DNA of 64,000 nucleotides from Panopea generosa (taxonomy: Eukaryota; Mollusca; Bivalvia; Adapedonta; Hiatellidae): contig CM055896.1 in NCBI GenBank assembly GCA_029582155.1, positions 3,597,616 through 3,661,615 on the forward strand. The letters are read 5' to 3'. Both the position numbers and the translations under genes were made by a program. Below are positions 1 to 64,000 of the stretch, in pieces (position 1 is the stretch's first letter; each line of letters starts with the position of its first letter). The notes under the pieces are model-generated. The model ran no database searches. It was not told the origin of the DNA and worked only from the letters and a program-made list of their open reading frames with translations.

Positions 1-1515
1 AGGTATGAACATGTCGACACCTATGGTTATTTGTATGGTTTATAATGAAACTGACGATATGCCAATAGCATAATATTTACACGACAATGACTTTTTTGGT
101 CAAAGGCGGTGTCTCCAGAAAATAACAAATTATCAGCAAACATGTACACTGCATTACATAGTTTATTTAAGTATGGAAATGCAAAAACTTAATTTCAATG
201 GTTAAAATGTGAAAAATATATCTTAGAAATGGAAAACACTTTATTTCCCAAATAGTAAGTGGTTAATAGCACCAATCAACCAAAAAACTCAAATATTTTT
301 TTGAGCGAATGATACTAAATAATTGAATATTCTAATAGCAGATTTACCTATACATTATTTTAAAATAAATATTAATTTAAAAGGCACTTAAGAGATTCAG
401 TAAACAAACTATTAATGTATATGACTATATTCAGAACTAGAAACCATAAATTACTAAATAAAACTAGACGCTGGGGAATAGACAACAACATAACAATAGA
501 GTTTGTGACGTAGGAAGTGACTATATTGGAGACGAATTTCATTACATATAATTTGACTTAAAGATAAAGCATGCAGAGCACATTATATACTCACATATCA
601 TAATTTAATAAAGGAGGAATTTAGAAAAATATATTAATTTAATAAACGATTTAATAAGATTTAAAAAGGATAATTTATAGAACAGAAAGCTTCTCCACCT
701 ATCTTGATATAATTAAATTTCTGTAGTTTATACTAATTTACTTTAGTTCGATTGCAATGAAAGCTCAGAGCTTATATGAACCGCTTTTGAGTCCGTTTCC
801 TGGGAAGAACCAGTACTGAGTGTTGTTTTGTGAGAGGCATCGGGCCGAGCTTGGGATCGAATCCGCAACCTCTGGCATGAGCAGACAACACTCTATCCAT
901 TACAGAACCGCCCCGCTTTTAATTTCTTTGGGTCAATATCACATTTGTTAGAGCCTTGTACAATATTATGTATGCAAAACGTCATGGTTTCATATTTATA
1001 TATGAACCGAGAGAGAAAAAAAAAATGTATTTTGTATGTGTACGTTTAATGATGATCAAATGAATATTTGAGTACTAGGGTATATGCTGCATTATTCAAT
1101 GATTCAAAGGCATTCGTTCCGGGATTATATATTATTCTCTGTCTGTTCAAGGATACATGGTTAAAAACCTATGTGTACCTTTGGTTAGGATTTAATAAAA
1201 ACTGCCTGTTGAAGAGTGCACACAATATAAATATTTATAGATGGACAACCTCCGACAGACGATGGACACCTAGAAATCATGATAGCTCACACTGAAATTT
1301 GCTCAGGTGAAATAGGCATTTTATTTAGATTTGATTAACGTATACATACATACTACTGTGTTTTTCGCACACATACCATAAAATATATAGATATTAAATT
1401 GAGTCGATAACAATACATGTCCTTACATATTTATTTAGTTGTTCAAATTCTTTAATACACATTTGTATTTATTTATATTGGATTAATTGTGAAAAGTTTA
1501 TATTGTTTATTATAG
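1..1515. other. Intronic or flanking AT-rich DNA
   Basis: No exon with the phase-2 coiled-coil signature is seen here. It holds one SINE (747-922) and otherwise plain AT-rich sequence. The 75-codon open frame at 1068-1295 has no splice or domain support and is treated as chance. Confidence 0.5.
747..922 (-). mobile_element. tRNA-derived SINE, family with 'tggttctac..gggaagcgga' body
   Basis: Read on the minus strand, a tRNA-like head (box-B-like 'ggattcgatcccaagctc') is followed by a body matching the element at 47045-47235: the phrase for 'tggttctacccgggaagcgg', then 'agctctgagctttc'. The copy is degenerate. The head is tRNA-like, but no foldable functional tRNA is claimed. Confidence 0.55.
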
Positions 1516-1569
1516 ATTTTGCACTGAAACCGATAATTTGACGAAAGACCATGAATCTAAACTAGAAGA
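1516..1569 (+). CDS. Coiled-coil exon A (18 residues)
   Basis: A 54-nt exon between 'tttattatag' and 'gtaagt', phase 2-2. It encodes FCTETDNLTKDHESKLE plus a split codon. Core residues Phe1, Thr5, Leu8, His12 and Leu16 follow an 11+7 spacing. It has the same length and the same downstream intron sequence as the exon at 21356-21409 ('atgtta..ttaatatgcagta' is shared), so it is an older paralogue of that exon, though the peptide has diverged. A strong donor and an intact frame suggest it is still used. Confidence 0.65.
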
Positions 1570-4500
1570 GTAAGTTCACATTAACTTTCTTCTGCAGATA
1601 TAATAATGTTCTTGATTTAATATTAGGTGAACTCTTTGTAAATCATTTCTAACTTAATTTTACCACACGGTAAACAATTGTTTAATTATATAATATAGAA
1701 TAACAAATCTGATGATATTACATTTAACAGATGTTACTTAATATGCAGTAGAATATCAACATAACAATACAATACTACACTGTGTTATAATCATATGTTT
1801 AACGGACTATTATTGCTATTGCCATTACAATGTAATACATTAATTAATGATTTAGATAGGAAAAACTATGTTTAAAATCAGTATTTGTAATTTTAAAAGG
1901 AAGGAATTTGATAACGAATGTTTTAAACATTAACATATTAACCGCCACGTACATGTATTAACATATTAATCTTATTAATAGCCCCATCTCACGCACATAC
2001 CAAAGACTAATATATAATGTATTGTCTCACTCTAATCCGTGTGCTTATTAAAGTGTATTGCATACCATGGGGAATTTAACAAACATAAAGTCATGTAAAA
2101 TATATGTAAACGTATTGTGTGACGTCTTATATCCGAATATTTAAAAAAACAAGTGAGGTTAAACACAGATGCTATTATTATTATGATCGGTTTACGTCTC
2201 GGCCATGTTCAACTAAACAAGAAATAAAACATATGACTATTCAGTTTGTTATACGCAATTGAAACTCATCACTATATATACATCAGAGACATAAATACAT
2301 TGGTTTACCTCTTTGTAATGTGTATCAATAATATTTATGTGTGGAACAAATTAGATTTAATTAAAATTCTGCTTTGTATTAAACGTTGATGTAGGACTTG
2401 TAGATACTTAGATATTTGCTAAATCTCCAGCCTTAACAGCAATTTATGTACAAAAGTGGTTATAAATCTGCCTCGAATCAAATTTGAGTTATTCCTCTTT
2501 GTCCCATTGAGTCTCATTTGGTAGCGAACACACAAGTACAGTTTTGTTGATGTAGTGGTTACTAAGTATGAGCATGCATAAAATCTTTCACAAAAACAAC
2601 TAACAACAAAGATACATCGCCAACGCCAGTACGGGTAAAAAGCGCATACTTTCTTCAAAAGTAGGGCTAATATGATATATTATAAATAACTTATATCCCT
2701 AGTAGACCAAAGGGGGTCAATGTTCTACATAGAGTTATATAGGGAAAATGTTGTAGACGCAATAACACCCTATTATTTAATTGAATCTTAAAGGAGAACT
2801 CAACCCTGTGTATAAAACAGGATGATATGAATAGTTATGAGTTCAGCTTTCTATTAATAGTATCAATATGCATAAATTCGAGCCCACAAACATATATCAG
2901 CTCGCTTTATAACGGTCATTTTTCGCAATTCGACTTTGTGGTAGAAGTCGCCATATTGGACACCTGCGTAACGTCACAACTGCACTTCTGGTTAAAACAA
3001 AATTAATTTATACGCTAAAGCAGATATAGAAACGTGCAATTATAGTCACCGGGAAAAGTACTCGCAAGAATAATAAATCAGTTTTAATAACGGAAAAGGA
3101 TTTGTGGCCTGCAACTTTGAACCAGAATTTTCGGAAGCCGAGTTAAATGAATTAGAAAACGAAAGAAGTAGTGAGACGGCACAGTCGTTCACATTTTTGC
3201 AGCTGCGAAAACTGTGTAATGATGCCTTCGTCTGACGAAAATACGTGCAGCAGATGCAATGAGATTTAGAATGTATCACAGAAATAATACAGATAAACAC
3301 AGCAATGTCTTATGAAGCTTTCACCCAAAAAGATGTTAACAGTCACACCGATCATGAACCTCACGAGTCTGACATTTTATCATGTAGCCTGACATTGATG
3401 ATTGCATTTTAAAATAGTAAAATTACACTTAGCTTGATAAAGAAAACAAAAGTAATATTTGCGGTAAGTGTTGATGTAGAACAAAGCGAGCCTGCACATT
3501 AATGATGTACTATAAGGGTATATACTGTTTGCTACTCAGTCAATAAATTATCAAAAAACACTATTAAGACCAGGAATGGATTTTAAGGGAATATGGTCTG
3601 TAACATATATTTACCTAAGAGAGAAGTTTTCTCTTTTCTTATCGTGTTTAGCTGGTGCGGCCATTGTTTCACACTGAGAAATGGCTGATAAAACTTTAAT
3701 TTCCTACCCTTTTTAGTAAAATTAGAAGAAGCATCGATGATTTTTTGTTGTTGATTTTTACATAACTGGCACTGACGTTTGGTTATTCAAATTGTGTTAC
3801 TACCCAATTTTATATATGATGATTAATTACTCTAGCAGTTCCCTGAACATATATGAATATTTCTCCATATAGGGAGTGTCATATAGAATATAATGTTTAC
3901 AGGCATATTGCACAAAGTGTATATTACTGTCCAGCTACTGGCACCCTGCTGAGCTTTCATAATTCACCAACACCACATTTGCACCATGTGGTAATGCGAA
4001 ATACTCTCCTTCAGTGTGCATATTGTACCCTAATTAGCATAAATCACCCCAGGTTTTATGACCCCAAGGTTTATGACAGGATGTAATATCACATACCAGT
4101 ATGGCTTATTACTAATTTAAAACTTACAAGGAAAATAAACATACATTTTCATGTATTTATGTATAAATAAAGGAACAAAGGTTATAATTTATCTTTTTTC
4201 ATTACGAAATAGAAGTAGTTCAAATGTCTATTCAAGAATAATGACCTAGCTGACTGTGAAAAACCATATATCAATAAACTAAATTGCCTATTGATTATAA
4301 AATTAATAAAATGAGTTTATGAACAATTAATTGTTGACTGAATATTTAGTGTTATTTTTTTTGCCATCGAGGATTTACTGTACAGATGTTCAGTTAACCT
4401 AACCACTGTTGTCTTGGATCCTGAAAAGTTAACCAGTGTTTGGGCACACCCCATATCCGCAAGTAACTGATAACATTCCTACTTGAATCAGCGGTGAGAG

Positions 4501-7500
4501 ACAAATGATAATGAGACACAATGTTGTATGTCAATCATCACAGAGACTGTTGCCGGGTGGGGATTCGAACTCGAGACATCTGGATTGATAGTTAGACACG
4601 TAACTGACCAAGCTTATCGGGCCTGTCACAATTAAATGGCTTTTATTTGTATTTTAATAATAAATGTTAGATACCTATTGTTTTGGTATTAACCTCTTCT
4701 TTTTAGTGTTTATTGAATTATCGCACTTATTTAATCAGCATGCAATTATAACAGGCGTTTTGCGTGTGACGTCACCAGAAGCTTGACACTGAGGCATTGT
4801 GAAATCACATATAAGGAAAACTAAACACAACGCTGCCCACAAAACATATCGCATTACTCCATCACGTATTCCGCTGAAGAAAACAATGTTTATGGGTTAA
4901 GTCCTTCAATTCAGAATCGTTTTCGCGTTTAATTGTCTTCCTTCGATGTTCACTAATGCATGGTATACCTATTTATAAACTGTTTACGTAAATTAGTGTA
5001 TATATATATATATATAAAAATTCAGTAGAGTGCAGTCACTAACGACACAATAACGTTTTCGCGAGAACTAGAACGGAAGTGCTTCTATGACATCACAGAA
5101 AACCTCCAACATAAAAGAGCTATAAAGTGGCGGCGCCCATTATATTTAGAAAATATTTGAAATCATGATATTTAATAACGTTTTTCTCATTTAATAAATT
5201 TCGTTTATTAAAATTTGTTGATTTTTGTGTAATTTGCATGTCTATTTTACGATAAATAGCCATTAATATTCTGACATGCGGTAACCTTTAACCAAGTTCT
5301 TGAACCAGCATAATTCGCACACAAATGTCCCTGTCACTGGGCTTATAAGCACATTTAAAGCGAAACTTTAAATAACATTTTATTTGAAAGTTAAAGGCCA
5401 AAACCTTAGATATTTTACGTGAAGCATTGCATGGTGGTCTCCTTAACGATTTGTTGAAGTGAAACTTACAAAAATATCTCCTCTGAAATGTGCATCTGTC
5501 CATTTGTTGCCAGTAGAACGACCCATGTCCTCTTGTGCATCTTGTTACCGTATCTTTCTATTTTTGTTGTGCCTGCCCAAGAATATATAACATGCTATTT
5601 TTTAAAAATGGATTCTTGTCTGCAAGCTTAATATCATTAATTTCATACGGCGTATCTAGTTATCAAATCGATAGGTAGCGGCAAACATTTCGAACATATA
5701 TAGCATCAGGATTATTTCCATTTCCATCAGTATATGGTCGACGTATTTTAAAGAGAGTATGTATTTGTATGTTTACTCGACTTCTTAAGGGTTTAAATAA
5801 GCTAGCCGTTTAAAGCCTATTGAGAATGTCAAAATCTCGGTGTTTATTGAAATCGAGACAACTCTTTTGGCCAAAGAACAGAAATGGCTTTCTTGAAACT
5901 GGAAAATGACTTTCGGCCTAATAACATTGACATTTTAACACATTTCATTAGTTTTTCCAAGTGTACGTTTTCAATCGTACTAATGTATATTGTAATTATG
6001 TCGTGTCAATAAATTAAATAAATAAATAATAAATAAATAAACAAGAAGAATATACATAACTTAATTGTCCACAATGTTACTACCGATTTTAAAAGGTAAA
6101 TTTCAGAATATTTATGAACCGCTTTTCTATGATACTGTATAGAATACAGTAATTATAGTATAGAATACTATTATTTTTGTCTTAGCATTTGTTGTTTTAG
6201 ATCAAATTTTCGAAGAACAATATATCTAATTGATCTATACCGACCTCGGAGACTTGCAATTTATGTAGAAAACGCTTTCTTACTCTAACACTTGCTGTTT
6301 CATAAGGTCATATTCTATACTGCTGTCAAAGTTCGTAAGTAATGGTCACATACTTCATTTTTATGATTCTTCACATACTTATTGTTTTGTAATACTTATT
6401 TTTTTTAAATGTATTTAGATGAAAAGTTACAAAACATTTACATTCGTGAGGTAACTCCTTCTATACACCTTTATAGAATTATAGCGTTCATATTTTTTGA
6501 ACGACATAAATTCTCATTTTCGGCTTTGCTATTAATTTTGGATGAAATCAACCTTGCTCGAGATTTGTGATTGATTTTAACACAACCCCCCCACCCCCCC
6601 CCCCAAAAAAAAAACAACAAAAAAAAAAACAAAAAAAACAACAACAACAAAAAACAACAACAAAACCCATCCGTCTCAATTATTAATGTGTTTGACACCA
6701 TGAAGCAACGATTAGTTAACCAAAGGCGTATATGTTACCGTTACGTTCATCAACTTTGACTTTAAGATGGAACGAATATTTTTAATGTTAATCGTTGCTA
6801 GATTAATGTGGAACAGGACATTGTTATGTTGTTCGAGTTCATTAATAATATAGATGTAAGAAATTATTTTGATTAGTTGAATATTCAAGATTTCTGAATT
6901 TATGTATACGATTTCTTAATTAATATTCCTCAGCAAATGAAGAATAAGCTTGAAAGTGTAACATTTGCATGTGAAAGTGATGTACGAAATAAAGGACTAG
7001 AGACAAAGTCAATAGTCGATGTTTTTGTCGAACTGAATTTACATGTTTGAACGAATTTGGATAAAGCTTTATTGTGATACATGTATTTCCAAAAAAATGG
7101 TCGAATCTATCATCAGGTCAATAATATTCAGCTTCTTTGCAAAATTTGCTTTGTAGAACTTTACAATCCCTGAAATTATTTCAATAGCATAGTTTCAATT
7201 AAATATTTCACAAATAGTTCATTATTATTCATCACGGCCAGGGAACTCTGTCACAACGCAGAGGGATTCAGGTCGACAGATGATCACAGCTTCACGTCGA
7301 TTTGATTTGCATTAAAACTGCAGATTTGAATGCGTGTAGTTGTTTACATACACGACCAGGTGTAGGTTTTAAGAGGAATATATCAAGACCTGTTTAAGTT
7401 TTAAACTCGACTAAAAACATTTTCCCAATATATCATGCCTATGAATGCCCATTTATACTGTCTGACCCCTAATTGCCAAAATAATATCTATTCAAACATG

Positions 7501-10500
7501 CCAACATGGTAATTATATTGAAAATGGATTTTTAACTTTGGCTACACGCATAAGTTAGACTAAAAAAAAGTTTTAAAACACAATGTTTTTAGGTTGCATA
7601 TACTAATTAATCACTATCATGTCGGTAGACATGTTTTACAGAATAACGATTGTGAGCTAATGACGATTGCCTGTGTTTTTGATAAACTTAATCTGGGTTA
7701 AAATGTAGAACGTTAATGTTAGACTGCTCAGTGTGGTCGTTGAGTTTCCAGATTCTAGTCATACTACGTGTTAACGTTGCTGTGTGTCCATTTACAATGA
7801 CATTTAAATTGTGTTGGGGAAATGAAAAAGGGACTCTTTTTTAGAAGAAAATCTAGATAATTGATATAGTAAGAAGCATAATATGCTTAATCTGCTGTAC
7901 CAAATATTTGATAGCAGGCTTGATATCAGGCTTATTACTTGAAATTATCAACGTTGGCAAATAAGCTGGTTGCCGAATCTCATTGGAACACATGCTCTAT
8001 GACATTTTCTTGTATTTTATTAAAATTGGGTCACTTTTTATAATTTTAGAAAAATTGTCTTCAAGTTGAACTTTTATAGTGTTCTTATGTAAGTAACTTC
8101 TAGTCATAACAAGCATTAAATGTTGACACAAGCTTCATTTTACTGTTGGGTATTTTTTTGTTTTAAGACAAGCTTCCGAAATTCGAGCGAGCTTTGCTCT
8201 GACAATATTTGCTACTCTCTACATAAAGATTCAGGAGCATGTCGACAAACCTGGGCGCAAAAATAGACGTTTTAACTGAATAAGAAACAACACTCAAATC
8301 TAATTATTATATTTACATGTCAGCATGATATTATGTAATATATAAATATATATATATTCTAAATTAACAGCATTATTCAAATGCAATGTAAAAATTAAAA
8401 AAAAAATCCGGTTGTATTTTTTATTCTTTTTACAATCAAACTAATGAAAGAAAGGAACTAGATACCAGGTAGCAGGATTGACAATTGTATGAATGTTTAA
8501 AACTGTGCATTTTAAATCAATGCGTAATATTATAATCAAAATCTGTGTTAAGAATTGTTGATGAAACCTAATATCTCTATAACGTCAGTATGTATAGGAA
8601 ATAATCAACACATTTAACATATGTATGTGTATACATATTCATTGTCGGAAAACTATAAATGTTCCTGTTTAAAACATTCAGTTTGTTTTAATTATCTGTG
8701 ACGTCATACATTAAAGAGTTTATTTCGGGCTTGTTGTAAACCAATGAATTCACAGTTACACACACATCGCAAATTGCAAAGTCTTCATAAACTATAATTC
8801 TAAGATGTCGAAGCGTTAAGAAGTGAACGTCATTACAACATTGTCGAACACATCGAACTTTTAGGTCATCTTATGATTATTTCTTCTTTAATGTTGTACT
8901 ATACATACAGTAAAAGTTTAACATGACCAAGTTACAATTACAATATTTAAAACAAAATACGCAAATTGAAAATCTTACTGAATAATTGGTTACGGAAAAG
9001 GCCAATGTCGATCTGTCAGATATTAAACCTGGACTTACACCCTATCTAGTTTATATATATATATGAACAATTACGGATCTTCTATACTATAAAGTTGGTT
9101 GGAAAACTTATAATCTTGATAATTGCGTGCAACACGACGGACTTTTACTCTTAAATAAGAAAAACAAAAGAAATATAATATGTAAGTCTGTAATATATAA
9201 TGCTATCTAACGTGACTTATATATTCACATAGTTATATAATTTGTACAATACTTGTATAAACACATTTTATCGCCTTAAAGTTTGACCACCAAAAAATTA
9301 TGGCGAGTGAACTTTGTTTATACTTAGCTCGATCGCAAAACAATCATTCAAATCATTTCTCCAAGAACGCTTCGCTATTGGATCTGACAAAGATGCAAAG
9401 AAGGTTATGTTCAGATTACCTGTACGCCATTCATTCAGAGGCTTACATTGAAGGTGTTGACAACGAAAGTTGAAGTCTATTTTAACCGAAGAAAATCTAC
9501 ATTTAATTGGGATTCCAATTATCATAATATATCATTTATAATTGTTACGACGAAAGTTGATTTTCACAAAAATAAGAAATCGGGGACAATACCGGGATTT
9601 TTTTTATTCATACATCAACATACGAAGATCAATATGGCCGAATCCATACCTACAGTGAAGGTTATGCCAAACGGCTGATTGGTTGAAATAAAAATAGCTA
9701 AACATAGCGATATTGGAAATGGAGTTATTCTAGTATTCTAGAAGAAAAATTTGATTGATTGATTGATTATCAAACGTCATTTTTATGCCATCGATGGCTT
9801 ACAAACTATCATTTACCTAACCACTGTTTCCTGGTATCCTGAAAGGTTAACAAGTACTCGAGCACACCCCATCTCCGCGAGTAACTGATAACTTTACCGC
9901 TTGACTGAGCGGTGAGAGACCAATGCTAATGAGATAATGTCGTATATCAATCATCACGGCGACTGTTGTCAGTTGGGGATTCGAACTTACGACCCCTTGA
10001 TTATAAGTCAGACACGTAACCGACAGAGCTAATCGGGCCCGGCGCAGAATAATCTTATTTGTAACTCAAATGTCATGGCCGAACTTTGGTTTCAAGTTAC
10101 AAAACAGCCGCTCCCTTACACAAAAATATCTATGTAAATTTAATGACGGAATGTTTACGTTTAAACAATATCATTTAAAAGGAAATCCAGGTCAGCAATA
10201 AGGATTCGCATCCTACTCTTTCTGATCTTTTTTTTAAATATACTCCACACTGTTTTGTTGACTGTATTATGTTCCACCAAATGCCTGCTGTTGTAACTGT
10301 CCAAACCTTCCCCATACTTTATATTATGTTTGTGTTGTTGGTATTTATAATATCGTACAAAGTATAGTATGCATGTACCCTGTTTCTAGATACATGCTTG
10401 GGAACTACTACCATTTTCCTGTCTTCACAGATATTAATGGTTTTTGATGATTTAGTTTGGCGTACAATTACTTACAATCCGACTTGTGAAGCTGCGCTGT

Positions 10501-13500
10501 TCTCACACAGCTCTTGTCCAAATTTGTAAGATTCCTAATAAAAAAATGCATGTCTTGAAAGCCTCATTTTTTTGTTACTTTGGTACATTGCATTTTTCTG
10601 TGATGTTTATTATTGCAGACTGCAAAACAAACTTGATCAACCTAAACAACGTGAAAACGTCATGAAGGCTGATCGCGCAGGTGATCAATTTATTGTAAGA
10701 AATAAATTACAAATATATGTTTTTTTCATGTAATTTACTTTCTTTTAGCAATCAGCTGTCACTGATGACGAAAACATTGCATGCTATTTTTTTCTATATA
10801 TATCTCATTCTTTAGGCTTTCATAATGTATTTTCATGCATGGCCCTCTTCCAAATATGTCCTTCGAAACAAACAGCAAATTAGTTTACATATTGTAGAAA
10901 CAATGTTAGTGAAGTCATGAACTTTTTAAATGTTATATATTTGTTATATGTATATATCAATATGGTTTCATTTAATATGTTATAAGGTTCCTTTTCTAAA
11001 ATGTGTATAAGTTCTAATTTGGAAATGCTACCCCCTATTGGTAATGAAGCACTAGTTGTTTCGCGAAGCAGTACGTGTCATTTACCTATAATTCTTGATA
11101 TTGATCGAATTATCACGTTATGTGAATTACTTACATATATATATATAAATATGGAGATAATTATTTGTGAATAACCAAGACATAAATGTACAGACCAGAC
11201 TACGGCGAGTGCGCCTGGCTACAATGCAAACCATAGATACAATATCAAGGCCTTTGCCAAACAAATAAATATGGTGTCGACCATGACTTATATACTATGG
11301 AATTACATGCAACACATGTGGACATGGTGGACAAATTTACATACATGAAGTCATAGCTTTGTATGAGTAGGATCCAGTTAAGGATTCATGACTACTCACA
11401 TGCTATATAAAGGACAGATTTATAAACCCGTTGGATCATATAGATACAGTGAATATATTTAATTTCATAAAGGGAGATAATTAAATTCACAACAACGGAA
11501 TTTACGACTTTTTGGATCTTTTCAGATGCTCATTCACAATGCATGATATATATATGGAGATAATTATTTGTTAATAACCAAGACATAAATGTACAGACCA
11601 GACTACGGCGAGTGCGTCTAGCTACAATGCAAACCATAGATACAATATCAAGGCCTCTGCCAAACCAATAAATTTGGTGTCGACCATGACTTATATACTA
11701 TGGAATTACATGAACACATGTGGACAGGGTGGACAAATTTACATACATGAAGTCATAGCTTTATATCAGTAGGATCCAGTTAAGGATTCATGACTACTCA
11801 CATGCTATATAAAGGACAGATTTATAAACCCGTTGGATCATATAGATACAGTGAATTCATATATAGTTAATTTCATAAAGGGAGATAATTAAATTCACAA
11901 CAACGGAATTTACGATTTTTGGGATCTTTTCGGATGCTCATTCACAATGCATGATATATATATGGAGATAATTATTTGTGAATAACCAAGACATAAATGT
12001 ACACACCAGACCCCTAACCCTATATATATCATATATATAACGGTAGCTTGATTTATACTTAATTATTTAAGCACTTTTGCGAACTAAGCTCACGGTATAT
12101 TGCGTGTCGCTCTCCTGTCTGTTTTCGGCGGATGTGGAAGAAGTACTAATGTTGCTTGAAAAGACATCAGATCGAGCCTAGCATGATAAAAATTGCAATC
12201 TCTACCACATAAAGTTATGATTAAGCCCTTTCTTTTGATACCAAAATCACAAAAATATTTTGGTTTGTTCAGGAGGAGTCATGTTTCCAACATCTGCAGT
12301 AACTTTTCTCCGTTTGTGTCACTGTCATCCGCTTCGAATATATTCCAAATTTTTGTTTGTGAGAAAATGATTGACAATTTGCGTATTTTTAAAATACACC
12401 GATGGTTTGCCATGTACAAACATATCCATGTATAATATACTTGAATCTTGTTGGTTGTTAATGGGCAATTCGTCAACAACATTACTCCTTTATTTTAGTG
12501 ATATGTTGTCTGAATCTGTAATCTTGATTTTATCTGCCAATCTGCTGTCGCTTCACAGTTGTCGTCGCTGACTTCACGTGTAAATGTAGGAATTGACGGG
12601 TCGAGATATATTTATTGGTAATTCGTCTAACACTCAGATATCAAACTATGTTTCAAACCCTACACTTAAATTGGACATTTGGCCTCGCACATGAAATTTT
12701 GTTTTCGTTTTACTTGAAAGTAGGCTTTTTTTAAAGCTATAGCATACCTATTATTTATAGTATTACATGCATATATTAAATGTTGCTTCATTTTTAGCTC
12801 GTCTTTTTGAAGAGCTATTGTCATGACCCTGGCGTCGTCGGCGTCGTCGTCGTTGTCGTTGTCGTCGTCTGCTGGTTAAAGTTTCATGTATAGCTCAGCA
12901 TTTTCTCTGTTTCTAGACAAACAACTCATGTTACGGTGACTAAACTTACTAAACACATTCATATCATGTTATACAAACAATGTATATAGATAACTTACCC
13001 AAATTTCCATACTTTGTGCTCTAAAACGTTAGGTTAAAGTTTTTTGTTTAGCTCGGGTTTGGTTAAAGTTTAATGTTTAGCTCAGCCTTTTTCTCTGTTT
13101 CTGAACAAACTACTTATTCTTTTTTTCTTTTTTAAATCATTTTTATTTTTCAGTAATTCTATAAGCTGATCACCATCAACTAAAATAAGTTTACATCACT
13201 GACCTTGACCTATTAAATGGACTTGGTTAATAATGTCATTATCCGGTTAAAAGTTTTATGCGCCTATAACTGTTATTGGGTATTTATATGAATTGTTGTA
13301 CATGTAAATGTATCGAGATTGATAAATTAATCACAGATTGGAAAAAAAACTTTGTATCGTTGTTTGAATTTGCCAGGTCCATTGTCCCATATCTATTTTA
13401 CCATCTGCCCTAGCCCAACCAAGACCCCCACCATGCTGCCCATTTTTTGTTTTTGTTTTTAAATTTGTTTTGTATTAAATCAAATACTCTGCCCTATTTC

Positions 13501-16500
13501 AACTTCGTTACCGACCCCAAGACCCTCACCCCTACCCCCACACCCCATCCCCGCCCATTGTTTTAATTAAAATTTGTTTTGTATTAAATCGAATACTCAG
13601 CCCCATTTCAACTTTGTTACCAACCCCAAGACACTCACCCTTACCTAACCAAATCCCAATTTTTTATGCCCCCCAAAAAATTTTGGGGGTGGCATATAGT
13701 AATCGCAGCGTCTGTCCGTCCGTCCTTACGTCCGATATTTCGTGTCCGGCCTGTATCTTTGTCATGCATAGATGGATTTTGTTGATACTTGCTACAAATT
13801 ATCAACATAACATGACGACGTGTCGCGAGTAAGACCCGCACCCGTACCTCAAAGATCAAGGTCACACTTTGAGTTTGTTTGAATACACTTTGAGTCTGTG
13901 CGAGATTTCGTGTCCGGCCTGTAACTTTGTCATGCATAGATGGAGTTTAATGATACTAGCTACAAATGATCAACATAACATGACGACGTGTCACGAGTAA
14001 GACCCACACCCGTACCTCAAAGGTCTAGGTCACTATTTGAGTTTGTTTGACAACCCTTTGAGTCTGTGTGAGATTTCGTGTCCGGTCTGTAACTTTGTTA
14101 TGCATAGATGGAATTTAATGATACTTGCTACAAATGATCAACATAACATGACGACGTGTTGCGATGGGACCCACACCCGTACCTCAAAGGTCAAGGTCAC
14201 AATTTGAGTTTGTTTAACAACACTTTGTGTTTGTGAGATTTCGTGTCTGGCCTGTAACTTTGTCATGCATAGATGGATTTTAATGATACTTGCTACAATT
14301 GATCAACATAACATGACGACGTGTCGCGAGTAAGACCCACACCCGTACCTCAAAGGTCAAGGTCACACTTTGAGTCTGTGTGATTTCATGTCCGGCCTGC
14401 AACTTTGTCATGCATAGATGGATTTTTATAAATACTTGTTATAAATGATCAACATAACATGGCGACGTGTTGCACCTAATACCCAAACTCCCACTTCAAA
14501 GGTCAAGGTCACAATTTAACTTTGTTTGACAACACTTTCAGACATTTTGACATTTCTTGTCCGGTCTGTCATCTATGGATTAATTTTAAAAACACTTGGT
14601 TCATTTGATCAACATGACATAATTATGTGTCACGTGTAAGACCTAGAACCTTTCCTCAAAGATCAAGGTCACACTTTCAATTTGTTTGATATTGTGTGTC
14701 TGGACTGTGACTTTGCCTTTAACTTGGCTGACTTTATCAAGATGACATAACGACGTGTCATAAGTAAAACTTAGACCCATACCTCAAAGGTCAAGGTCAC
14801 ACCTTTAGTATGTATGACAACACTTTGAATCTGTTTGAGATTCCAAGTCTGTCCTTTAACTTTATCATACATGGATGGTTTTCAAAAACACTTGGCTCAA
14901 TTTATGATCAATTGATCTATAACTTTGTCTTACATTTAGGGATTTTAAAATAGCTTGACACAATTGATCAGCATGTCATGATGATGTTTCAGCAGCATTT
15001 AACTGTTGAAATACCCAGACCATTACATAAGATGTCAAGGTTACACAAAGGTCAAAATTTAATGTAAAAAACATGAAATTGCATGTCTCGTCTGAAACAT
15101 CAGTCCATTACTCTTTATATTCATGGATACATCGCTACCTATTATGACATAATTATATTGTTATTTTTCAACAACCATTTGGGGGGCATGCGACACTTAC
15201 CAGTGACATTTCTTGTTTAATTAAACATTTGTTTTGTATTAAATCAAATACTCTGCCCCATTTTAACTTGGTTACCGACCCCAAGACCCTCACCCCTAAC
15301 ACCCCCACCCCTAACACCCCCCACATCCCCGCCATTTTTTTTATTTAAAATTTGTTTTGTATTAAACGAATACTCTGTCCCATTTCAACTTTATTACCGA
15401 CCCCAAGACCCTCACCCCTAACTCCCCCCCATACCCGCCCCATTGTTTTAAAATTTTGTTTTGTATTAAATCAAATACACTGCCCCATTTCAACTTTGTT
15501 ACCAACCCCAAGACACTCACCCATACCCAACCCCCATCCCTTCCCATTTTTTAAAAATTTTGTTTTGTTTTAAATTAAATACATTGCCCCCATTTCAACT
15601 TTGTTACTGACCCAACGTCTACCCCCACAATGACCTCTCGCCTATTTTTTTCTTTTAAATTTTGTTTTGTTTTAAATTTAATACTATTCTTCCCCTTTGT
15701 TACCAACCCCAAGACCCCCCACCCCCTCCAATTGTTTTTTTAAATATTGTTCTGTATTGAATTAGATACACTGTCCCTTTTCAACTTTGCTACCAACCCA
15801 AAGACACCCCCCCTCCAACTTTTTTTATTGTATTAAAACTGCACAGCCCTGTTTATTAAACTTTGGCACATACACCCCCACATCCACAACCAGATTTTAA
15901 AATTAAATTAAATACATTTCAGCTTAAGTACTGGCTAGCTAGCCATAGCCAGACATAGACAAAGTGTATATTCTGCCCGAATAGTCCTACTTGCACATAC
16001 ATGTATCTGCTATTTGGCTAATATGAAAGATGGTTTCATTCATACAGATATATCTGTTTTTGTTATGGAACATTATAATAAACTGTTATGTGAGAAGTCT
16101 AAAATAGTTGAGATAACACTGTTCTTCGACAACTCCATTTTTCTTGTGATTTATTTTTAAATCTGTTTTATTTTTTCAGTAATAGAATTAATTTTTTAAA
16201 CTTATCATCATCATGTTTAAAATGTTTACTTCACTGACTTTGACCTACGTAATAGATTTGGAAAAAAGACGAGCGTCTGCACCCGCTTGCGGTGCTCTTG
16301 TTTATCGATATAATGCCCTTCGATAACAACAGTCTCGTATGGACATGTGAATACATACATGTCTGAACACTGTTACACACTTGATGACGGCCATGCATTA
16401 GACATTCGGTGGCAATAATTTTATTGTAAGTACTTGATAAGACAACAAAAACACCAATAACCACATCCCACACACACATTCACCCACCCATACCCCACAG

Positions 16501-17765
16501 ACCCACCTACATCCACAATGCCCACCAGCCCCCACGCCCCCACGTCCCCCACACAGTTAAATGTAGCAGTTTGTTAGACAAACGCACTGGAAAGACTGAT
16601 TTTTATTCTCCAATATTTTTACCATAACATATCTGTCTCCGTATTATCAGACGACTGTTATCATTTCTAGTTCTTAAAATCATGGAGATATGGAAACATA
16701 TACTATATGATAATTCATCAGTCTTCGAGGAAGCAAAGTCCTTCGTGGCCAAGTAGTCTAAGCTACCGTCTCACAATCATCTACCTCTCACCGCTTAGGT
16801 CGTAGGTTTGAGCCCCCCCCCCTCTACCCGAGACAGGTTGCCAGTCGATGGTTTTTCTCAGATTTATTCTGAGGGTTTCCTCTTCCAATAAAAACTAGAT
16901 GTTCCATTTATAACATGAAATGTTTTAAAAATGGCGTTAAATCTCATTTATAACAAGGCGAGGAAGCAGATGTCATACTATTTAATGATTTCTCTTTATT
17001 AGATTGGCAAGTACAGTCAACGACTGTAAGGTGAAAGCAGAGCAAACTGAGTACCAACTTACACAGTCCAGAAACAACGTAAAGGAAAGAGATGAAGCGT
17101 TGAAGAGGTTAGAAAACGTTTAAATAAAACAGAGTAAATTCGGTAGTTCTCTAAAAAATATTTTTGATGAAATCACACGGGTTTATGGGTTGACGAAAGT
17201 GTCTTATGAAACAGTTCATAGATGGAAAAAGAATTTGATTCTGGTGTAGAGTATGTTGAAATTGCAACAAAATCTGGTTGACCAAAAACAGCTACATGTA
17301 ACAAAATCGTGTCTTAAATTATAAAAAATTGTTCGAAATGATGTGCGATGTGCGTGATATAGCATGCATTGAAGGCGTTTCAGTTCATTTCGTTCTGAAA
17401 AAAATCATGAAAGTTAGGACAATTTCTGCTAGGTGGGTGCCCCACTTGTTTACTGGCGGTGAAAAAAGGCATGTGTTGAAACTGTCAAAACACATCTTAA
17501 AATGTTGCCTGAATATAACCAAAGCCAAATTGCAAATTTTGTCACTGGTGACGAAACCTGGGAACACTATTTTGAACAATTGTGAAAGGTTGTAGACAAA
17601 CTATTTGTCACCAAACATGGCAGAAGGTCAGTCAGTGCCTATATTGTAAGTAATACTTACGTTTCGAACATTCACACACCACTTTTCTCATATGTTTTTG
17701 TGTAAATGTATAACGCTTACGAATACAAACTAGTTTCTGTCCACTTATCCTAAACTTACCTTCAG

Positions 17766-17806
<41 letters not shown>

Positions 17807-20800
17807 TAATAATAATAATAATAAAGTCTTTATTTAAAGAGAAAACACAGTTGGAACAATCTCCAATCTTCCCTGTGGTCCTCTTTATATCGGTTAAATA
17901 AAGGTCAGGATCAACTGTATGTTTTTTTGTATTCATCAAATTATTTTAACTATTAATTATTTCAATAACAGTAATTATTAAACGGAATTCAACTCAATTT
18001 CGGATGAACTTTAAAAAGTCTATTTTAACCGAAGAAAATCTACATTTAGTCAGGATTCCAGTTATCATATATCATTTATAATTGTTACGACGAAAGTTGA
18101 TTTTCACAAGAATTAGAAATCAGGGACGATACCGGGATTTTTTTATTCATACACCAACATACGAAGCATCAATATGACCGAATCCATACTTACAGTGACG
18201 GTAATGTCAAACGGCTGTTGAAACGAAAACTCTGATTGGTTGAAATAAAAATAGCTAAAAATAGCGATATTGGAAATCCAGTTATTCTAGAAGAAAAAAA
18301 TGATTGATTGATTGATTGATTGATTGAATATTCAACGTCATTTTTATGCCATCGAGGGATAACATACGATAAATTAACCTAACCACTGTTTCCTGGGATC
18401 CGGAAAAATTTGATTGATTGATTAATTATCAAACGTCATTTTTATGCCATCGATGGCTTACAGACTATCATTTACCTAACCGCTGTTTCCTGGCATCCTG
18501 AAAGGTTAACAAGGGATTCGAACTCATGACCCCTGGACTAATAGTCAGGTGCGTTAACGACTGAGCTAATCGGGCCCGGCGCAGAAGAATCTGATTGTAA
18601 CTCAAAGGTCATGGCCGAACTTTGGTTTCAAGTTACAAAACAGCCGCTCCCTATACACAAAAATATTTATGTAAATTTTATGACGGAATGTTTACGTTTA
18701 AACAATAACTTTTAATAGGAAATCCATTGAATTTCAGGTCAGCAGTAAGGATTCGCATCCTATCCTTACATTTAATTTTTACTCTTTCTGATTGAAACAT
18801 TGATCTTTTGTTTAAAATATACTCTACACTGTTTTGTTGACTGTATTATGTTCCACCAAATGCCTGTTGTTATAACTGTCCAAACTTTCCCCTTACTTTA
18901 TATAATGTTTGTGTTGTTAATATTTGTAATTATCATACAAAGTATAGTATGCATGTACCCAATTTCTAGATACATGCTTGGAAACGTACCTACCATTTTC
19001 CTGTCTTCGCAGATATTAATGGTTTTTGATGACTTAGTTTGGCGTACAATTACTGACAATCCGACTTGTGAAGCTGCGATGTTCTCACACAGCTCTTGTC
19101 AAAATGTGTAAGATGTGTAAGAAAAAAAATACATGTCTTGAAAGCCTCATATTTTTGTAACTTTGGTTCATTGTATTTTACTGTGATATTTGTTATTGCA
19201 GACTGCAAAACGAACTTGAACAATCTAAACAACGTGAAAACGTCATGAAGGCTGATCGTGATAGGTGAGCAATCTATTGTAAGAAATAAATTACAAAATG
19301 TATATATTTTCATGTATTTTACTTTCTTTTTGCAATCAGTTGCCACTAATGAAGAAAACATTGCATAATACTTTTCTATATAGTCCTAACTCTTTAGGCT
19401 TTCATCATGTATCTTCAAGCATGAACATCTTTCTAATATGTCCTTCGAAACAGACAGCGAAATTAGTTTTATATTGTAAAAGCAATGTTAGTGAAGTCAT
19501 GAACATCTTAACGTCAACAATATTGAGCTGAGACAAAAAAACGCGTCAATGTTAAATCTTTATTACATATATCAATATGGTTTCATTAAATATGTTATAA
19601 CATTCCTATTTTAAAACTAGTATATTCGTCTTGATTATATCAATGGGGTCTGAGCGCCGTTTATCATTTATTATTATATTGACCCGACTATTTTAGAAGT
19701 TTTCGTTTTTAGACAGTAGGCTACTGTATCACGTCACATCTGGTTAAAATATTCACATTGCTAATATCTTAAAACAGTTTTCAAAGTCAGTCGAATTCAG
19801 ATCAGGCATTCTGACTCATAATCATTCACAATTTGTGTTATTGAGATACTGTTCGACTAATTGCGTATTTTTAAGGTATCGTCAACAACAAAGCGTCTTA
19901 TTTTTAATGGCATATGGTCTACATCCATAATATTGGTTATCAGACAGGCGATTCACCTGTCATTTTAAGTGTCGCTGCACAGTTGAAGGGGTCATGAATC
20001 ATTTATAGTAACTGTTAATTGGTCTTTACTCTACATATCAAACTATTTTACACACCCTACACTTAATATGGATATATATAAAATTGATATAATAAATGGA
20101 GATAATTGAAATTACAAAAACATAATTTCCGTTGATGTGATTTCAATTCTCTCCTTTTATGAAATAAATTCATATGATCTCAATGTATCTTCATAATCTT
20201 ACGGGTTTCTAGATATAGCATGTGAGTAGTCACGAACCTTAACTGGATCCTACTCATATAAAGCTATCAGTTCATGTATGTAAATTGTTAGTCCAGTCAA
20301 GATGTGTTATGTAACACCATTGTATATAAGTCAGGATTTACCAGTTCTGTTGGGTTGGTAGAGGCCTTGATATTGTGTCTATGGTTTGCATTGTAGAAAG
20401 GCGCGCTCGCCGTAGTATTGTGTGTACGTTTATGTCTGGTTGTTCACAAATAGTTATCTCAAGTTATGTAATTAATTCACAACAACTGAATTTATGCTTT
20501 TTGGGATCTTTTTAGATGCTTATTCACAGTGTATGATATATATATTTGGAGACAATTATTTGTGAAGGCCTCTGCTAAACCAATGAATTTGATGCAAACC
20601 ATTACTTATATATGCTATGGTTTAACATGCAACACATCTGGACTGGAAGGACAATTGACACACATGGTCTGATAGCTTTATATGAGTAGGATCCAGTTAT
20701 GGATTCATGATTTCTCACATGCTATATAAAGGACAGATTTATAAACACGTTAGATCATAGAAATACAGTGAATTCATACATATTTAATTTCATAAAGAGA

Positions 20801-23800
20801 GGTGATTAATTCACAACAGCAGTTTACGCTTTTTGAAATCTTTTCAGATGCTCATTCACAATGATGAATAGATATATAGAGATAATTTTTTGTGAATAAC
20901 CAAGACATAAATTTATAGACCAGACTACGGCGAGCGCGCCTAGCTACAAGTAAACCATAGAAACAATATCTATGCAACTAACAAACCAATTGATTTGTTG
21001 TCAAACATGACTTATATATTATGGTCTTACATGCAACACATTCTGGCTGGACGGACAAATTACATACATAAACCGATACTTTATATGAGTAGGATCCATT
21101 TAAGGATTCATGACTACTCGCATGCTATATAAAGGACAAATTTAGAAACCTGTTGGATCATGAAGATACAGTAAAATAATATGTATTTTATTGAGTATGT
21201 TTCTAAATTTAACGTTTATGCATGCAATATTTGTAACATTTAGAAAACAACACCGTTTGTGATATCCCTTGAAAGAAAATTACAAAACAGAAATATTTTT
21301 ATCATATCTGTTTCACAACATACAATTGGAGAGAAACTGTCTTGCTTCTTCACAGGAAGGACCAGGCTCATGAACAGACTTTACAAAAGTGTCAGCAAGC
21401 AATAGAAAAGTAAGTAAATAACAAAAGTCTCATCAATAAAACTTTATAAATTATTCTGGCTTTATTTTACCACGCGTAAAGCAAGCGTTAAATAATTTGA
21501 TAGTATGAAGAGTAACAAAATTGATGATTTTACATTTTACAGATGTTATTAATATGCAGTAAAATATACTACTACAATGTATCATTATTCATATATTTTA
21601 CGGATCATTATTGTTATTGTAATTGCAATGTTTTAAAATGAATGTGTTTTGAACGAATGATTTGAGCATTCACATATTTTGTTATTATTCGACCCATCTC
21701 GCCGGGTCTAATCCCCGCCCGTCAACAGTCTCCGTGATGATTCGTATACGACATTGAGTCTCTTTATATTTCGTTTCTCTCATCGCTGATTCAAGTGGAA
21801 AGATTATCAGTTACTTGCGGTGATGTTGTGTACTAGAGTACTGGTTAACCTTTCAGGGTCCCAGGAAACAGTGGTTTGGTTAATTGAACGTCTGTTAACC
21901 CTCGATGGCGTAAAAATTAATGACGCTAAATATTCATTCAATCAGTCAAGCAATCACCGACCCATCTCGAACACACACCAAAACTAAAGATGTCCTACTC
22001 TTGTACGTGTGGTTATTAAAGTGTATTGCATACCTTGGAGAATTTAACAATCATAAAGTCATGTAAAATAGATATAAACGTATCGTGTAACGTCTTATAT
22101 CCGAGTATTCAAACCACATTAATAACAAGTGAGGTTAAACACAGATACTGTTATCATAATGATCGTTTTACGTCTCATCCATGTTCAAATATACAAGAAG
22201 TTAAACAATTGACTATTCAGATAGTTATAGGAGACTGAAACTCATCATAATATATCTATATCAGAGACTTAAATACATTGGTTATAATGCGTATGAATAT
22301 TAATTACGTGTGGAACAAAAGAAATGTAATCAAATAAAACGTGTGCAGTCACTGACTGTAATGATGATATAATATTAAGTTTGCAATACATTATCTATAT
22401 TACTATCGTAGACTAGTTTTATACGGTTTTGTGATCTTAATATGTTAATTTCTTAAAATGAAGATATTATTTTTTCTTTAAATTTTGTTTTTGTGTTTAA
22501 ATACATACTCTGTAATTGTTCTTATTTAGTACACCGGAACTCATCTCACTGCAGTTTATTCTTGTAACACTTATTTCTCTTTTTTAAATTCTGCTTTGTA
22601 TTGAACGTTGATGTACGGCTTGTAGTTACTTAGATATTGGCTTGCAAAATCTGAAAAGTGAATGACATTTAATGTAAAAAAGAGGTCATAATTTTGTCTA
22701 GAATCTAATTGTGGTTGTCTCACTTGGTCCTTATGAGTCTCTTTGGGTTATGAATTCACATGCGCAATTTAATTGATGTATGACTAGTAGTTGCTAAAAT
22801 ATGAGCGCATACCTAAATTCTTTAACAATGACAACCATCAACAAAGATACAACACCGACGCCAACGCCCGTACGAGTCAAAAGTGCATATTTTTTCAAAA
22901 GTAGAGCTCAATATAATATAATATATTTACTATGATCTGGTCTGATCTGATCGATATGATATGATATGATATGATATGATGATATGATAAGATATGATAT
23001 TCCTAGTAAACTAATATCCGCTTTGTATTAAACGTTGATATATGACTTGAAGATACCAAGATATTGACTAAATCCCCAACCTTATCAACATTTTATGTAC
23101 AAAAGTGGTCATAATTCTGTCCAGAATCAAATATGAGTTATTCCTCTTTGTCCGTTGAGTCTCATTGGTAGTGAACAAACAAGTGCAGTTTTGTTGATGT
23201 AGTGGTTGCTGATAGGTATGAGCAACTATAAATTCTTTCACAAAAAACACCAACAAAGATACATCGCCGACGCCAAGCCAGTACGAGTAAAAAGCACATA
23301 TTTGCTTCATAAGTAGGGATAATCAGACATATTATTAATTATTTATATCCCTAGTAGAACTCAGGGGTCAATGTTCTACGTATTGTTATATAGGCAAACT
23401 GTTGTAGACGCAGTAACACCACAATTATTCATTTAAGCTAAACCAAGTTCTTTAACCAGCGAAATTCGCCCAAAAATGTCCCTGCCATAGGGCGTATAAG
23501 CACATTTTAAGCGAAAACATCTTATCTGAAAGTTCAAGGCGAAAACCTTAGATATTTTACGTGAAGCATTGCATGGTGGTCTCTTAACAGATTTGTTGAA
23601 GTAAAATTTACAAAAACATGCCCTCTGAAATGTGCATCTATCCATTTGTTGCCAGTAGGGCGATTCATGCGCACTTGTGCCTCTTGTTGCCGTATATTTT
23701 TATATTTGCTGTGCCTGCCAAAGAATATATAACATGTTTTTTTTTATAATGTTTTTTTGTCTGCAAGGCTTATATTATTTATTTCATATGGCGCATCTAG

Positions 23801-26800
23801 TTATCAAATCCATTGGTAGTGGCAAACAGTTCGAACATGAATAGCATCAGGATAATTCTATTTTCATGAGTTTACAGTCGACGTATGCCTTTAAGCCATG
23901 TATATACATTTTAAACAGAGTTTTTATTTGTATGTTTACTGGCCTTCTTAAGGGCGTAGATGAACAAGCCCTTTAAAGCCAATTGAGAATGTCAAAACCC
24001 CGTAGTTATGTATGTGGTCATATTTTACAGAACAACGATTGTGAGATAATGACAATTGCCTATTTTGTGATAACCTTAATCTGGGTTAAAAATTAAAACA
24101 GCTCAGTGTGGTGATTGAGCTTTCAGATTCCAGTTTTACTAAGTTTAAACGTTACTGTATGTCTATTTACAATGGTATTGATATTATGTTGGAACAATGA
24201 AAAGGCACTTAGTGGTTATTTGTATGCGAATTGACAAAATACTGACAAATGTCAGACATAAATTTGCGGATGTAAACCTCAAAACTAGTTAATTTTTTTA
24301 GAAGAAAATCTAGATAATTGATATAGGAAGAAGCATAATTTGCTTTATTTGCTGTACCAAATATTTTGTATGAGCTTTGATATCTGGCTGACTAATTGTA
24401 ACATGAAACCCTTTGGAATCATCAACGTTGGCAAAAAAGCTGGTTGTCGTACAATATTCTATTTTCTTTTCAAGTTTTAAATGGTGAAAGGTTGATGTAT
24501 GAGTATTTCTTCATTGTCAGCCAATGTATTAAAAAGATGATATACTTTATCTATGGTATGTTTTTTATATTTGATGACAGGACAACGTATTGTAACATGT
24601 CAATATTCGAAAATTGGCAAAATCAGCAAAAGTTAAGACTGGGTTTGTGGTATTATATTCTATTTCTTTTTAATTTTCGACGGTAAAACTTTGATATATT
24701 GGTATTTCTGCATTATCAGTTGATGTATTAAAAAAGTCAATGTGCTCTGTCCACAGTATCTTTTATATTTGATGTCAGGATTACTAATTGAAATATGAAA
24801 TATATTTTATTTTAAAATGACAGGTGGAATGCCCATTTTATAATATTGATGAATATTAAGATCTAATAAACATTTTTTTCTGATCCTATAGTGCAATATT
24901 CTTGCCATATTTGTTATTTCCAATGTTTTGTATACTTACTAGTACATGTATATAACAATAGGTGTTTAATTAGAACTGAATAAAACCAAAGGAATATCGA
25001 AGACTTGAGTCAGAATATTATTCTTTGGCCAGAGAGTGGTTATACTTATACTATACACCAACACTGAAAAATATACGGTTGGGATCGAATTCAAAATTTA
25101 ATGTGGAACATGAAAGTGAAACGTTGTTTCAGTTTTGTAATATTGAATATTATGGATGGAATACCTTAAGACATTTACAGCATGTTTTTCCTGATATATC
25201 CCCTTTAAAGATTTTCTTCATGATTTAGTTTCACGTAAAAGTGATAAGAAATTCAATGTTCCTACCGGTCATATGTACAAAAGTGGGGGATTGAAATATA
25301 TAAATTCTTGCTAAATTTATATGTAAAAAGGAAATATAAGTAGAAGAAAATACATCGAAAATAGCATTCATGAATTCGGGACAATCTTGCTTACAGTAAT
25401 ATAGGTACTTTTGATTAAATTTGTTTATAAATAATTGACATTTATAAAAAAGTATGTGCAAAATATCGTTTGGTAAAAAGCTTCATTTGTCAAAGCTTTG
25501 TCTTGATAGTACTTGACCAGTCGAAGGTTCTCGGTGTATGGTGAACTAGATGGTTCATTAAATGTTTCTTTAGATTCAATAGAAATGAAACTTGTTCTAA
25601 AATAAAAAAATAAACACAGTTTTAAAGAAAGTAAGAATAGAACATACGCATGTACACAGTGCAAGTATGTCACCATTAGTACTAAGCATGAATTACAGTA
25701 GTGTATACAACGGAAAAACAAATCCCGTGATAAATAGATAGGCGGGCTGGAATCGGGCATGCTGACGAACGAACGGATAGATTGACGGACGGACAGAAAA
25801 ACATACTCTTAAATTAATGCGGTGTCATATGTTATCAAAATTGCGGGTGGACGGACTTCGGGCGGATATATTGGCGGACTGCTTAATAATCTGGTGAATA
25901 ACTCAAAGGTTTCAAGTTATGAAACAATCGCTCTTTTTGCATAAAAATAAAATTTGTGACTGTCGCATAAGTCTTTGACCAATAAAAGAAAGGTTATAAA
26001 CTTAAAACAAACCATACGTATACATTTTACAACTGGATATATACGTTTAAACCTGATTCATGAAAGGGAAAAAACCTTAATGAATTTCTGGTCAGGAAAT
26101 AGGATTCTTTTCCTATATCCTCCTTAATAATAAAACATTTGTGTTGTTAATATTTGTAAATGCCAAACAAAGTATACTCAGTAATGTACATCATTTCCAG
26201 ATCTGCTGGTAAGATACATACCAATTATTCCTGTCTGTACAGAAATTAATGGTATGTTTTGGTTTCGAAATATTCAGTTTTGCACACAATTGATGACCAT
26301 AACGAACATTGAATCTGCTCTTTTATCACACAGTTTGTGTTAAAATTTACGGTTGAAAGAAAGAAAGAAAGTACTTTTGTTACTTGGGTTATTGCATTTT
26401 ACTATGATGTTTATTTTTGCAGTCTGAAACACAAACTTCAAGGATCTGAAAAACAAGTGGAAGCAAAGAAATCTGAACTTGACAGGTGAGGAATATGTAT
26501 AAAGAAAAGGAATGATGTAAGACTTCCAAGTGTATGTATGTTCTTATCTAATTTAAATTCTTTTAGCAAGCATCTGTCATTAACTTGTTATACATGAAGG
26601 AAACATGGCATATAATTTTCATAATGGTCTCAACTCTTGAGCTTTCAGACTTCATCTAGATACAAGTCCCTCTTCTTAGTCCTTAGAAACCGACAGCAAA
26701 AAAAGTTTAGATATCGTGGAATCAATGTTAGTGAAGTCATAAAGAACTTAATGTCAACAATGCCGATATCAGTCACATTTCACGGGTCAATATTTAGAAA

Positions 26801-29800
26801 AAAGCATGAGTGGAACACGACGGGTCTTTTACTTTAAAATTAGAAAAAAGCACACGCAATATAATCTGAAAACTGTTGTATATAATGGCCTATATAATAA
26901 ATTGTATAACACTTGTATCACACATTGTTTTGCCAGTTAGTTTTACCTCTTTAAAATATGAGTGAACTTAGTTTATACCTTTTCAATATACAGGTAGCTC
27001 GATCGTAAATAAAGGTTAGAGCTTTTGTGAACTGTTCAACTATATCTACTGATTAAAAATTCTAATGTGGAAATCAGCTTACGAAACTTTACGTAAAACT
27101 TCCGATTCAATCGTATTAATTTTGCCATTTCTCCCCATCCCTGGGTATTAGAACGGTTGCTAGACTTGCGCAAATGCAAATATGGACAATGTATGTTTTA
27201 GTGTGTTGGGGAAACTAATTGTTTTTGGATATGACAAGCCGTTTATGGAACACTGATGGAAAAATTAATTTAGATTAGGAAATGAACATAGTTTTTGTTA
27301 CGGATTCGAACTCAAATCAACCGAGTTTACAACTTGGAGGTTTAACAACTCCGCCATGTACGATATAATAAGATATGTAGTATGAGTCTAAACTTAACCA
27401 CTTATCTGGACTGTGTCGATGACTTCCGGAAATTTCAGAACGTTTACTGATATAATCGAGATAAGGCTCATTTATTTTACCTCGGTTTTAACATAATTCC
27501 AATATCTGTTATAGTAGCAAGTTTAAATACACATTTTACGATAAGCAAAGGTATTTTTGCACCAGATTTGATCGAGATAGTCACAACATATGCCATATAT
27601 TACAATAGAGCCATTGTTTCCTTGAATTGAATGGGGAAACTTACTGGTTGTCTCACATTAATACACTTTAATACATTAACATTTGGCTATAAAAGTCCTA
27701 CGCCGAGAATTACTTCTGTTATTTCGTTTTATCGACATCAGTAATACCCCTCTGTCTGACGGTGTTAGCATACACCTATTAAAGACTATTTTATTTACTG
27801 GACGGACATGAGGTAACTTGATGACGTAGAAAGAGTATATTATTTTTTTCGCAACCGTTACGGTTATTGCTTCTTTACTAGTACACTTATATGGTCGTTT
27901 GTTACATTGTGTAGATAAGAAACATGTTCATTCAGGAGTTTAGGTCTCGTAACAACGCTGAAGCTGCGATGTTCTCACACAGCTCTTGTCAAAATGTGTA
28001 AGATGTGTAAGAAAAAAAATACATGTCTTGAAAGCCTCATATTTTTGTAACTTTGGTTCATTGTATTTTACTGTGATGTTTATTATTGCAGACTGCAAAA
28101 CGAACTTGAACAATCTAAACAACGTGAAAACGTCATGAAGGCTGATCGTGATAGGTGAGCAATGTATTGTAAGAAATAAATTACAAAATGTATATATTTT
28201 CATGTATTTTACTTTCTTTTTGCAATCAGTTGCCACTAATGAAGAAAACATTGCATAATACTTTTCTATATAGTCCTAACTCTTTAGGCTTTCATCATGT
28301 ATCTTCAAGCATGAACATCTTTCTAATATGTCCTTCGAAACAGACAGCGAAATTAGTTTTATATTGTAAAAGCAATGTTAGTGAAGTCATGAACATCTTA
28401 ACGTCAACAATATTGAGCTGAGACAAAAAAACGCGTCAATGTTAAATCTTTATTACATATATCAATATGGTTTCATTAAATATGTTATAACATTCCTATT
28501 TTAAAACTAGTATATTCGTCTTGATTATATCAATGGGGTCTGAGCGCCGTTTATCATTTATTATTATATTGACCCGACTATTTTAGAAGTTTTCGTTTTT
28601 AGACAGTAGGCTACTGTATCACGTCACATCTGGTTAAAATATTCACATTGCTAATATCTTAAAACAGTTTTCAAAGTCAGTCGAATTCAGATCAGGCATT
28701 CTGACTCATAATCATTCACAATTTGTGTTATTGAGATACTGTTCGACTAATTGCGTATTTTTAAGGTATCGTCAACAACAAAGCGTCTTATTTTTAATGG
28801 CATATGGTCTACATCCATAATATTGGTTATCAGACAGGCGATTCACCTGTCATTTTAAGTGTCGCTGCACAGTTGAAGGGGTCATGAATCATTTATAGTA
28901 ACTGTTAATTGGTCTTTACTCTACATATCAAACTATTTTACACACCCTACACTTAATATGGATATATATAAAATTGATATAATAAATGGAGATAATTGAA
29001 ATTACAAAAACATAATTTCCGTTGATGTGATTTCAATTCTCTCCTTTTATGAAATAAATTCATATGATCTCAATGTATCTTCATAATCTTACGGGTTTCT
29101 AGATATAGCATGTGAGTAGTCACGAACCTTAACTGGATCCTACTCATATAAAGCTATCAGTTCATGTATGTAAATTGTTAGTCCAGTCAAGATGTGTTAT
29201 GTAACACCATTGTATATAAGTCAGGATTTACCAGTTCTGTTGGGTTGGTAGAGGCCTTGATATTGTGTCTATGGTTTGCATTGTAGAAAGGCGCGCTCGC
29301 CGTAGTATTGTGTGTACGTTTATGTCTGGTTGTTCACAAATAGTTATCTCAAGTTATGTAATTAATTCACAACAACTGAATTTATGCTTTTTGGGATCTT
29401 TTTAGATGCTTATTCACAGTGTATGATATATATATTTGGAGACAATTATTTGTGAAGGCCTCTGCTAAACCAATGAATTTGATGCAAACCATTACTTATA
29501 TATGCTATGGTTTAACATGCAACACATCTGGACTGGAATGACAATTGACACACATGGTCTGATAGCTTTATATGAGTAGGATCCAGTTATGGATTCATGA
29601 TTTCTCACATGCTATATAAAGGACAGATTTATAAACACGTTAGATCATAGAAATACAGTGAATTCATACATATTTGATTTCATAAAGAGAGGTGATTAAT
29701 TCACAACAGCAGTTTACGCTTTTTGAAATCTTTTCAGATGCTCATTCACAATGATGAATAGATATATAGAGATACTTTTTTGTGAATAACCAAGACATAA

Positions 29801-32800
29801 ATTTATAGACCAGACTACGGCGAGCGCGCCTAGCTACAAGTAAACCATAGAAACAATATCTATGCAACTAACAAACCAATTGATTTGTTGTCAAACATGA
29901 CTTATATATTATGGTCTTACATGCAACACATTCTGGCTGGACGGACAAATTACATACATAAACCGATACTTTATATGAGTAGGATCCAGTTAAGGATTCA
30001 TGACTACTCGCATGCTATATAAAGGACAAATTTAGAAACCTGTTGGATCATGAAGATACAGTAAAATAATATGTATTTTATTGAGTATGTTTCTAAATTT
30101 AACGTTTATGCATGCAATATTTGTAACATTTAGAAAACAACACCGTTTGTGATATCCCTTGAAAGAAAATTACAAAACAGAAATATTTTTATCATATCTG
30201 TTTCACAACATACAATTGGAGAGAAACTGTCTTGCTTCTTCACAGGAAGGACCAGGCTCATGAACAGACTTTACAAAAGTGTCAGCAAGCAATAGAAAAG
30301 TAAGTAAATAACAAAAGTCTCATCAATAAAACTTTATAAATTATTCTGGCTTTATTTTACCACGCGTAAAGCAAGCGTTAAATTATTTGATAGTATGAAG
30401 AGTAACAAAATTGATGATTTTACATTTTACAGATGTTATTAATATGCAGTAAAATATACTACTACAATGTATCATTATTCATATATTTTACGGATCATTA
30501 TTGTTATTGTAATTGCAATGTTTTAAAATGAATGTGTTTTGAACGAATGATTTGAGCATTCACATATTTTGTTATTATTCGACCCATCTCGCCGGGTCTA
30601 ATCCCCGCCCGTCAACAGTCTCCGTGATGATTCGTATACGACATTGTGTCTCTTTATATTTCGTTTCTCTCATCGCTGATTCAAGTGGAAAGATTATCAG
30701 TTACTTGCGGTGATGTGGTGTACTAGAGTACTGGTTAACCTTTCAGGGTCCCAGGAAACAGTGGTTTGGTTAATTGAACGTCTGTTAACCCTCGATGGCG
30801 TAAAAATTAATGACGCTAAATATTCATTCAATCAGTCAAGCAATCACCGACCCATCTCGAACACACACCAAAACTAAAGATGTCCTACTCTTGTACGTGT
30901 GGTTATTAAAATGTATTGCATACCTTGGAGAATTTAACAATCATAAAGTCATGTAAAATAGATATAAACGTATCGTGTAACGTCTTATATCCGAGTATTC
31001 AAAACACATTAATAACAAGTGAGGTTAAACACAGATACTGTTATCATAATGATCGTTTTACGTCTCGTCCATGTTCAAATATACAAGAAGTTAAACAATT
31101 GACTATTCAGATAGTTATAGGAGACTGAAACTCATCATAATATATCTATATCAGAGACTTAAATACATTGGTTATAATGCGTATGAATATTAATTACGTG
31201 TGGAACAAAAGAAATGTAATCAAATAAAACGTGTGCAGTCACTGACTGTAATGATGAAATAATATTAAGTTTGCAATACATTATCTATATTACTATCGTA
31301 GACTAGTTTTATACGGTTTTGTGATCTTAATATGTTAATTTCTTAAAATGAAGATATTATTTTTTCTTTAAATTTTGTTTTTGTGTTTAAATACATACTC
31401 TGTAATTGTTCTTATTTGGTACACCGGAACTCATCTCACTGCAGTTTATTCTTGTAACACTTATTTCTCTTTTTTAAATTCTGCTTTGTATTGAACGTTG
31501 ATGTACGGCTTGTAGTTACTAAGATATTGGCTTGCAAAATCTGAAAAGTGAATGACATTTAATGTAAAAAAGAGGTCATAATTTTGTCTAGAATCTAATT
31601 GTGGTTGTCTCACTTGGTCCTTATGAGTCTCTTTGGGTTATGAATTCACATGCGCAATTTAATTGATGTATGACTAGTAGTTGCTAAAATATGAGCGCAT
31701 ACCTAAATTCTTTAACAATGACAACCATCAACAAAGATACAACACCGACGCCAACGCCCGTACGAGTCAAAAGTGCATATTTTTTCAAAAGTAGAGCTCA
31801 ATATAATATAATATATTTACTATGATCTGGTCTGATCTGATCGATATGATATGATATGATATGATATGATATGATGATATGATATGATAAGATATGATAT
31901 TCCTAGTAAACTAATATCCGCTTTGTATTAAACGTTGATATATGACTTGAAGATACCAAGATATTGACTAAATCCCCAACCTTATCAACATTTTATGTAC
32001 AAAAGTGGTCATAATTCTGTCCAGAATCAAATATGAGTTATTCCTCTTTGTCCGTTGAGTCTCATTGGTAGTGAACAAACAAGTGCAGTTTTGTTGATGT
32101 AGTGGTTGCTGATAGGTATGAGCAACTATAAATTCTTCCACAAAAAACACCAACAAAGATACATCGCCGACGCCAAGCCAGTACGAGTAAAAAGCACATA
32201 TTTGCTTCATAAGTAGGGATAATCAGACATATTATTAATTATTTATATCCCTAGTAGAACTCAGGGGTCAATGTTCTACGTATTGTTATATAGGCAAACT
32301 GTTGTAGACGCAATAACACCACAATTATTCATTTAAGCTAAACCAAGTTCTTAAACCAGCGAAATTCGCCCAAAAATGTCCCTGCCATAGGGCGTATAAG
32401 CACATTTTAAGCGAAAACATCTTATCTGAAAGTTCAAGGCGAAAACCTTAGATATTTTACGTGAAGCATTGCATGGTGGTCTCTTAACAGATTTGTTGAA
32501 GTAAAATTTACAAAAACATGCCCTCTGAAATGTGCATCTATCCATTTGTTGCCAGTAGGGCGATTCATGCGCATTTGTGCCTCTTGTTGCCGTATATTTT
32601 TATATTTGCTGTGCCTGCCAAAGAATATATAACATGTTTTTTTTATAATGTTTTTTTGTCTGCAAGCCTAATATTATTTATTTCATATGGCGCATCTAGT
32701 TATCAAATCCATTGGTAGTGGCAAACAGTTCGAACATGAATAGCATCAGGATAATTCTATTTTCATGAGTTTACAGTCGACGTATGCCTTTAAGCCATGT

Positions 32801-35800
32801 ATATATATTTTAAACAGAGTTTTTATTTGTATGTTTACTGGCCTTCTTAAGGGTGTAGATGAACAAGCCCTTTAAAGCCAATTGAGAATGTCAAAACCCC
32901 GTAGTTATGTCTGTGGTCATATTTTACAGAACAACGATTGTGAGATAATGACAATTGCCTATTTTGTGATAACCTTAATCTGGGTTAAAAATTAAAACAG
33001 CTCAGTGTGGTGATTGAGCTTTCAGATTCCAGTTTTACTAAGTTTAAACGTTGCTGTATGTCTATTTACAATGGTATTGATATTATGTTGGAACAATGAA
33101 AAGGCACTTAGTGGTTATTTGTATGCAAATTGACAAAATACTGACAAATGTCAGACATAAATTTGCGGATGTAAACCTCAAAACTAGTTAATTTTTTTAG
33201 AAGAAAATCTAGATAATTGATATAGGAAGAAGCTTAATTTGCTTTATTTGCTGTACCAAATATTTTGTATGAGCTTTGATATCTGGCTGACTAATTGTAA
33301 CATGAAACCCTTTGGAATCATCAACGTTGGCAAAAAAGCTGGTTGTCGTACAATATTCTATTTTCTTTTCAAGTTTTAAATGGTGAAAGGTTGATGTATG
33401 AGTATTTCTTCATTGTCAGCCAATGTATTAAAAAGATGATATACTTTATCTATGGTATGTTTTTTTATATTTGATGACAGGACAACGTATTGTAACATGT
33501 CAATATTCGAAAATTGGCAAAATCGGCAAAAGTTAAGACTGGGTTTGTGGTATTATATTCTATTTCTTTTTAATTTTCGACGGTAAAACTTTGATATATT
33601 GGTATTTCTGCATTATCAGTTGATGTATTAAAAAAGTCAATGTGCTCTGTCCACAGTATCTTTTATATTTGATGTCAGGATTACTAATTGAAATATGAAA
33701 TATATTTTATTTTAAAATGACAGGTGGAATGCCCATTTTATAATATTGATGAATATTAAGATCTAATAAACATTTTTTTCTGATCCTATAGTGCAATATT
33801 CTTGCCATATTTGTTATTTCGAATGTTTTGTATACTTAATAGTACATGTATATAACAATAGGTGTTTAATTAGAACTGAATAAAACCAAAGGAATATCGA
33901 AGACTTGAGTCAGAATATTATTCTTTGGCCAGAGAGTGGTTATACTTATACTATACACCAACACTGAAAAATATACGGTTGGGATCGAATCCAAAATTTA
34001 ATGTGGAACATGAAAGTGAAACGTTGTTTTAGTTTTGTAATATTGAATATTATGGATGGAATACCTTAAGACATTTACAGCATGTTTTTCCTAATATATC
34101 CCCTTTAAAGATTTTCTTCATGATTTAGTTTCACGTAAAAGTGATAAGAAATTCAATGTTCCTACTGATCATATGTACAAAAGTGGGGGATTGAAATATA
34201 TAAATTCTTGCTAAATTTATATGTAAAAAGGAAATATAAGTAGAAGAAAATACATCGAAAATAGCATTCATGAATTCGGGACAATCTTGCTTACAGTAAT
34301 ATAGGTACTTTTGATTAAATTTGTTTATAAATAATTGACATTTATAAAAAAGTATGTGCAAAATATCGTTTGGTACATGTAAAAAGCTTCATTTGTCAAA
34401 GCTTTGTCTGGATAGTACTTAACAAGTCGAAGTGTCTCGGTGTATGGTGAACTAGATGGTTCATTAAATGTTTCTTTAGATTCAATAGAAATGAACCTTG
34501 TTCTAAAATAAAAAATAAACACAGCATTAAAGAAAGTAAGAATAGAACATACGCATGTACACAGTGCAAGTATGTCACCATTAGTACTAAGCAGGAATTA
34601 CAGTAGTGTATACAACGGAAAAACAAATCCCGTGATAAATAGATAGGCGGGCTGGAATCGGGCATGCTGACGAACGAACGGATAGATTGACGGACGGACA
34701 GAAAAACATACTCTTAAATTAATGCGGTGTCATATGTTATCAAAATTGCGGGTGGACGGACTTCGGGCGGATACATGTATATTGGCGGACTGCTTAATAA
34801 ACTGGTGAATAACTCAAAGGTTTCAAGTTATGAAACAATCGCTCTTTTTGCATAAAAATAAAATTTGTGACTGTCGCATAAGTCTTTTACCAATAAAAGA
34901 AAGGTTATAAACTTAAAACAAACCATACGTATACATTTTACAACTGGATATATACGTTTAAACATGATTCATGAAAGGGAAAACCTTAATGAATTTCTGG
35001 TCAGGAAATAGGATTCTTTTCCTATATCCTCCTTAATAATAAAACATTTGTGTTGTTAATATTTGTAAATACCAAACAAAGTATACTCAGTAATGTACAT
35101 CATTTCCAGATCTGCTGGTAAGATACATACCAATTATTCCTGTCTGTACAGAAATTAATGGTATGTTTTGGTTTCGAAATATTCAGTTTTGCACACAATT
35201 GATGACCATAACGAACATTGAATCTGCTCTTTTATCACACAGTTTGTGTTAAAATTTACGGTTGAAAGAAAGAAAGTACTTTTGTTACTTGGGTTATTGC
35301 ATTTTACTATGATGTTTATTTTTGCAGTCTGAAACACAAACTTCAAGGATCTGAAAAACAAGTGGAAGCAAAGAAATCTGAACTTGACAGGTGAGGAATA
35401 TGTATAAAGAAAAGGAATGATGTAAGACTTCCAAGTGTATGTATGTTCTTATCTAATTTAAATTCTTTTAGCAAACATCTGTCATTAACTTGTTATACAT
35501 GAAAGAAACATGGCATATAATTTTCATAATGGTCTCAACTCTTGAGCTTTCAGACTTCATCTAGATACAAGTCCCTCTTCTTAGTCCTTAGAAACCGACA
35601 GCAAAAAAAGTTTAGATATCGTGGAATCAATGTTAGTGAAGTCATAAAGAACTTAATGTCAACAATGCCGATATCAGTCACACTTCACGGGTCAATATTT
35701 AGAAAAAAGCATGAGTGGAACACGACGGGTCTTTTACTTTAAAATTAGAAAAAAGCACACGCAATATAATCTGAAATCTGTTGTATATAATGGCCTATAT

Positions 35801-38800
35801 AATAAATTGTATAACACTTGTATCACACATTGTTTTGCCAGTTAGTTTTACCTCTTAAAATATGAGTGAACTTAGTTTATACCTTTTCAATATACAGGTA
35901 GCTCGATCGTAAATAAAGGTTAGAGCTTTTGTGAACTGTTCAACTATATCTACTGATTAAAAATTCTAATGTGGAAATCAGCTTACGAAACTTTACGTAA
36001 AACTTCCGATTCAATCGTATTAATTTTGCCATTTCTCCCCATCCCTGGGTATTAGAACGGTTGCTAGACTTGCGCAAATGCAAATATGGACAATGTATGT
36101 TTTAGTGTGTTGGGGAAACTAATTGTTTTTGGATATGACAAGCCGTTTATGGAACACTGATGGAAAAATTAATTTAAAATTAGGAAATGAACATAGTTTT
36201 TGTTACGGATTCGAACTCAAATCAACCGAGTTTACAACTTGGAGGTTTAACAACTCCGCCATGTACGATATAATAAGATATGTAGTATGAGTCTAAACTT
36301 AACCACTTATCTGGACTGTGTCGATGACTTCCGGAAATTTCAGAACGTTTACTGATATAATCGAGATAAGGCTCATTTATTTTACCTCGGTTTTAACATA
36401 ATTCCAATATCTGTTATAGTAGCAAGTTTAAATACACATTTTACGATAAGCAAAGGTATTTTTGCACCAGATTTGATCGAGATAGTCACAACATATGCCA
36501 TATATTACAATAGAGCCATTGTTTCCTTGAATTGAATGGGGAAACTTACTGGTTATCTCACATTAATACACTTTAATACATTAACATTTGGCTATAAAAG
36601 TCCTACGCCGAGAATTACTTCTGTTATTTCGTTTTATCGACATCAGTAATACCCCTCTGTCTGACGGTGTTAGCATACACCTATTAAAGACTATTTTATT
36701 TACTGGACGAACATGAGGTAACTTGATGACGTAGAAAGAGTATATTATTTTTTTCGCAACCGTTACGGTTATTGCTTCTTTACTAGTATACTTATATGTC
36801 GTTTGTTACATTGTGTAGATAAGCAACATGTTCATTCAGGAGTTTAGGTCTCGTAACAACGCTTCTTATTTACTGACATATAAAAAAGAATGGTGATCAG
36901 AAAGTGATATCCAAGAACTTAAAGCATATTCTTGATAGAAAACATAAGTGTATCTAATATATGGATATACAAAAAAACCAATAAACAGTGATATATTGAT
37001 AAATATATTTGATGAATAAATATCTCATTCATACAAGTTTAGAAATAAGACCATCAAATGAATAATACAACACGTTGAAATTGACGTTTAAATATAAATC
37101 ATTCGAACGATGGATATTAATTCATCACCTCAATGCATTCATTCCTGTTAATAAACTGCCAACTTGATAAACATAGATTGATCGCGTCATTGCCAGTTTA
37201 TCAGGCACATGACGTCATTATATAAAAATATACAATTTGACCTGGACGGAACTACTTTTAGTTTGATGCTGATTTTCAATTTCATAAAAAAGACGAATTA
37301 GAAATATTGATATGATAAAGAGAACACCATGTAAGTGTCTAAGATTATCAACTTTGTCAGGTTCAACACAAATAAACAAGGACTCGGCACAGCCCTGTCC
37401 TGTTTTTAACATTATTTTGTTACCATACATATTTCAATATATAAAGAACACTACATAGGATATACGGCTGATTCCGGATTCTGTAATATATTCCCTTTAC
37501 TCACATGAAGTTAGTGGTTGTTTACATTTCTTAAGTATATCGATACTGCCCGTAATGAAATTTCACTCGTATAATCACTATGAATCCAATCTGCTATTGC
37601 GAAATTTCGTTATTCTTTGTAAACCTACCGTATTAGCCTAAGGGATGCTTTATAGTATGACAGCAGAGTTACCTGTTACTTACTTTATACATTTATATAA
37701 ATATCCGTTTCGTTTTATGCGCAATTATGGATCTTCTATACTTAGAATATTCGGTTAACGTTGGTTGGAAAACTTATATCTTAATAATTACGAGCAGCAC
37801 ATCAGTGAAACCTCACCTGTGTGGTTACTACTACTAACGGCAATCATTGGGTTACATCCGATAATTCTGGCTTAATGTTCAAATGCAGCCCTTCTATACT
37901 TAGAAAAGAAGTAGAGCACTCTTCTGTCCGACAATTCTTGCTTTTATCTTGAAGTTCTATTCATAAATATAATACAGAAGGAAGTCGAAATATCTGAGTG
38001 CAATATTTTTTAAATATCAACAGTTATATTCAAAAACACGTAAGAACAAAAAGTAGCTAATGCCGATTGTATGTTGTTCTTATTTTCAGACAGCTAAGTC
38101 ACATTCAACAAATGGATGAGGAATTCATCAGGTAAGAGGATTGACAATTTGTGTATGATAATTGTTACTATGAATTTCAAATCGTTGCAGAATTTTATAA
38201 CGCAATTTATTGATGGAAAATGTTTATGAAAACTAAATATCTTTGTATTGTTATGTCTGTACATGAAAATAAGATAAATCAACGTGACAAAGTTCCAATA
38301 TATAATGATTACAGGAAAAATGACCAAATTGAGAAACTAACTGAAGAATTGAAAAATGAAATGGACAATGTAGATAGGTAAGATATTTACACATACTTCA
38401 TCATATCTTTATTATATATTTGTGATGGTATACAATATTACGGTACAGTGAATCATCTGATTTATCTTTATGAATATGTTGTAACAGCCCATCCTTACAC
38501 ACACTTATACACACATATTCATATACATGTTAATCTATTTGTGTGATTGATTGTGTTTGATTGAATATTTAACGTAATTTTTATGCCATCGAGGGCTAAC
38601 AGGCAATCAGTTAAACTAACCACTGTTTCTTGGGATCCTGGAAGGTTAACCAGTACTCGAGCACACCCTATATTTGCGAGTAACATTTAACTTTCCCACT
38701 GGAAGCGTCAGAAGTGATAGACGAATGATAATGAGACGCAAAGTCGATTAACAATCATAACGTAGACTTTGGCCGGGCGGTGGTTCGAACTCACGACCCC

Positions 38801-41800
38801 ATGATTGATAGTCAGACGCGCTACCGACTGAGATAATCGGGCCCGGCTAATCTATTTGTGTTTTTATAAAAGGCTTAATTATACTTTACCGTTGTTTGAA
38901 ACATATGCAGTCCAGTTAGATTAAATTAAGTTAGAGTCTTCAAAAATATGTTTGTCTAATAGTATGCTTCATTGTCTCCTTCGGTATATGTTTATAATGG
39001 ACATTGCACATGGGTGTTTACTGCCCATTTATGTGGCGATTTTGTTAGTGATTCATGAACATATAAGCACGCAAAATATGCAGAACAGCTGTTTGATGTT
39101 CTATATATGCGTTTTCAAAATAGAATACTTAACACCGTATTATTTCAAATGTTTAAGACATCACAAATTAAAGTCTTCAATATTAAAATATATATTACGA
39201 TGGTAGGCTTTCGTGATGATTGATATACGATATTGCGTCATATTGTCATTCGTCTCTCATTGCTAATTCAGGACGGGACGTTATCAGTTACTTGCGGAAG
39301 TAGGGTATGTAATGGTTAACCTTCCAGAATGCCAGGAAATAATGGTTATGTTAACCGATCATATGTTAGCCCTCGATGGCATAAATTACACTAAATATTA
39401 TATCAGTTAGTCTTATTTCGATAGTTGGAAACATGGAGACGTCGTTATGGATAAACATACAATCAGTTGTTATCGATTAACTTAGTGATAGGGTTAGGGT
39501 AAGGGTTAATGGTCAGTCGTCATCGATAAACCTACAATCAGTCGTTATCGATAAACCTACAATCAGTCGTTATCAATGGACCTACAACCAGTCTTTATCA
39601 ATGAATCTAAAACCAGTCGTTATCGATACACCTACAGCTAGTCCTTATCAATGAACCTACAGCCAGTCGTTATCACTGAACCTACAACCAGTCGTTATCA
39701 GTGAACCTACAACCAGTCGTTATCGATACACCTACAACCAGTCGTTATAGATAAACGTACAACCAGTTGTTATCATTGAACTTATAACCAGTCGTTATCA
39801 ATGAACCAACAACCAGTCGTTATCGATACACCTACAATCAGTCGTTATCGATAAACCTACAACCAATCGTTATCACTACAACCAGTCGTTATCGATACAC
39901 CTACAATCAGTCGTTATCAATGAACTTACAACTAGTCATTATCAATGAACCTACAACCAGTCGTTATCGATACACCTACAACCAGTCGTTATCGATTAAC
40001 CTACAACCAGTCGTTATCACTACAACCAGTCGTTATCGATACACCTACAATCAGTCGTTATCAATGAACCTTTAACCAGTCATTATCAATGAACCTACAA
40101 CAAGTCGTTATCGATAAACCTACAATCAGTCGTTATCAATGAACCTTCAACCTGTCGTTATCGATAAACCTATAACCAGTCGTTATCAATGAACCTACAA
40201 CCAGTCGTTATCGATAAACCTACAATCAGTCGTTATCAATGAACCTACAACCAGTCGTTATCACTACAACCAGTCGTTATCGATACACCTACAATCAGTC
40301 GTTATCAATGAACCTTTAACCAGTCATTATCAATGAACATCCAACCAGTCGTTATCGATAAACCTACAATCAGTCGTTATCAATGAACCTTCAACCGGTC
40401 ATTATTGATAAACCTATAACCAGTCGTTATCGGTAAACCTACAATCAGTCGTTATCGATAAACCTACAATCACTGCTCGCTTTTTTTGAAACTTAAACTG
40501 AATGATCATCAGAGAAAGTATAACATATTACATATAGTTATTGATTATATAATACTACCAGTACTGCATCACTAAATATCTCATTCATATCAAGTATCAT
40601 GGCAGTAAAATAACACAATAATGCTGACTCAAATTTCATTTCATCTTGCAAAGGAGCATAACTCTCGTGAATAGTTGGAAGGCATATTTGTGGTCATCCA
40701 TAACAGAAAGTGTTAAATATGATAATGTATTTCGATATAATAGAAATATAATCATGGAATCTCTCTCTCTCTATCTGCAATTATACATGGCTAGCTCTAC
40801 AACGACAGGGTCACCGCTATCCTTAATATCTATCACAATAAAGCCAGTCGTTGACCACTACTATAGGGAGAGTTGAGAAACGGGTAAATACTATTTTGGA
40901 AATTAGAGTTTACATCAAATTTAATTATTTACCAGGTTAAACAGAATAATGCCGTAGGCCTAATAGAACATTCATTTGAATGGTACAAGTTGGTCTATAC
41001 CACATTTCTGCGGTTAAGAAAAGTGTTTCATCTGTTATAGAATCCGTCAAAGATACTCCTGAAACTAATAGCAGATGTATTAAGATGCTATTCGGAATGG
41101 ATCAACATGTTTAAGTATTTCTGATTGTCGGGAATATTTTGAAGGGTTGTGATAGAAAAGTTCAACATTTAGTGAGTTTTTAACTATACAATTCCAGGAT
41201 GCACTTTTTTAACACCCTTCGAACATTTGATTTACGTTATGTTACGGATTTGATTTGGCTGTACAAGTAAAGACAAATTATTGAAAAGCAATTTATTGAA
41301 AAAGCAATCGGCAATGTCAAATCATTTAAATTGTAGTTATCAAAAAGTTGTGTTTATCTTTGTTAAATAAAATGTAAGTTTGTTTTTAAAATGTAAGAAT
41401 ATTCAATAATAACTAATATAATTTACACTAAAAATATTTAAATGTTTAAAATGGTTTATTTTATGATTTCGTCTCGTCTTTATATTAGTGGAATCAATAA
41501 TATTTTAATCCTTAATTGTTTATAGTGAAATATTGCTGATCTTATTGATAAATCGAAATTTGGAGTATATGACATTGTGTATTTTGACGTTACTTGCATA
41601 ATATTTTTAATTGTCATACTATTTGTTTTATTTATTTAAATATAACATCAGGTAGTACCTTATTTTTTATATTGCTAATTTTGATTGGAATTTACATTAT
41701 TAAATTGTATGCCATTATAATATAATAACTATTCGATAGGGCTGCAAAAGAAAAGACAGATTATATGGTAAAAGCACAGAAGGACATTGACAGGTACCAT

Positions 41801-44800
41801 GATGGCATTACTTTATTTTACAACATATTTGTTGCAGGCAGTGTTGATATGGGGTTTTGTTAAGCTTATTCTGTTAACGAACATTAACGATTCGATTCTG
41901 TTGCAAAAAAACGAAAGTTTTCTTTACTATTAGATGATGTTAACAATACTATCGTTTAAGACATTGATTTAAAGATAACACATAAAAAATAGTTCTCTCA
42001 ATAGTCTAACCTTTCCTCTGAAATTCTTATTTCAGCTGACAAAATAAAGATTAGAATATACATGTGTATCTCGCAATGTTTAATGCTATTTGAAAGACAG
42101 ATACTCATAGGCGTATTTTCCCAAGCTAAAACTGAGCTATTCTGATCGTCCTGTATCCATCATTCGTCCGTACGACTGTACGTTTGTAAGTATCAGAATT
42201 ATGACCTTCAACTGGAAATATAAGTAAAGTATATTCTAGATAAAATCACTGATAGTTTGTAGGATTTTATAACGGTACTGATAGAAAATGAGGAAACTAA
42301 AATACATTTAGCACTTTTTGTCACAAATGAACACAAACCTGCGAAAATGGATTCCTTTCAATCGTTAACCACAATTAGCGACCTTTGCAATATAGAAACA
42401 AATACTCGAATGTAAGAGTCTGAATGCATGCTGGGTGTTTTAATTTCATATAAGCAGCATACATACATATGTTTATATAAAAAAACAAAACCTTTAATGC
42501 AATTTGTCAGACTTGTCGTGTGTCCTTTTACATATATGTTAATGTTTTTTTTAATACATGAAGAAACACGTACCAAAATAAATAGTGTCCGATGCTGAGG
42601 TCATTTTTTATTTCTCACCTACTAAAACATGTATACCCTCTGACTAGTTTAGCTGCCAGCCGCGTCAGAATGGGATATTACATATAGGTGGGTCCATAAT
42701 ATTTAGTCAAGCGGGTTCTACAAAGGGCGTTCAAGAATGGATAGGAATTACCATGGACTGATTCATGCAAACACATGTAAACTTAGATTATACTGTACGT
42801 AAGTCTTATACACAGTTGAATTTTTTTCTTTGTTCTATATAAAATAAGGACTAGGTTTTCCGTGGTAAAAAAAGAATTCCACATAGAATTCTTTTAAAAA
42901 GTTTTATTTTTCATAGCAGGCATGTAAACCCACATAAAAATACACAATAAATAGTAGGTTGACCAAGTTGTGTTTTTTAAAAGAGGGTGCAGTGACACCC
43001 TGAGATTTTTAGGAAAAAAAAGTCCTCAAATGCTCATAAATACATGCATATGTTGAAATCCTATCAAAGTCACCTTTTTAACGCCAGTGATGTCTTTTTG
43101 CAGTATATGCTAAACCAATTTTGCTCTACTCCTCTGCAGCAAGAAATCACAACTACTAAGAACGATTTTGAAAATATTTCAAAACCAAATTACATAGGCC
43201 TTGTTTTTAAGCGTAAGAATCATGTTACCGTTGAAAAAAAGCTCGTAACTGTGTAGTGAGAGAGCATGCGCCACTTTGTCGACTACATTTGACTTACGAC
43301 AACTTTAGATAATCATATGAACAAAAAGTGCATTTAAAAGTTGATCTATGTAGATTTTAAGGACTGGTGACTTCAGATAAACTTCATATTTTTAGCAAAA
43401 TTGGCCACTTTTTGCCACTAAAAGGTGAAATTTTGTCCCATTACATGACCATAGTTCATGAATTGTAAGATTTCAGTTGCTGGATTGTTTTCTTTTAAAA
43501 TGTTTCTGTATTGTGTAAGAGTGTGTACATTGTCTAAATTGTGTAATATTTTAGTGAACTATGTGTAATTTCATAATAAATTCAGTGCCCTTATATGGAA
43601 ATTGCTATTTAAACATTAACTCTAAATCAATTGCCAGTTTCAATGTAGGCTAGATGTTGTTATTGTACTCTTAATATTTAGAAATAAGGAGAGACTCATG
43701 TGCAATTATTCGCTTAATAGTTAAGAAGCATTTGGTGATATCGCTTATAATCATTGCTAAAAGTGTACAGTTACCGTAAACATTTCTAGGCAATAACTTG
43801 TACAAAAAAACTGAAATAAGATACTAGAAAATACAAAATGGATGATTCTCCAACATATTTGACAAAACTACAAAATAAAATGACAAACAACTTGTCGCGA
43901 CAACTCACGAAGCATTATCAGCTACTCAAACATGTTCATTTTTTTCAGTCGAGATTATGTTGACTCTATAAAAATGAAGTGGGTGGGATACATTTCTAAC
44001 ATGGTCAATATAAAAAAAATATGCTTGAATTGGTGTAAAAACTGTCTGTAATAGGCCATCTGGCACTTTACATGGTGTAAACATGCCCACAAGGTTTTAT
44101 CATGCAATTGTAGCCTTTTCATGATGCCAGAAGGTGATTCTATGCCAGAAAGCTACAATTGTAAACAGAAACAATGACTGTTTTAAGCCTTCCTGGAAAC
44201 GTCTGACAATTTGTCAATACCATAAACATTGCTAAGTTGGTAATAACAATAAAATGAGTCCCTAGTGCCTATTTTCAAATAGTTAAATTTTGTTCTTTGT
44301 TCTATAGAAAATAAGGTCTAGGATTCCATGGTAAAAAAAAATGTCCACATAGAATATATGCTATACCAAATTTTGATCTACTCATCTGCAACAAGAAATC
44401 ACAACTACTATGAACCACTTTGAGAATATTTCATAACCAAATTACATAGGCCTTATTTTGAAGCCTAAGAATCATGTTACCTTCAGAAAAAAGGGCCGTA
44501 ACTGTGTAGTGAGAAGTTAAAGTAGTGCAAGCTTGTCTGGATCAATACTGAACAACTATATTAAGCGGAGAAGGAAACAAAATATGGACCCCTGGTAACT
44601 TCTCCTATCTTAGATCCCACTCCAAGGAGATTGGTGTACGCACCTGCCCAAAAGTCCTTATTCGGCCTATAAAATGTCCTCTTTTGACGTGGCTTTAACA
44701 AGACTGACTTTACTCTGGTGAACATAATGTTAAAGAATTAAAGGTTAAGAGATTATTAACTGACATGTGATTCTTTATATTGGCCCATGAAAGCGATATA

Positions 44801-47800
44801 AGGTCTTGGACATGTGTTGCAAAAAAACTTTGTAAAATTAGCAAAACATAGTTTTAAATTTTCATTAAAACGTTTCTTTAGATCTAGGCTAAATATTTAT
44901 TGATGAGGTTGATTTTTTAGATTTATTTAATCATCATAATATGTTTTATAATTCATTTTTACTTTTTAGGTACATTGTGTTTTACATTATTCATTTAATT
45001 TTATATTTAGTTATTTTCTAGTTTTTTATTAATGAATTTTTCTTTGAATACCTCCACTGACTGCCCCTCAAACTAATAACGTAGAGTTTTTTCCCTTGGA
45101 GTTTTGTTTATATAAGTCATGGCAACGTGTATTCGATTATAGATAAGTTACAAAGCGGGGAATTTGCAGGACTCAAAATTAAATTATGGTGTAACTTCTT
45201 GTTATTTATTTCAATAATCGTGCTACCGATCCGATTGATTTAGGAGATTTCGTTTAGGAAGTAGAACAGGAGTGTTTGAATTGATCGATCAACATGTTAG
45301 CACGAACATGTATTATATGGCTAACATCTATAAAAAATCAAAAGAAAAACTATCCAGGAACTGGCCATGATCATTCCTACATTTTTAAATATGAGAAAAA
45401 AAAACACTGGATAAACTAGATATTAAGGTAGTGGGACCGTAATTGGCTATATTTCAAATCTTTTAAAGCCTTTTATTTTTATTAACTTTAAAATATCACT
45501 GACTAATTTCCAAATTTTTAGAAACTTTTACCGTCTAAAAAAAAGTTATCCGCATTTACTTTACCATATCCCATTTTCAAAAGGCCGCAAAAAAATTACA
45601 AAGTCCAAAATAGGTAAAATTGCTACAATTTTATTAATTTTCAATATTTTTTACATTTTTCAGTATCAGTGTATTCTAAAAGCATATGTTTTAAGAAAAA
45701 ATATGAGCATGCAACATTAAATTGAAAAAAATAATCTAAAATGAACTCATTTGTTTTCTAGAGGACAGGAGAAATCCATATTTTTGATAGTTTTGAAAAA
45801 AGTTGTTCTAAAATAAAAGTGTAGAGAATCCATTCTACTATTGGGGCATCAATACTACATAACTAACATTTACATATATATACTATTCCACAAATGATAT
45901 AAAAAGATTAGGAAGTTTTACCATCCGGTTTTTTTTAATATGATAGGGTCAAAATTTCATAATCAGCACTTCTTTAGAAATAAATGTTTATCTTAAAAAT
46001 AATGTTAATGTTTCCAAGTTTTTATACAAAAACTATGATGACAAATATTATTGAAATAAAGATGTTCCCACATTATACAGAAATAGCATAAATGCAATAA
46101 TATGTTCTTTTTATGTGAAAATAGAACATAGAATCAGAACGTCCACCCCCCACCCCCACCCCATTACACGGATTCATTCTCGTGCTTAAACACTTAAATT
46201 ATTTATCTTGCGAATAGTGTCAATTTCAAAACAAACATAATATGACATAAACTATTAAATATTAAATATTAATACTATGTAAAAAAGTTCACATTATGAG
46301 TATAACAGAATAGAATCCCCACCCCCTCACTTGACACACAAACTTCAAGTCATAAAGAGTCATTGTTTGAAATAAATAGCAATCTTTGATATAACCTCAT
46401 CTAATACTTTTTTGCTTTGGTGACCCTTGGTACACCATCACCATTACTGGCAGGAAATATGCCTCTCAGTCCATCCTCACCAGAATGTTTATAAATTGTT
46501 TTCATTTGGAGCGAAATTGTAGGATAGGAGCTCTTTCGGTGTCAATTATTTGAGGAGTTGCCCAAGTGATTACGAATTGGCATTTTGTGCACTGTAGCTG
46601 ATATCACACAGCAATTTCACAAGGTCTTCCTTTTTATACCTAATACGACTTTAGAATTCTTTTCCAGTCATTTACAAAGTTTCTGGATAGCTGTTTGAAT
46701 GTAGACTGGTTTCACACTATTACCATTGACTCTCATGGTTCCAGAATCATCATCACTATACCAGTAACCTTCTGGTGGTATAGGCAATCCTGGTCTAACA
46801 TAGGTGGCAAATGTTTGTGAAGACTCGACTTCCACTGCAGCTCTCATAGATGTAATGTTTGGCATCAGTCCATTACGTACTACAAATACAGAATAAAGTA
46901 CTGTTATTATTTGAGACTGCTTTGAGCTAAAATTTTCAAGAAGTGACTAATAATTGAATACTATTATTTTCTCTTAATCTTCTTCATATGTCACTATTTG
47001 CTCATCCTAATGTCCCAAAATGACTGACCTCACTGTTGTAAACACAAATTCTCAAAATTCTCAAAGTGAGACAGTAGTTTCGTGGATAGTGTTGGCAGCT
47101 GATGCCAAAGATTGCGGGTTTGATCCCTAGCTCGACCCAGTGCCTCTGAAAAAGCAACACGCAGGACTGGTTCTACTCGGGAAGCGGACTCAAGAGCGCT
47201 GAATAAAAGCTCAGAGCTTTCTTTGCAATCTAGCTAAAATAAGTTGGTATAAACCAATTCAATTCATTAAAGAGGGTTTGTCATAAACAGGTAGCCCGAA
47301 AGTTTTGTATTGATTGTTAAATATGAAACTAAACATCTACACAGATGTATCTGACTGCATTCTATAATAGCATAATAACATATATATGGCAGAGAGATAA
47401 TGACAGATAATGGGTATCTAGTCCTGGTTAAACCATTACATATCTACAAAAACCCGATGACTATGTACATCATGGACTTGTATAGCTCTATATAATTCCT
47501 TGTGTACATGTAAGGGCATCAATACAATTGTCACGTTGAAAACAGCGTAAAAATCAATACAATTAATCAATTATAAATTATTAAATACATACATGTTAAA
47601 CTCTCAAAGTCTTGTGTGTGACATTCAGTCTCTACTGTACAGAACATTGCACTTCTTGCCCGACAGGAAAACGTGGCTTACTCTGTGTGATGACCTGACA
47701 AACCTCCAGACAGTAGAGAGCCGACAGTGAATCGCTGTCTTCAGTGTAACTGGATTACTGAAATCAACATACACAACATTCTAACTGCAATATATTGTAT

Positions 47801-50800
47801 CTTGTATCATTGTATCTACATGTATGATGTTTATAAAAACAATTCTTACTACTTGTTTACATTTTAGTTTTATGTATTTTGTTGATATGAGGCAATGTGG
47901 CTCATTATAAATATCATTCGTATCTCATCGCTGATTGATGTGGGAAAGTTATCAACTAATTTAAGAAATGGGTGTACTCGAGTACAGGTTAAGCTTCCAG
48001 GATCCCGTTAAGAGTGGTAAGGCTAGCTGATCGTCCGTTTGGTCTTGATGGCACGAAAATGATATTCTATATATTCAATCATCAATCAAAGTCTAGCAAA
48101 AATATATCTCAGCGTTTTTTAAATTCTTGATGATTGAACAGTTTCATCGCAACTAATTACTATCAGTTCTAATAAAGAAATCAACGTTATACAACAGGGC
48201 ATTCTTTTAGATCTTTGATGGTGTGTTTTTGCCATAGGCAACTCTGTTGACATATCCACAGTCACTGTTCTGACGCACATTATACACATATTCGCCTAAC
48301 CCTTTCTGAGCAATGCTGTCATAAGTCTAAGTCTGCATAATTGACAACGTTTCAAGTTTGACAACAAAATTTCGAACACAACCAATTTTCGATCACTTTT
48401 TCCAACGCGCTTCGTCGATTCTTCATTTAATATTGATACACTGGCTCTGACACATTACAAGCGATCTGATTGCTATATTTGTGATCAATATTCCCACCAA
48501 TCGAAGGAGACTTCGCTGTTTTTTTTCTTTTTATTCGAACAAAAGCATCTTCGACGATCGTAAAAGTCCATTTTTGTTTACAACCGGAAGTGAGCAATTA
48601 TCGTTTATTTTTTAATTTTTTTTTAATTTAACGTTAATGACGATAAAATGATATTAAAAGCAATGAAAAAAACAGGATATGGGATTTATTGTTACAAAAT
48701 AAAAAAATATCTATACTTTATGTATTTTATAAGTTTATTCCAATCTATACCGAGATGCTCCGAAATCGTTACGGAGGATACCGACATCGCACGAAAGTTA
48801 ACGAACCCATTACGGTTCCACTACCTTAATTGCTTTTTTAATCCCGTCAGTGGAATTGAAATACAAATACAACCACTATTCCCACAGCCAGTCACGTACT
48901 TTCTAACGTAATGTTTTGTTTTTGATTTTTAGCATTTTTATCCATGTCTTTAAAAGGATATGGTGTCAGGGCATATAAAAACAATTCATCTGCTATCTGG
49001 ATTTTTGGCCCTCTGATATGGATTTTTGGCCTAGTCAACAATTGTGACTTTTAATGCGCTGTAAGCTAAGGCTTTATCATACAAACAAACACGCTTATTT
49101 TGTTATTATATATAGTAACACATGTAAATAACCATCGTTTGCCCCGAACATTCGAAAAAATGGTGATGGGGCATTAATTGTGTTACCCATGTCCGTTCGT
49201 GCGTCCGCCATACGTCCGATCATAAATTGGTTTACGACCAACAACTTCTAATAGGGTATATTTATTAAATTGATATTTGGGGTGTAGCTGTAAAATTACA
49301 AATTACAGATAAAGTTTGATATCTGTCGATGTCAATTGAATTGTACAGCAATTATGGCTCCTTTCTATTCTTCGTTAATACAATTGGTTCCGATAATTAA
49401 TAGTTGCTGGTTTAAACATATTTTATTTCTATTTATATATACGGAAATGGGTTGGGCCACAAGTTCTTCAAACACTAGATTCGGCTCTCCCTCTACAGTT
49501 AATAAATAACATATAGAGTACGGCTGTGTAACTGCTGGGTAGCTGTATATTTACAAAATACAATTGATATTTGTTGATGTTGGTCAATGTTTACAAGAAT
49601 ATTGGCACCTGTTATACTACACTTTTGGTTGAAGTCGTTCCGATCCATTACCTATTGAGAGGGTGTATGTAATTTTTAATATGAATGTAACATTTTATAG
49701 AAGTTACGGTATTTATTCTACTTATGTTTGGTAAAATTAACTTATACATGTTTATAGTGGAGGCCATATTTTTAATGTATTTTTTTTTAGTTCTCTGATG
49801 TATCGCTATAAAGATAAGCAATATGGAAGCCATACACATTCATTTTGACATTCTTTTCGTTCTTATTTATATAGCATGAATTGAGTATCAGCTTCATGAT
49901 ATCTATACTAATTATTGTTTAATGTATTTAGGTTGAACATGCGTATTCAATTTTCAGATAATTCAATTTGAATAAATGTAATAAATTACTGTATTTAAAC
50001 ACACATTTAATTATTACGTACTTTAACCGTATTTAAACAATTTAAACAATACGGTACAGGCAGATTGGAAAGATAAATACTGCCTTTGATGTATCGTGTG
50101 TAAGTTGATGCTGCAAAAGTGGGTTGAAAATATTAGATAAAACCTGTTAATTACAAATAACGCATTTCCAGCTCCGTCATATCTTTTTATGCAAACGAAG
50201 GAGTGTGTGCCAAAAAACAAAAGTATGTACCGTATGTGTGTAAGAAGCATTTTAGGCTCGCGCTATTTTTACATGAACTATGCCATTTTACGCTCACTCA
50301 ATTACTCATTCAAATGTTAAATTTGCAAGCACTGTTGTTAACGATAAGGCTTTAAATTTCACTGCATTAAACGTTCGCAAGTACGAGTATCTATATAACT
50401 TACGCGAATTATGCTCCTTTTTATGTGCCTACTCTTCGGAAAATCGTGTAAGAGCGTGTAATTGTTATCCCTGTCTGTCCATTTGTGTGTGCGTTCGTCA
50501 AATTGATGTTCGATGCAAAATTTAGAAAGGTATTTGTATTTAATTAGTATCTGGTGTGTTTCTCTTTAATTTTAATATACAGGTCAGTAAAGATATCTGT
50601 CAACGTTTGCCAATTTTTACAGAAGTTACGACCCCATTATTCCGACTTTGTATTTGATATCCGATGAATGTCTTTTAAACAGAACAAATACTTTAGGTAA
50701 TATTTGATGCATGATTACACGACCAAGTTTACTATTTATCAACAACGGTCATGTTTTGTAAGTAATAAGGCAAATATCAATCCGTTTGTTTAAAATAATA

Positions 50801-53800
50801 ACCCTGATACATGTAACATAGCAATGTTCGGCATTCTCAGAAATAAGTTGCCTTTAATAAGATCAGACCTCTTTCATGAATACAGTTATATAAGTAATAA
50901 GTAAACGCCAAACACTATTTTGAATCTAAAACGATATTTGACAAAGTCAAATTCACATTTCACTAATTGCTGATCAATTTGATACAGTTTTCAAATTCAA
51001 TATGCACAATTGCAATCTATGTGAATGCATGAATGAATGACGTTCTTTCGATTTTAATGGCAAAATATTCTTCGGGAATTTAACCATGTCTTGCGTTGTA
51101 AAATGGTCCCATATGCTATAATGTGTAAGATGCTATGGATACAATGAGTTAACATTGGGAAAACAGGGGACACGCTAATGATGCTTAAGATAATTCACGC
51201 GCAACAAAGACGAAACCCTCTAACAAGGTGAGTTGCTTTAAGTGAACATATACATTTATGAAATACAATGTAATCAAGACTTAAAAAAATATTTTGCAAC
51301 AATCTATTAGCGAGGTTATCAAATGAGAAATTAACTCCCCTTTCATTAGCAACACATGTCATTAATTATCTCTCTTTCCTCATTACCATTTCATTTATAG
51401 CACTTATGAGCATGTTTCAAATTGTGTAAATAACATACTATAATGCGCATTTAAAACGTTTCCTTTTATTTTCTTTATATCTGTACCATTTTGGAACTGT
51501 CAGTAGTACATTTGTACTAATGCGAATACTAACTGATTTTTTTCTCTCAGGATTCCGACAAATGCCAATAAGCAATACACGTACATTGAACAAAGCAAAT
51601 TTGTTTACAAACGTAACATGAATTCATTTTGCATTTTACAGGTTGGTAAATGAAAAGATAGTTCTTCAACAAAATGCTGAAACGATGTTACAAAAGTATG
51701 TACATATACTCTACTTTTTAGATGTATTATGTGTTAATTCATCGTTTGTATTGAATTAGGTTTAATATTATCCGTAACGATTTCAGTGGTGTTTTTATAC
51801 CAATCATAAATGAAATTAATAAAACTGATTAAGGACATTCTTTAAATAGCTATAACGTTAAATTTGTATTATGGTATGTCTCTGATAAAACAATCTGATT
51901 GAAATGAGTATTCCCCTTAATAACGTAGTTTAACGTCTTCAAACACCATACCATTCATTTTAATACATACCATTGATAGAGTGTCGATACATGTACGACT
52001 GTAAACAGTGAACATAACCAAAAATTATAAACAACCTACGATTGGTTATACGAAGCTTCGTGGACAATTCTAATAAAATCTACATTTATGCAAGTATGCT
52101 GCTACTTTTCTCACAATTCAAGTATTGTTTTAATCTAATCGACATCCAGTAGTTTACTGAATTTAATAAGCCAATGATAATGTCATGGTAACCATAGCAA
52201 CATGCATACACGGGTAGTGCCGTAACTGAATATATTGAAGTATTTTGGTAGATAAATAAATGAACTATATACTCGGGAAATCATCTATCATTGAACTTAC
52301 GGCATCAATTTATGTTGTATGCAAATGTTAGAAATATTAAAGGTAGAGACACTAACAAGCAAACGCGACGTCTGAAGAAATAGCTGCTATGTAGTTTTGT
52401 TTATATTAGCAAAACGCCGGTTAAGAAAATGGAATTGCGTAGTACAGTTTCGGGAAAGTAATTTCTAGTCTACAAAAGGTACAAATTTAAACAAGAAATC
52501 TTAAAGTACATAATGGAACGCATCATAATGGAAGATGGCAGGTGTGGTGTGGACTATATATATTGTCCTAAAATTTAACATGCAGTTTGAAGTTGGATTA
52601 TATACATCTCATTTCAAACTTCAAATCAATCGGACATATCATTTTCATTTAATGAGATTTGCCTACGAACTTCTTGATAACAACTTATATATGATGACAT
52701 GGCATAGTTTTCTTAAGTTACATGGTCCACATTATATGAAACGCAGACGTCCGCTACTACAACAAAGATTAAGGGGCAAACATGTCGACCAATGTTAAGC
52801 TAACCAATACTAAATGAAAATGAATATATATATATAAATTATATTTTGTCCGTAACGAACGACAGTTTGAATATTTATCCATCACGAGGCATTCTGTTTC
52901 ACACAACCATTGAATATGCTGATCATGACATAATATGCGGTTGGTAACTACACTTTTGCTCGGGACCAATCATTTGAAAAACACATAGGTAATAGAAACG
53001 ATCGTATTGAAACACAGGCGAAAAGTTTCGAAGATGTCAAAGTTAACGTATCCCATAATGTTAAGCATTTCGGTGATTCTTATCACAAACGAAAAAAACC
53101 AACAATAAAATAATGTTGACTGTAATAAGTAAATAAAGTTAAAAGTCTACCAAACAACGTAATTTTACAATATGGCTTTGCACTTTTCTCAATTAATTGA
53201 TTCCTTAATACAAACATTATTTTTGAAGACTAATGAGCCCATTCAGGTATATACATACGAAATAATTGATGTTTTTTATTAGCGGTTTTCTTTTGGTTTA
53301 GATATAAAGCAGAGTTAGAAGAAACAAAAACAGGTTACAAAGCAAAGTTAGAAGAAATAAAGACAGACCACAAAGCAAAGTTAGAAAAAATAAAGACAGA
53401 TCACAAAACAAAGATAAAAAAGTAAGTTATTAACAATGTTTTGAAACCTTAGGCCTTAATATTTTACCCATAAATCCCTACTTTTCACGACTTTTGTATG
53501 CCTGTATAATTAACTTACTATTATGATTGGTCTTTAGAATAATTACGTATCTGATATTAGGGTAATTGACTCTCGCTAATGCTACAATCCGTTGGACATA
53601 TATTTGCTTAGTTTTAGGTGTCCATATTTCAAATATGAACTACTTTAAATTATGATAATTTCTACAATAAGATTTTTTGTAGCATTTTTTACAGTCGATT
53701 ATATGACACTTACTGTTCGACTAACCGATTTGCCGAGGAAATGTGTGGACTATTTGATATATGGGACTTGTTGGTATAGACCGTGTACATTTACAATATT

Positions 53801-56800
53801 GATGTAAGGAATAAACATCATTTTGTTGGTCATTGTTGAGATAAGATATTACGAAAAAAGTTCACATGAAACATTGTAGTTTTCGCTAACTTTTGACGTG
53901 GTACATATATTTCATGATCTGTCAACAAATGAAATACACTCCTTACATATATTTAGGTAAATAACTAGACAAATAACGTAGTTTACTCATTTAAGTAAAT
54001 TCAAACATTTTAATAAGAATAAACTTCTTCACTATATGCCTTTATAAAATTTAGACCAATGATAGTACATGTAACCGTAATAAAATGTTCTTTGACTTCG
54101 ATACAATTTCGTATAAACAACTACACCATTTGGTTTGACCTTGTAAAATTTCTGATGTATTGCGTTTTAATTTATCATCATATTTTGAAATATATCTACC
54201 TCATTGGACATACCATTGCACATTTAATAAACAATCGAACGGTAGAAATTCTATTCATTATTTGATTACTATTACTAATTCAATTATATTGAGAACGTAT
54301 TCATTTAATGGAGACCGGGTTAGTTCACAAGAAGCTCGGTCGCAATATGTCCGTCGTCTGTGTATATTCATTCGACGTTACTTTGAATAGTAGAGAAACC
54401 TTTCGAAAATTACCAAAAAACAACACAACAAGACCAGTCTCTAATATTCATGAGCAATGTCATCAATCGCCGAATGTTTTAAGGCGCTGTTAGTTTAATC
54501 TAATATATTTTAATAAATCTTAGTATGTTTAAAATGAGGTTTAACTTGATTCAAAAACAAATCAGGGATGAACAAAGCAGTTGTGATTTAACCACATGCA
54601 TTTATAGCAACCTAGGGTAATTGGCATTTGTTCTAAGTCGAGGAAAATGTTCACCCTTTTCGGTACCTTTACCATTTGTCCAACAACGGTATTTACACTG
54701 TTGAAACAAATGTATATACAGCACTAAACATCAGTAGATTCACGATTAAGAGGAAGTACGTCTGGTGACTAAACCAACTAGGGTAATTGACATTCGTTCT
54801 AAGTCGAGAAAAATGTTCACCCTTTTCGATACCTTTACCATTTGTCCAACAATATTTACACTGTTGAAGCAAATGTATATACAGCACTACACATCAGTAG
54901 ATTCACGATTAAGAGGAAGTACGTCTGGTGACTTAACCAACTAGGGTAATTGGCATTCGTTCTAAGTCGAGAAAAATGTTCACCCTTTTCGATACCTTTA
55001 CCATTTGTCCAACAATGTTATTTACACTGTTGAAGCAGATGTATATACAGCACTACACATCAGTAGATTCACGATTAAGAGGAAGTACGTCTGATGACTT
55101 AACCAACTAGGGTAATTGACATTCGTTCTAAGTCAAGGAAAATGTTCACCCTTTTCGATACCTTTACCATTTGTCCAACAATGGTATTTACACTGTTGAA
55201 GCAAATGTATATACAGCACTGCACATCAGTAGATTCACAATTAAGAGGAAGTACGTCTGATGACTAAACCAACGGTATTTTTTGAAAGAATACAGTAGTT
55301 CTTGAATGGCTATCGAATTTGTTCTTTTCCAGTAAGTAGATGTAAACACATTTCACTTTATTTACGTGTATAGTTTCAGTAATATAATTGCTCAAACTGC
55401 ACAGGTAATTTAATTTCATGTATAAAGCAATGTAAACTATTAAGTGTTGACCTGGACATGGAACTTTTCTAGATATCAACTATTATGTTTTATTTTTGAA
55501 AGTTTTTTACCGTTAACTTGGTGATTCGGTTTTGATATTGTTTGTATTTATATATCGATATGGTGTTTAGCTGACTTGTATGTTGTTAGTTACGTCACTG
55601 TGTTTTATTTCACCTCTATTAAGTATCCTGCCATTTTAATGGAAGTGACCTCCTATTTTTCTAAAGTGGATCAGTAGATTTTAACGGAGAGCATCCGCTT
55701 TTAATTCAAGCAAAACCTCTAAATAAAATGAATCAATAAAAAGCAGCAGATTGTGTTATGTTATCTAGAGAAACATAAATATGAATTTTACAATATTGTG
55801 AACCTTGATCCTACGATATGAATTATACATACAAGCACTGTTATTGTTATTTATAAGTAAATACTCGCTATTATTATTTAACCGAAAATAATAAATAAGA
55901 AGCAATTATTTTCCAATAAATTTGCTACTTTTACATAATATTTTAAGGACCCAAGTATTGCATATTTATTATATGTTGTCCTACCTACCCATCCGAAACT
56001 TCTCAACAGGTCGTGTCTTTATACTATAGTATAATTGAGAATGTCCAGGTTTCACACAGATAGATTATTATTATTTAAAAATAAAAGTCCCCTTAATGGG
56101 CTCCAGTGTAGACGTTTGCTCATTCATGTAAACAAACTTGATTCACCTATTTATGGGTAAGTTCGTCATTAATTACGGAGGAGAATATATTTAAAATGTC
56201 ACAGTGTTATTCCTGTTTTGCCCCTGCTGACCCCCAATGGATATTACATATCCTTTAAACGACACATTTTAAACTGCTGTGAATATATAATGCTACAGAT
56301 CTCAAAATTATTAAAATAATTCCTAAAATAGATGAAAAACAGAGAATTCCATGGCTTCCCTTTGTAAAAAAGTTCTCTTACTGGACCCCAACTGACCTTA
56401 GACTTCAACCCCTATTTATAGAAATCTTCTTTACAAGACATGAATATGTTCCTAAGGAGAATAGTTTTAATTACAATTCCCGGGCCATATTTTAATCACA
56501 GTATCGTGTCTTGAATAATTCGGACGGAAAATCATTGGGTGAGACCACAAACAAAATATTAAAGGTGCAGGTCTAGTTGTTTCGGAAATGAATGAAGATT
56601 TTTTAAAGAAACGGGACGGGTTCAAATTTGACGTCAGTGTCTTCATGACTTGACTAATATTGAGATTAAAAATGACAGTTAACATTCTTAGTTACATTTG
56701 AACTTCACTCATCCATGTCCACTGCTTTACAACCTATCATAACCAAAAAAGGGATTTATTGAGTAAAACCCGAAGTATTCTAAATATTAAATAACTGCTA

Positions 56801-59694
56801 ACATGAACATTATCTAGTTATCCAGTTAGCTAAGTAGATATGAGAAGCAATTGCAGAGCAGTAAATAGGCAACTCCAATGCATCAAATGAGTAAGGGTAA
56901 CAACTTGAATGATAGTTGCTATCACGAACAAACACACATTGTCCATTATTGCGATAGTAAGAGATTCCATCGAAGTATATGGTACAGTTGGTGTCTAAGA
57001 AATTCAAAGTAAACTATTAAAAATCATTATCAATTTTAAATAAATTAAGAGACCGTAGTGGTGGTTTAGTGGTAGAGTGTCTGCGTCGCATGCTGAAGTT
57101 AATGGTTCGATTCCCAGTCTGGTTATACCAATGATTTGAAAAATGGTACTAGAAACTTCCTTGCTTGGTGTTCAGCATTTAGAGGATAGTTCTAGGTCTG
57201 GTCGGCCCGGTGTCAGTATAATGTGACTTGGTGGGGTTATCATTAGATGTGTCTGCGGCATCAACGCTTAGAATACTGTCTCAAGCAGACACCGTCGCGA
57301 TATGATTGAAAAATTGTTGAAAGCGACACTTAACACCATACAACAACAAATAAATTAGAACTTATCCCGTGAAAGGATTTTTATTGGGGATATTATACTC
57401 AATCATCAAGGATTTGTTATTTTAAACAGAGTAATGAAATGCAAAATGTGTTTGGGACATTGTGATTTTCAAGGTGAGCGTTTCAGTTATCTAGTCTAAA
57501 AATGCATGTTATGGGTTTGAGGCAAGCTTTATAGTTTGACCAATAGCCACGCAACCACAAATCATATGTACCTCATCAGTCCCATCAAACAATCTATTAA
57601 TAAAGCTCATTTATAATACAACGTCTGAGCAACAATCTTAGCAACACAAATCAAACAGCCTCTTTCTTTTACCACAACGACTGAATAATACAATAGACAG
57701 TCACGGGACCACAGAACTAAAGTACAACGTTATAAAACAACCACTAAATAAAACCCATTCCTCCTTCATCACACTTCCTAGCCAACAGTCATGGCACCAT
57801 GCAATAGAAGGTCTCTCTGTTTTCACCTTCACTGCAACTCCACTCATGTATATATACATGATTTCCATAATATGATTACTTTCTATGTTTAAATTTACTT
57901 TATATTTTCGTTTCAGAGAAGAAGACAAATACAAGGAAATGGAGCAAAATTACAAAGATAGGTAAGTCTCTACTGTTTTGTTTGCACATATATGCGACAA
58001 ATATCATATCATAAATAAATGCAACTTTAAAGAAGTGTTTAAGTTTTGCGTCAAATCATATGTACACCAGAAGTTTTGAGGACAAAAATAAATTACATCC
58101 AATACACATAATACAAAAATAGAAAATTAAACGCATATCACAACAATTATAACAGGAAATATAGGTAAATACATAACCAATACGAGACGTAACATTTAAA
58201 AGACACAGTCACTGCGATGAGAAATGTAAACTTTAAGGTGAACTCCTGGAATCAGAAATTTTAAAATCATAACAATAAAGACTCATTTTTTAAAAAAATA
58301 TATTCTGTTAAAAATATGAAATATGAAATAAATGTATATCAATATAAGCTGCAATAATTTATTTCATATTTTTATGAAAATGTTTCATGATATGTGAATT
58401 TCCATTTGTGTTTTTGTACTACATGAAATGTATGTTTTAGATACGTGTCTATATTAGTCAGTTTGATGGTTTGTCAAAATAATTATCTAAGATTACTTAG
58501 CAAATCATTTTGTCATGCGTGTACCTATTTCAAAAAAAGTTCAAATGTGGAAAAAATATTTAAACATATCGTATAATTTTTAAATAGCAGGCAAACGGGT
58601 TGATCCACAATTTTAGTCACAGGAAGCCTCGTTTATCTGATTAAGAAAACTATAGGAGATACTTGTGATGTAGAGCAGTTGACCTAGGATCGGGTGGTTG
58701 TCGGTTCGATTCTTCCCAACGCCTATGTTTGATGTCAAAGGGAGAGACACTTTTTGCGCATAAGCTTGGTATTGGTTCTACCCAGGAAGTGATTTATATG
58801 AATTGTAATAACTTGTTTCATAATCGAAGTAAAACAAATAAGTTGAAACTAACGATTTAGAACTATTTATTAAACGAAACCTTTAAAACTTGTAGTGAAA
58901 CCAAAACAACAACCATGGATATGAAGAGAGATTATGGAACAAATGAATGAAAGAAATTGTTAGTTATTCACGTTTTATATTTAAATACTATTTACATACA
59001 ATACTTTACTATTAAAATCATACGTAACAAAAATTGATTCAATTAATCAGAGGTTTAGTTTACACAAATATCCATATCGTAAGTAGCAGCGTTTATCTCT
59101 TTGACAGTTGTGCTCAGACGGTTAAATCGACTTTATTCTTGCCAAGAAAAAAAAACAACAAACGTAACGATAGGACTTTTTCTCCTGGACGCCAATATTT
59201 AAAAAAATATTATTTGTTTGCGATTAGCTCATTTACCCAGAAACAGTTTTGCCAAAAGTCATCAAATTAGTCCATGTTGTGAAATTGGTAGTAGTGTAAA
59301 AATCCTTGCACTACTATTAGTTTGGATAACCTTGACATATTCGAGTAATTAATCAAGCTTATGAAATGTAACATTGTTTCCGCTTAGTATTGTTCTTTTG
59401 AAACTGTTAGACCCAGAAATACCCAAGAACATTGTTTGGTAAAAAATATACCAAATATTTAGAAAACAGTAAATGATTTAACTTACCATAGCTATGCAAT
59501 ATAAAGCAAAATATATACATTTCAATAACATGTGTTCCATGTAACATGTGTTCTGCTTATAAACATTTCTGAAGGAAGCATTTGCTTTGCCATTGTCGCT
59601 AATATAGTTCAGTACATTATAGGTTGACAAGCTATGAGGCCAACACTAACAAAAAAATACAAGACAGTAACGCGATCTCTGGGAGGCTACAGAA
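1516..59694 (+). CDS. Partial multi-exon gene for a coiled-coil protein (internal part)
   Basis: Fifteen small exons on the plus strand can be joined into one open frame of about 323 residues. Each follows an AG acceptor and precedes a GT donor, and all are phase 2 at both ends, so the split codon at each junction is usually Arg or Lys. The peptides are very rich in Lys, Glu, Gln and Asp, with hydrophobic residues spaced 4-3-4 or 4-3-4-4, so a long alpha-helical coiled coil is the expected fold. No catalytic domain, signal peptide or membrane segment is visible. The first exon has an acceptor and the last a donor, so both gene ends lie outside. Coding sequence is under 2 percent of the span. 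The family is not recognised; myosin-tail, golgin or CCDC-type proteins are only structural analogies. Join order is inferred and not supported here by transcripts. Confidence 0.72.
1570..2365 (+). other. Intron block paralogous to 21410-22330
   Basis: Non-coding sequence that aligns with the intron after the 21356 exon: the 'attgcatacc..ggggaatttaac' and 'cataaagtcatgtaaaata' segments are shared, as is 'gaggttaaacacagat'. The SINE present at 21697-21956 is absent here, so it was inserted after this block duplicated, or lost here. Confidence 0.6.
2366..2680 (-). repeat. Dispersed ~300-bp repeat, copy 1
   Basis: Shares long stretches with 22580-22920 and 23010-23330 and with their duplicates, including 'caacaaagatacatcgccaa' and 'gagttattcctctttgtcc'. 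Minus-strand open frames of about 80 codons exist in several copies, but they shift frame relative to each other in the middle, so this looks like a repeat and not a conserved protein. Confidence 0.5.
2681..3089. other. AT-rich stretch, possible old promoter-like patch
   Basis: No exon seen. Around 2935-2990 there is a GC-richer patch ('cctgcgtaacgtcacaact') just upstream of the degenerate cysteine-rich coding relic. It may be the 5' flank of that dead gene; this is speculative. Confidence 0.3.
3104..3269 (+). pseudogene. Relic resembling the P2X7 receptor C-terminal cysteine domain
   Basis: In one frame the sequence reads FEPEFSEAELNELENERSSE (from 3116). In another frame it reads HFCSCENCVMMPSSDENTC followed by SRCNEI and a stop at 3267-3269. 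Acidic FEPE...E-L-E...E followed by a C-x-C-x-x-C...MP...C-x-x-C stretch is what I remember of the P2RX7 C-terminal zinc-binding domain, which is greatly expanded in bivalves. The two halves are in different frames, so at least one frameshift has occurred, and the segment ends early. It lies in an intron of the coiled-coil gene. Assignment is from motif memory only. Confidence 0.42.
3270..4350. other. Intronic DNA, nothing recognised
   Basis: AT-rich sequence without exon-like segments. An open frame of 77 codons at 3853-4086 has no splice borders, no domain and no counterpart in the paralogous block. It is not called as a gene. Confidence 0.4.
4352..4632 (-). mobile_element. tRNA-derived SINE, family 1 (full-length, minus)
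   Basis: On the minus strand it opens with 'ggcccgataagcttggtcag' (box-A like), continues to a box-B-like 'gagttcgaatccccacc' and ends in 'ccatcga..ggcaaaaaaa'. The same body ('accactg...ggatcctg..aggttaac') occurs in the elements at 9752, 18300, 18413, 21697, 38548, 39207 and 47885. It is the commonest SINE family in this window. Confidence 0.75.
4633..5283. other. Intronic DNA with a short (TA)n run
   Basis: No coding signal. Contains an (AT)n run near 4999-5016 and a GC-richer patch with 'cgcgagaactagaacggaag' around 5059-5080. No homologue of this stretch is present in the paralogous block, so it was inserted here or lost there. Confidence 0.4.
5284..5560 (-). repeat. Block strongly conserved between old paralogues, with minus-strand ORF
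   Basis: Aligns with 23430-23665 and 32340-32565; a core such as 'ttacgtgaagcattgcatgg' is unchanged although flanking DNA has diverged. The minus strand is open for 64-71 codons in all three copies and starts MDRCTFQR, with PPCNASRKISKV conserved. The main length difference between old copies is 9 nt, which keeps the frame. This could be a coding fragment of an unrecognised repeat or chance. No splice sites were identified. Confidence 0.35.
5561..8431. other. Long intron, partly paralogous to 23.7-24.45 kb
   Basis: 5640-5860 and 7630-7990 align with 23765-23990 and 24030-24450 (shared 'gataatgacaattgcct'-type stretches and 'aaatctagataattgatata'). The middle part, 5900-7600, has no match. 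It contains an (AAAT)n patch near 6017-6045 and the homopolymer tract at 6585-6665. No exon is seen; the paralogue of the 26423 exon, expected near 8.0-8.4 kb, is missing. Confidence 0.5.
6585..6665. repeat. Low-complexity C-run / A-rich CAA tract
   Basis: A run of cytosines passes directly into A-rich (CAA)n-like sequence. The open frames on both strands here (6471-6701 minus and 6571-6759 plus) are produced by this tract and are not genes. Confidence 0.9.
8432..8467 (+). pseudogene. Decayed copy of the 38090 coiled-coil exon
   Basis: The sequence after it ('ggtagcaggattgacaatt') matches the intron start after the exon at 38090-38131 ('ggtaagaggattgacaatt'), and the upstream T-rich stretch also aligns. 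The exon itself is shortened, the AG acceptor is lost and the donor reads gtagca. It is the remnant of an old duplicated exon and should not be spliced. Confidence 0.5.
8952..9019 (+). pseudogene. Decayed copy of the 38315 coiled-coil exon, with stop
   Basis: Aligns with the exon at 38315-38377: 'caaattgaaaatcttactga' against 'caaattgagaaactaactga'. The local reading gives QIENLTE followed by a TAA stop at 8983-8985. The length differs from 63 nt, the acceptor is not AG and the donor GT is gone. Together with the relic at 8432-8467, in the same order as the functional pair, it shows that a whole exon block was duplicated and then died. Confidence 0.6.
9020..9469 (+). other. Intron segments paralogous to 37.7 kb and 26.9 kb
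   Basis: 9065-9130 matches 37725-37800 ('ggatcttctatact' and 'ggttggaaaactta'). 9200-9345 matches 26870-27010 ('agtgaac..tgtttatac' and 'agctcgatcg'). No coding signal. Confidence 0.45.
9752..10045 (-). mobile_element. tRNA-derived SINE, family 1, present before the old duplication
   Basis: Starts on the plus strand with the (GATT)n tail and ends with the tRNA-like head 'gacagagctaatcgggcccg'. The same insertion, at the same flanks, is found in shortened form at 18413-18585, so it predates the block duplication. Confidence 0.75.
10619..10680 (+). pseudogene. Broken copy of the 63-nt coiled-coil exon (62 nt, frame lost)
   Basis: Homologous to the exons at 19202 and 28092: it begins CTGCAAAAC after 'tattgcag' and keeps ENVMKADR. 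It has lost one base near its 3' end and is 62 nt long, so it ends in phase 1, not phase 2; joining it to the next exon (17003) would shift the frame. The donor has weakened to gtgatc and a proline (Gln-Pro-Lys) has entered the helix. It is best read as a dead exon that is skipped. RNA data could still show use with a compensating change. Confidence 0.65.
11135..12030. repeat. ~404-bp tandem repeat, two units plus a partial third
   Basis: Units begin 'atggagataattatttgt' at about 11150, 11552 and 11960 and run through 'aaccaagacataaatgtaca' and 'gtaggatccagttaaggatt'. The third breaks off after about 55 bp at 'agacccctaaccctatatat'. The same unit occurs at 20.1-21.2 and 29.0-30.1 kb, including inverted copies. 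It may be the core of a non-autonomous element; no transposase is visible. Confidence 0.75.
12031..12796 (+). other. Intron block with weak match to 19840-20075
   Basis: The stretch around 12540-12660 ('cttcacagttg', 'atcaaactat', 'accctacacttaa') parallels 19970-20075, extending the old duplication rightward. Open frames on both strands at 12193-12571 overlap each other and lack support. Confidence 0.4.
13443..13665 (+). repeat. Left part of a ~115-bp C-rich tandem array
   Basis: Units contain 'tttgttttgtattaaatc', 'atttcaactt.gttacc' and 'ccccaagaccctcacccc'. About two units precede the inserted element; the same array resumes at 15219. Confidence 0.75.
13666..15218 (+). mobile_element. 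Nested repeat element, ends 'atgccccccaaaa...ttggggggcatg'
   Basis: Starts 'atgccccccaaaaaatttt', followed by 'gtctgtccgtccgtcc', and ends 'ggggggcatgcgacac' plus '...tttcttgttt'. The C-run and G-run ends are inverted complements. Inside, a unit of about 145-170 bp repeats at least five times ('catgcatagatgg' at about 13763, 13931, 14100, 14265 and 14410), with 'acctcaaaggtcaaggtcac' in each, then decays rightward. It sits in the middle of the ~115-bp array, so it is a later insertion. Open frames in it come from the repeats. Confidence 0.7.
15219..15860 (+). repeat. Right part of the ~115-bp C-rich tandem array
   Basis: Five to six further units with 'ttttgtattaaat' and 'accccaagac', increasingly degenerate to the right. 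It continues the array that begins at 13443. Confidence 0.75.
16742..16965 (+). mobile_element. tRNA-derived SINE, tRNA-Leu/Ser-like head
   Basis: Head 'tggccaagtagtctaagc' (box-A like), then 'gtcgtaggtttgagcccc' (box-B like). A body with 'tttctcagatttattctgag' and 'ggcgttaaatctcattta' follows. A C-run interrupts the head. Confidence 0.6.
17003..17107 (+). CDS. Coiled-coil exon B (35 residues, five heptads)
   Basis: A 105-nt exon after 'tctctttattag', phase 2-2. It starts LASTVNDCKVKAEQTEYQLT and ends ERDEALK plus a split Arg codon. Core positions 1, 5, 8, 12, 15, 19, 22, 26, 29 and 33 are Leu, Val, Cys, Ala, Thr, Leu, Ser, Val, Arg and Leu, a clean heptad pattern across exactly five turns. 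The donor is gttaga, weaker than the gtaagt used elsewhere; reading through would give R-L-E-N-V and a stop. A mariner relic begins close downstream. It has no paralogue in the window. Confidence 0.68.
17150..17645 (+). pseudogene. Dead mariner transposase fragment
   Basis: One frame reads ISARWVPHLFTGGEKRHVLK. After a frameshift, another reads LPEYNQSQIANFVTGDETWE and then TKHGRRS. ARWVPH...K, the GDETW catalytic block and 'HGRR' are mariner transposase features. Stops and frameshifts are present and the N-terminal part is poor, so the copy is inactive. It lies in the intron directly after exon B. Inverted ends were not identified. Confidence 0.75.
17646..17997. other. Intron with a TAA/ATA microsatellite
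   Basis: Holds an (ATA)n microsatellite at about 17767-17824. The minus-strand open frame across it is low complexity. Nothing else recognised. Confidence 0.6.
18300..18412 (-). mobile_element. Truncated family-1 SINE inserted next to an older SINE
   Basis: A (GATT)n tail, 'caacgtcatttttatgccat' and 'cactgtttcctgggatcc', then broken off before the tRNA-like head. It is absent at the equivalent place near 9745, so it arrived after the old block duplication. Confidence 0.7.
18413..18585 (-). mobile_element. Family-1 SINE, internally deleted
   Basis: Same insertion as 9752-10045 but missing the middle: 'gaaaggttaacaag' runs directly into 'ggattcgaactcatgacc'. It ends with the tRNA-like head 'gagctaatcgggcccg'. 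Confidence 0.75.
19202..19264 (+). CDS. Coiled-coil exon C, copy 1 (21 residues)
   Basis: A 63-nt exon between 'tgttattgcag' and 'gtgagc', phase 2-2. It encodes LQNELEQSKQRENVM then KADRD and a split Arg codon: three heptads, with Leu1 and Leu5 in core positions. Identical to 28092-28154 and related to the dead exon at 10619. Confidence 0.72.
20085..20470 (-). repeat. Inverted unit of the ~400-bp repeat
   Basis: Reverse complement of the unit at 11150-11550: reads 'aaccttaactggatcctact' and '...cgccgtagt..tgtgtacgtttatgtctgg'. With the direct units at 20520-21170 it forms an inverted pair. Confidence 0.7.
20520..21175 (+). repeat. Two shortened direct units of the ~400-bp repeat
   Basis: Units start at about 20530 and 20870 ('agagataat...tttgtgaataacc'), each with 'gtaggatcca..ta.ggattcatga' and 'tgctatataaaggaca'. 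They are shorter than the 11-kb units because internal pieces are missing. The array ends about 180 bp before exon D. Confidence 0.7.
21356..21409 (+). CDS. Coiled-coil exon D, copy 1 (18 residues)
   Basis: A 54-nt exon after 'cttgcttcttcacag', before gtaagt, phase 2-2. It encodes KDQAHEQTLQKCQQAIE plus a split Lys/Asn codon. Spacing of Thr8/Leu9, Cys12 and Ile16 suits an 11+7 period. Identical to 30246-30299; an older paralogue is the exon at 1516. Confidence 0.72.
21697..21956 (+). mobile_element. Family-1 SINE (plus strand)
   Basis: Reads 'gggtctaatccccgcccg' at the tRNA-like side, then 'ctggttaacctttcagg' and 'ccctcgatggcgtaaaaatt', and ends in 'attcattcaatcagtcaagc'. The head is partly lost. 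Duplicated at 30587-30846. Confidence 0.7.
22330..23340. repeat. Two copies of the dispersed ~300-bp repeat plus ATGAT microsatellite
   Basis: 22580-22920 and 23010-23330 are related to each other and to 2366-2680 ('ctttgtatt.aacgttgat', 'acaaagatac..c.ccgacgcc'). Between them lies an (ATATG)n / ATGAT microsatellite at about 22963-22999, which is about 10 bp longer in the second large copy (31853-31900). Confidence 0.55.
23430..23665 (-). repeat. Conserved block with minus-strand ORF, copy 1
   Basis: Paralogue of 5284-5560. The minus strand is open for 70 codons starting MDRCTFQRACFCKF. A 9-nt difference from the left copy keeps the frame. Possible coding fragment of an unknown repeat. Confidence 0.35.
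24981..25228 (+). other. Open frame of ~82 codons, unknown, disabled in the second copy
   Basis: Opens after a TGA and reads IKPKEYRRLESEYYSLAREW, later TLFQFCNIEYYGWN, to a TAG. A neighbouring frame continues LVSRKSDKKFNVPTGHMY just downstream, suggesting a decayed longer coding region. In the second copy (33871-34118) a C-to-T change makes a stop at 'ttgttttag'. No family recognised; probably a relic. Confidence 0.3.
26423..26485 (+). CDS. Coiled-coil exon E, copy 1 (21 residues)
   Basis: A 63-nt exon after 'tttatttttgcag', before gtgagg, phase 2-2. It encodes LKHKLQGSEKQVEAKKSELD and a split Arg codon. Core positions 1, 5, 8, 12, 15 and 19 are Leu, Leu, Ser, Val, Lys and Leu: three heptads. 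Identical to 35328-35390. Its counterpart in the old left block is missing. Confidence 0.75.
26486..27959. other. Intron to the end of duplication copy 1
   Basis: AT-rich, no further exon. The 66-codon open frame at 26637-26837 is also open in copy 2, but only because the copies are recent. No splice or domain evidence. Confidence 0.5.
28092..28154 (+). CDS. Coiled-coil exon C, copy 2
   Basis: Identical in sequence, splice sites and phase to 19202-19264. If the duplication is real, the mRNA can carry the C-D-E module (60 residues) twice, and unequal crossing-over or skipping could change its number without breaking frame. Confidence 0.68.
28975..30065. repeat. ~400-bp repeat units (one inverted, two direct), copy 2
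   Basis: Duplicate of 20085-21175, with the inverted unit at 28975-29360 and direct units at 29410-30065. Only a few base changes separate the two arrays. Confidence 0.75.
30246..30299 (+). CDS. Coiled-coil exon D, copy 2
   Basis: Identical to 21356-21409, including the 'cttcacag' acceptor and gtaagt donor. Confidence 0.68.
30587..30846 (+). mobile_element. Family-1 SINE, copy 2
   Basis: Duplicate of 21697-21956, with a few changes such as cattgagtct to cattgtgtct. Confidence 0.7.
31220..32230. repeat. Dispersed ~300-bp repeats and ATGAT microsatellite, copy 2
   Basis: Duplicate of 22330-23340. The microsatellite near 31853-31900 is expanded relative to copy 1. Confidence 0.55.
32340..32565 (-). 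repeat. Conserved block with minus-strand ORF, copy 2
   Basis: Duplicate of 23430-23665. The minus-strand frame is still open (64 codons), but one fewer T at 'agttcttaaacc' alters its end. Confidence 0.35.
33871..34118 (+). pseudogene. Copy 2 of the unknown ~82-codon frame, interrupted
   Basis: Same sequence as 24981-25228 but with a nonsense change (TTT CAG to TTT TAG) in the middle, showing no strong constraint on this frame. Confidence 0.4.
34374..34381. other. TACATGTA insertion, candidate Tc1-type excision footprint
   Basis: Copy 1 has 'ggtaaaaag' at 25472; copy 2 has 'ggtacatgtaaaaag'. The TA has become TACATGTA. From memory, this is the footprint left when a Tc1-like element with CA...TG ends excises. 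Confidence 0.55.
34772..34779. other. Second TACATGTA insertion in copy 2
   Basis: Copy 1 reads 'gcggatatattgg' (25863); copy 2 reads 'gcggatacatgtatattgg'. It is the same 6-bp change at a TA, independent of the first. Confidence 0.55.
35328..35390 (+). CDS. Coiled-coil exon E, copy 2
   Basis: Identical to 26423-26485 with the same acceptor and donor, phase 2-2. By inference it joins exon F at 38090. Confidence 0.7.
36864..38089. other. Unique intron after the duplication
   Basis: AT-rich. 37725-37800 is paralogous to 9065-9130. No exon, repeat family or RNA gene recognised; the 70-codon minus frame at 37218-37430 is unsupported. Confidence 0.5.
38090..38131 (+). CDS. Coiled-coil exon F (14 residues, two heptads)
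   Basis: A 42-nt exon after 'gttcttattttcag', before gtaaga, phase 2-2. It encodes QLSHIQQMDEEFI plus a split Arg codon. Ile5, Met8 and Phe12 occupy core positions. A decayed paralogue lies at 8432-8467. Confidence 0.7.
38315..38377 (+). CDS. Coiled-coil exon G (21 residues)
   Basis: A 63-nt exon between 'ataatgattacag' and gtaaga, phase 2-2, only 183 bp after exon F. It encodes KNDQIEKLTEELKNEMDNVD and a split Arg codon. Ile5, Leu8, Leu12, Met16 and Val19 make a good helical stripe. A decayed paralogue with a stop lies at 8952-9019. Confidence 0.75.
38548..38847 (-). mobile_element. Family-1 SINE (full-length, minus)
   Basis: Tail 'gattgattgtgtttgattga' at the left, body with 'ccactgtttcttgggatcct', tRNA-like head '...gactgagataatcgggcccg' at the right. 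Inserted in the intron after exon G. Confidence 0.8.
39207..39400 (+). mobile_element. Family-1 SINE, 3' part (plus)
   Basis: Starts inside the element ('cgtgatgattgatatacgat') and ends 'ccctcgatggcataaatt' plus a short A/T tail. The tRNA-like head is missing. Confidence 0.65.
39455..40475 (+). repeat. 25-bp minisatellite with alternating variants
   Basis: About forty copies of 'cctacaaccagtcgttatc' plus a 6-bp variable end (gataaa, gataca or caatga). Some units drop to about 18 bp ('actacaaccagtcgttatc'). Longer groups of variants recur, for example near 39880-40080 and 40260-40330, suggesting higher-order duplication. The left edge contains 'agggttagggtaagggtta', which is short and telomere-like by chance. 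There is no spacer structure, so it is not a CRISPR array. Confidence 0.9.
40476..41739. other. Intron, nothing recognised
   Basis: AT-rich DNA. The 76-codon frame at 40646-40876 includes a (CT)n patch and has no splice support. Confidence 0.5.
41740..41793 (+). CDS. Coiled-coil exon H (18 residues)
   Basis: A 54-nt exon after 'aactattcgatag', before gtacca, phase 2-2. It encodes AAKEKTDYMVKAQKDID and a split Arg codon. Tyr8/Met9, Ala12 and Ile16 follow the 11+7 spacing seen in the other 18-residue exons. Both splice sites are weaker than average, so the call relies on length, phase and composition. Confidence 0.65.
41794..42823. other. Intron, nothing recognised
   Basis: AT-rich, with no repeat family or exon identified. 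The 72-codon minus-strand frame at 42358-42576 is unsupported. Confidence 0.5.
42824..43258 (+). repeat. Direct repeat, left copy
   Basis: Shares 'tttgttctat.taaaataagg' and '...gtggtaaaaaa', then 'agaaatcacaactacta' and 'gtaactgtgtagtgaga', with 44285-44514. The middle of this copy, about 43000-43100, is absent from the right copy. The two lie about 1.45 kb apart and could be remnants of long terminal repeats or of an old tandem duplication. Confidence 0.65.
43259..44284. other. AT-rich DNA between the direct repeats
   Basis: No open frame or transposon protein seen. If the flanking repeats are terminal repeats, this would be an internal region with no coding left. Confidence 0.45.
44285..44514 (+). 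repeat. Direct repeat, right copy
   Basis: Shorter partner of 42824-43258; see that entry for shared stretches. Confidence 0.65.
44515..45422. other. AT-rich DNA, nothing recognised
   Basis: No exon, repeat family or long frame identified. Confidence 0.45.
46401..46541 (-). pseudogene. Coding-like remnant ending ...VTKAKKY
   Basis: On the minus strand a 46-codon frame reads, in part, GEDGLRGIFPASNGDGVPRV before a TAG. A frameshifted stretch between here and the next fragment reads YKKEDLVKLLCDISYSAQNA. Composition looks protein-like and unlike the surrounding AT-rich DNA, but no family is recognised. Confidence 0.35.
46668..46879 (-). CDS. Unknown terminal exon-like coding segment (minus strand)
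   Basis: After an acceptor-like 'actttattctgtatttgtag' on the minus strand, a phase-2 start gives RNGLMPNITSMRAAVEVESS, then RPGLPIPPEGYWYSDDD and ...QTAIQKLCK with a stop: about 70 residues. Codon use and the Pro-Pro-Glu-Gly-Tyr-Trp / Asp-rich stretch look like real protein. It lies inside the TTAA-flanked element, opposite in strand to the coiled-coil gene. Function unknown; it may be an element-encoded protein or a pseudogene. Confidence 0.45.
47045..47235 (+). mobile_element. tRNA-derived SINE, same family as 747-922
   Basis: Head with 'attgcgggtttgatcccta' (box-B like), body 'ggttctactcgggaagcgga' and tail 'ataagttggtataaacc'. Inserted in the 3.4-kb element. Confidence 0.6.
47635..47748 (-). 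pseudogene. Coding-like fragment inside the 3.4-kb element
   Basis: The minus strand reads YTEDSDSLSALYCLEVCQVI and then SKPRFPVGQEVQCSVQ over 38 codons before a TAG, after an acceptor-like 'gtaatccag'. Cys-rich and protein-like. It lies between the fragments at 48.2-48.3 and 46.7-46.9 kb on the same strand, so they could be successive exons of one gene. Not recognised. Confidence 0.35.
47885..48085 (+). mobile_element. Family-1 SINE (plus, headless)
   Basis: Matches the body from 'atcattcgtatctcatcgct' to 'cttgatggcacgaaaatga' and ends in 'attcaatcatcaatca'. Degenerate copy. Confidence 0.6.
48207..48326 (-). pseudogene. Coding-like fragment (39 codons), first of the minus-strand set
   Basis: On the minus strand, after 'ttatgcagacttag', it reads TYDSIAQKGLGEYVYNVRQN, then CGYVNRVAYGKNTPSK and a stop. 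Base composition is richer in GC than its neighbours. By position it would be upstream of the 47.7 and 46.9 kb fragments. No family recognised. Confidence 0.38.
48830..49145. other. AT-rich DNA after the 3.4-kb element
   Basis: No feature recognised. The open frame at 48648-48911 runs across the right inverted end of the element and is not a gene. Confidence 0.45.
49146..50660 (+). repeat. Decayed 'gtccgttcgtgcgtcc' repeat with degenerate internal units
   Basis: 'atggtgatggggcattaat' and 'cccatgtccgttcgtgcgtc' at 49150-49200 resemble the left ends of the elements at 13666 and 60931. Phrases such as 'tggtt.cgac/ccgat' and 'ttgat(a)t.tgtt/cgatgt' recur at about 49310, 49560 and 50600. A second 'tgtctgtccatttgtgtgtg' lies at 50470. 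Boundaries are uncertain. Confidence 0.4.
50661..51641. other. Intron before exon I
   Basis: AT-rich, no repeat family assigned. A good acceptor-like 'gatttttttctctcag' occurs at about 51535-51550, followed by a short open segment, but its donor and phase are poor; see the rejected list. Confidence 0.45.
51642..51695 (+). CDS. Coiled-coil exon I (18 residues)
   Basis: A 54-nt exon after 'ttgcattttacag', before gtatgt, phase 2-2. It encodes LVNEKIVLQQNAETMLQ and a split Lys/Arg-type codon. Leu1, Leu8, Ala12 and Met15/Leu16 sit on the core. Confidence 0.7.
51696..53301. other. Intron, nothing recognised
   Basis: AT-rich with no assigned repeats. Open frames at 52535-52798 (plus) and 52769-52969 (minus) have no splice, domain or homology support. 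Confidence 0.5.
53302..53421 (+). CDS. Coiled-coil exon J (40 residues, 11-residue repeats)
   Basis: A 120-nt exon after 'ttttggtttag', before gtaagt, phase 2-2. It contains three hendecads, YKAELEETKTG, YKAKLEEIKTD and HKAKLEKIKTD, then HKTKIK. The 33-nt DNA units are nearly identical ('aaagcaaagttagaa'), so the exon itself grew by tandem duplication. Core residues at 1, 5, 12, 16, 19, 23, 27, 30, 34 and 38 define a hendecad stripe, which predicts a straight or right-handed coil segment within an otherwise mainly heptad protein. Length 40 = 3x11+7. Confidence 0.8.
53422..54607. other. Intron, nothing recognised
   Basis: AT-rich. Three overlapping open frames at 54059-54493 lack support. Confidence 0.5.
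54608..55272 (+). repeat. ~165-bp tandem repeat, four units
   Basis: Units start at about 54611, 54778, 54943 and 55107 with 'tagggtaattg.cattcgtt'. Each contains 'ttcacccttttcgatacctt', 'gtatatacagcact' and 'agaggaagtacgtctg'. The last ends at 'actaaaccaac'. Units are highly similar, so the array is fairly young. Confidence 0.88.
55273..57049. other. Intron, nothing recognised
   Basis: AT-rich, no assigned repeat, no exon with splice borders. Minus-strand frames at 55264-55479, 56467-56685 and 56810-57007 are unsupported. Confidence 0.5.
57050..57350 (+). mobile_element. tRNA-derived SINE with '...gttgaaagcgac.ttaacacc' 3' end
   Basis: Head 'gtggtttagtggtagagtgt' (box A) and 'aatggttcgattccc' (box B) are well preserved. 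The 3' end 'ttgttgaaagcgacacttaa' plus 'caacaacaaataaa' matches what I recall of widespread bivalve SINE tails (RUDI/Meta type); the family name is from memory. Confidence 0.7.
57351..57916. other. Intron before exon K
   Basis: No features recognised. The minus-strand frame at 57701-57934 overlaps exon K and is a shadow. Confidence 0.45.
57917..57961 (+). CDS. Coiled-coil exon K (15 residues)
   Basis: A 45-nt exon after 'tattttcgtttcag', before gtaagt, phase 2-2. It encodes EEDKYKEMEQNYKD plus a split Arg codon. Tyr5, Met8 and Tyr12 lie on the core; 15 = 11+4 continues the register of the hendecad exon before it. Confidence 0.7.
   Translation, partial: RRRQIQGNGAKLQR
57962..59622. other. 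Intron with one SINE
   Basis: AT-rich. Holds the SINE at 58635-58860. The 78-codon frame at 59034-59270 is unsupported. Confidence 0.5.
58635..58860 (+). mobile_element. tRNA-derived SINE, related to 47045-47235
   Basis: Head with 'gtagagcagttgacctagg' and box-B-like 'gtcggttcgattcttccc'; body 'attggttctacccaggaagt'; tail 'aaataagttgaaac'. Diverged copy. Confidence 0.55.
59623..59694 (+). CDS. Coiled-coil exon L (24 residues)
   Basis: A 72-nt exon after 'gtacattatag', before gtaagt, phase 2-2. It encodes LTSYEANTNKKIQDSNAISG then RLQ and a split codon. The core pattern is weaker (Leu1, Ile12, Leu22), so the coil may be loosening here. The strong donor shows the gene continues to the right. 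Confidence 0.62.
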
Positions 59695-60930
59695 GTAAGT
59701 TGCTTTACAATAATAACACCCTTATAGATATAGAATCTATTTAAAAACAATCACGATATTGAACCTGATACAAAAAGCTATTAAGAGGCAAGTTACCAGT
59801 ATTTAGTTCAATTCTATTGGATAAGTAGGTTTCAGTAAAATAAAATTATATAGTTTATTATATTTCTTTGAATGGACGCTGAAGTGTTTCGGTCATGAAT
59901 GGCGATTCACAGAAACGAACAGCCTTTTTTTTATATATTATGATGAAAAATAGAAAAATACCATTTATAAACTATATTTATACACTCTTTGTAATATTTT
60001 TCTAGTTATAGTCAAAGCTTTCTTGATTTGATTATTTTCATCGAACGTGTTTTACGACGGGTAGTGTTTTATATTAATGACGTCACGTCACTTGGTGATA
60101 CATTTTAATAGTGATAGTGTTTTAAAATCATATATTGATTTATGCACATAAGAATTCTTAGAATTCTAAGTAAATTTGAAAGACAGCATTTGTACTATTT
60201 ATTCTATAAAAATATCGGGACATGTTTGTTCGAGTTATTGAACGGATCTTGAATATAACACATTTCTACATTGAAAATCGGTATGTTGAATGGAATGTCA
60301 ATCCCATACATGGTGTATAGATATAGAATCATAAGTCTATCATGTATCTATATCGATGAGTATCCTTGAAAGATATTTATCAAGGACCAGGCATCGGTTG
60401 TTTGATGTATACGTTGGATGTTAAATACATAGCTCACGTAACATTTGAAATTTCAGAGTTGAAACACAATCCCATGTACGGTTTCGCGATAAGGAACATA
60501 TTTGAATGAATATACCTAGTTTGAGTGTCACGCAAGATATTAAAATGTTGGCCGCAACGTTGATGCCGTTAAATGTGTGACGAAAGCTAATGCACTGAGA
60601 CGCTTAAGAAACTTTACACTTGGGATTTCTTTTCTAAAATGACATATTCCAATGAAGCAAACTTTCCGGAGAGCCAAGAACAACGCTTTCTACCACTTGT
60701 TGATAAATAGTACTACAATGCATTAATCCGTCTGAATAAGAGGAAATACTTGACAACACAACCTAAGTATTAGAATGAGATTATGACGTATAAGATGTTG
60801 TTTCTGATGCACTCGGCCGTCCACTCTGTTCGGTCATCGACATTTATGGCAGATTGACTCGCCTGCACGTAACATTCATTGTGCTTATTTGGACTTAATG
60901 TTGGCATAACGCTTATGATTTCCGTTTTTA
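59695..60930. other. Intron after the last visible exon
   Basis: AT-rich, nothing recognised. No further phase-2 exon is seen between here and the window end. Confidence 0.45.
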
Positions 60931-62479
60931 GCTCTACTGGCCAAAGGCCAGAAGTGCTTATGCGATGGCGCGTTGTCTGTCGTCCGTCGTCTGTCGTCTG
61001 ACGTCTGTCGTCTGTTAGCAGCACTTTCTCTGAAACCACTAGGCAAATTAAACTGAAACTTCACATGGGTGTTTCTATTGCATAGGAGACTATACAGAAG
61101 ATTTATTTTTCGATCTGAAATTCAATATGGCCGCCGTTACTAAAAATAGTCCAAAAGTTAAAAAATCTTCTCCTCATGAACGGCCCACGGTTTTTCAAAA
61201 TGTTTATATAGTAATGATGACCAACTACAGTTTTATTAGATTTGTTCAAATGGTGTCCCTAGCGTTAAATATGACCCCGCCCCGACGGTTCAATTAGGGG
61301 ACACATGTCACTATAATATTTTTTTTTTTTTTTTTAAAATGGAAATGATTTTGCCTATATCTTCACAGAAGCATTGTTTGAAGATGGAGGTTCAGATTTG
61401 TAAAAATGACTGGGTTCCACTGTCTTAAGGGGTCAGGAGGGGCCCCTAAAGGGTACAAATTGGGAATTACTAAATTCGTTTTCTTAACAACCGGTATGTA
61501 AGATTTGTTCATATTTGGCATAAATTATCCCTATGTGTAGGGGTTTGATTGCAGATAAGAATTTAGGGGCTAATATTTATAGGGGCCCTGTAAGGGGACT
61601 TAGAATTTTACATAGGGATACTATGGGAAAACAGAAAATTCTCTTTTTCTTTCATCTGTTCTGAAACCACTAGGCCGTTTAAACTGAAACTTCACATGGG
61701 TGTTTCTATTGCATAGGAGACTATACCGAAGAATTTTTTTTTCGATCTGATATTCAATATGGTGGCCGTTACTAAAAATAGTACAAAACTTAAAAAATCT
61801 TCTTCTCATGAACGGCCCAACAGATTTTCAAAATGTTTATGTAGTAATGATGATCAACATTATTTAGATTTGTTCAAATGGTGTCCCTTGGGTTAAAAAT
61901 AACCCTGCCCCGAGAGTTCAATTAGGGGACACATGTCAATATAATATATATATTTTTTTTAAATCGACATGATTTTGCCTATGTTTTCACTAAAGCATTA
62001 TTTGGTGAAGGAGGTTCAGATTTGTAAAAATGACTGGGTTCCTATGTCTTAAGGGGTCAGGAGGGCCCCCAAAAGGGTACAAATTGGGAATTAGTAGAAT
62101 TGTTTTCTTAAAAACCGGTATGTCATATTTGTACATATTTGATATAAATTATCCCTAAGTGAAGGGGTTTGATTGCAGATAAGAATTTAGGGGCTAAAAT
62201 ATATAGGGGCCCTGTAAGGGGACTTAAAATTTTACATAGGGATACTATGGGAAAACAGAAAATTCTCTTTTTTTTTTCATTTATTCTGAAACCACTAGGC
62301 CAATTAAACTGAAATTTCACATGGATGTTTCTATTGCATAGGAGACTATACAAAAGATTTATTATTTTTATCTAAAATTCAAGATGGCCGATGTTTCTAT
62401 TGCATAGTAGAATTTCAAAAAGTGCTATGGCCACTATGAGTCAGTAGAGCGTCCTCAGGCCCTCTTGGGCCTCTTGTTT
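60931..62479 (+). mobile_element. Non-autonomous repeat element with ~625-bp internal units
   Basis: Left end 'gctctactggccaaaggcc' is followed by (GTCCGTCGTCT)-like sequence; right end 'agagcgtcctcaggccctct' then 'gggcctcttgttt'. Internal units begin 'ctgaaaccactaggc' at about 61030, 61662 and 62285; the third is cut short. Each has 'ttcacatggg.gtttctattg' and 'aggggccctgtaaggggact'. No coding capacity. The gctctact / agtagagc ends are short inverted matches. Confidence 0.75.
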
Positions 62480-63370
62480 TATTCCGAATCATATATACAC
62501 GAAATACAATTCAGCATGTATTGCCAGATGGTGGATTATCGCATATATGAGCGATTCGTGAAAAACGTTAAATCCGTTGCGGATTTTGGGAGGGGGTATA
62601 ATTTAAATTGGCCAGGAGCTGGTACCTTTATACACTGACGAGATTAAAAAAAAACTCATCGAAAATTGGCATTATTTTGCATTATTTTCGTAACAAAGTA
62701 GCCCGTGTGGTTCCGGCTAAGAATAGAATAACTGCCGATCTCTTGAGAGGGGTAGGAATCCTCCGATTGGGTGTCATTTTCATTTTATCATTTTTTTGTC
62801 ATGACCATTATTGCGGTTAAATTACCACCCCTGTGTGGTTTCAGGGAGTCATATGAGTGATAGCAAGAATAGGATCACTGTTGCTCATGCATTTCGTAAG
62901 AAGCGACAATTTGAGTAATATGATAGAATTTGCTGAAACTCTGCAGTTCTGCAGGTATCAAGGGTCTAGGTTCATTCTGCATATTCATTTGTTTATGTAT
63001 TTTTATCTGTATATTAATTTGTTGTTTTTGTACATGGAGAGTGAACCTGGAATCTTTCTTCCTGCTGGCGTCAAATAACCAATAATGTGTTGGTACGCCG
63101 TAAAATCCTATTCATTCATTCATTCGTAACATAGTTTAAATTTGGGGGGAAATGTCAGAAATGTACATGTACTCTGACCGACAAACCCATCCAACCGAAA
63201 CTCGTACGATTTTATTGAGCTCATTGTTAAATTCATGTACTTGCTCATGAGTTCCTCGTGCAGCCAGTGCATGTGTTTTTATCGAGTGAATTTTAGACAG
63301 GTACATGTGTTAGTCGACATACAACCATATTTTCAGAGATTTTCAAACAATTTTCCAGTTTCTGATAATG
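62480..63370. other. Flank between two elements
   Basis: Contains two related phrases ('tggttccggctaagaataga' near 62708 and 'gtgatagcaagaatagga' near 62855) suggesting an old small repeat. Open frames at 62608, 62857 and 63235 are unsupported. Confidence 0.35.
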
Positions 63371-63371
63371 C

Positions 63372-64000
63372 CGAGGCTAAATTACGAAGAGACGGCCCAA
63401 GTTTTGGCCATGCTTGAATGTGGGCGAACACAAGAATAAGTCGCTAGACGTTTTAACGTCTCTCGTTCGACAATACTGCGTCTCGTTCGCTGTGTCAGAG
63501 ACACGGGAACGTTTGTCGATAGGCGACGTTCAGGCAGACCGCGTGTAACGTCAGTATGGCAGGATAATTACATATGTCAACAACATCTGCGTGACAGATA
63601 TCTTACGGCTAATCCACGTCACGTTAAGTGGTAGGTAACCGTCGACGCCCTGTAAGTCGACATTCAGTCAGAAATCGGCTTAGAGAACGGGAAATTAGCT
63701 GCCGCAGGCCCTACCGCGGTCTATTTCTTACGCGACGTCACAGTCACCAACGTATTATTTGGGCAAGCAACCGTCGCTGTCAGCGTTAACAGAACGTAGT
63801 GTTTAGTGACGAGTCACGTTTCAATTTGTCGAACACCGACGGACGTATCCGTGTCTACAGACAATGTCATGAACGCTACGTTATAATTGGGTTCTGCAGC
63901 TAAACCGTTACGGTGGGTGCGGAGTTATGGTCTTGGCAGTTATCAACTATAGCTTTAAGTCCCAAATCGCCGTGTGCTAAGGTAATCTCACAGCCAAGCG
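63372..64000 (+). pseudogene. Degenerate Tc1-like transposase, runs off the window
   Basis: In pieces of frame: LNYEETAQVLAMLECGRTQE, stop, VARRFNVSRSTILRLVRC, then VDRRRSGRPRVTS (paired helix-turn-helix and the GRPR-like motif), later VVFSDESRFNLSNTDGRIRV with the SDESRF catalytic block typical of Tc1 DDE transposases. Several stops and frameshifts make it non-functional. The rest of the element lies beyond the right edge. Confidence 0.82.

Follow-up and report, generated by a model that had tools for sequence, protein, structure and literature searches.

A phase-2 exon array in coiled-coil register, probably part of a MIEAP/SPATA18-like gene, in Panopea generosa

The window, meaning the whole stretch of 64,000 nucleotides of Panopea generosa DNA analyzed in this study, probably covers the inner part of one of three MIEAP/SPATA18-like genes arranged in tandem on C3. 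Judged from the sequence, the coiled-coil half of the encoded protein would be built from symmetric exons of class 2-2, which mostly start at one position of the coil and could be changed without loss of frame or register.

The array comprises 15 exons, whose positions, lengths and phase were given correctly in the initial annotation: all 15 are bordered by AG and GT, are free of stops and have phase 2-2. Their description as 15 intact exons holds insofar as all 15 are present, but only 12 are distinct, since e6-e8 duplicate e3-e5. Fourteen of the 15 are open in phase 2 alone, the exception being e14. The exons are as follows, each with its copies or other support.

1516..1569, + strand: exon e1, 18 residues, phase 2-2; also present as intact copies on C6 and, at 101205, in the next C3 gene
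17003..17107, + strand: exon e2, 35 residues; related to the 42-residue A exons at the protein level only, with one 7-residue gap
19202..19264, + strand: exon e3 (type D), 21 residues; its copies at -89967, at -86767 and on C6 have intact borders
21356..21409, + strand: exon e4 (type F), 18 residues; six copies on C6, five of them also recovered by the DNA-level search; three of the four examined with intact borders
26423..26485, + strand: exon e5 (type G), 21 residues; two copies on C6, borders intact
28092..28154, + strand: exon e6, 21 residues; tandem copy of e3
30246..30299, + strand: exon e7, 18 residues; tandem copy of e4
35328..35390, + strand: exon e8, 21 residues; tandem copy of e5
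38090..38131, + strand: exon e9, 14 residues; copy on C6 with intact borders, beside e10 there too
38315..38377, + strand: exon e10, 21 residues; copy on C6 with intact borders
41740..41793, + strand: exon e11, 18 residues; both splice sites weak (A -2.4, D 1.6), register supported for e11-e15 as a group
51642..51695, + strand: exon e12, 18 residues; register supported for e11-e15 as a group
53302..53421, + strand: exon e13, 40 residues, about 3.5 units of 11 residues; 33-nt tandem repeat with 3.3 copies
57917..57961, + strand: exon e14, 15 residues; strong splice sites, open in phase 1 also
59623..59694, + strand: exon e15, 24 residues; its acceptor is weak (A -1.3)

Support differs by exon. 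Intact paralogues in the same phase were found for 9 of the 15, e2 is backed by protein-level similarity, and e11-e15 by splice sites and register. For e2 and e11-e15, the DNA-level search (E<=0.01; 40 of 54 candidates scored) returned self matches only. A likeness of e12 to exon B, located upstream of the window, was seen by eye and was not found by tblastn. Splice candidates in the window were also ranked by the sum of acceptor and donor scores (A+D) without any amino-acid filter. Thereby, phase 2 was obtained for 9 of 10 candidates on the plus strand versus 1 of 5 on the minus strand at A+D>=7, for 9 of 12 versus 4 of 10 at A+D>=6, and for 11 of 18 versus 5 of 13 at A+D>=5. Eight of the nine phase-2 candidates on the plus strand at A+D>=6 are annotated exons, three of them being second tandem copies; the other is 63499, where the open stretch 63499-63630 resembles part of a Tc1-like transposase. 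In a scan of 264 kb filtered for coil composition, 26 of 33 candidates on the plus strand and 0 of 5 on the minus strand had phase 2, with overlapping alternatives and tandem copies included in these counts. Phase-2 coil exons extend upstream of the window as A (42 residues, -5054), B (18 residues, -3208) and Ab (42 residues, -991; all in window numbering), and these three share the symmetric class 2-2 with the 15 window exons. The search for a start exon yielded only a single candidate, a conserved stretch from ATG to donor (-9897/-9836) for which no additional support was obtained.

Other features were observed in and around the locus. Arrays of six units of about 168 bp (13730-14704) and of four units of about 166 bp (54605-55348) are located between exons, and a minisatellite with about 39 copies of a 25-bp unit (39423-40469) lies between e10 and e11. 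Downstream of the array, an open frame with very long polyglutamine runs was found at 70001-70468 (window numbering), and an open frame with a C1q domain (PF00386, E=5e-17; L027:5913-6473) about 96 kb downstream of the window.

The exon order A-B-Ab-e1-D-F-G-e9-e10 is common to the window gene on C3 and to C6, where a second D, further F copies, an exon E and additional candidates are interspersed. The next C3 gene retains A, B, Ab and e1. Between these and its 3′ exons, 3 candidate coil exons were detected, versus 13 in the window gene in the same scan; the latter are 12 of the 14 annotated exons after e1 plus 66098, weak exons escaping the scan. At least 42 DNA matches to 16 exons with flanks (40 of 54 candidates scored) all lie in two clusters, C3 3.5-3.7 Mb and C6 33.7-33.9 Mb, and a dispersed repeat is not indicated by matches confined in this way. 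An e14-like match at 105845 has no donor and was left out of the count. Outside the two clusters, weak A-like exons are present at C3 0.86 Mb (E=0.015). A third cluster with PF16026 on the same strand, at C3 0.72-0.89 Mb, contains an A-type 42-residue phase-2 exon in a tandem copy of 97% identity 2.4 kb apart, and also a phase-2 candidate of 21 residues that follows the same register; its A-type exon has a poor donor (D -2.5) and failed the exon scan.

Counted from the first full codon, the 12 distinct exons have 42 hydrophobic residues at positions 1 and 5 modulo 7, versus a mean of 22.5 after shuffling (0 of 5000 shuffles). For the 11 exon families, the value was 38 versus 20.9 by shuffling (0 of 20,000, likewise 0 of 20,000 in a control with random offset). 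P was 5e-5 (random offset 0.00175) for the six families backed by a paralogue or by protein-level similarity, and 0.0042 (random offset 0.018; 0.024 with any of the seven registers allowed) for the five families without such backing, e11-e15. The initial annotation had nearly all exons starting on a core position. The group bias in this direction is strong and exceeds what the initial annotation could demonstrate, but the proposed register scores best in 8 of 12 exons only, in three of the eight by a tie, while e4, e11, e13 and e15 score best in other registers.

Joining A, B, Ab and e1-e15 resulted in an 18-exon model of 424 residues with 0 stops and 0 prolines, in which the duplicated 60 residues are included twice. 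The model has a single periodicity peak at 3.53 residues with a power of 4.84, whereas the maxima of shuffled versions averaged 0.86 and 0 of 500 reached the peak; after trimming of exon starts by 0-6 residues, mean power was 1.76 and 0 of 1000 trials equaled the 4.84 of the joined model. One coherent peak means that the hydrophobic stripe is continuous across the exon junctions, so the proposal that each exon resumes the stripe of the previous one was borne out. The periodicity of 3.53 and the absence of proline over 424 residues also point to a coiled coil N-terminal to the MIEAP domain described below. Flanking exons outside the window had been expected to follow the same pattern. A, B and Ab do so in their class 2-2, but 37-residue phase-2 candidates in the two other C3 copies, gene 0 (-34000) and gene 2 (111337), start in another register, their best registers being 2 or 5 and not 1. 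These two candidates are alike by eye (KQW near the start), though a tblastn search with one of them at E<=1 missed the other; gene 0 also holds a 41-residue and an 18-residue candidate off the register rule. Exon borders thus lie at a fixed repeat position as a group, with some misfits outside the window, and the register rule is strong, though not absolute. Variability was only marginally rarer in core columns (15 of 79) than in surface columns (58 of 188, P=0.05), and for switches between hydrophobic and polar residues no difference between core and surface was found (9 of 79 versus 18 of 188, P=0.66).

Exon lengths had been read as sums of 7 and 11 residues. This is correct for 10 of the 12 distinct exons, but not for the lengths 15 and 24, and the 37 residues of the candidates in genes 0 and 2 are no such sum. 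As a proof the arithmetic was rejected for being too permissive, since of the 27 possible lengths in the range 14-40 it fits 13. Multiples of 7 were found in 5 of 12 distinct exons (P=0.02) and in 4 of 11 families (P=0.06), with the 42 residues of A representing the e2 family. Lengths of 0 or 4 modulo 7 were found in 8 of 11 families (P=0.003), these classes having been picked post hoc. The register evidence outweighs the length evidence.

Downstream of the array, the two final exons (81.7-82.3 kb in window numbering), joined approximately, match PF16026 (MIEAP/SPATA18) with E=1.3e-11, and their equivalents at -20.4 kb and 130.8 kb match with E=2.1e-8 and 1.4e-9, respectively. The three tandem C3 copies reach 45.3, 34.8 and 38.7 bits versus a cut-off of 27, and each match is located downstream of a same-strand array. 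All three copies have a 40-residue 0-0 exon (67488 and two counterparts), an exon encoding LKQLLDMRK with phases 1-0, as read in two of the copies, and a last exon that runs from phase 0 to the stop, so that a conserved MIEAP end of mixed phase follows the array. Strand, order and the three-fold tandem recurrence suggest that the array is joined to the MIEAP end in one mRNA. The locus had been interpreted as a modular rod gene, and its modular build is supported, yet the rod is not free-standing and most likely represents the coiled-coil half of a MIEAP-family protein with 3′ exons in phases 0 and 1. In the Pfam search with the joined coil, Sec8_N was right at its cut-off and Filament and others were under theirs, which we took as cross-talk between coils. 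Genome-wide, 84 matches to PF16026 were obtained, 71 of them marked above the cut-off, with each exon counted separately. For the most MIEAP-like copy of the genome (C15), a scan of 8 kb revealed no array of short coil exons in phase 2. A dense PF16026 cluster at C3 13.84-14.04 Mb contains many open frames (74 to 338 residues listed) that are longer than the last exons described here, and is perhaps an intron-poor MIEAP subfamily.

Growth and decay have both left traces in the array, as listed here.

19069..27958, + strand: tandem duplication unit 1, the D-F-G block, 8890 bases, holding e3-e5
27959..36863, + strand: tandem duplication unit 2, 8905 bases, holding e6-e8
8953..9012, + strand: dead relative of e10 with an internal stop and no preceding AG
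10619..10680, + strand: dead relative of e3, 62 nt from AG to GT and not divisible by 3

The two units of about 8.9 kb are identical at 8822 of 8880 aligned bases (99.35%) with 12 gap events, or 98.97% identical when gaps are counted, and the duplication of the D-F-G block adds 60 residues in frame. Length has thus changed in frame at three scales, by this 60-residue block, by the 33-nt (11-residue) units in e13 and by the gap of 7 residues in the alignment of e2 with the A exons. The in-frame copy of D-F-G, the differing content of the paralogous arrays and the coherent joined stripe uphold the original suggestion that duplication or deletion of exons keeps frame and register, and so does the 97% tandem copy with the 42-residue A-type exon in the third cluster, its poor donor notwithstanding. 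On C6, one dead F copy has GG as donor and another has no acceptor at the expected place. Bivalve alleles are expected to diverge over a range that includes 99.35% identity, and the breakpoints of the 8.9-kb units share, by eye, at most a base or two, so two alleles set in tandem by the assembly could also produce this pattern, which would void it as evidence for recent growth of the rod. We regard such an artefact as rather unlikely, as other duplicated exons exceed the allelic level: where compared, F copies on C6 and D copies on C3 diverge from their window counterparts by 7-19%. The duplication with 2.4-kb spacing in another cluster, at 97% identity, points in the same direction, though it might itself be allelic.

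Selection was estimated from comparisons that are few and not independent. The ratio dN/dS was 0.25 for the 5′ exons A, B and Ab between C3 and C6, and 0.18 for A, B, Ab and e1 between two C3 genes; purifying selection is seen in the sequences of A, B and Ab. Eight exons pooled gave 0.46 between C3 and C6, and two C6 copies compared with each other gave 0.51. The pool of e1, F, G, e9 and e10 gave 1.11 (22 differences, including one C6 F copy with a lost donor), and single types gave 2.1 for F (dead C6 copy included), 2.9 for G and 0.69 for D. Identity is 81-88% for the F, G and e9 exons (93% for the dead F copy) versus 84-98% for flanking 100-base intron pieces, 95% for e10 (flanks 95-99%), and 93% for e1 against C6 (flanks 84-90%). 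In the tested window exons, dN/dS and exon-versus-intron identity did not demonstrate constraint on the array middle, and the sequences would fit relaxed or diversifying selection there. The array could be mostly a decaying relic, in which the 5′ and C-terminal exons form the working gene and the central exons drift, still open owing to their recency, and are skipped or unexpressed. Exons F, G and e9 being mostly more divergent than their own introns, the dN/dS of about 1 in the tested window exons, and the dead exons within the array and on C6 all favor this, but we consider it unlikely, because frames and splice borders are kept at 81-96% exon identity, bar the F copy with the lost donor and the F copy without acceptor, and because the e11-e15 group is still in register (P=0.0042, or 0.024 for any register). 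A more serious possibility, though one we hold only tentatively, is that the uniform phase and register were merely inherited from a few founder exons of class 2-2 starting on a core position, with no selection for interchangeability. Recognizable relatives exist among the exons (A, Ab and e2; D and G), and a clonal origin was proposed for the 90-bp exons of Tetrahymena (PMC6564038). Against this, lengths vary from 14 to 42 residues and most window families are mutually unrelated at E<=0.05, a threshold at which short exons give low power. Inheritance and retention for interchangeability are compatible with each other and not exclusive.

In the reading we prefer, that of a MIEAP-like gene with an interchangeable coil half, most exons would begin with a core residue, encoded by the first full codon, with the split codon of the junction falling just outside the core, and would span a near-whole number of hydrophobic stripes according to the joined periodicity. 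From a common start position and near-whole stripes it follows that an exon or block may be duplicated, lost and possibly skipped with frame and core register kept. The exons of the array would be spliced into one mRNA terminating in the MIEAP domain. Coiled coils rise by 0.1485 nm per residue, and about 425 residues would give a rod of about 63 nm. If the roles are divided as in human Mieap, with mitochondrial lipid bound by the C-terminal part and assembly and partners set by the coil half, the cassettes would lengthen or re-surface the assembly half with the lipid-binding end unchanged, and changes in the array may retune assembly.

The gene logic resembles that of fibrillar collagen, in which 54-nt symmetric exons match the Gly-X-Y repeat of the triple helix. 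The analogy to collagen drawn in the initial annotation is apt for repeat-matched symmetric exons but for nothing beyond gene logic, as glycine does not occupy every third residue here (4 Gly in 424 residues). Disordered Arg/Ser-rich segments and mitochondrial condensates with cardiolipin are further traits of the MIEAP/SPATA18 family. For human Mieap, PMC10845071 describes two coiled coils within residues 92-311, a C-terminal region that concentrates the protein in mitochondrial condensates, and an N-terminal coiled-coil half needed for the multi-phase structure. The coiled coil is N-terminal to the MIEAP domain in human Mieap and, by exon order, in the window gene; the latter differs in having about 425 residues of coil-array exons. 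In the portion of PMC8382680 considered, the bivalve MIEAP expansion appears as orthogroup OG24 with the row 807, 53.1, 0.6, which we take as total, mean per bivalve and mean per outgroup. The family is large there, as in this genome; that portion covers gene numbers, and the exon architecture is added here. The relevant parts of PMC6564038 describe Tetrahymena LRR genes with tandem arrays of 90-bp phase-2 exons that grow by exon duplication, and report purifying selection for most of them. By this account, class 2-2 exons in step with a protein repeat and freely duplicable are the shared property, whereas the ciliate arrays encode LRRs with fixed 90 bp and those described here a coiled coil with exons of 14-42 residues and no single length. 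The bivalve MIEAP expansion and arrays of phase-2 exons (Tetrahymena LRR) are already published. Register-locked coil exons in MIEAP were not found in print within the open-licence PMC literature.

It is conceivable, though improbable on present data, that the bivalve MIEAP repertoire changes fast, with rods re-cut and re-lengthened by in-register cassettes, conserved ends, a middle surface under diversifying pressure and perhaps alternatively spliced, and partners specific to each paralogue. If true, such MIEAP rods would be the coil-based counterpart of variable repeat arrays. The array represents an animal example of exon borders tracking a coiled-coil register, in which exon duplication can lengthen the coil without a register fault. 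It also offers a structural entry to the expansion of MIEAP genes in bivalves, and it becomes testable whether Mieap assembly is tuned by the length or content of the rod.
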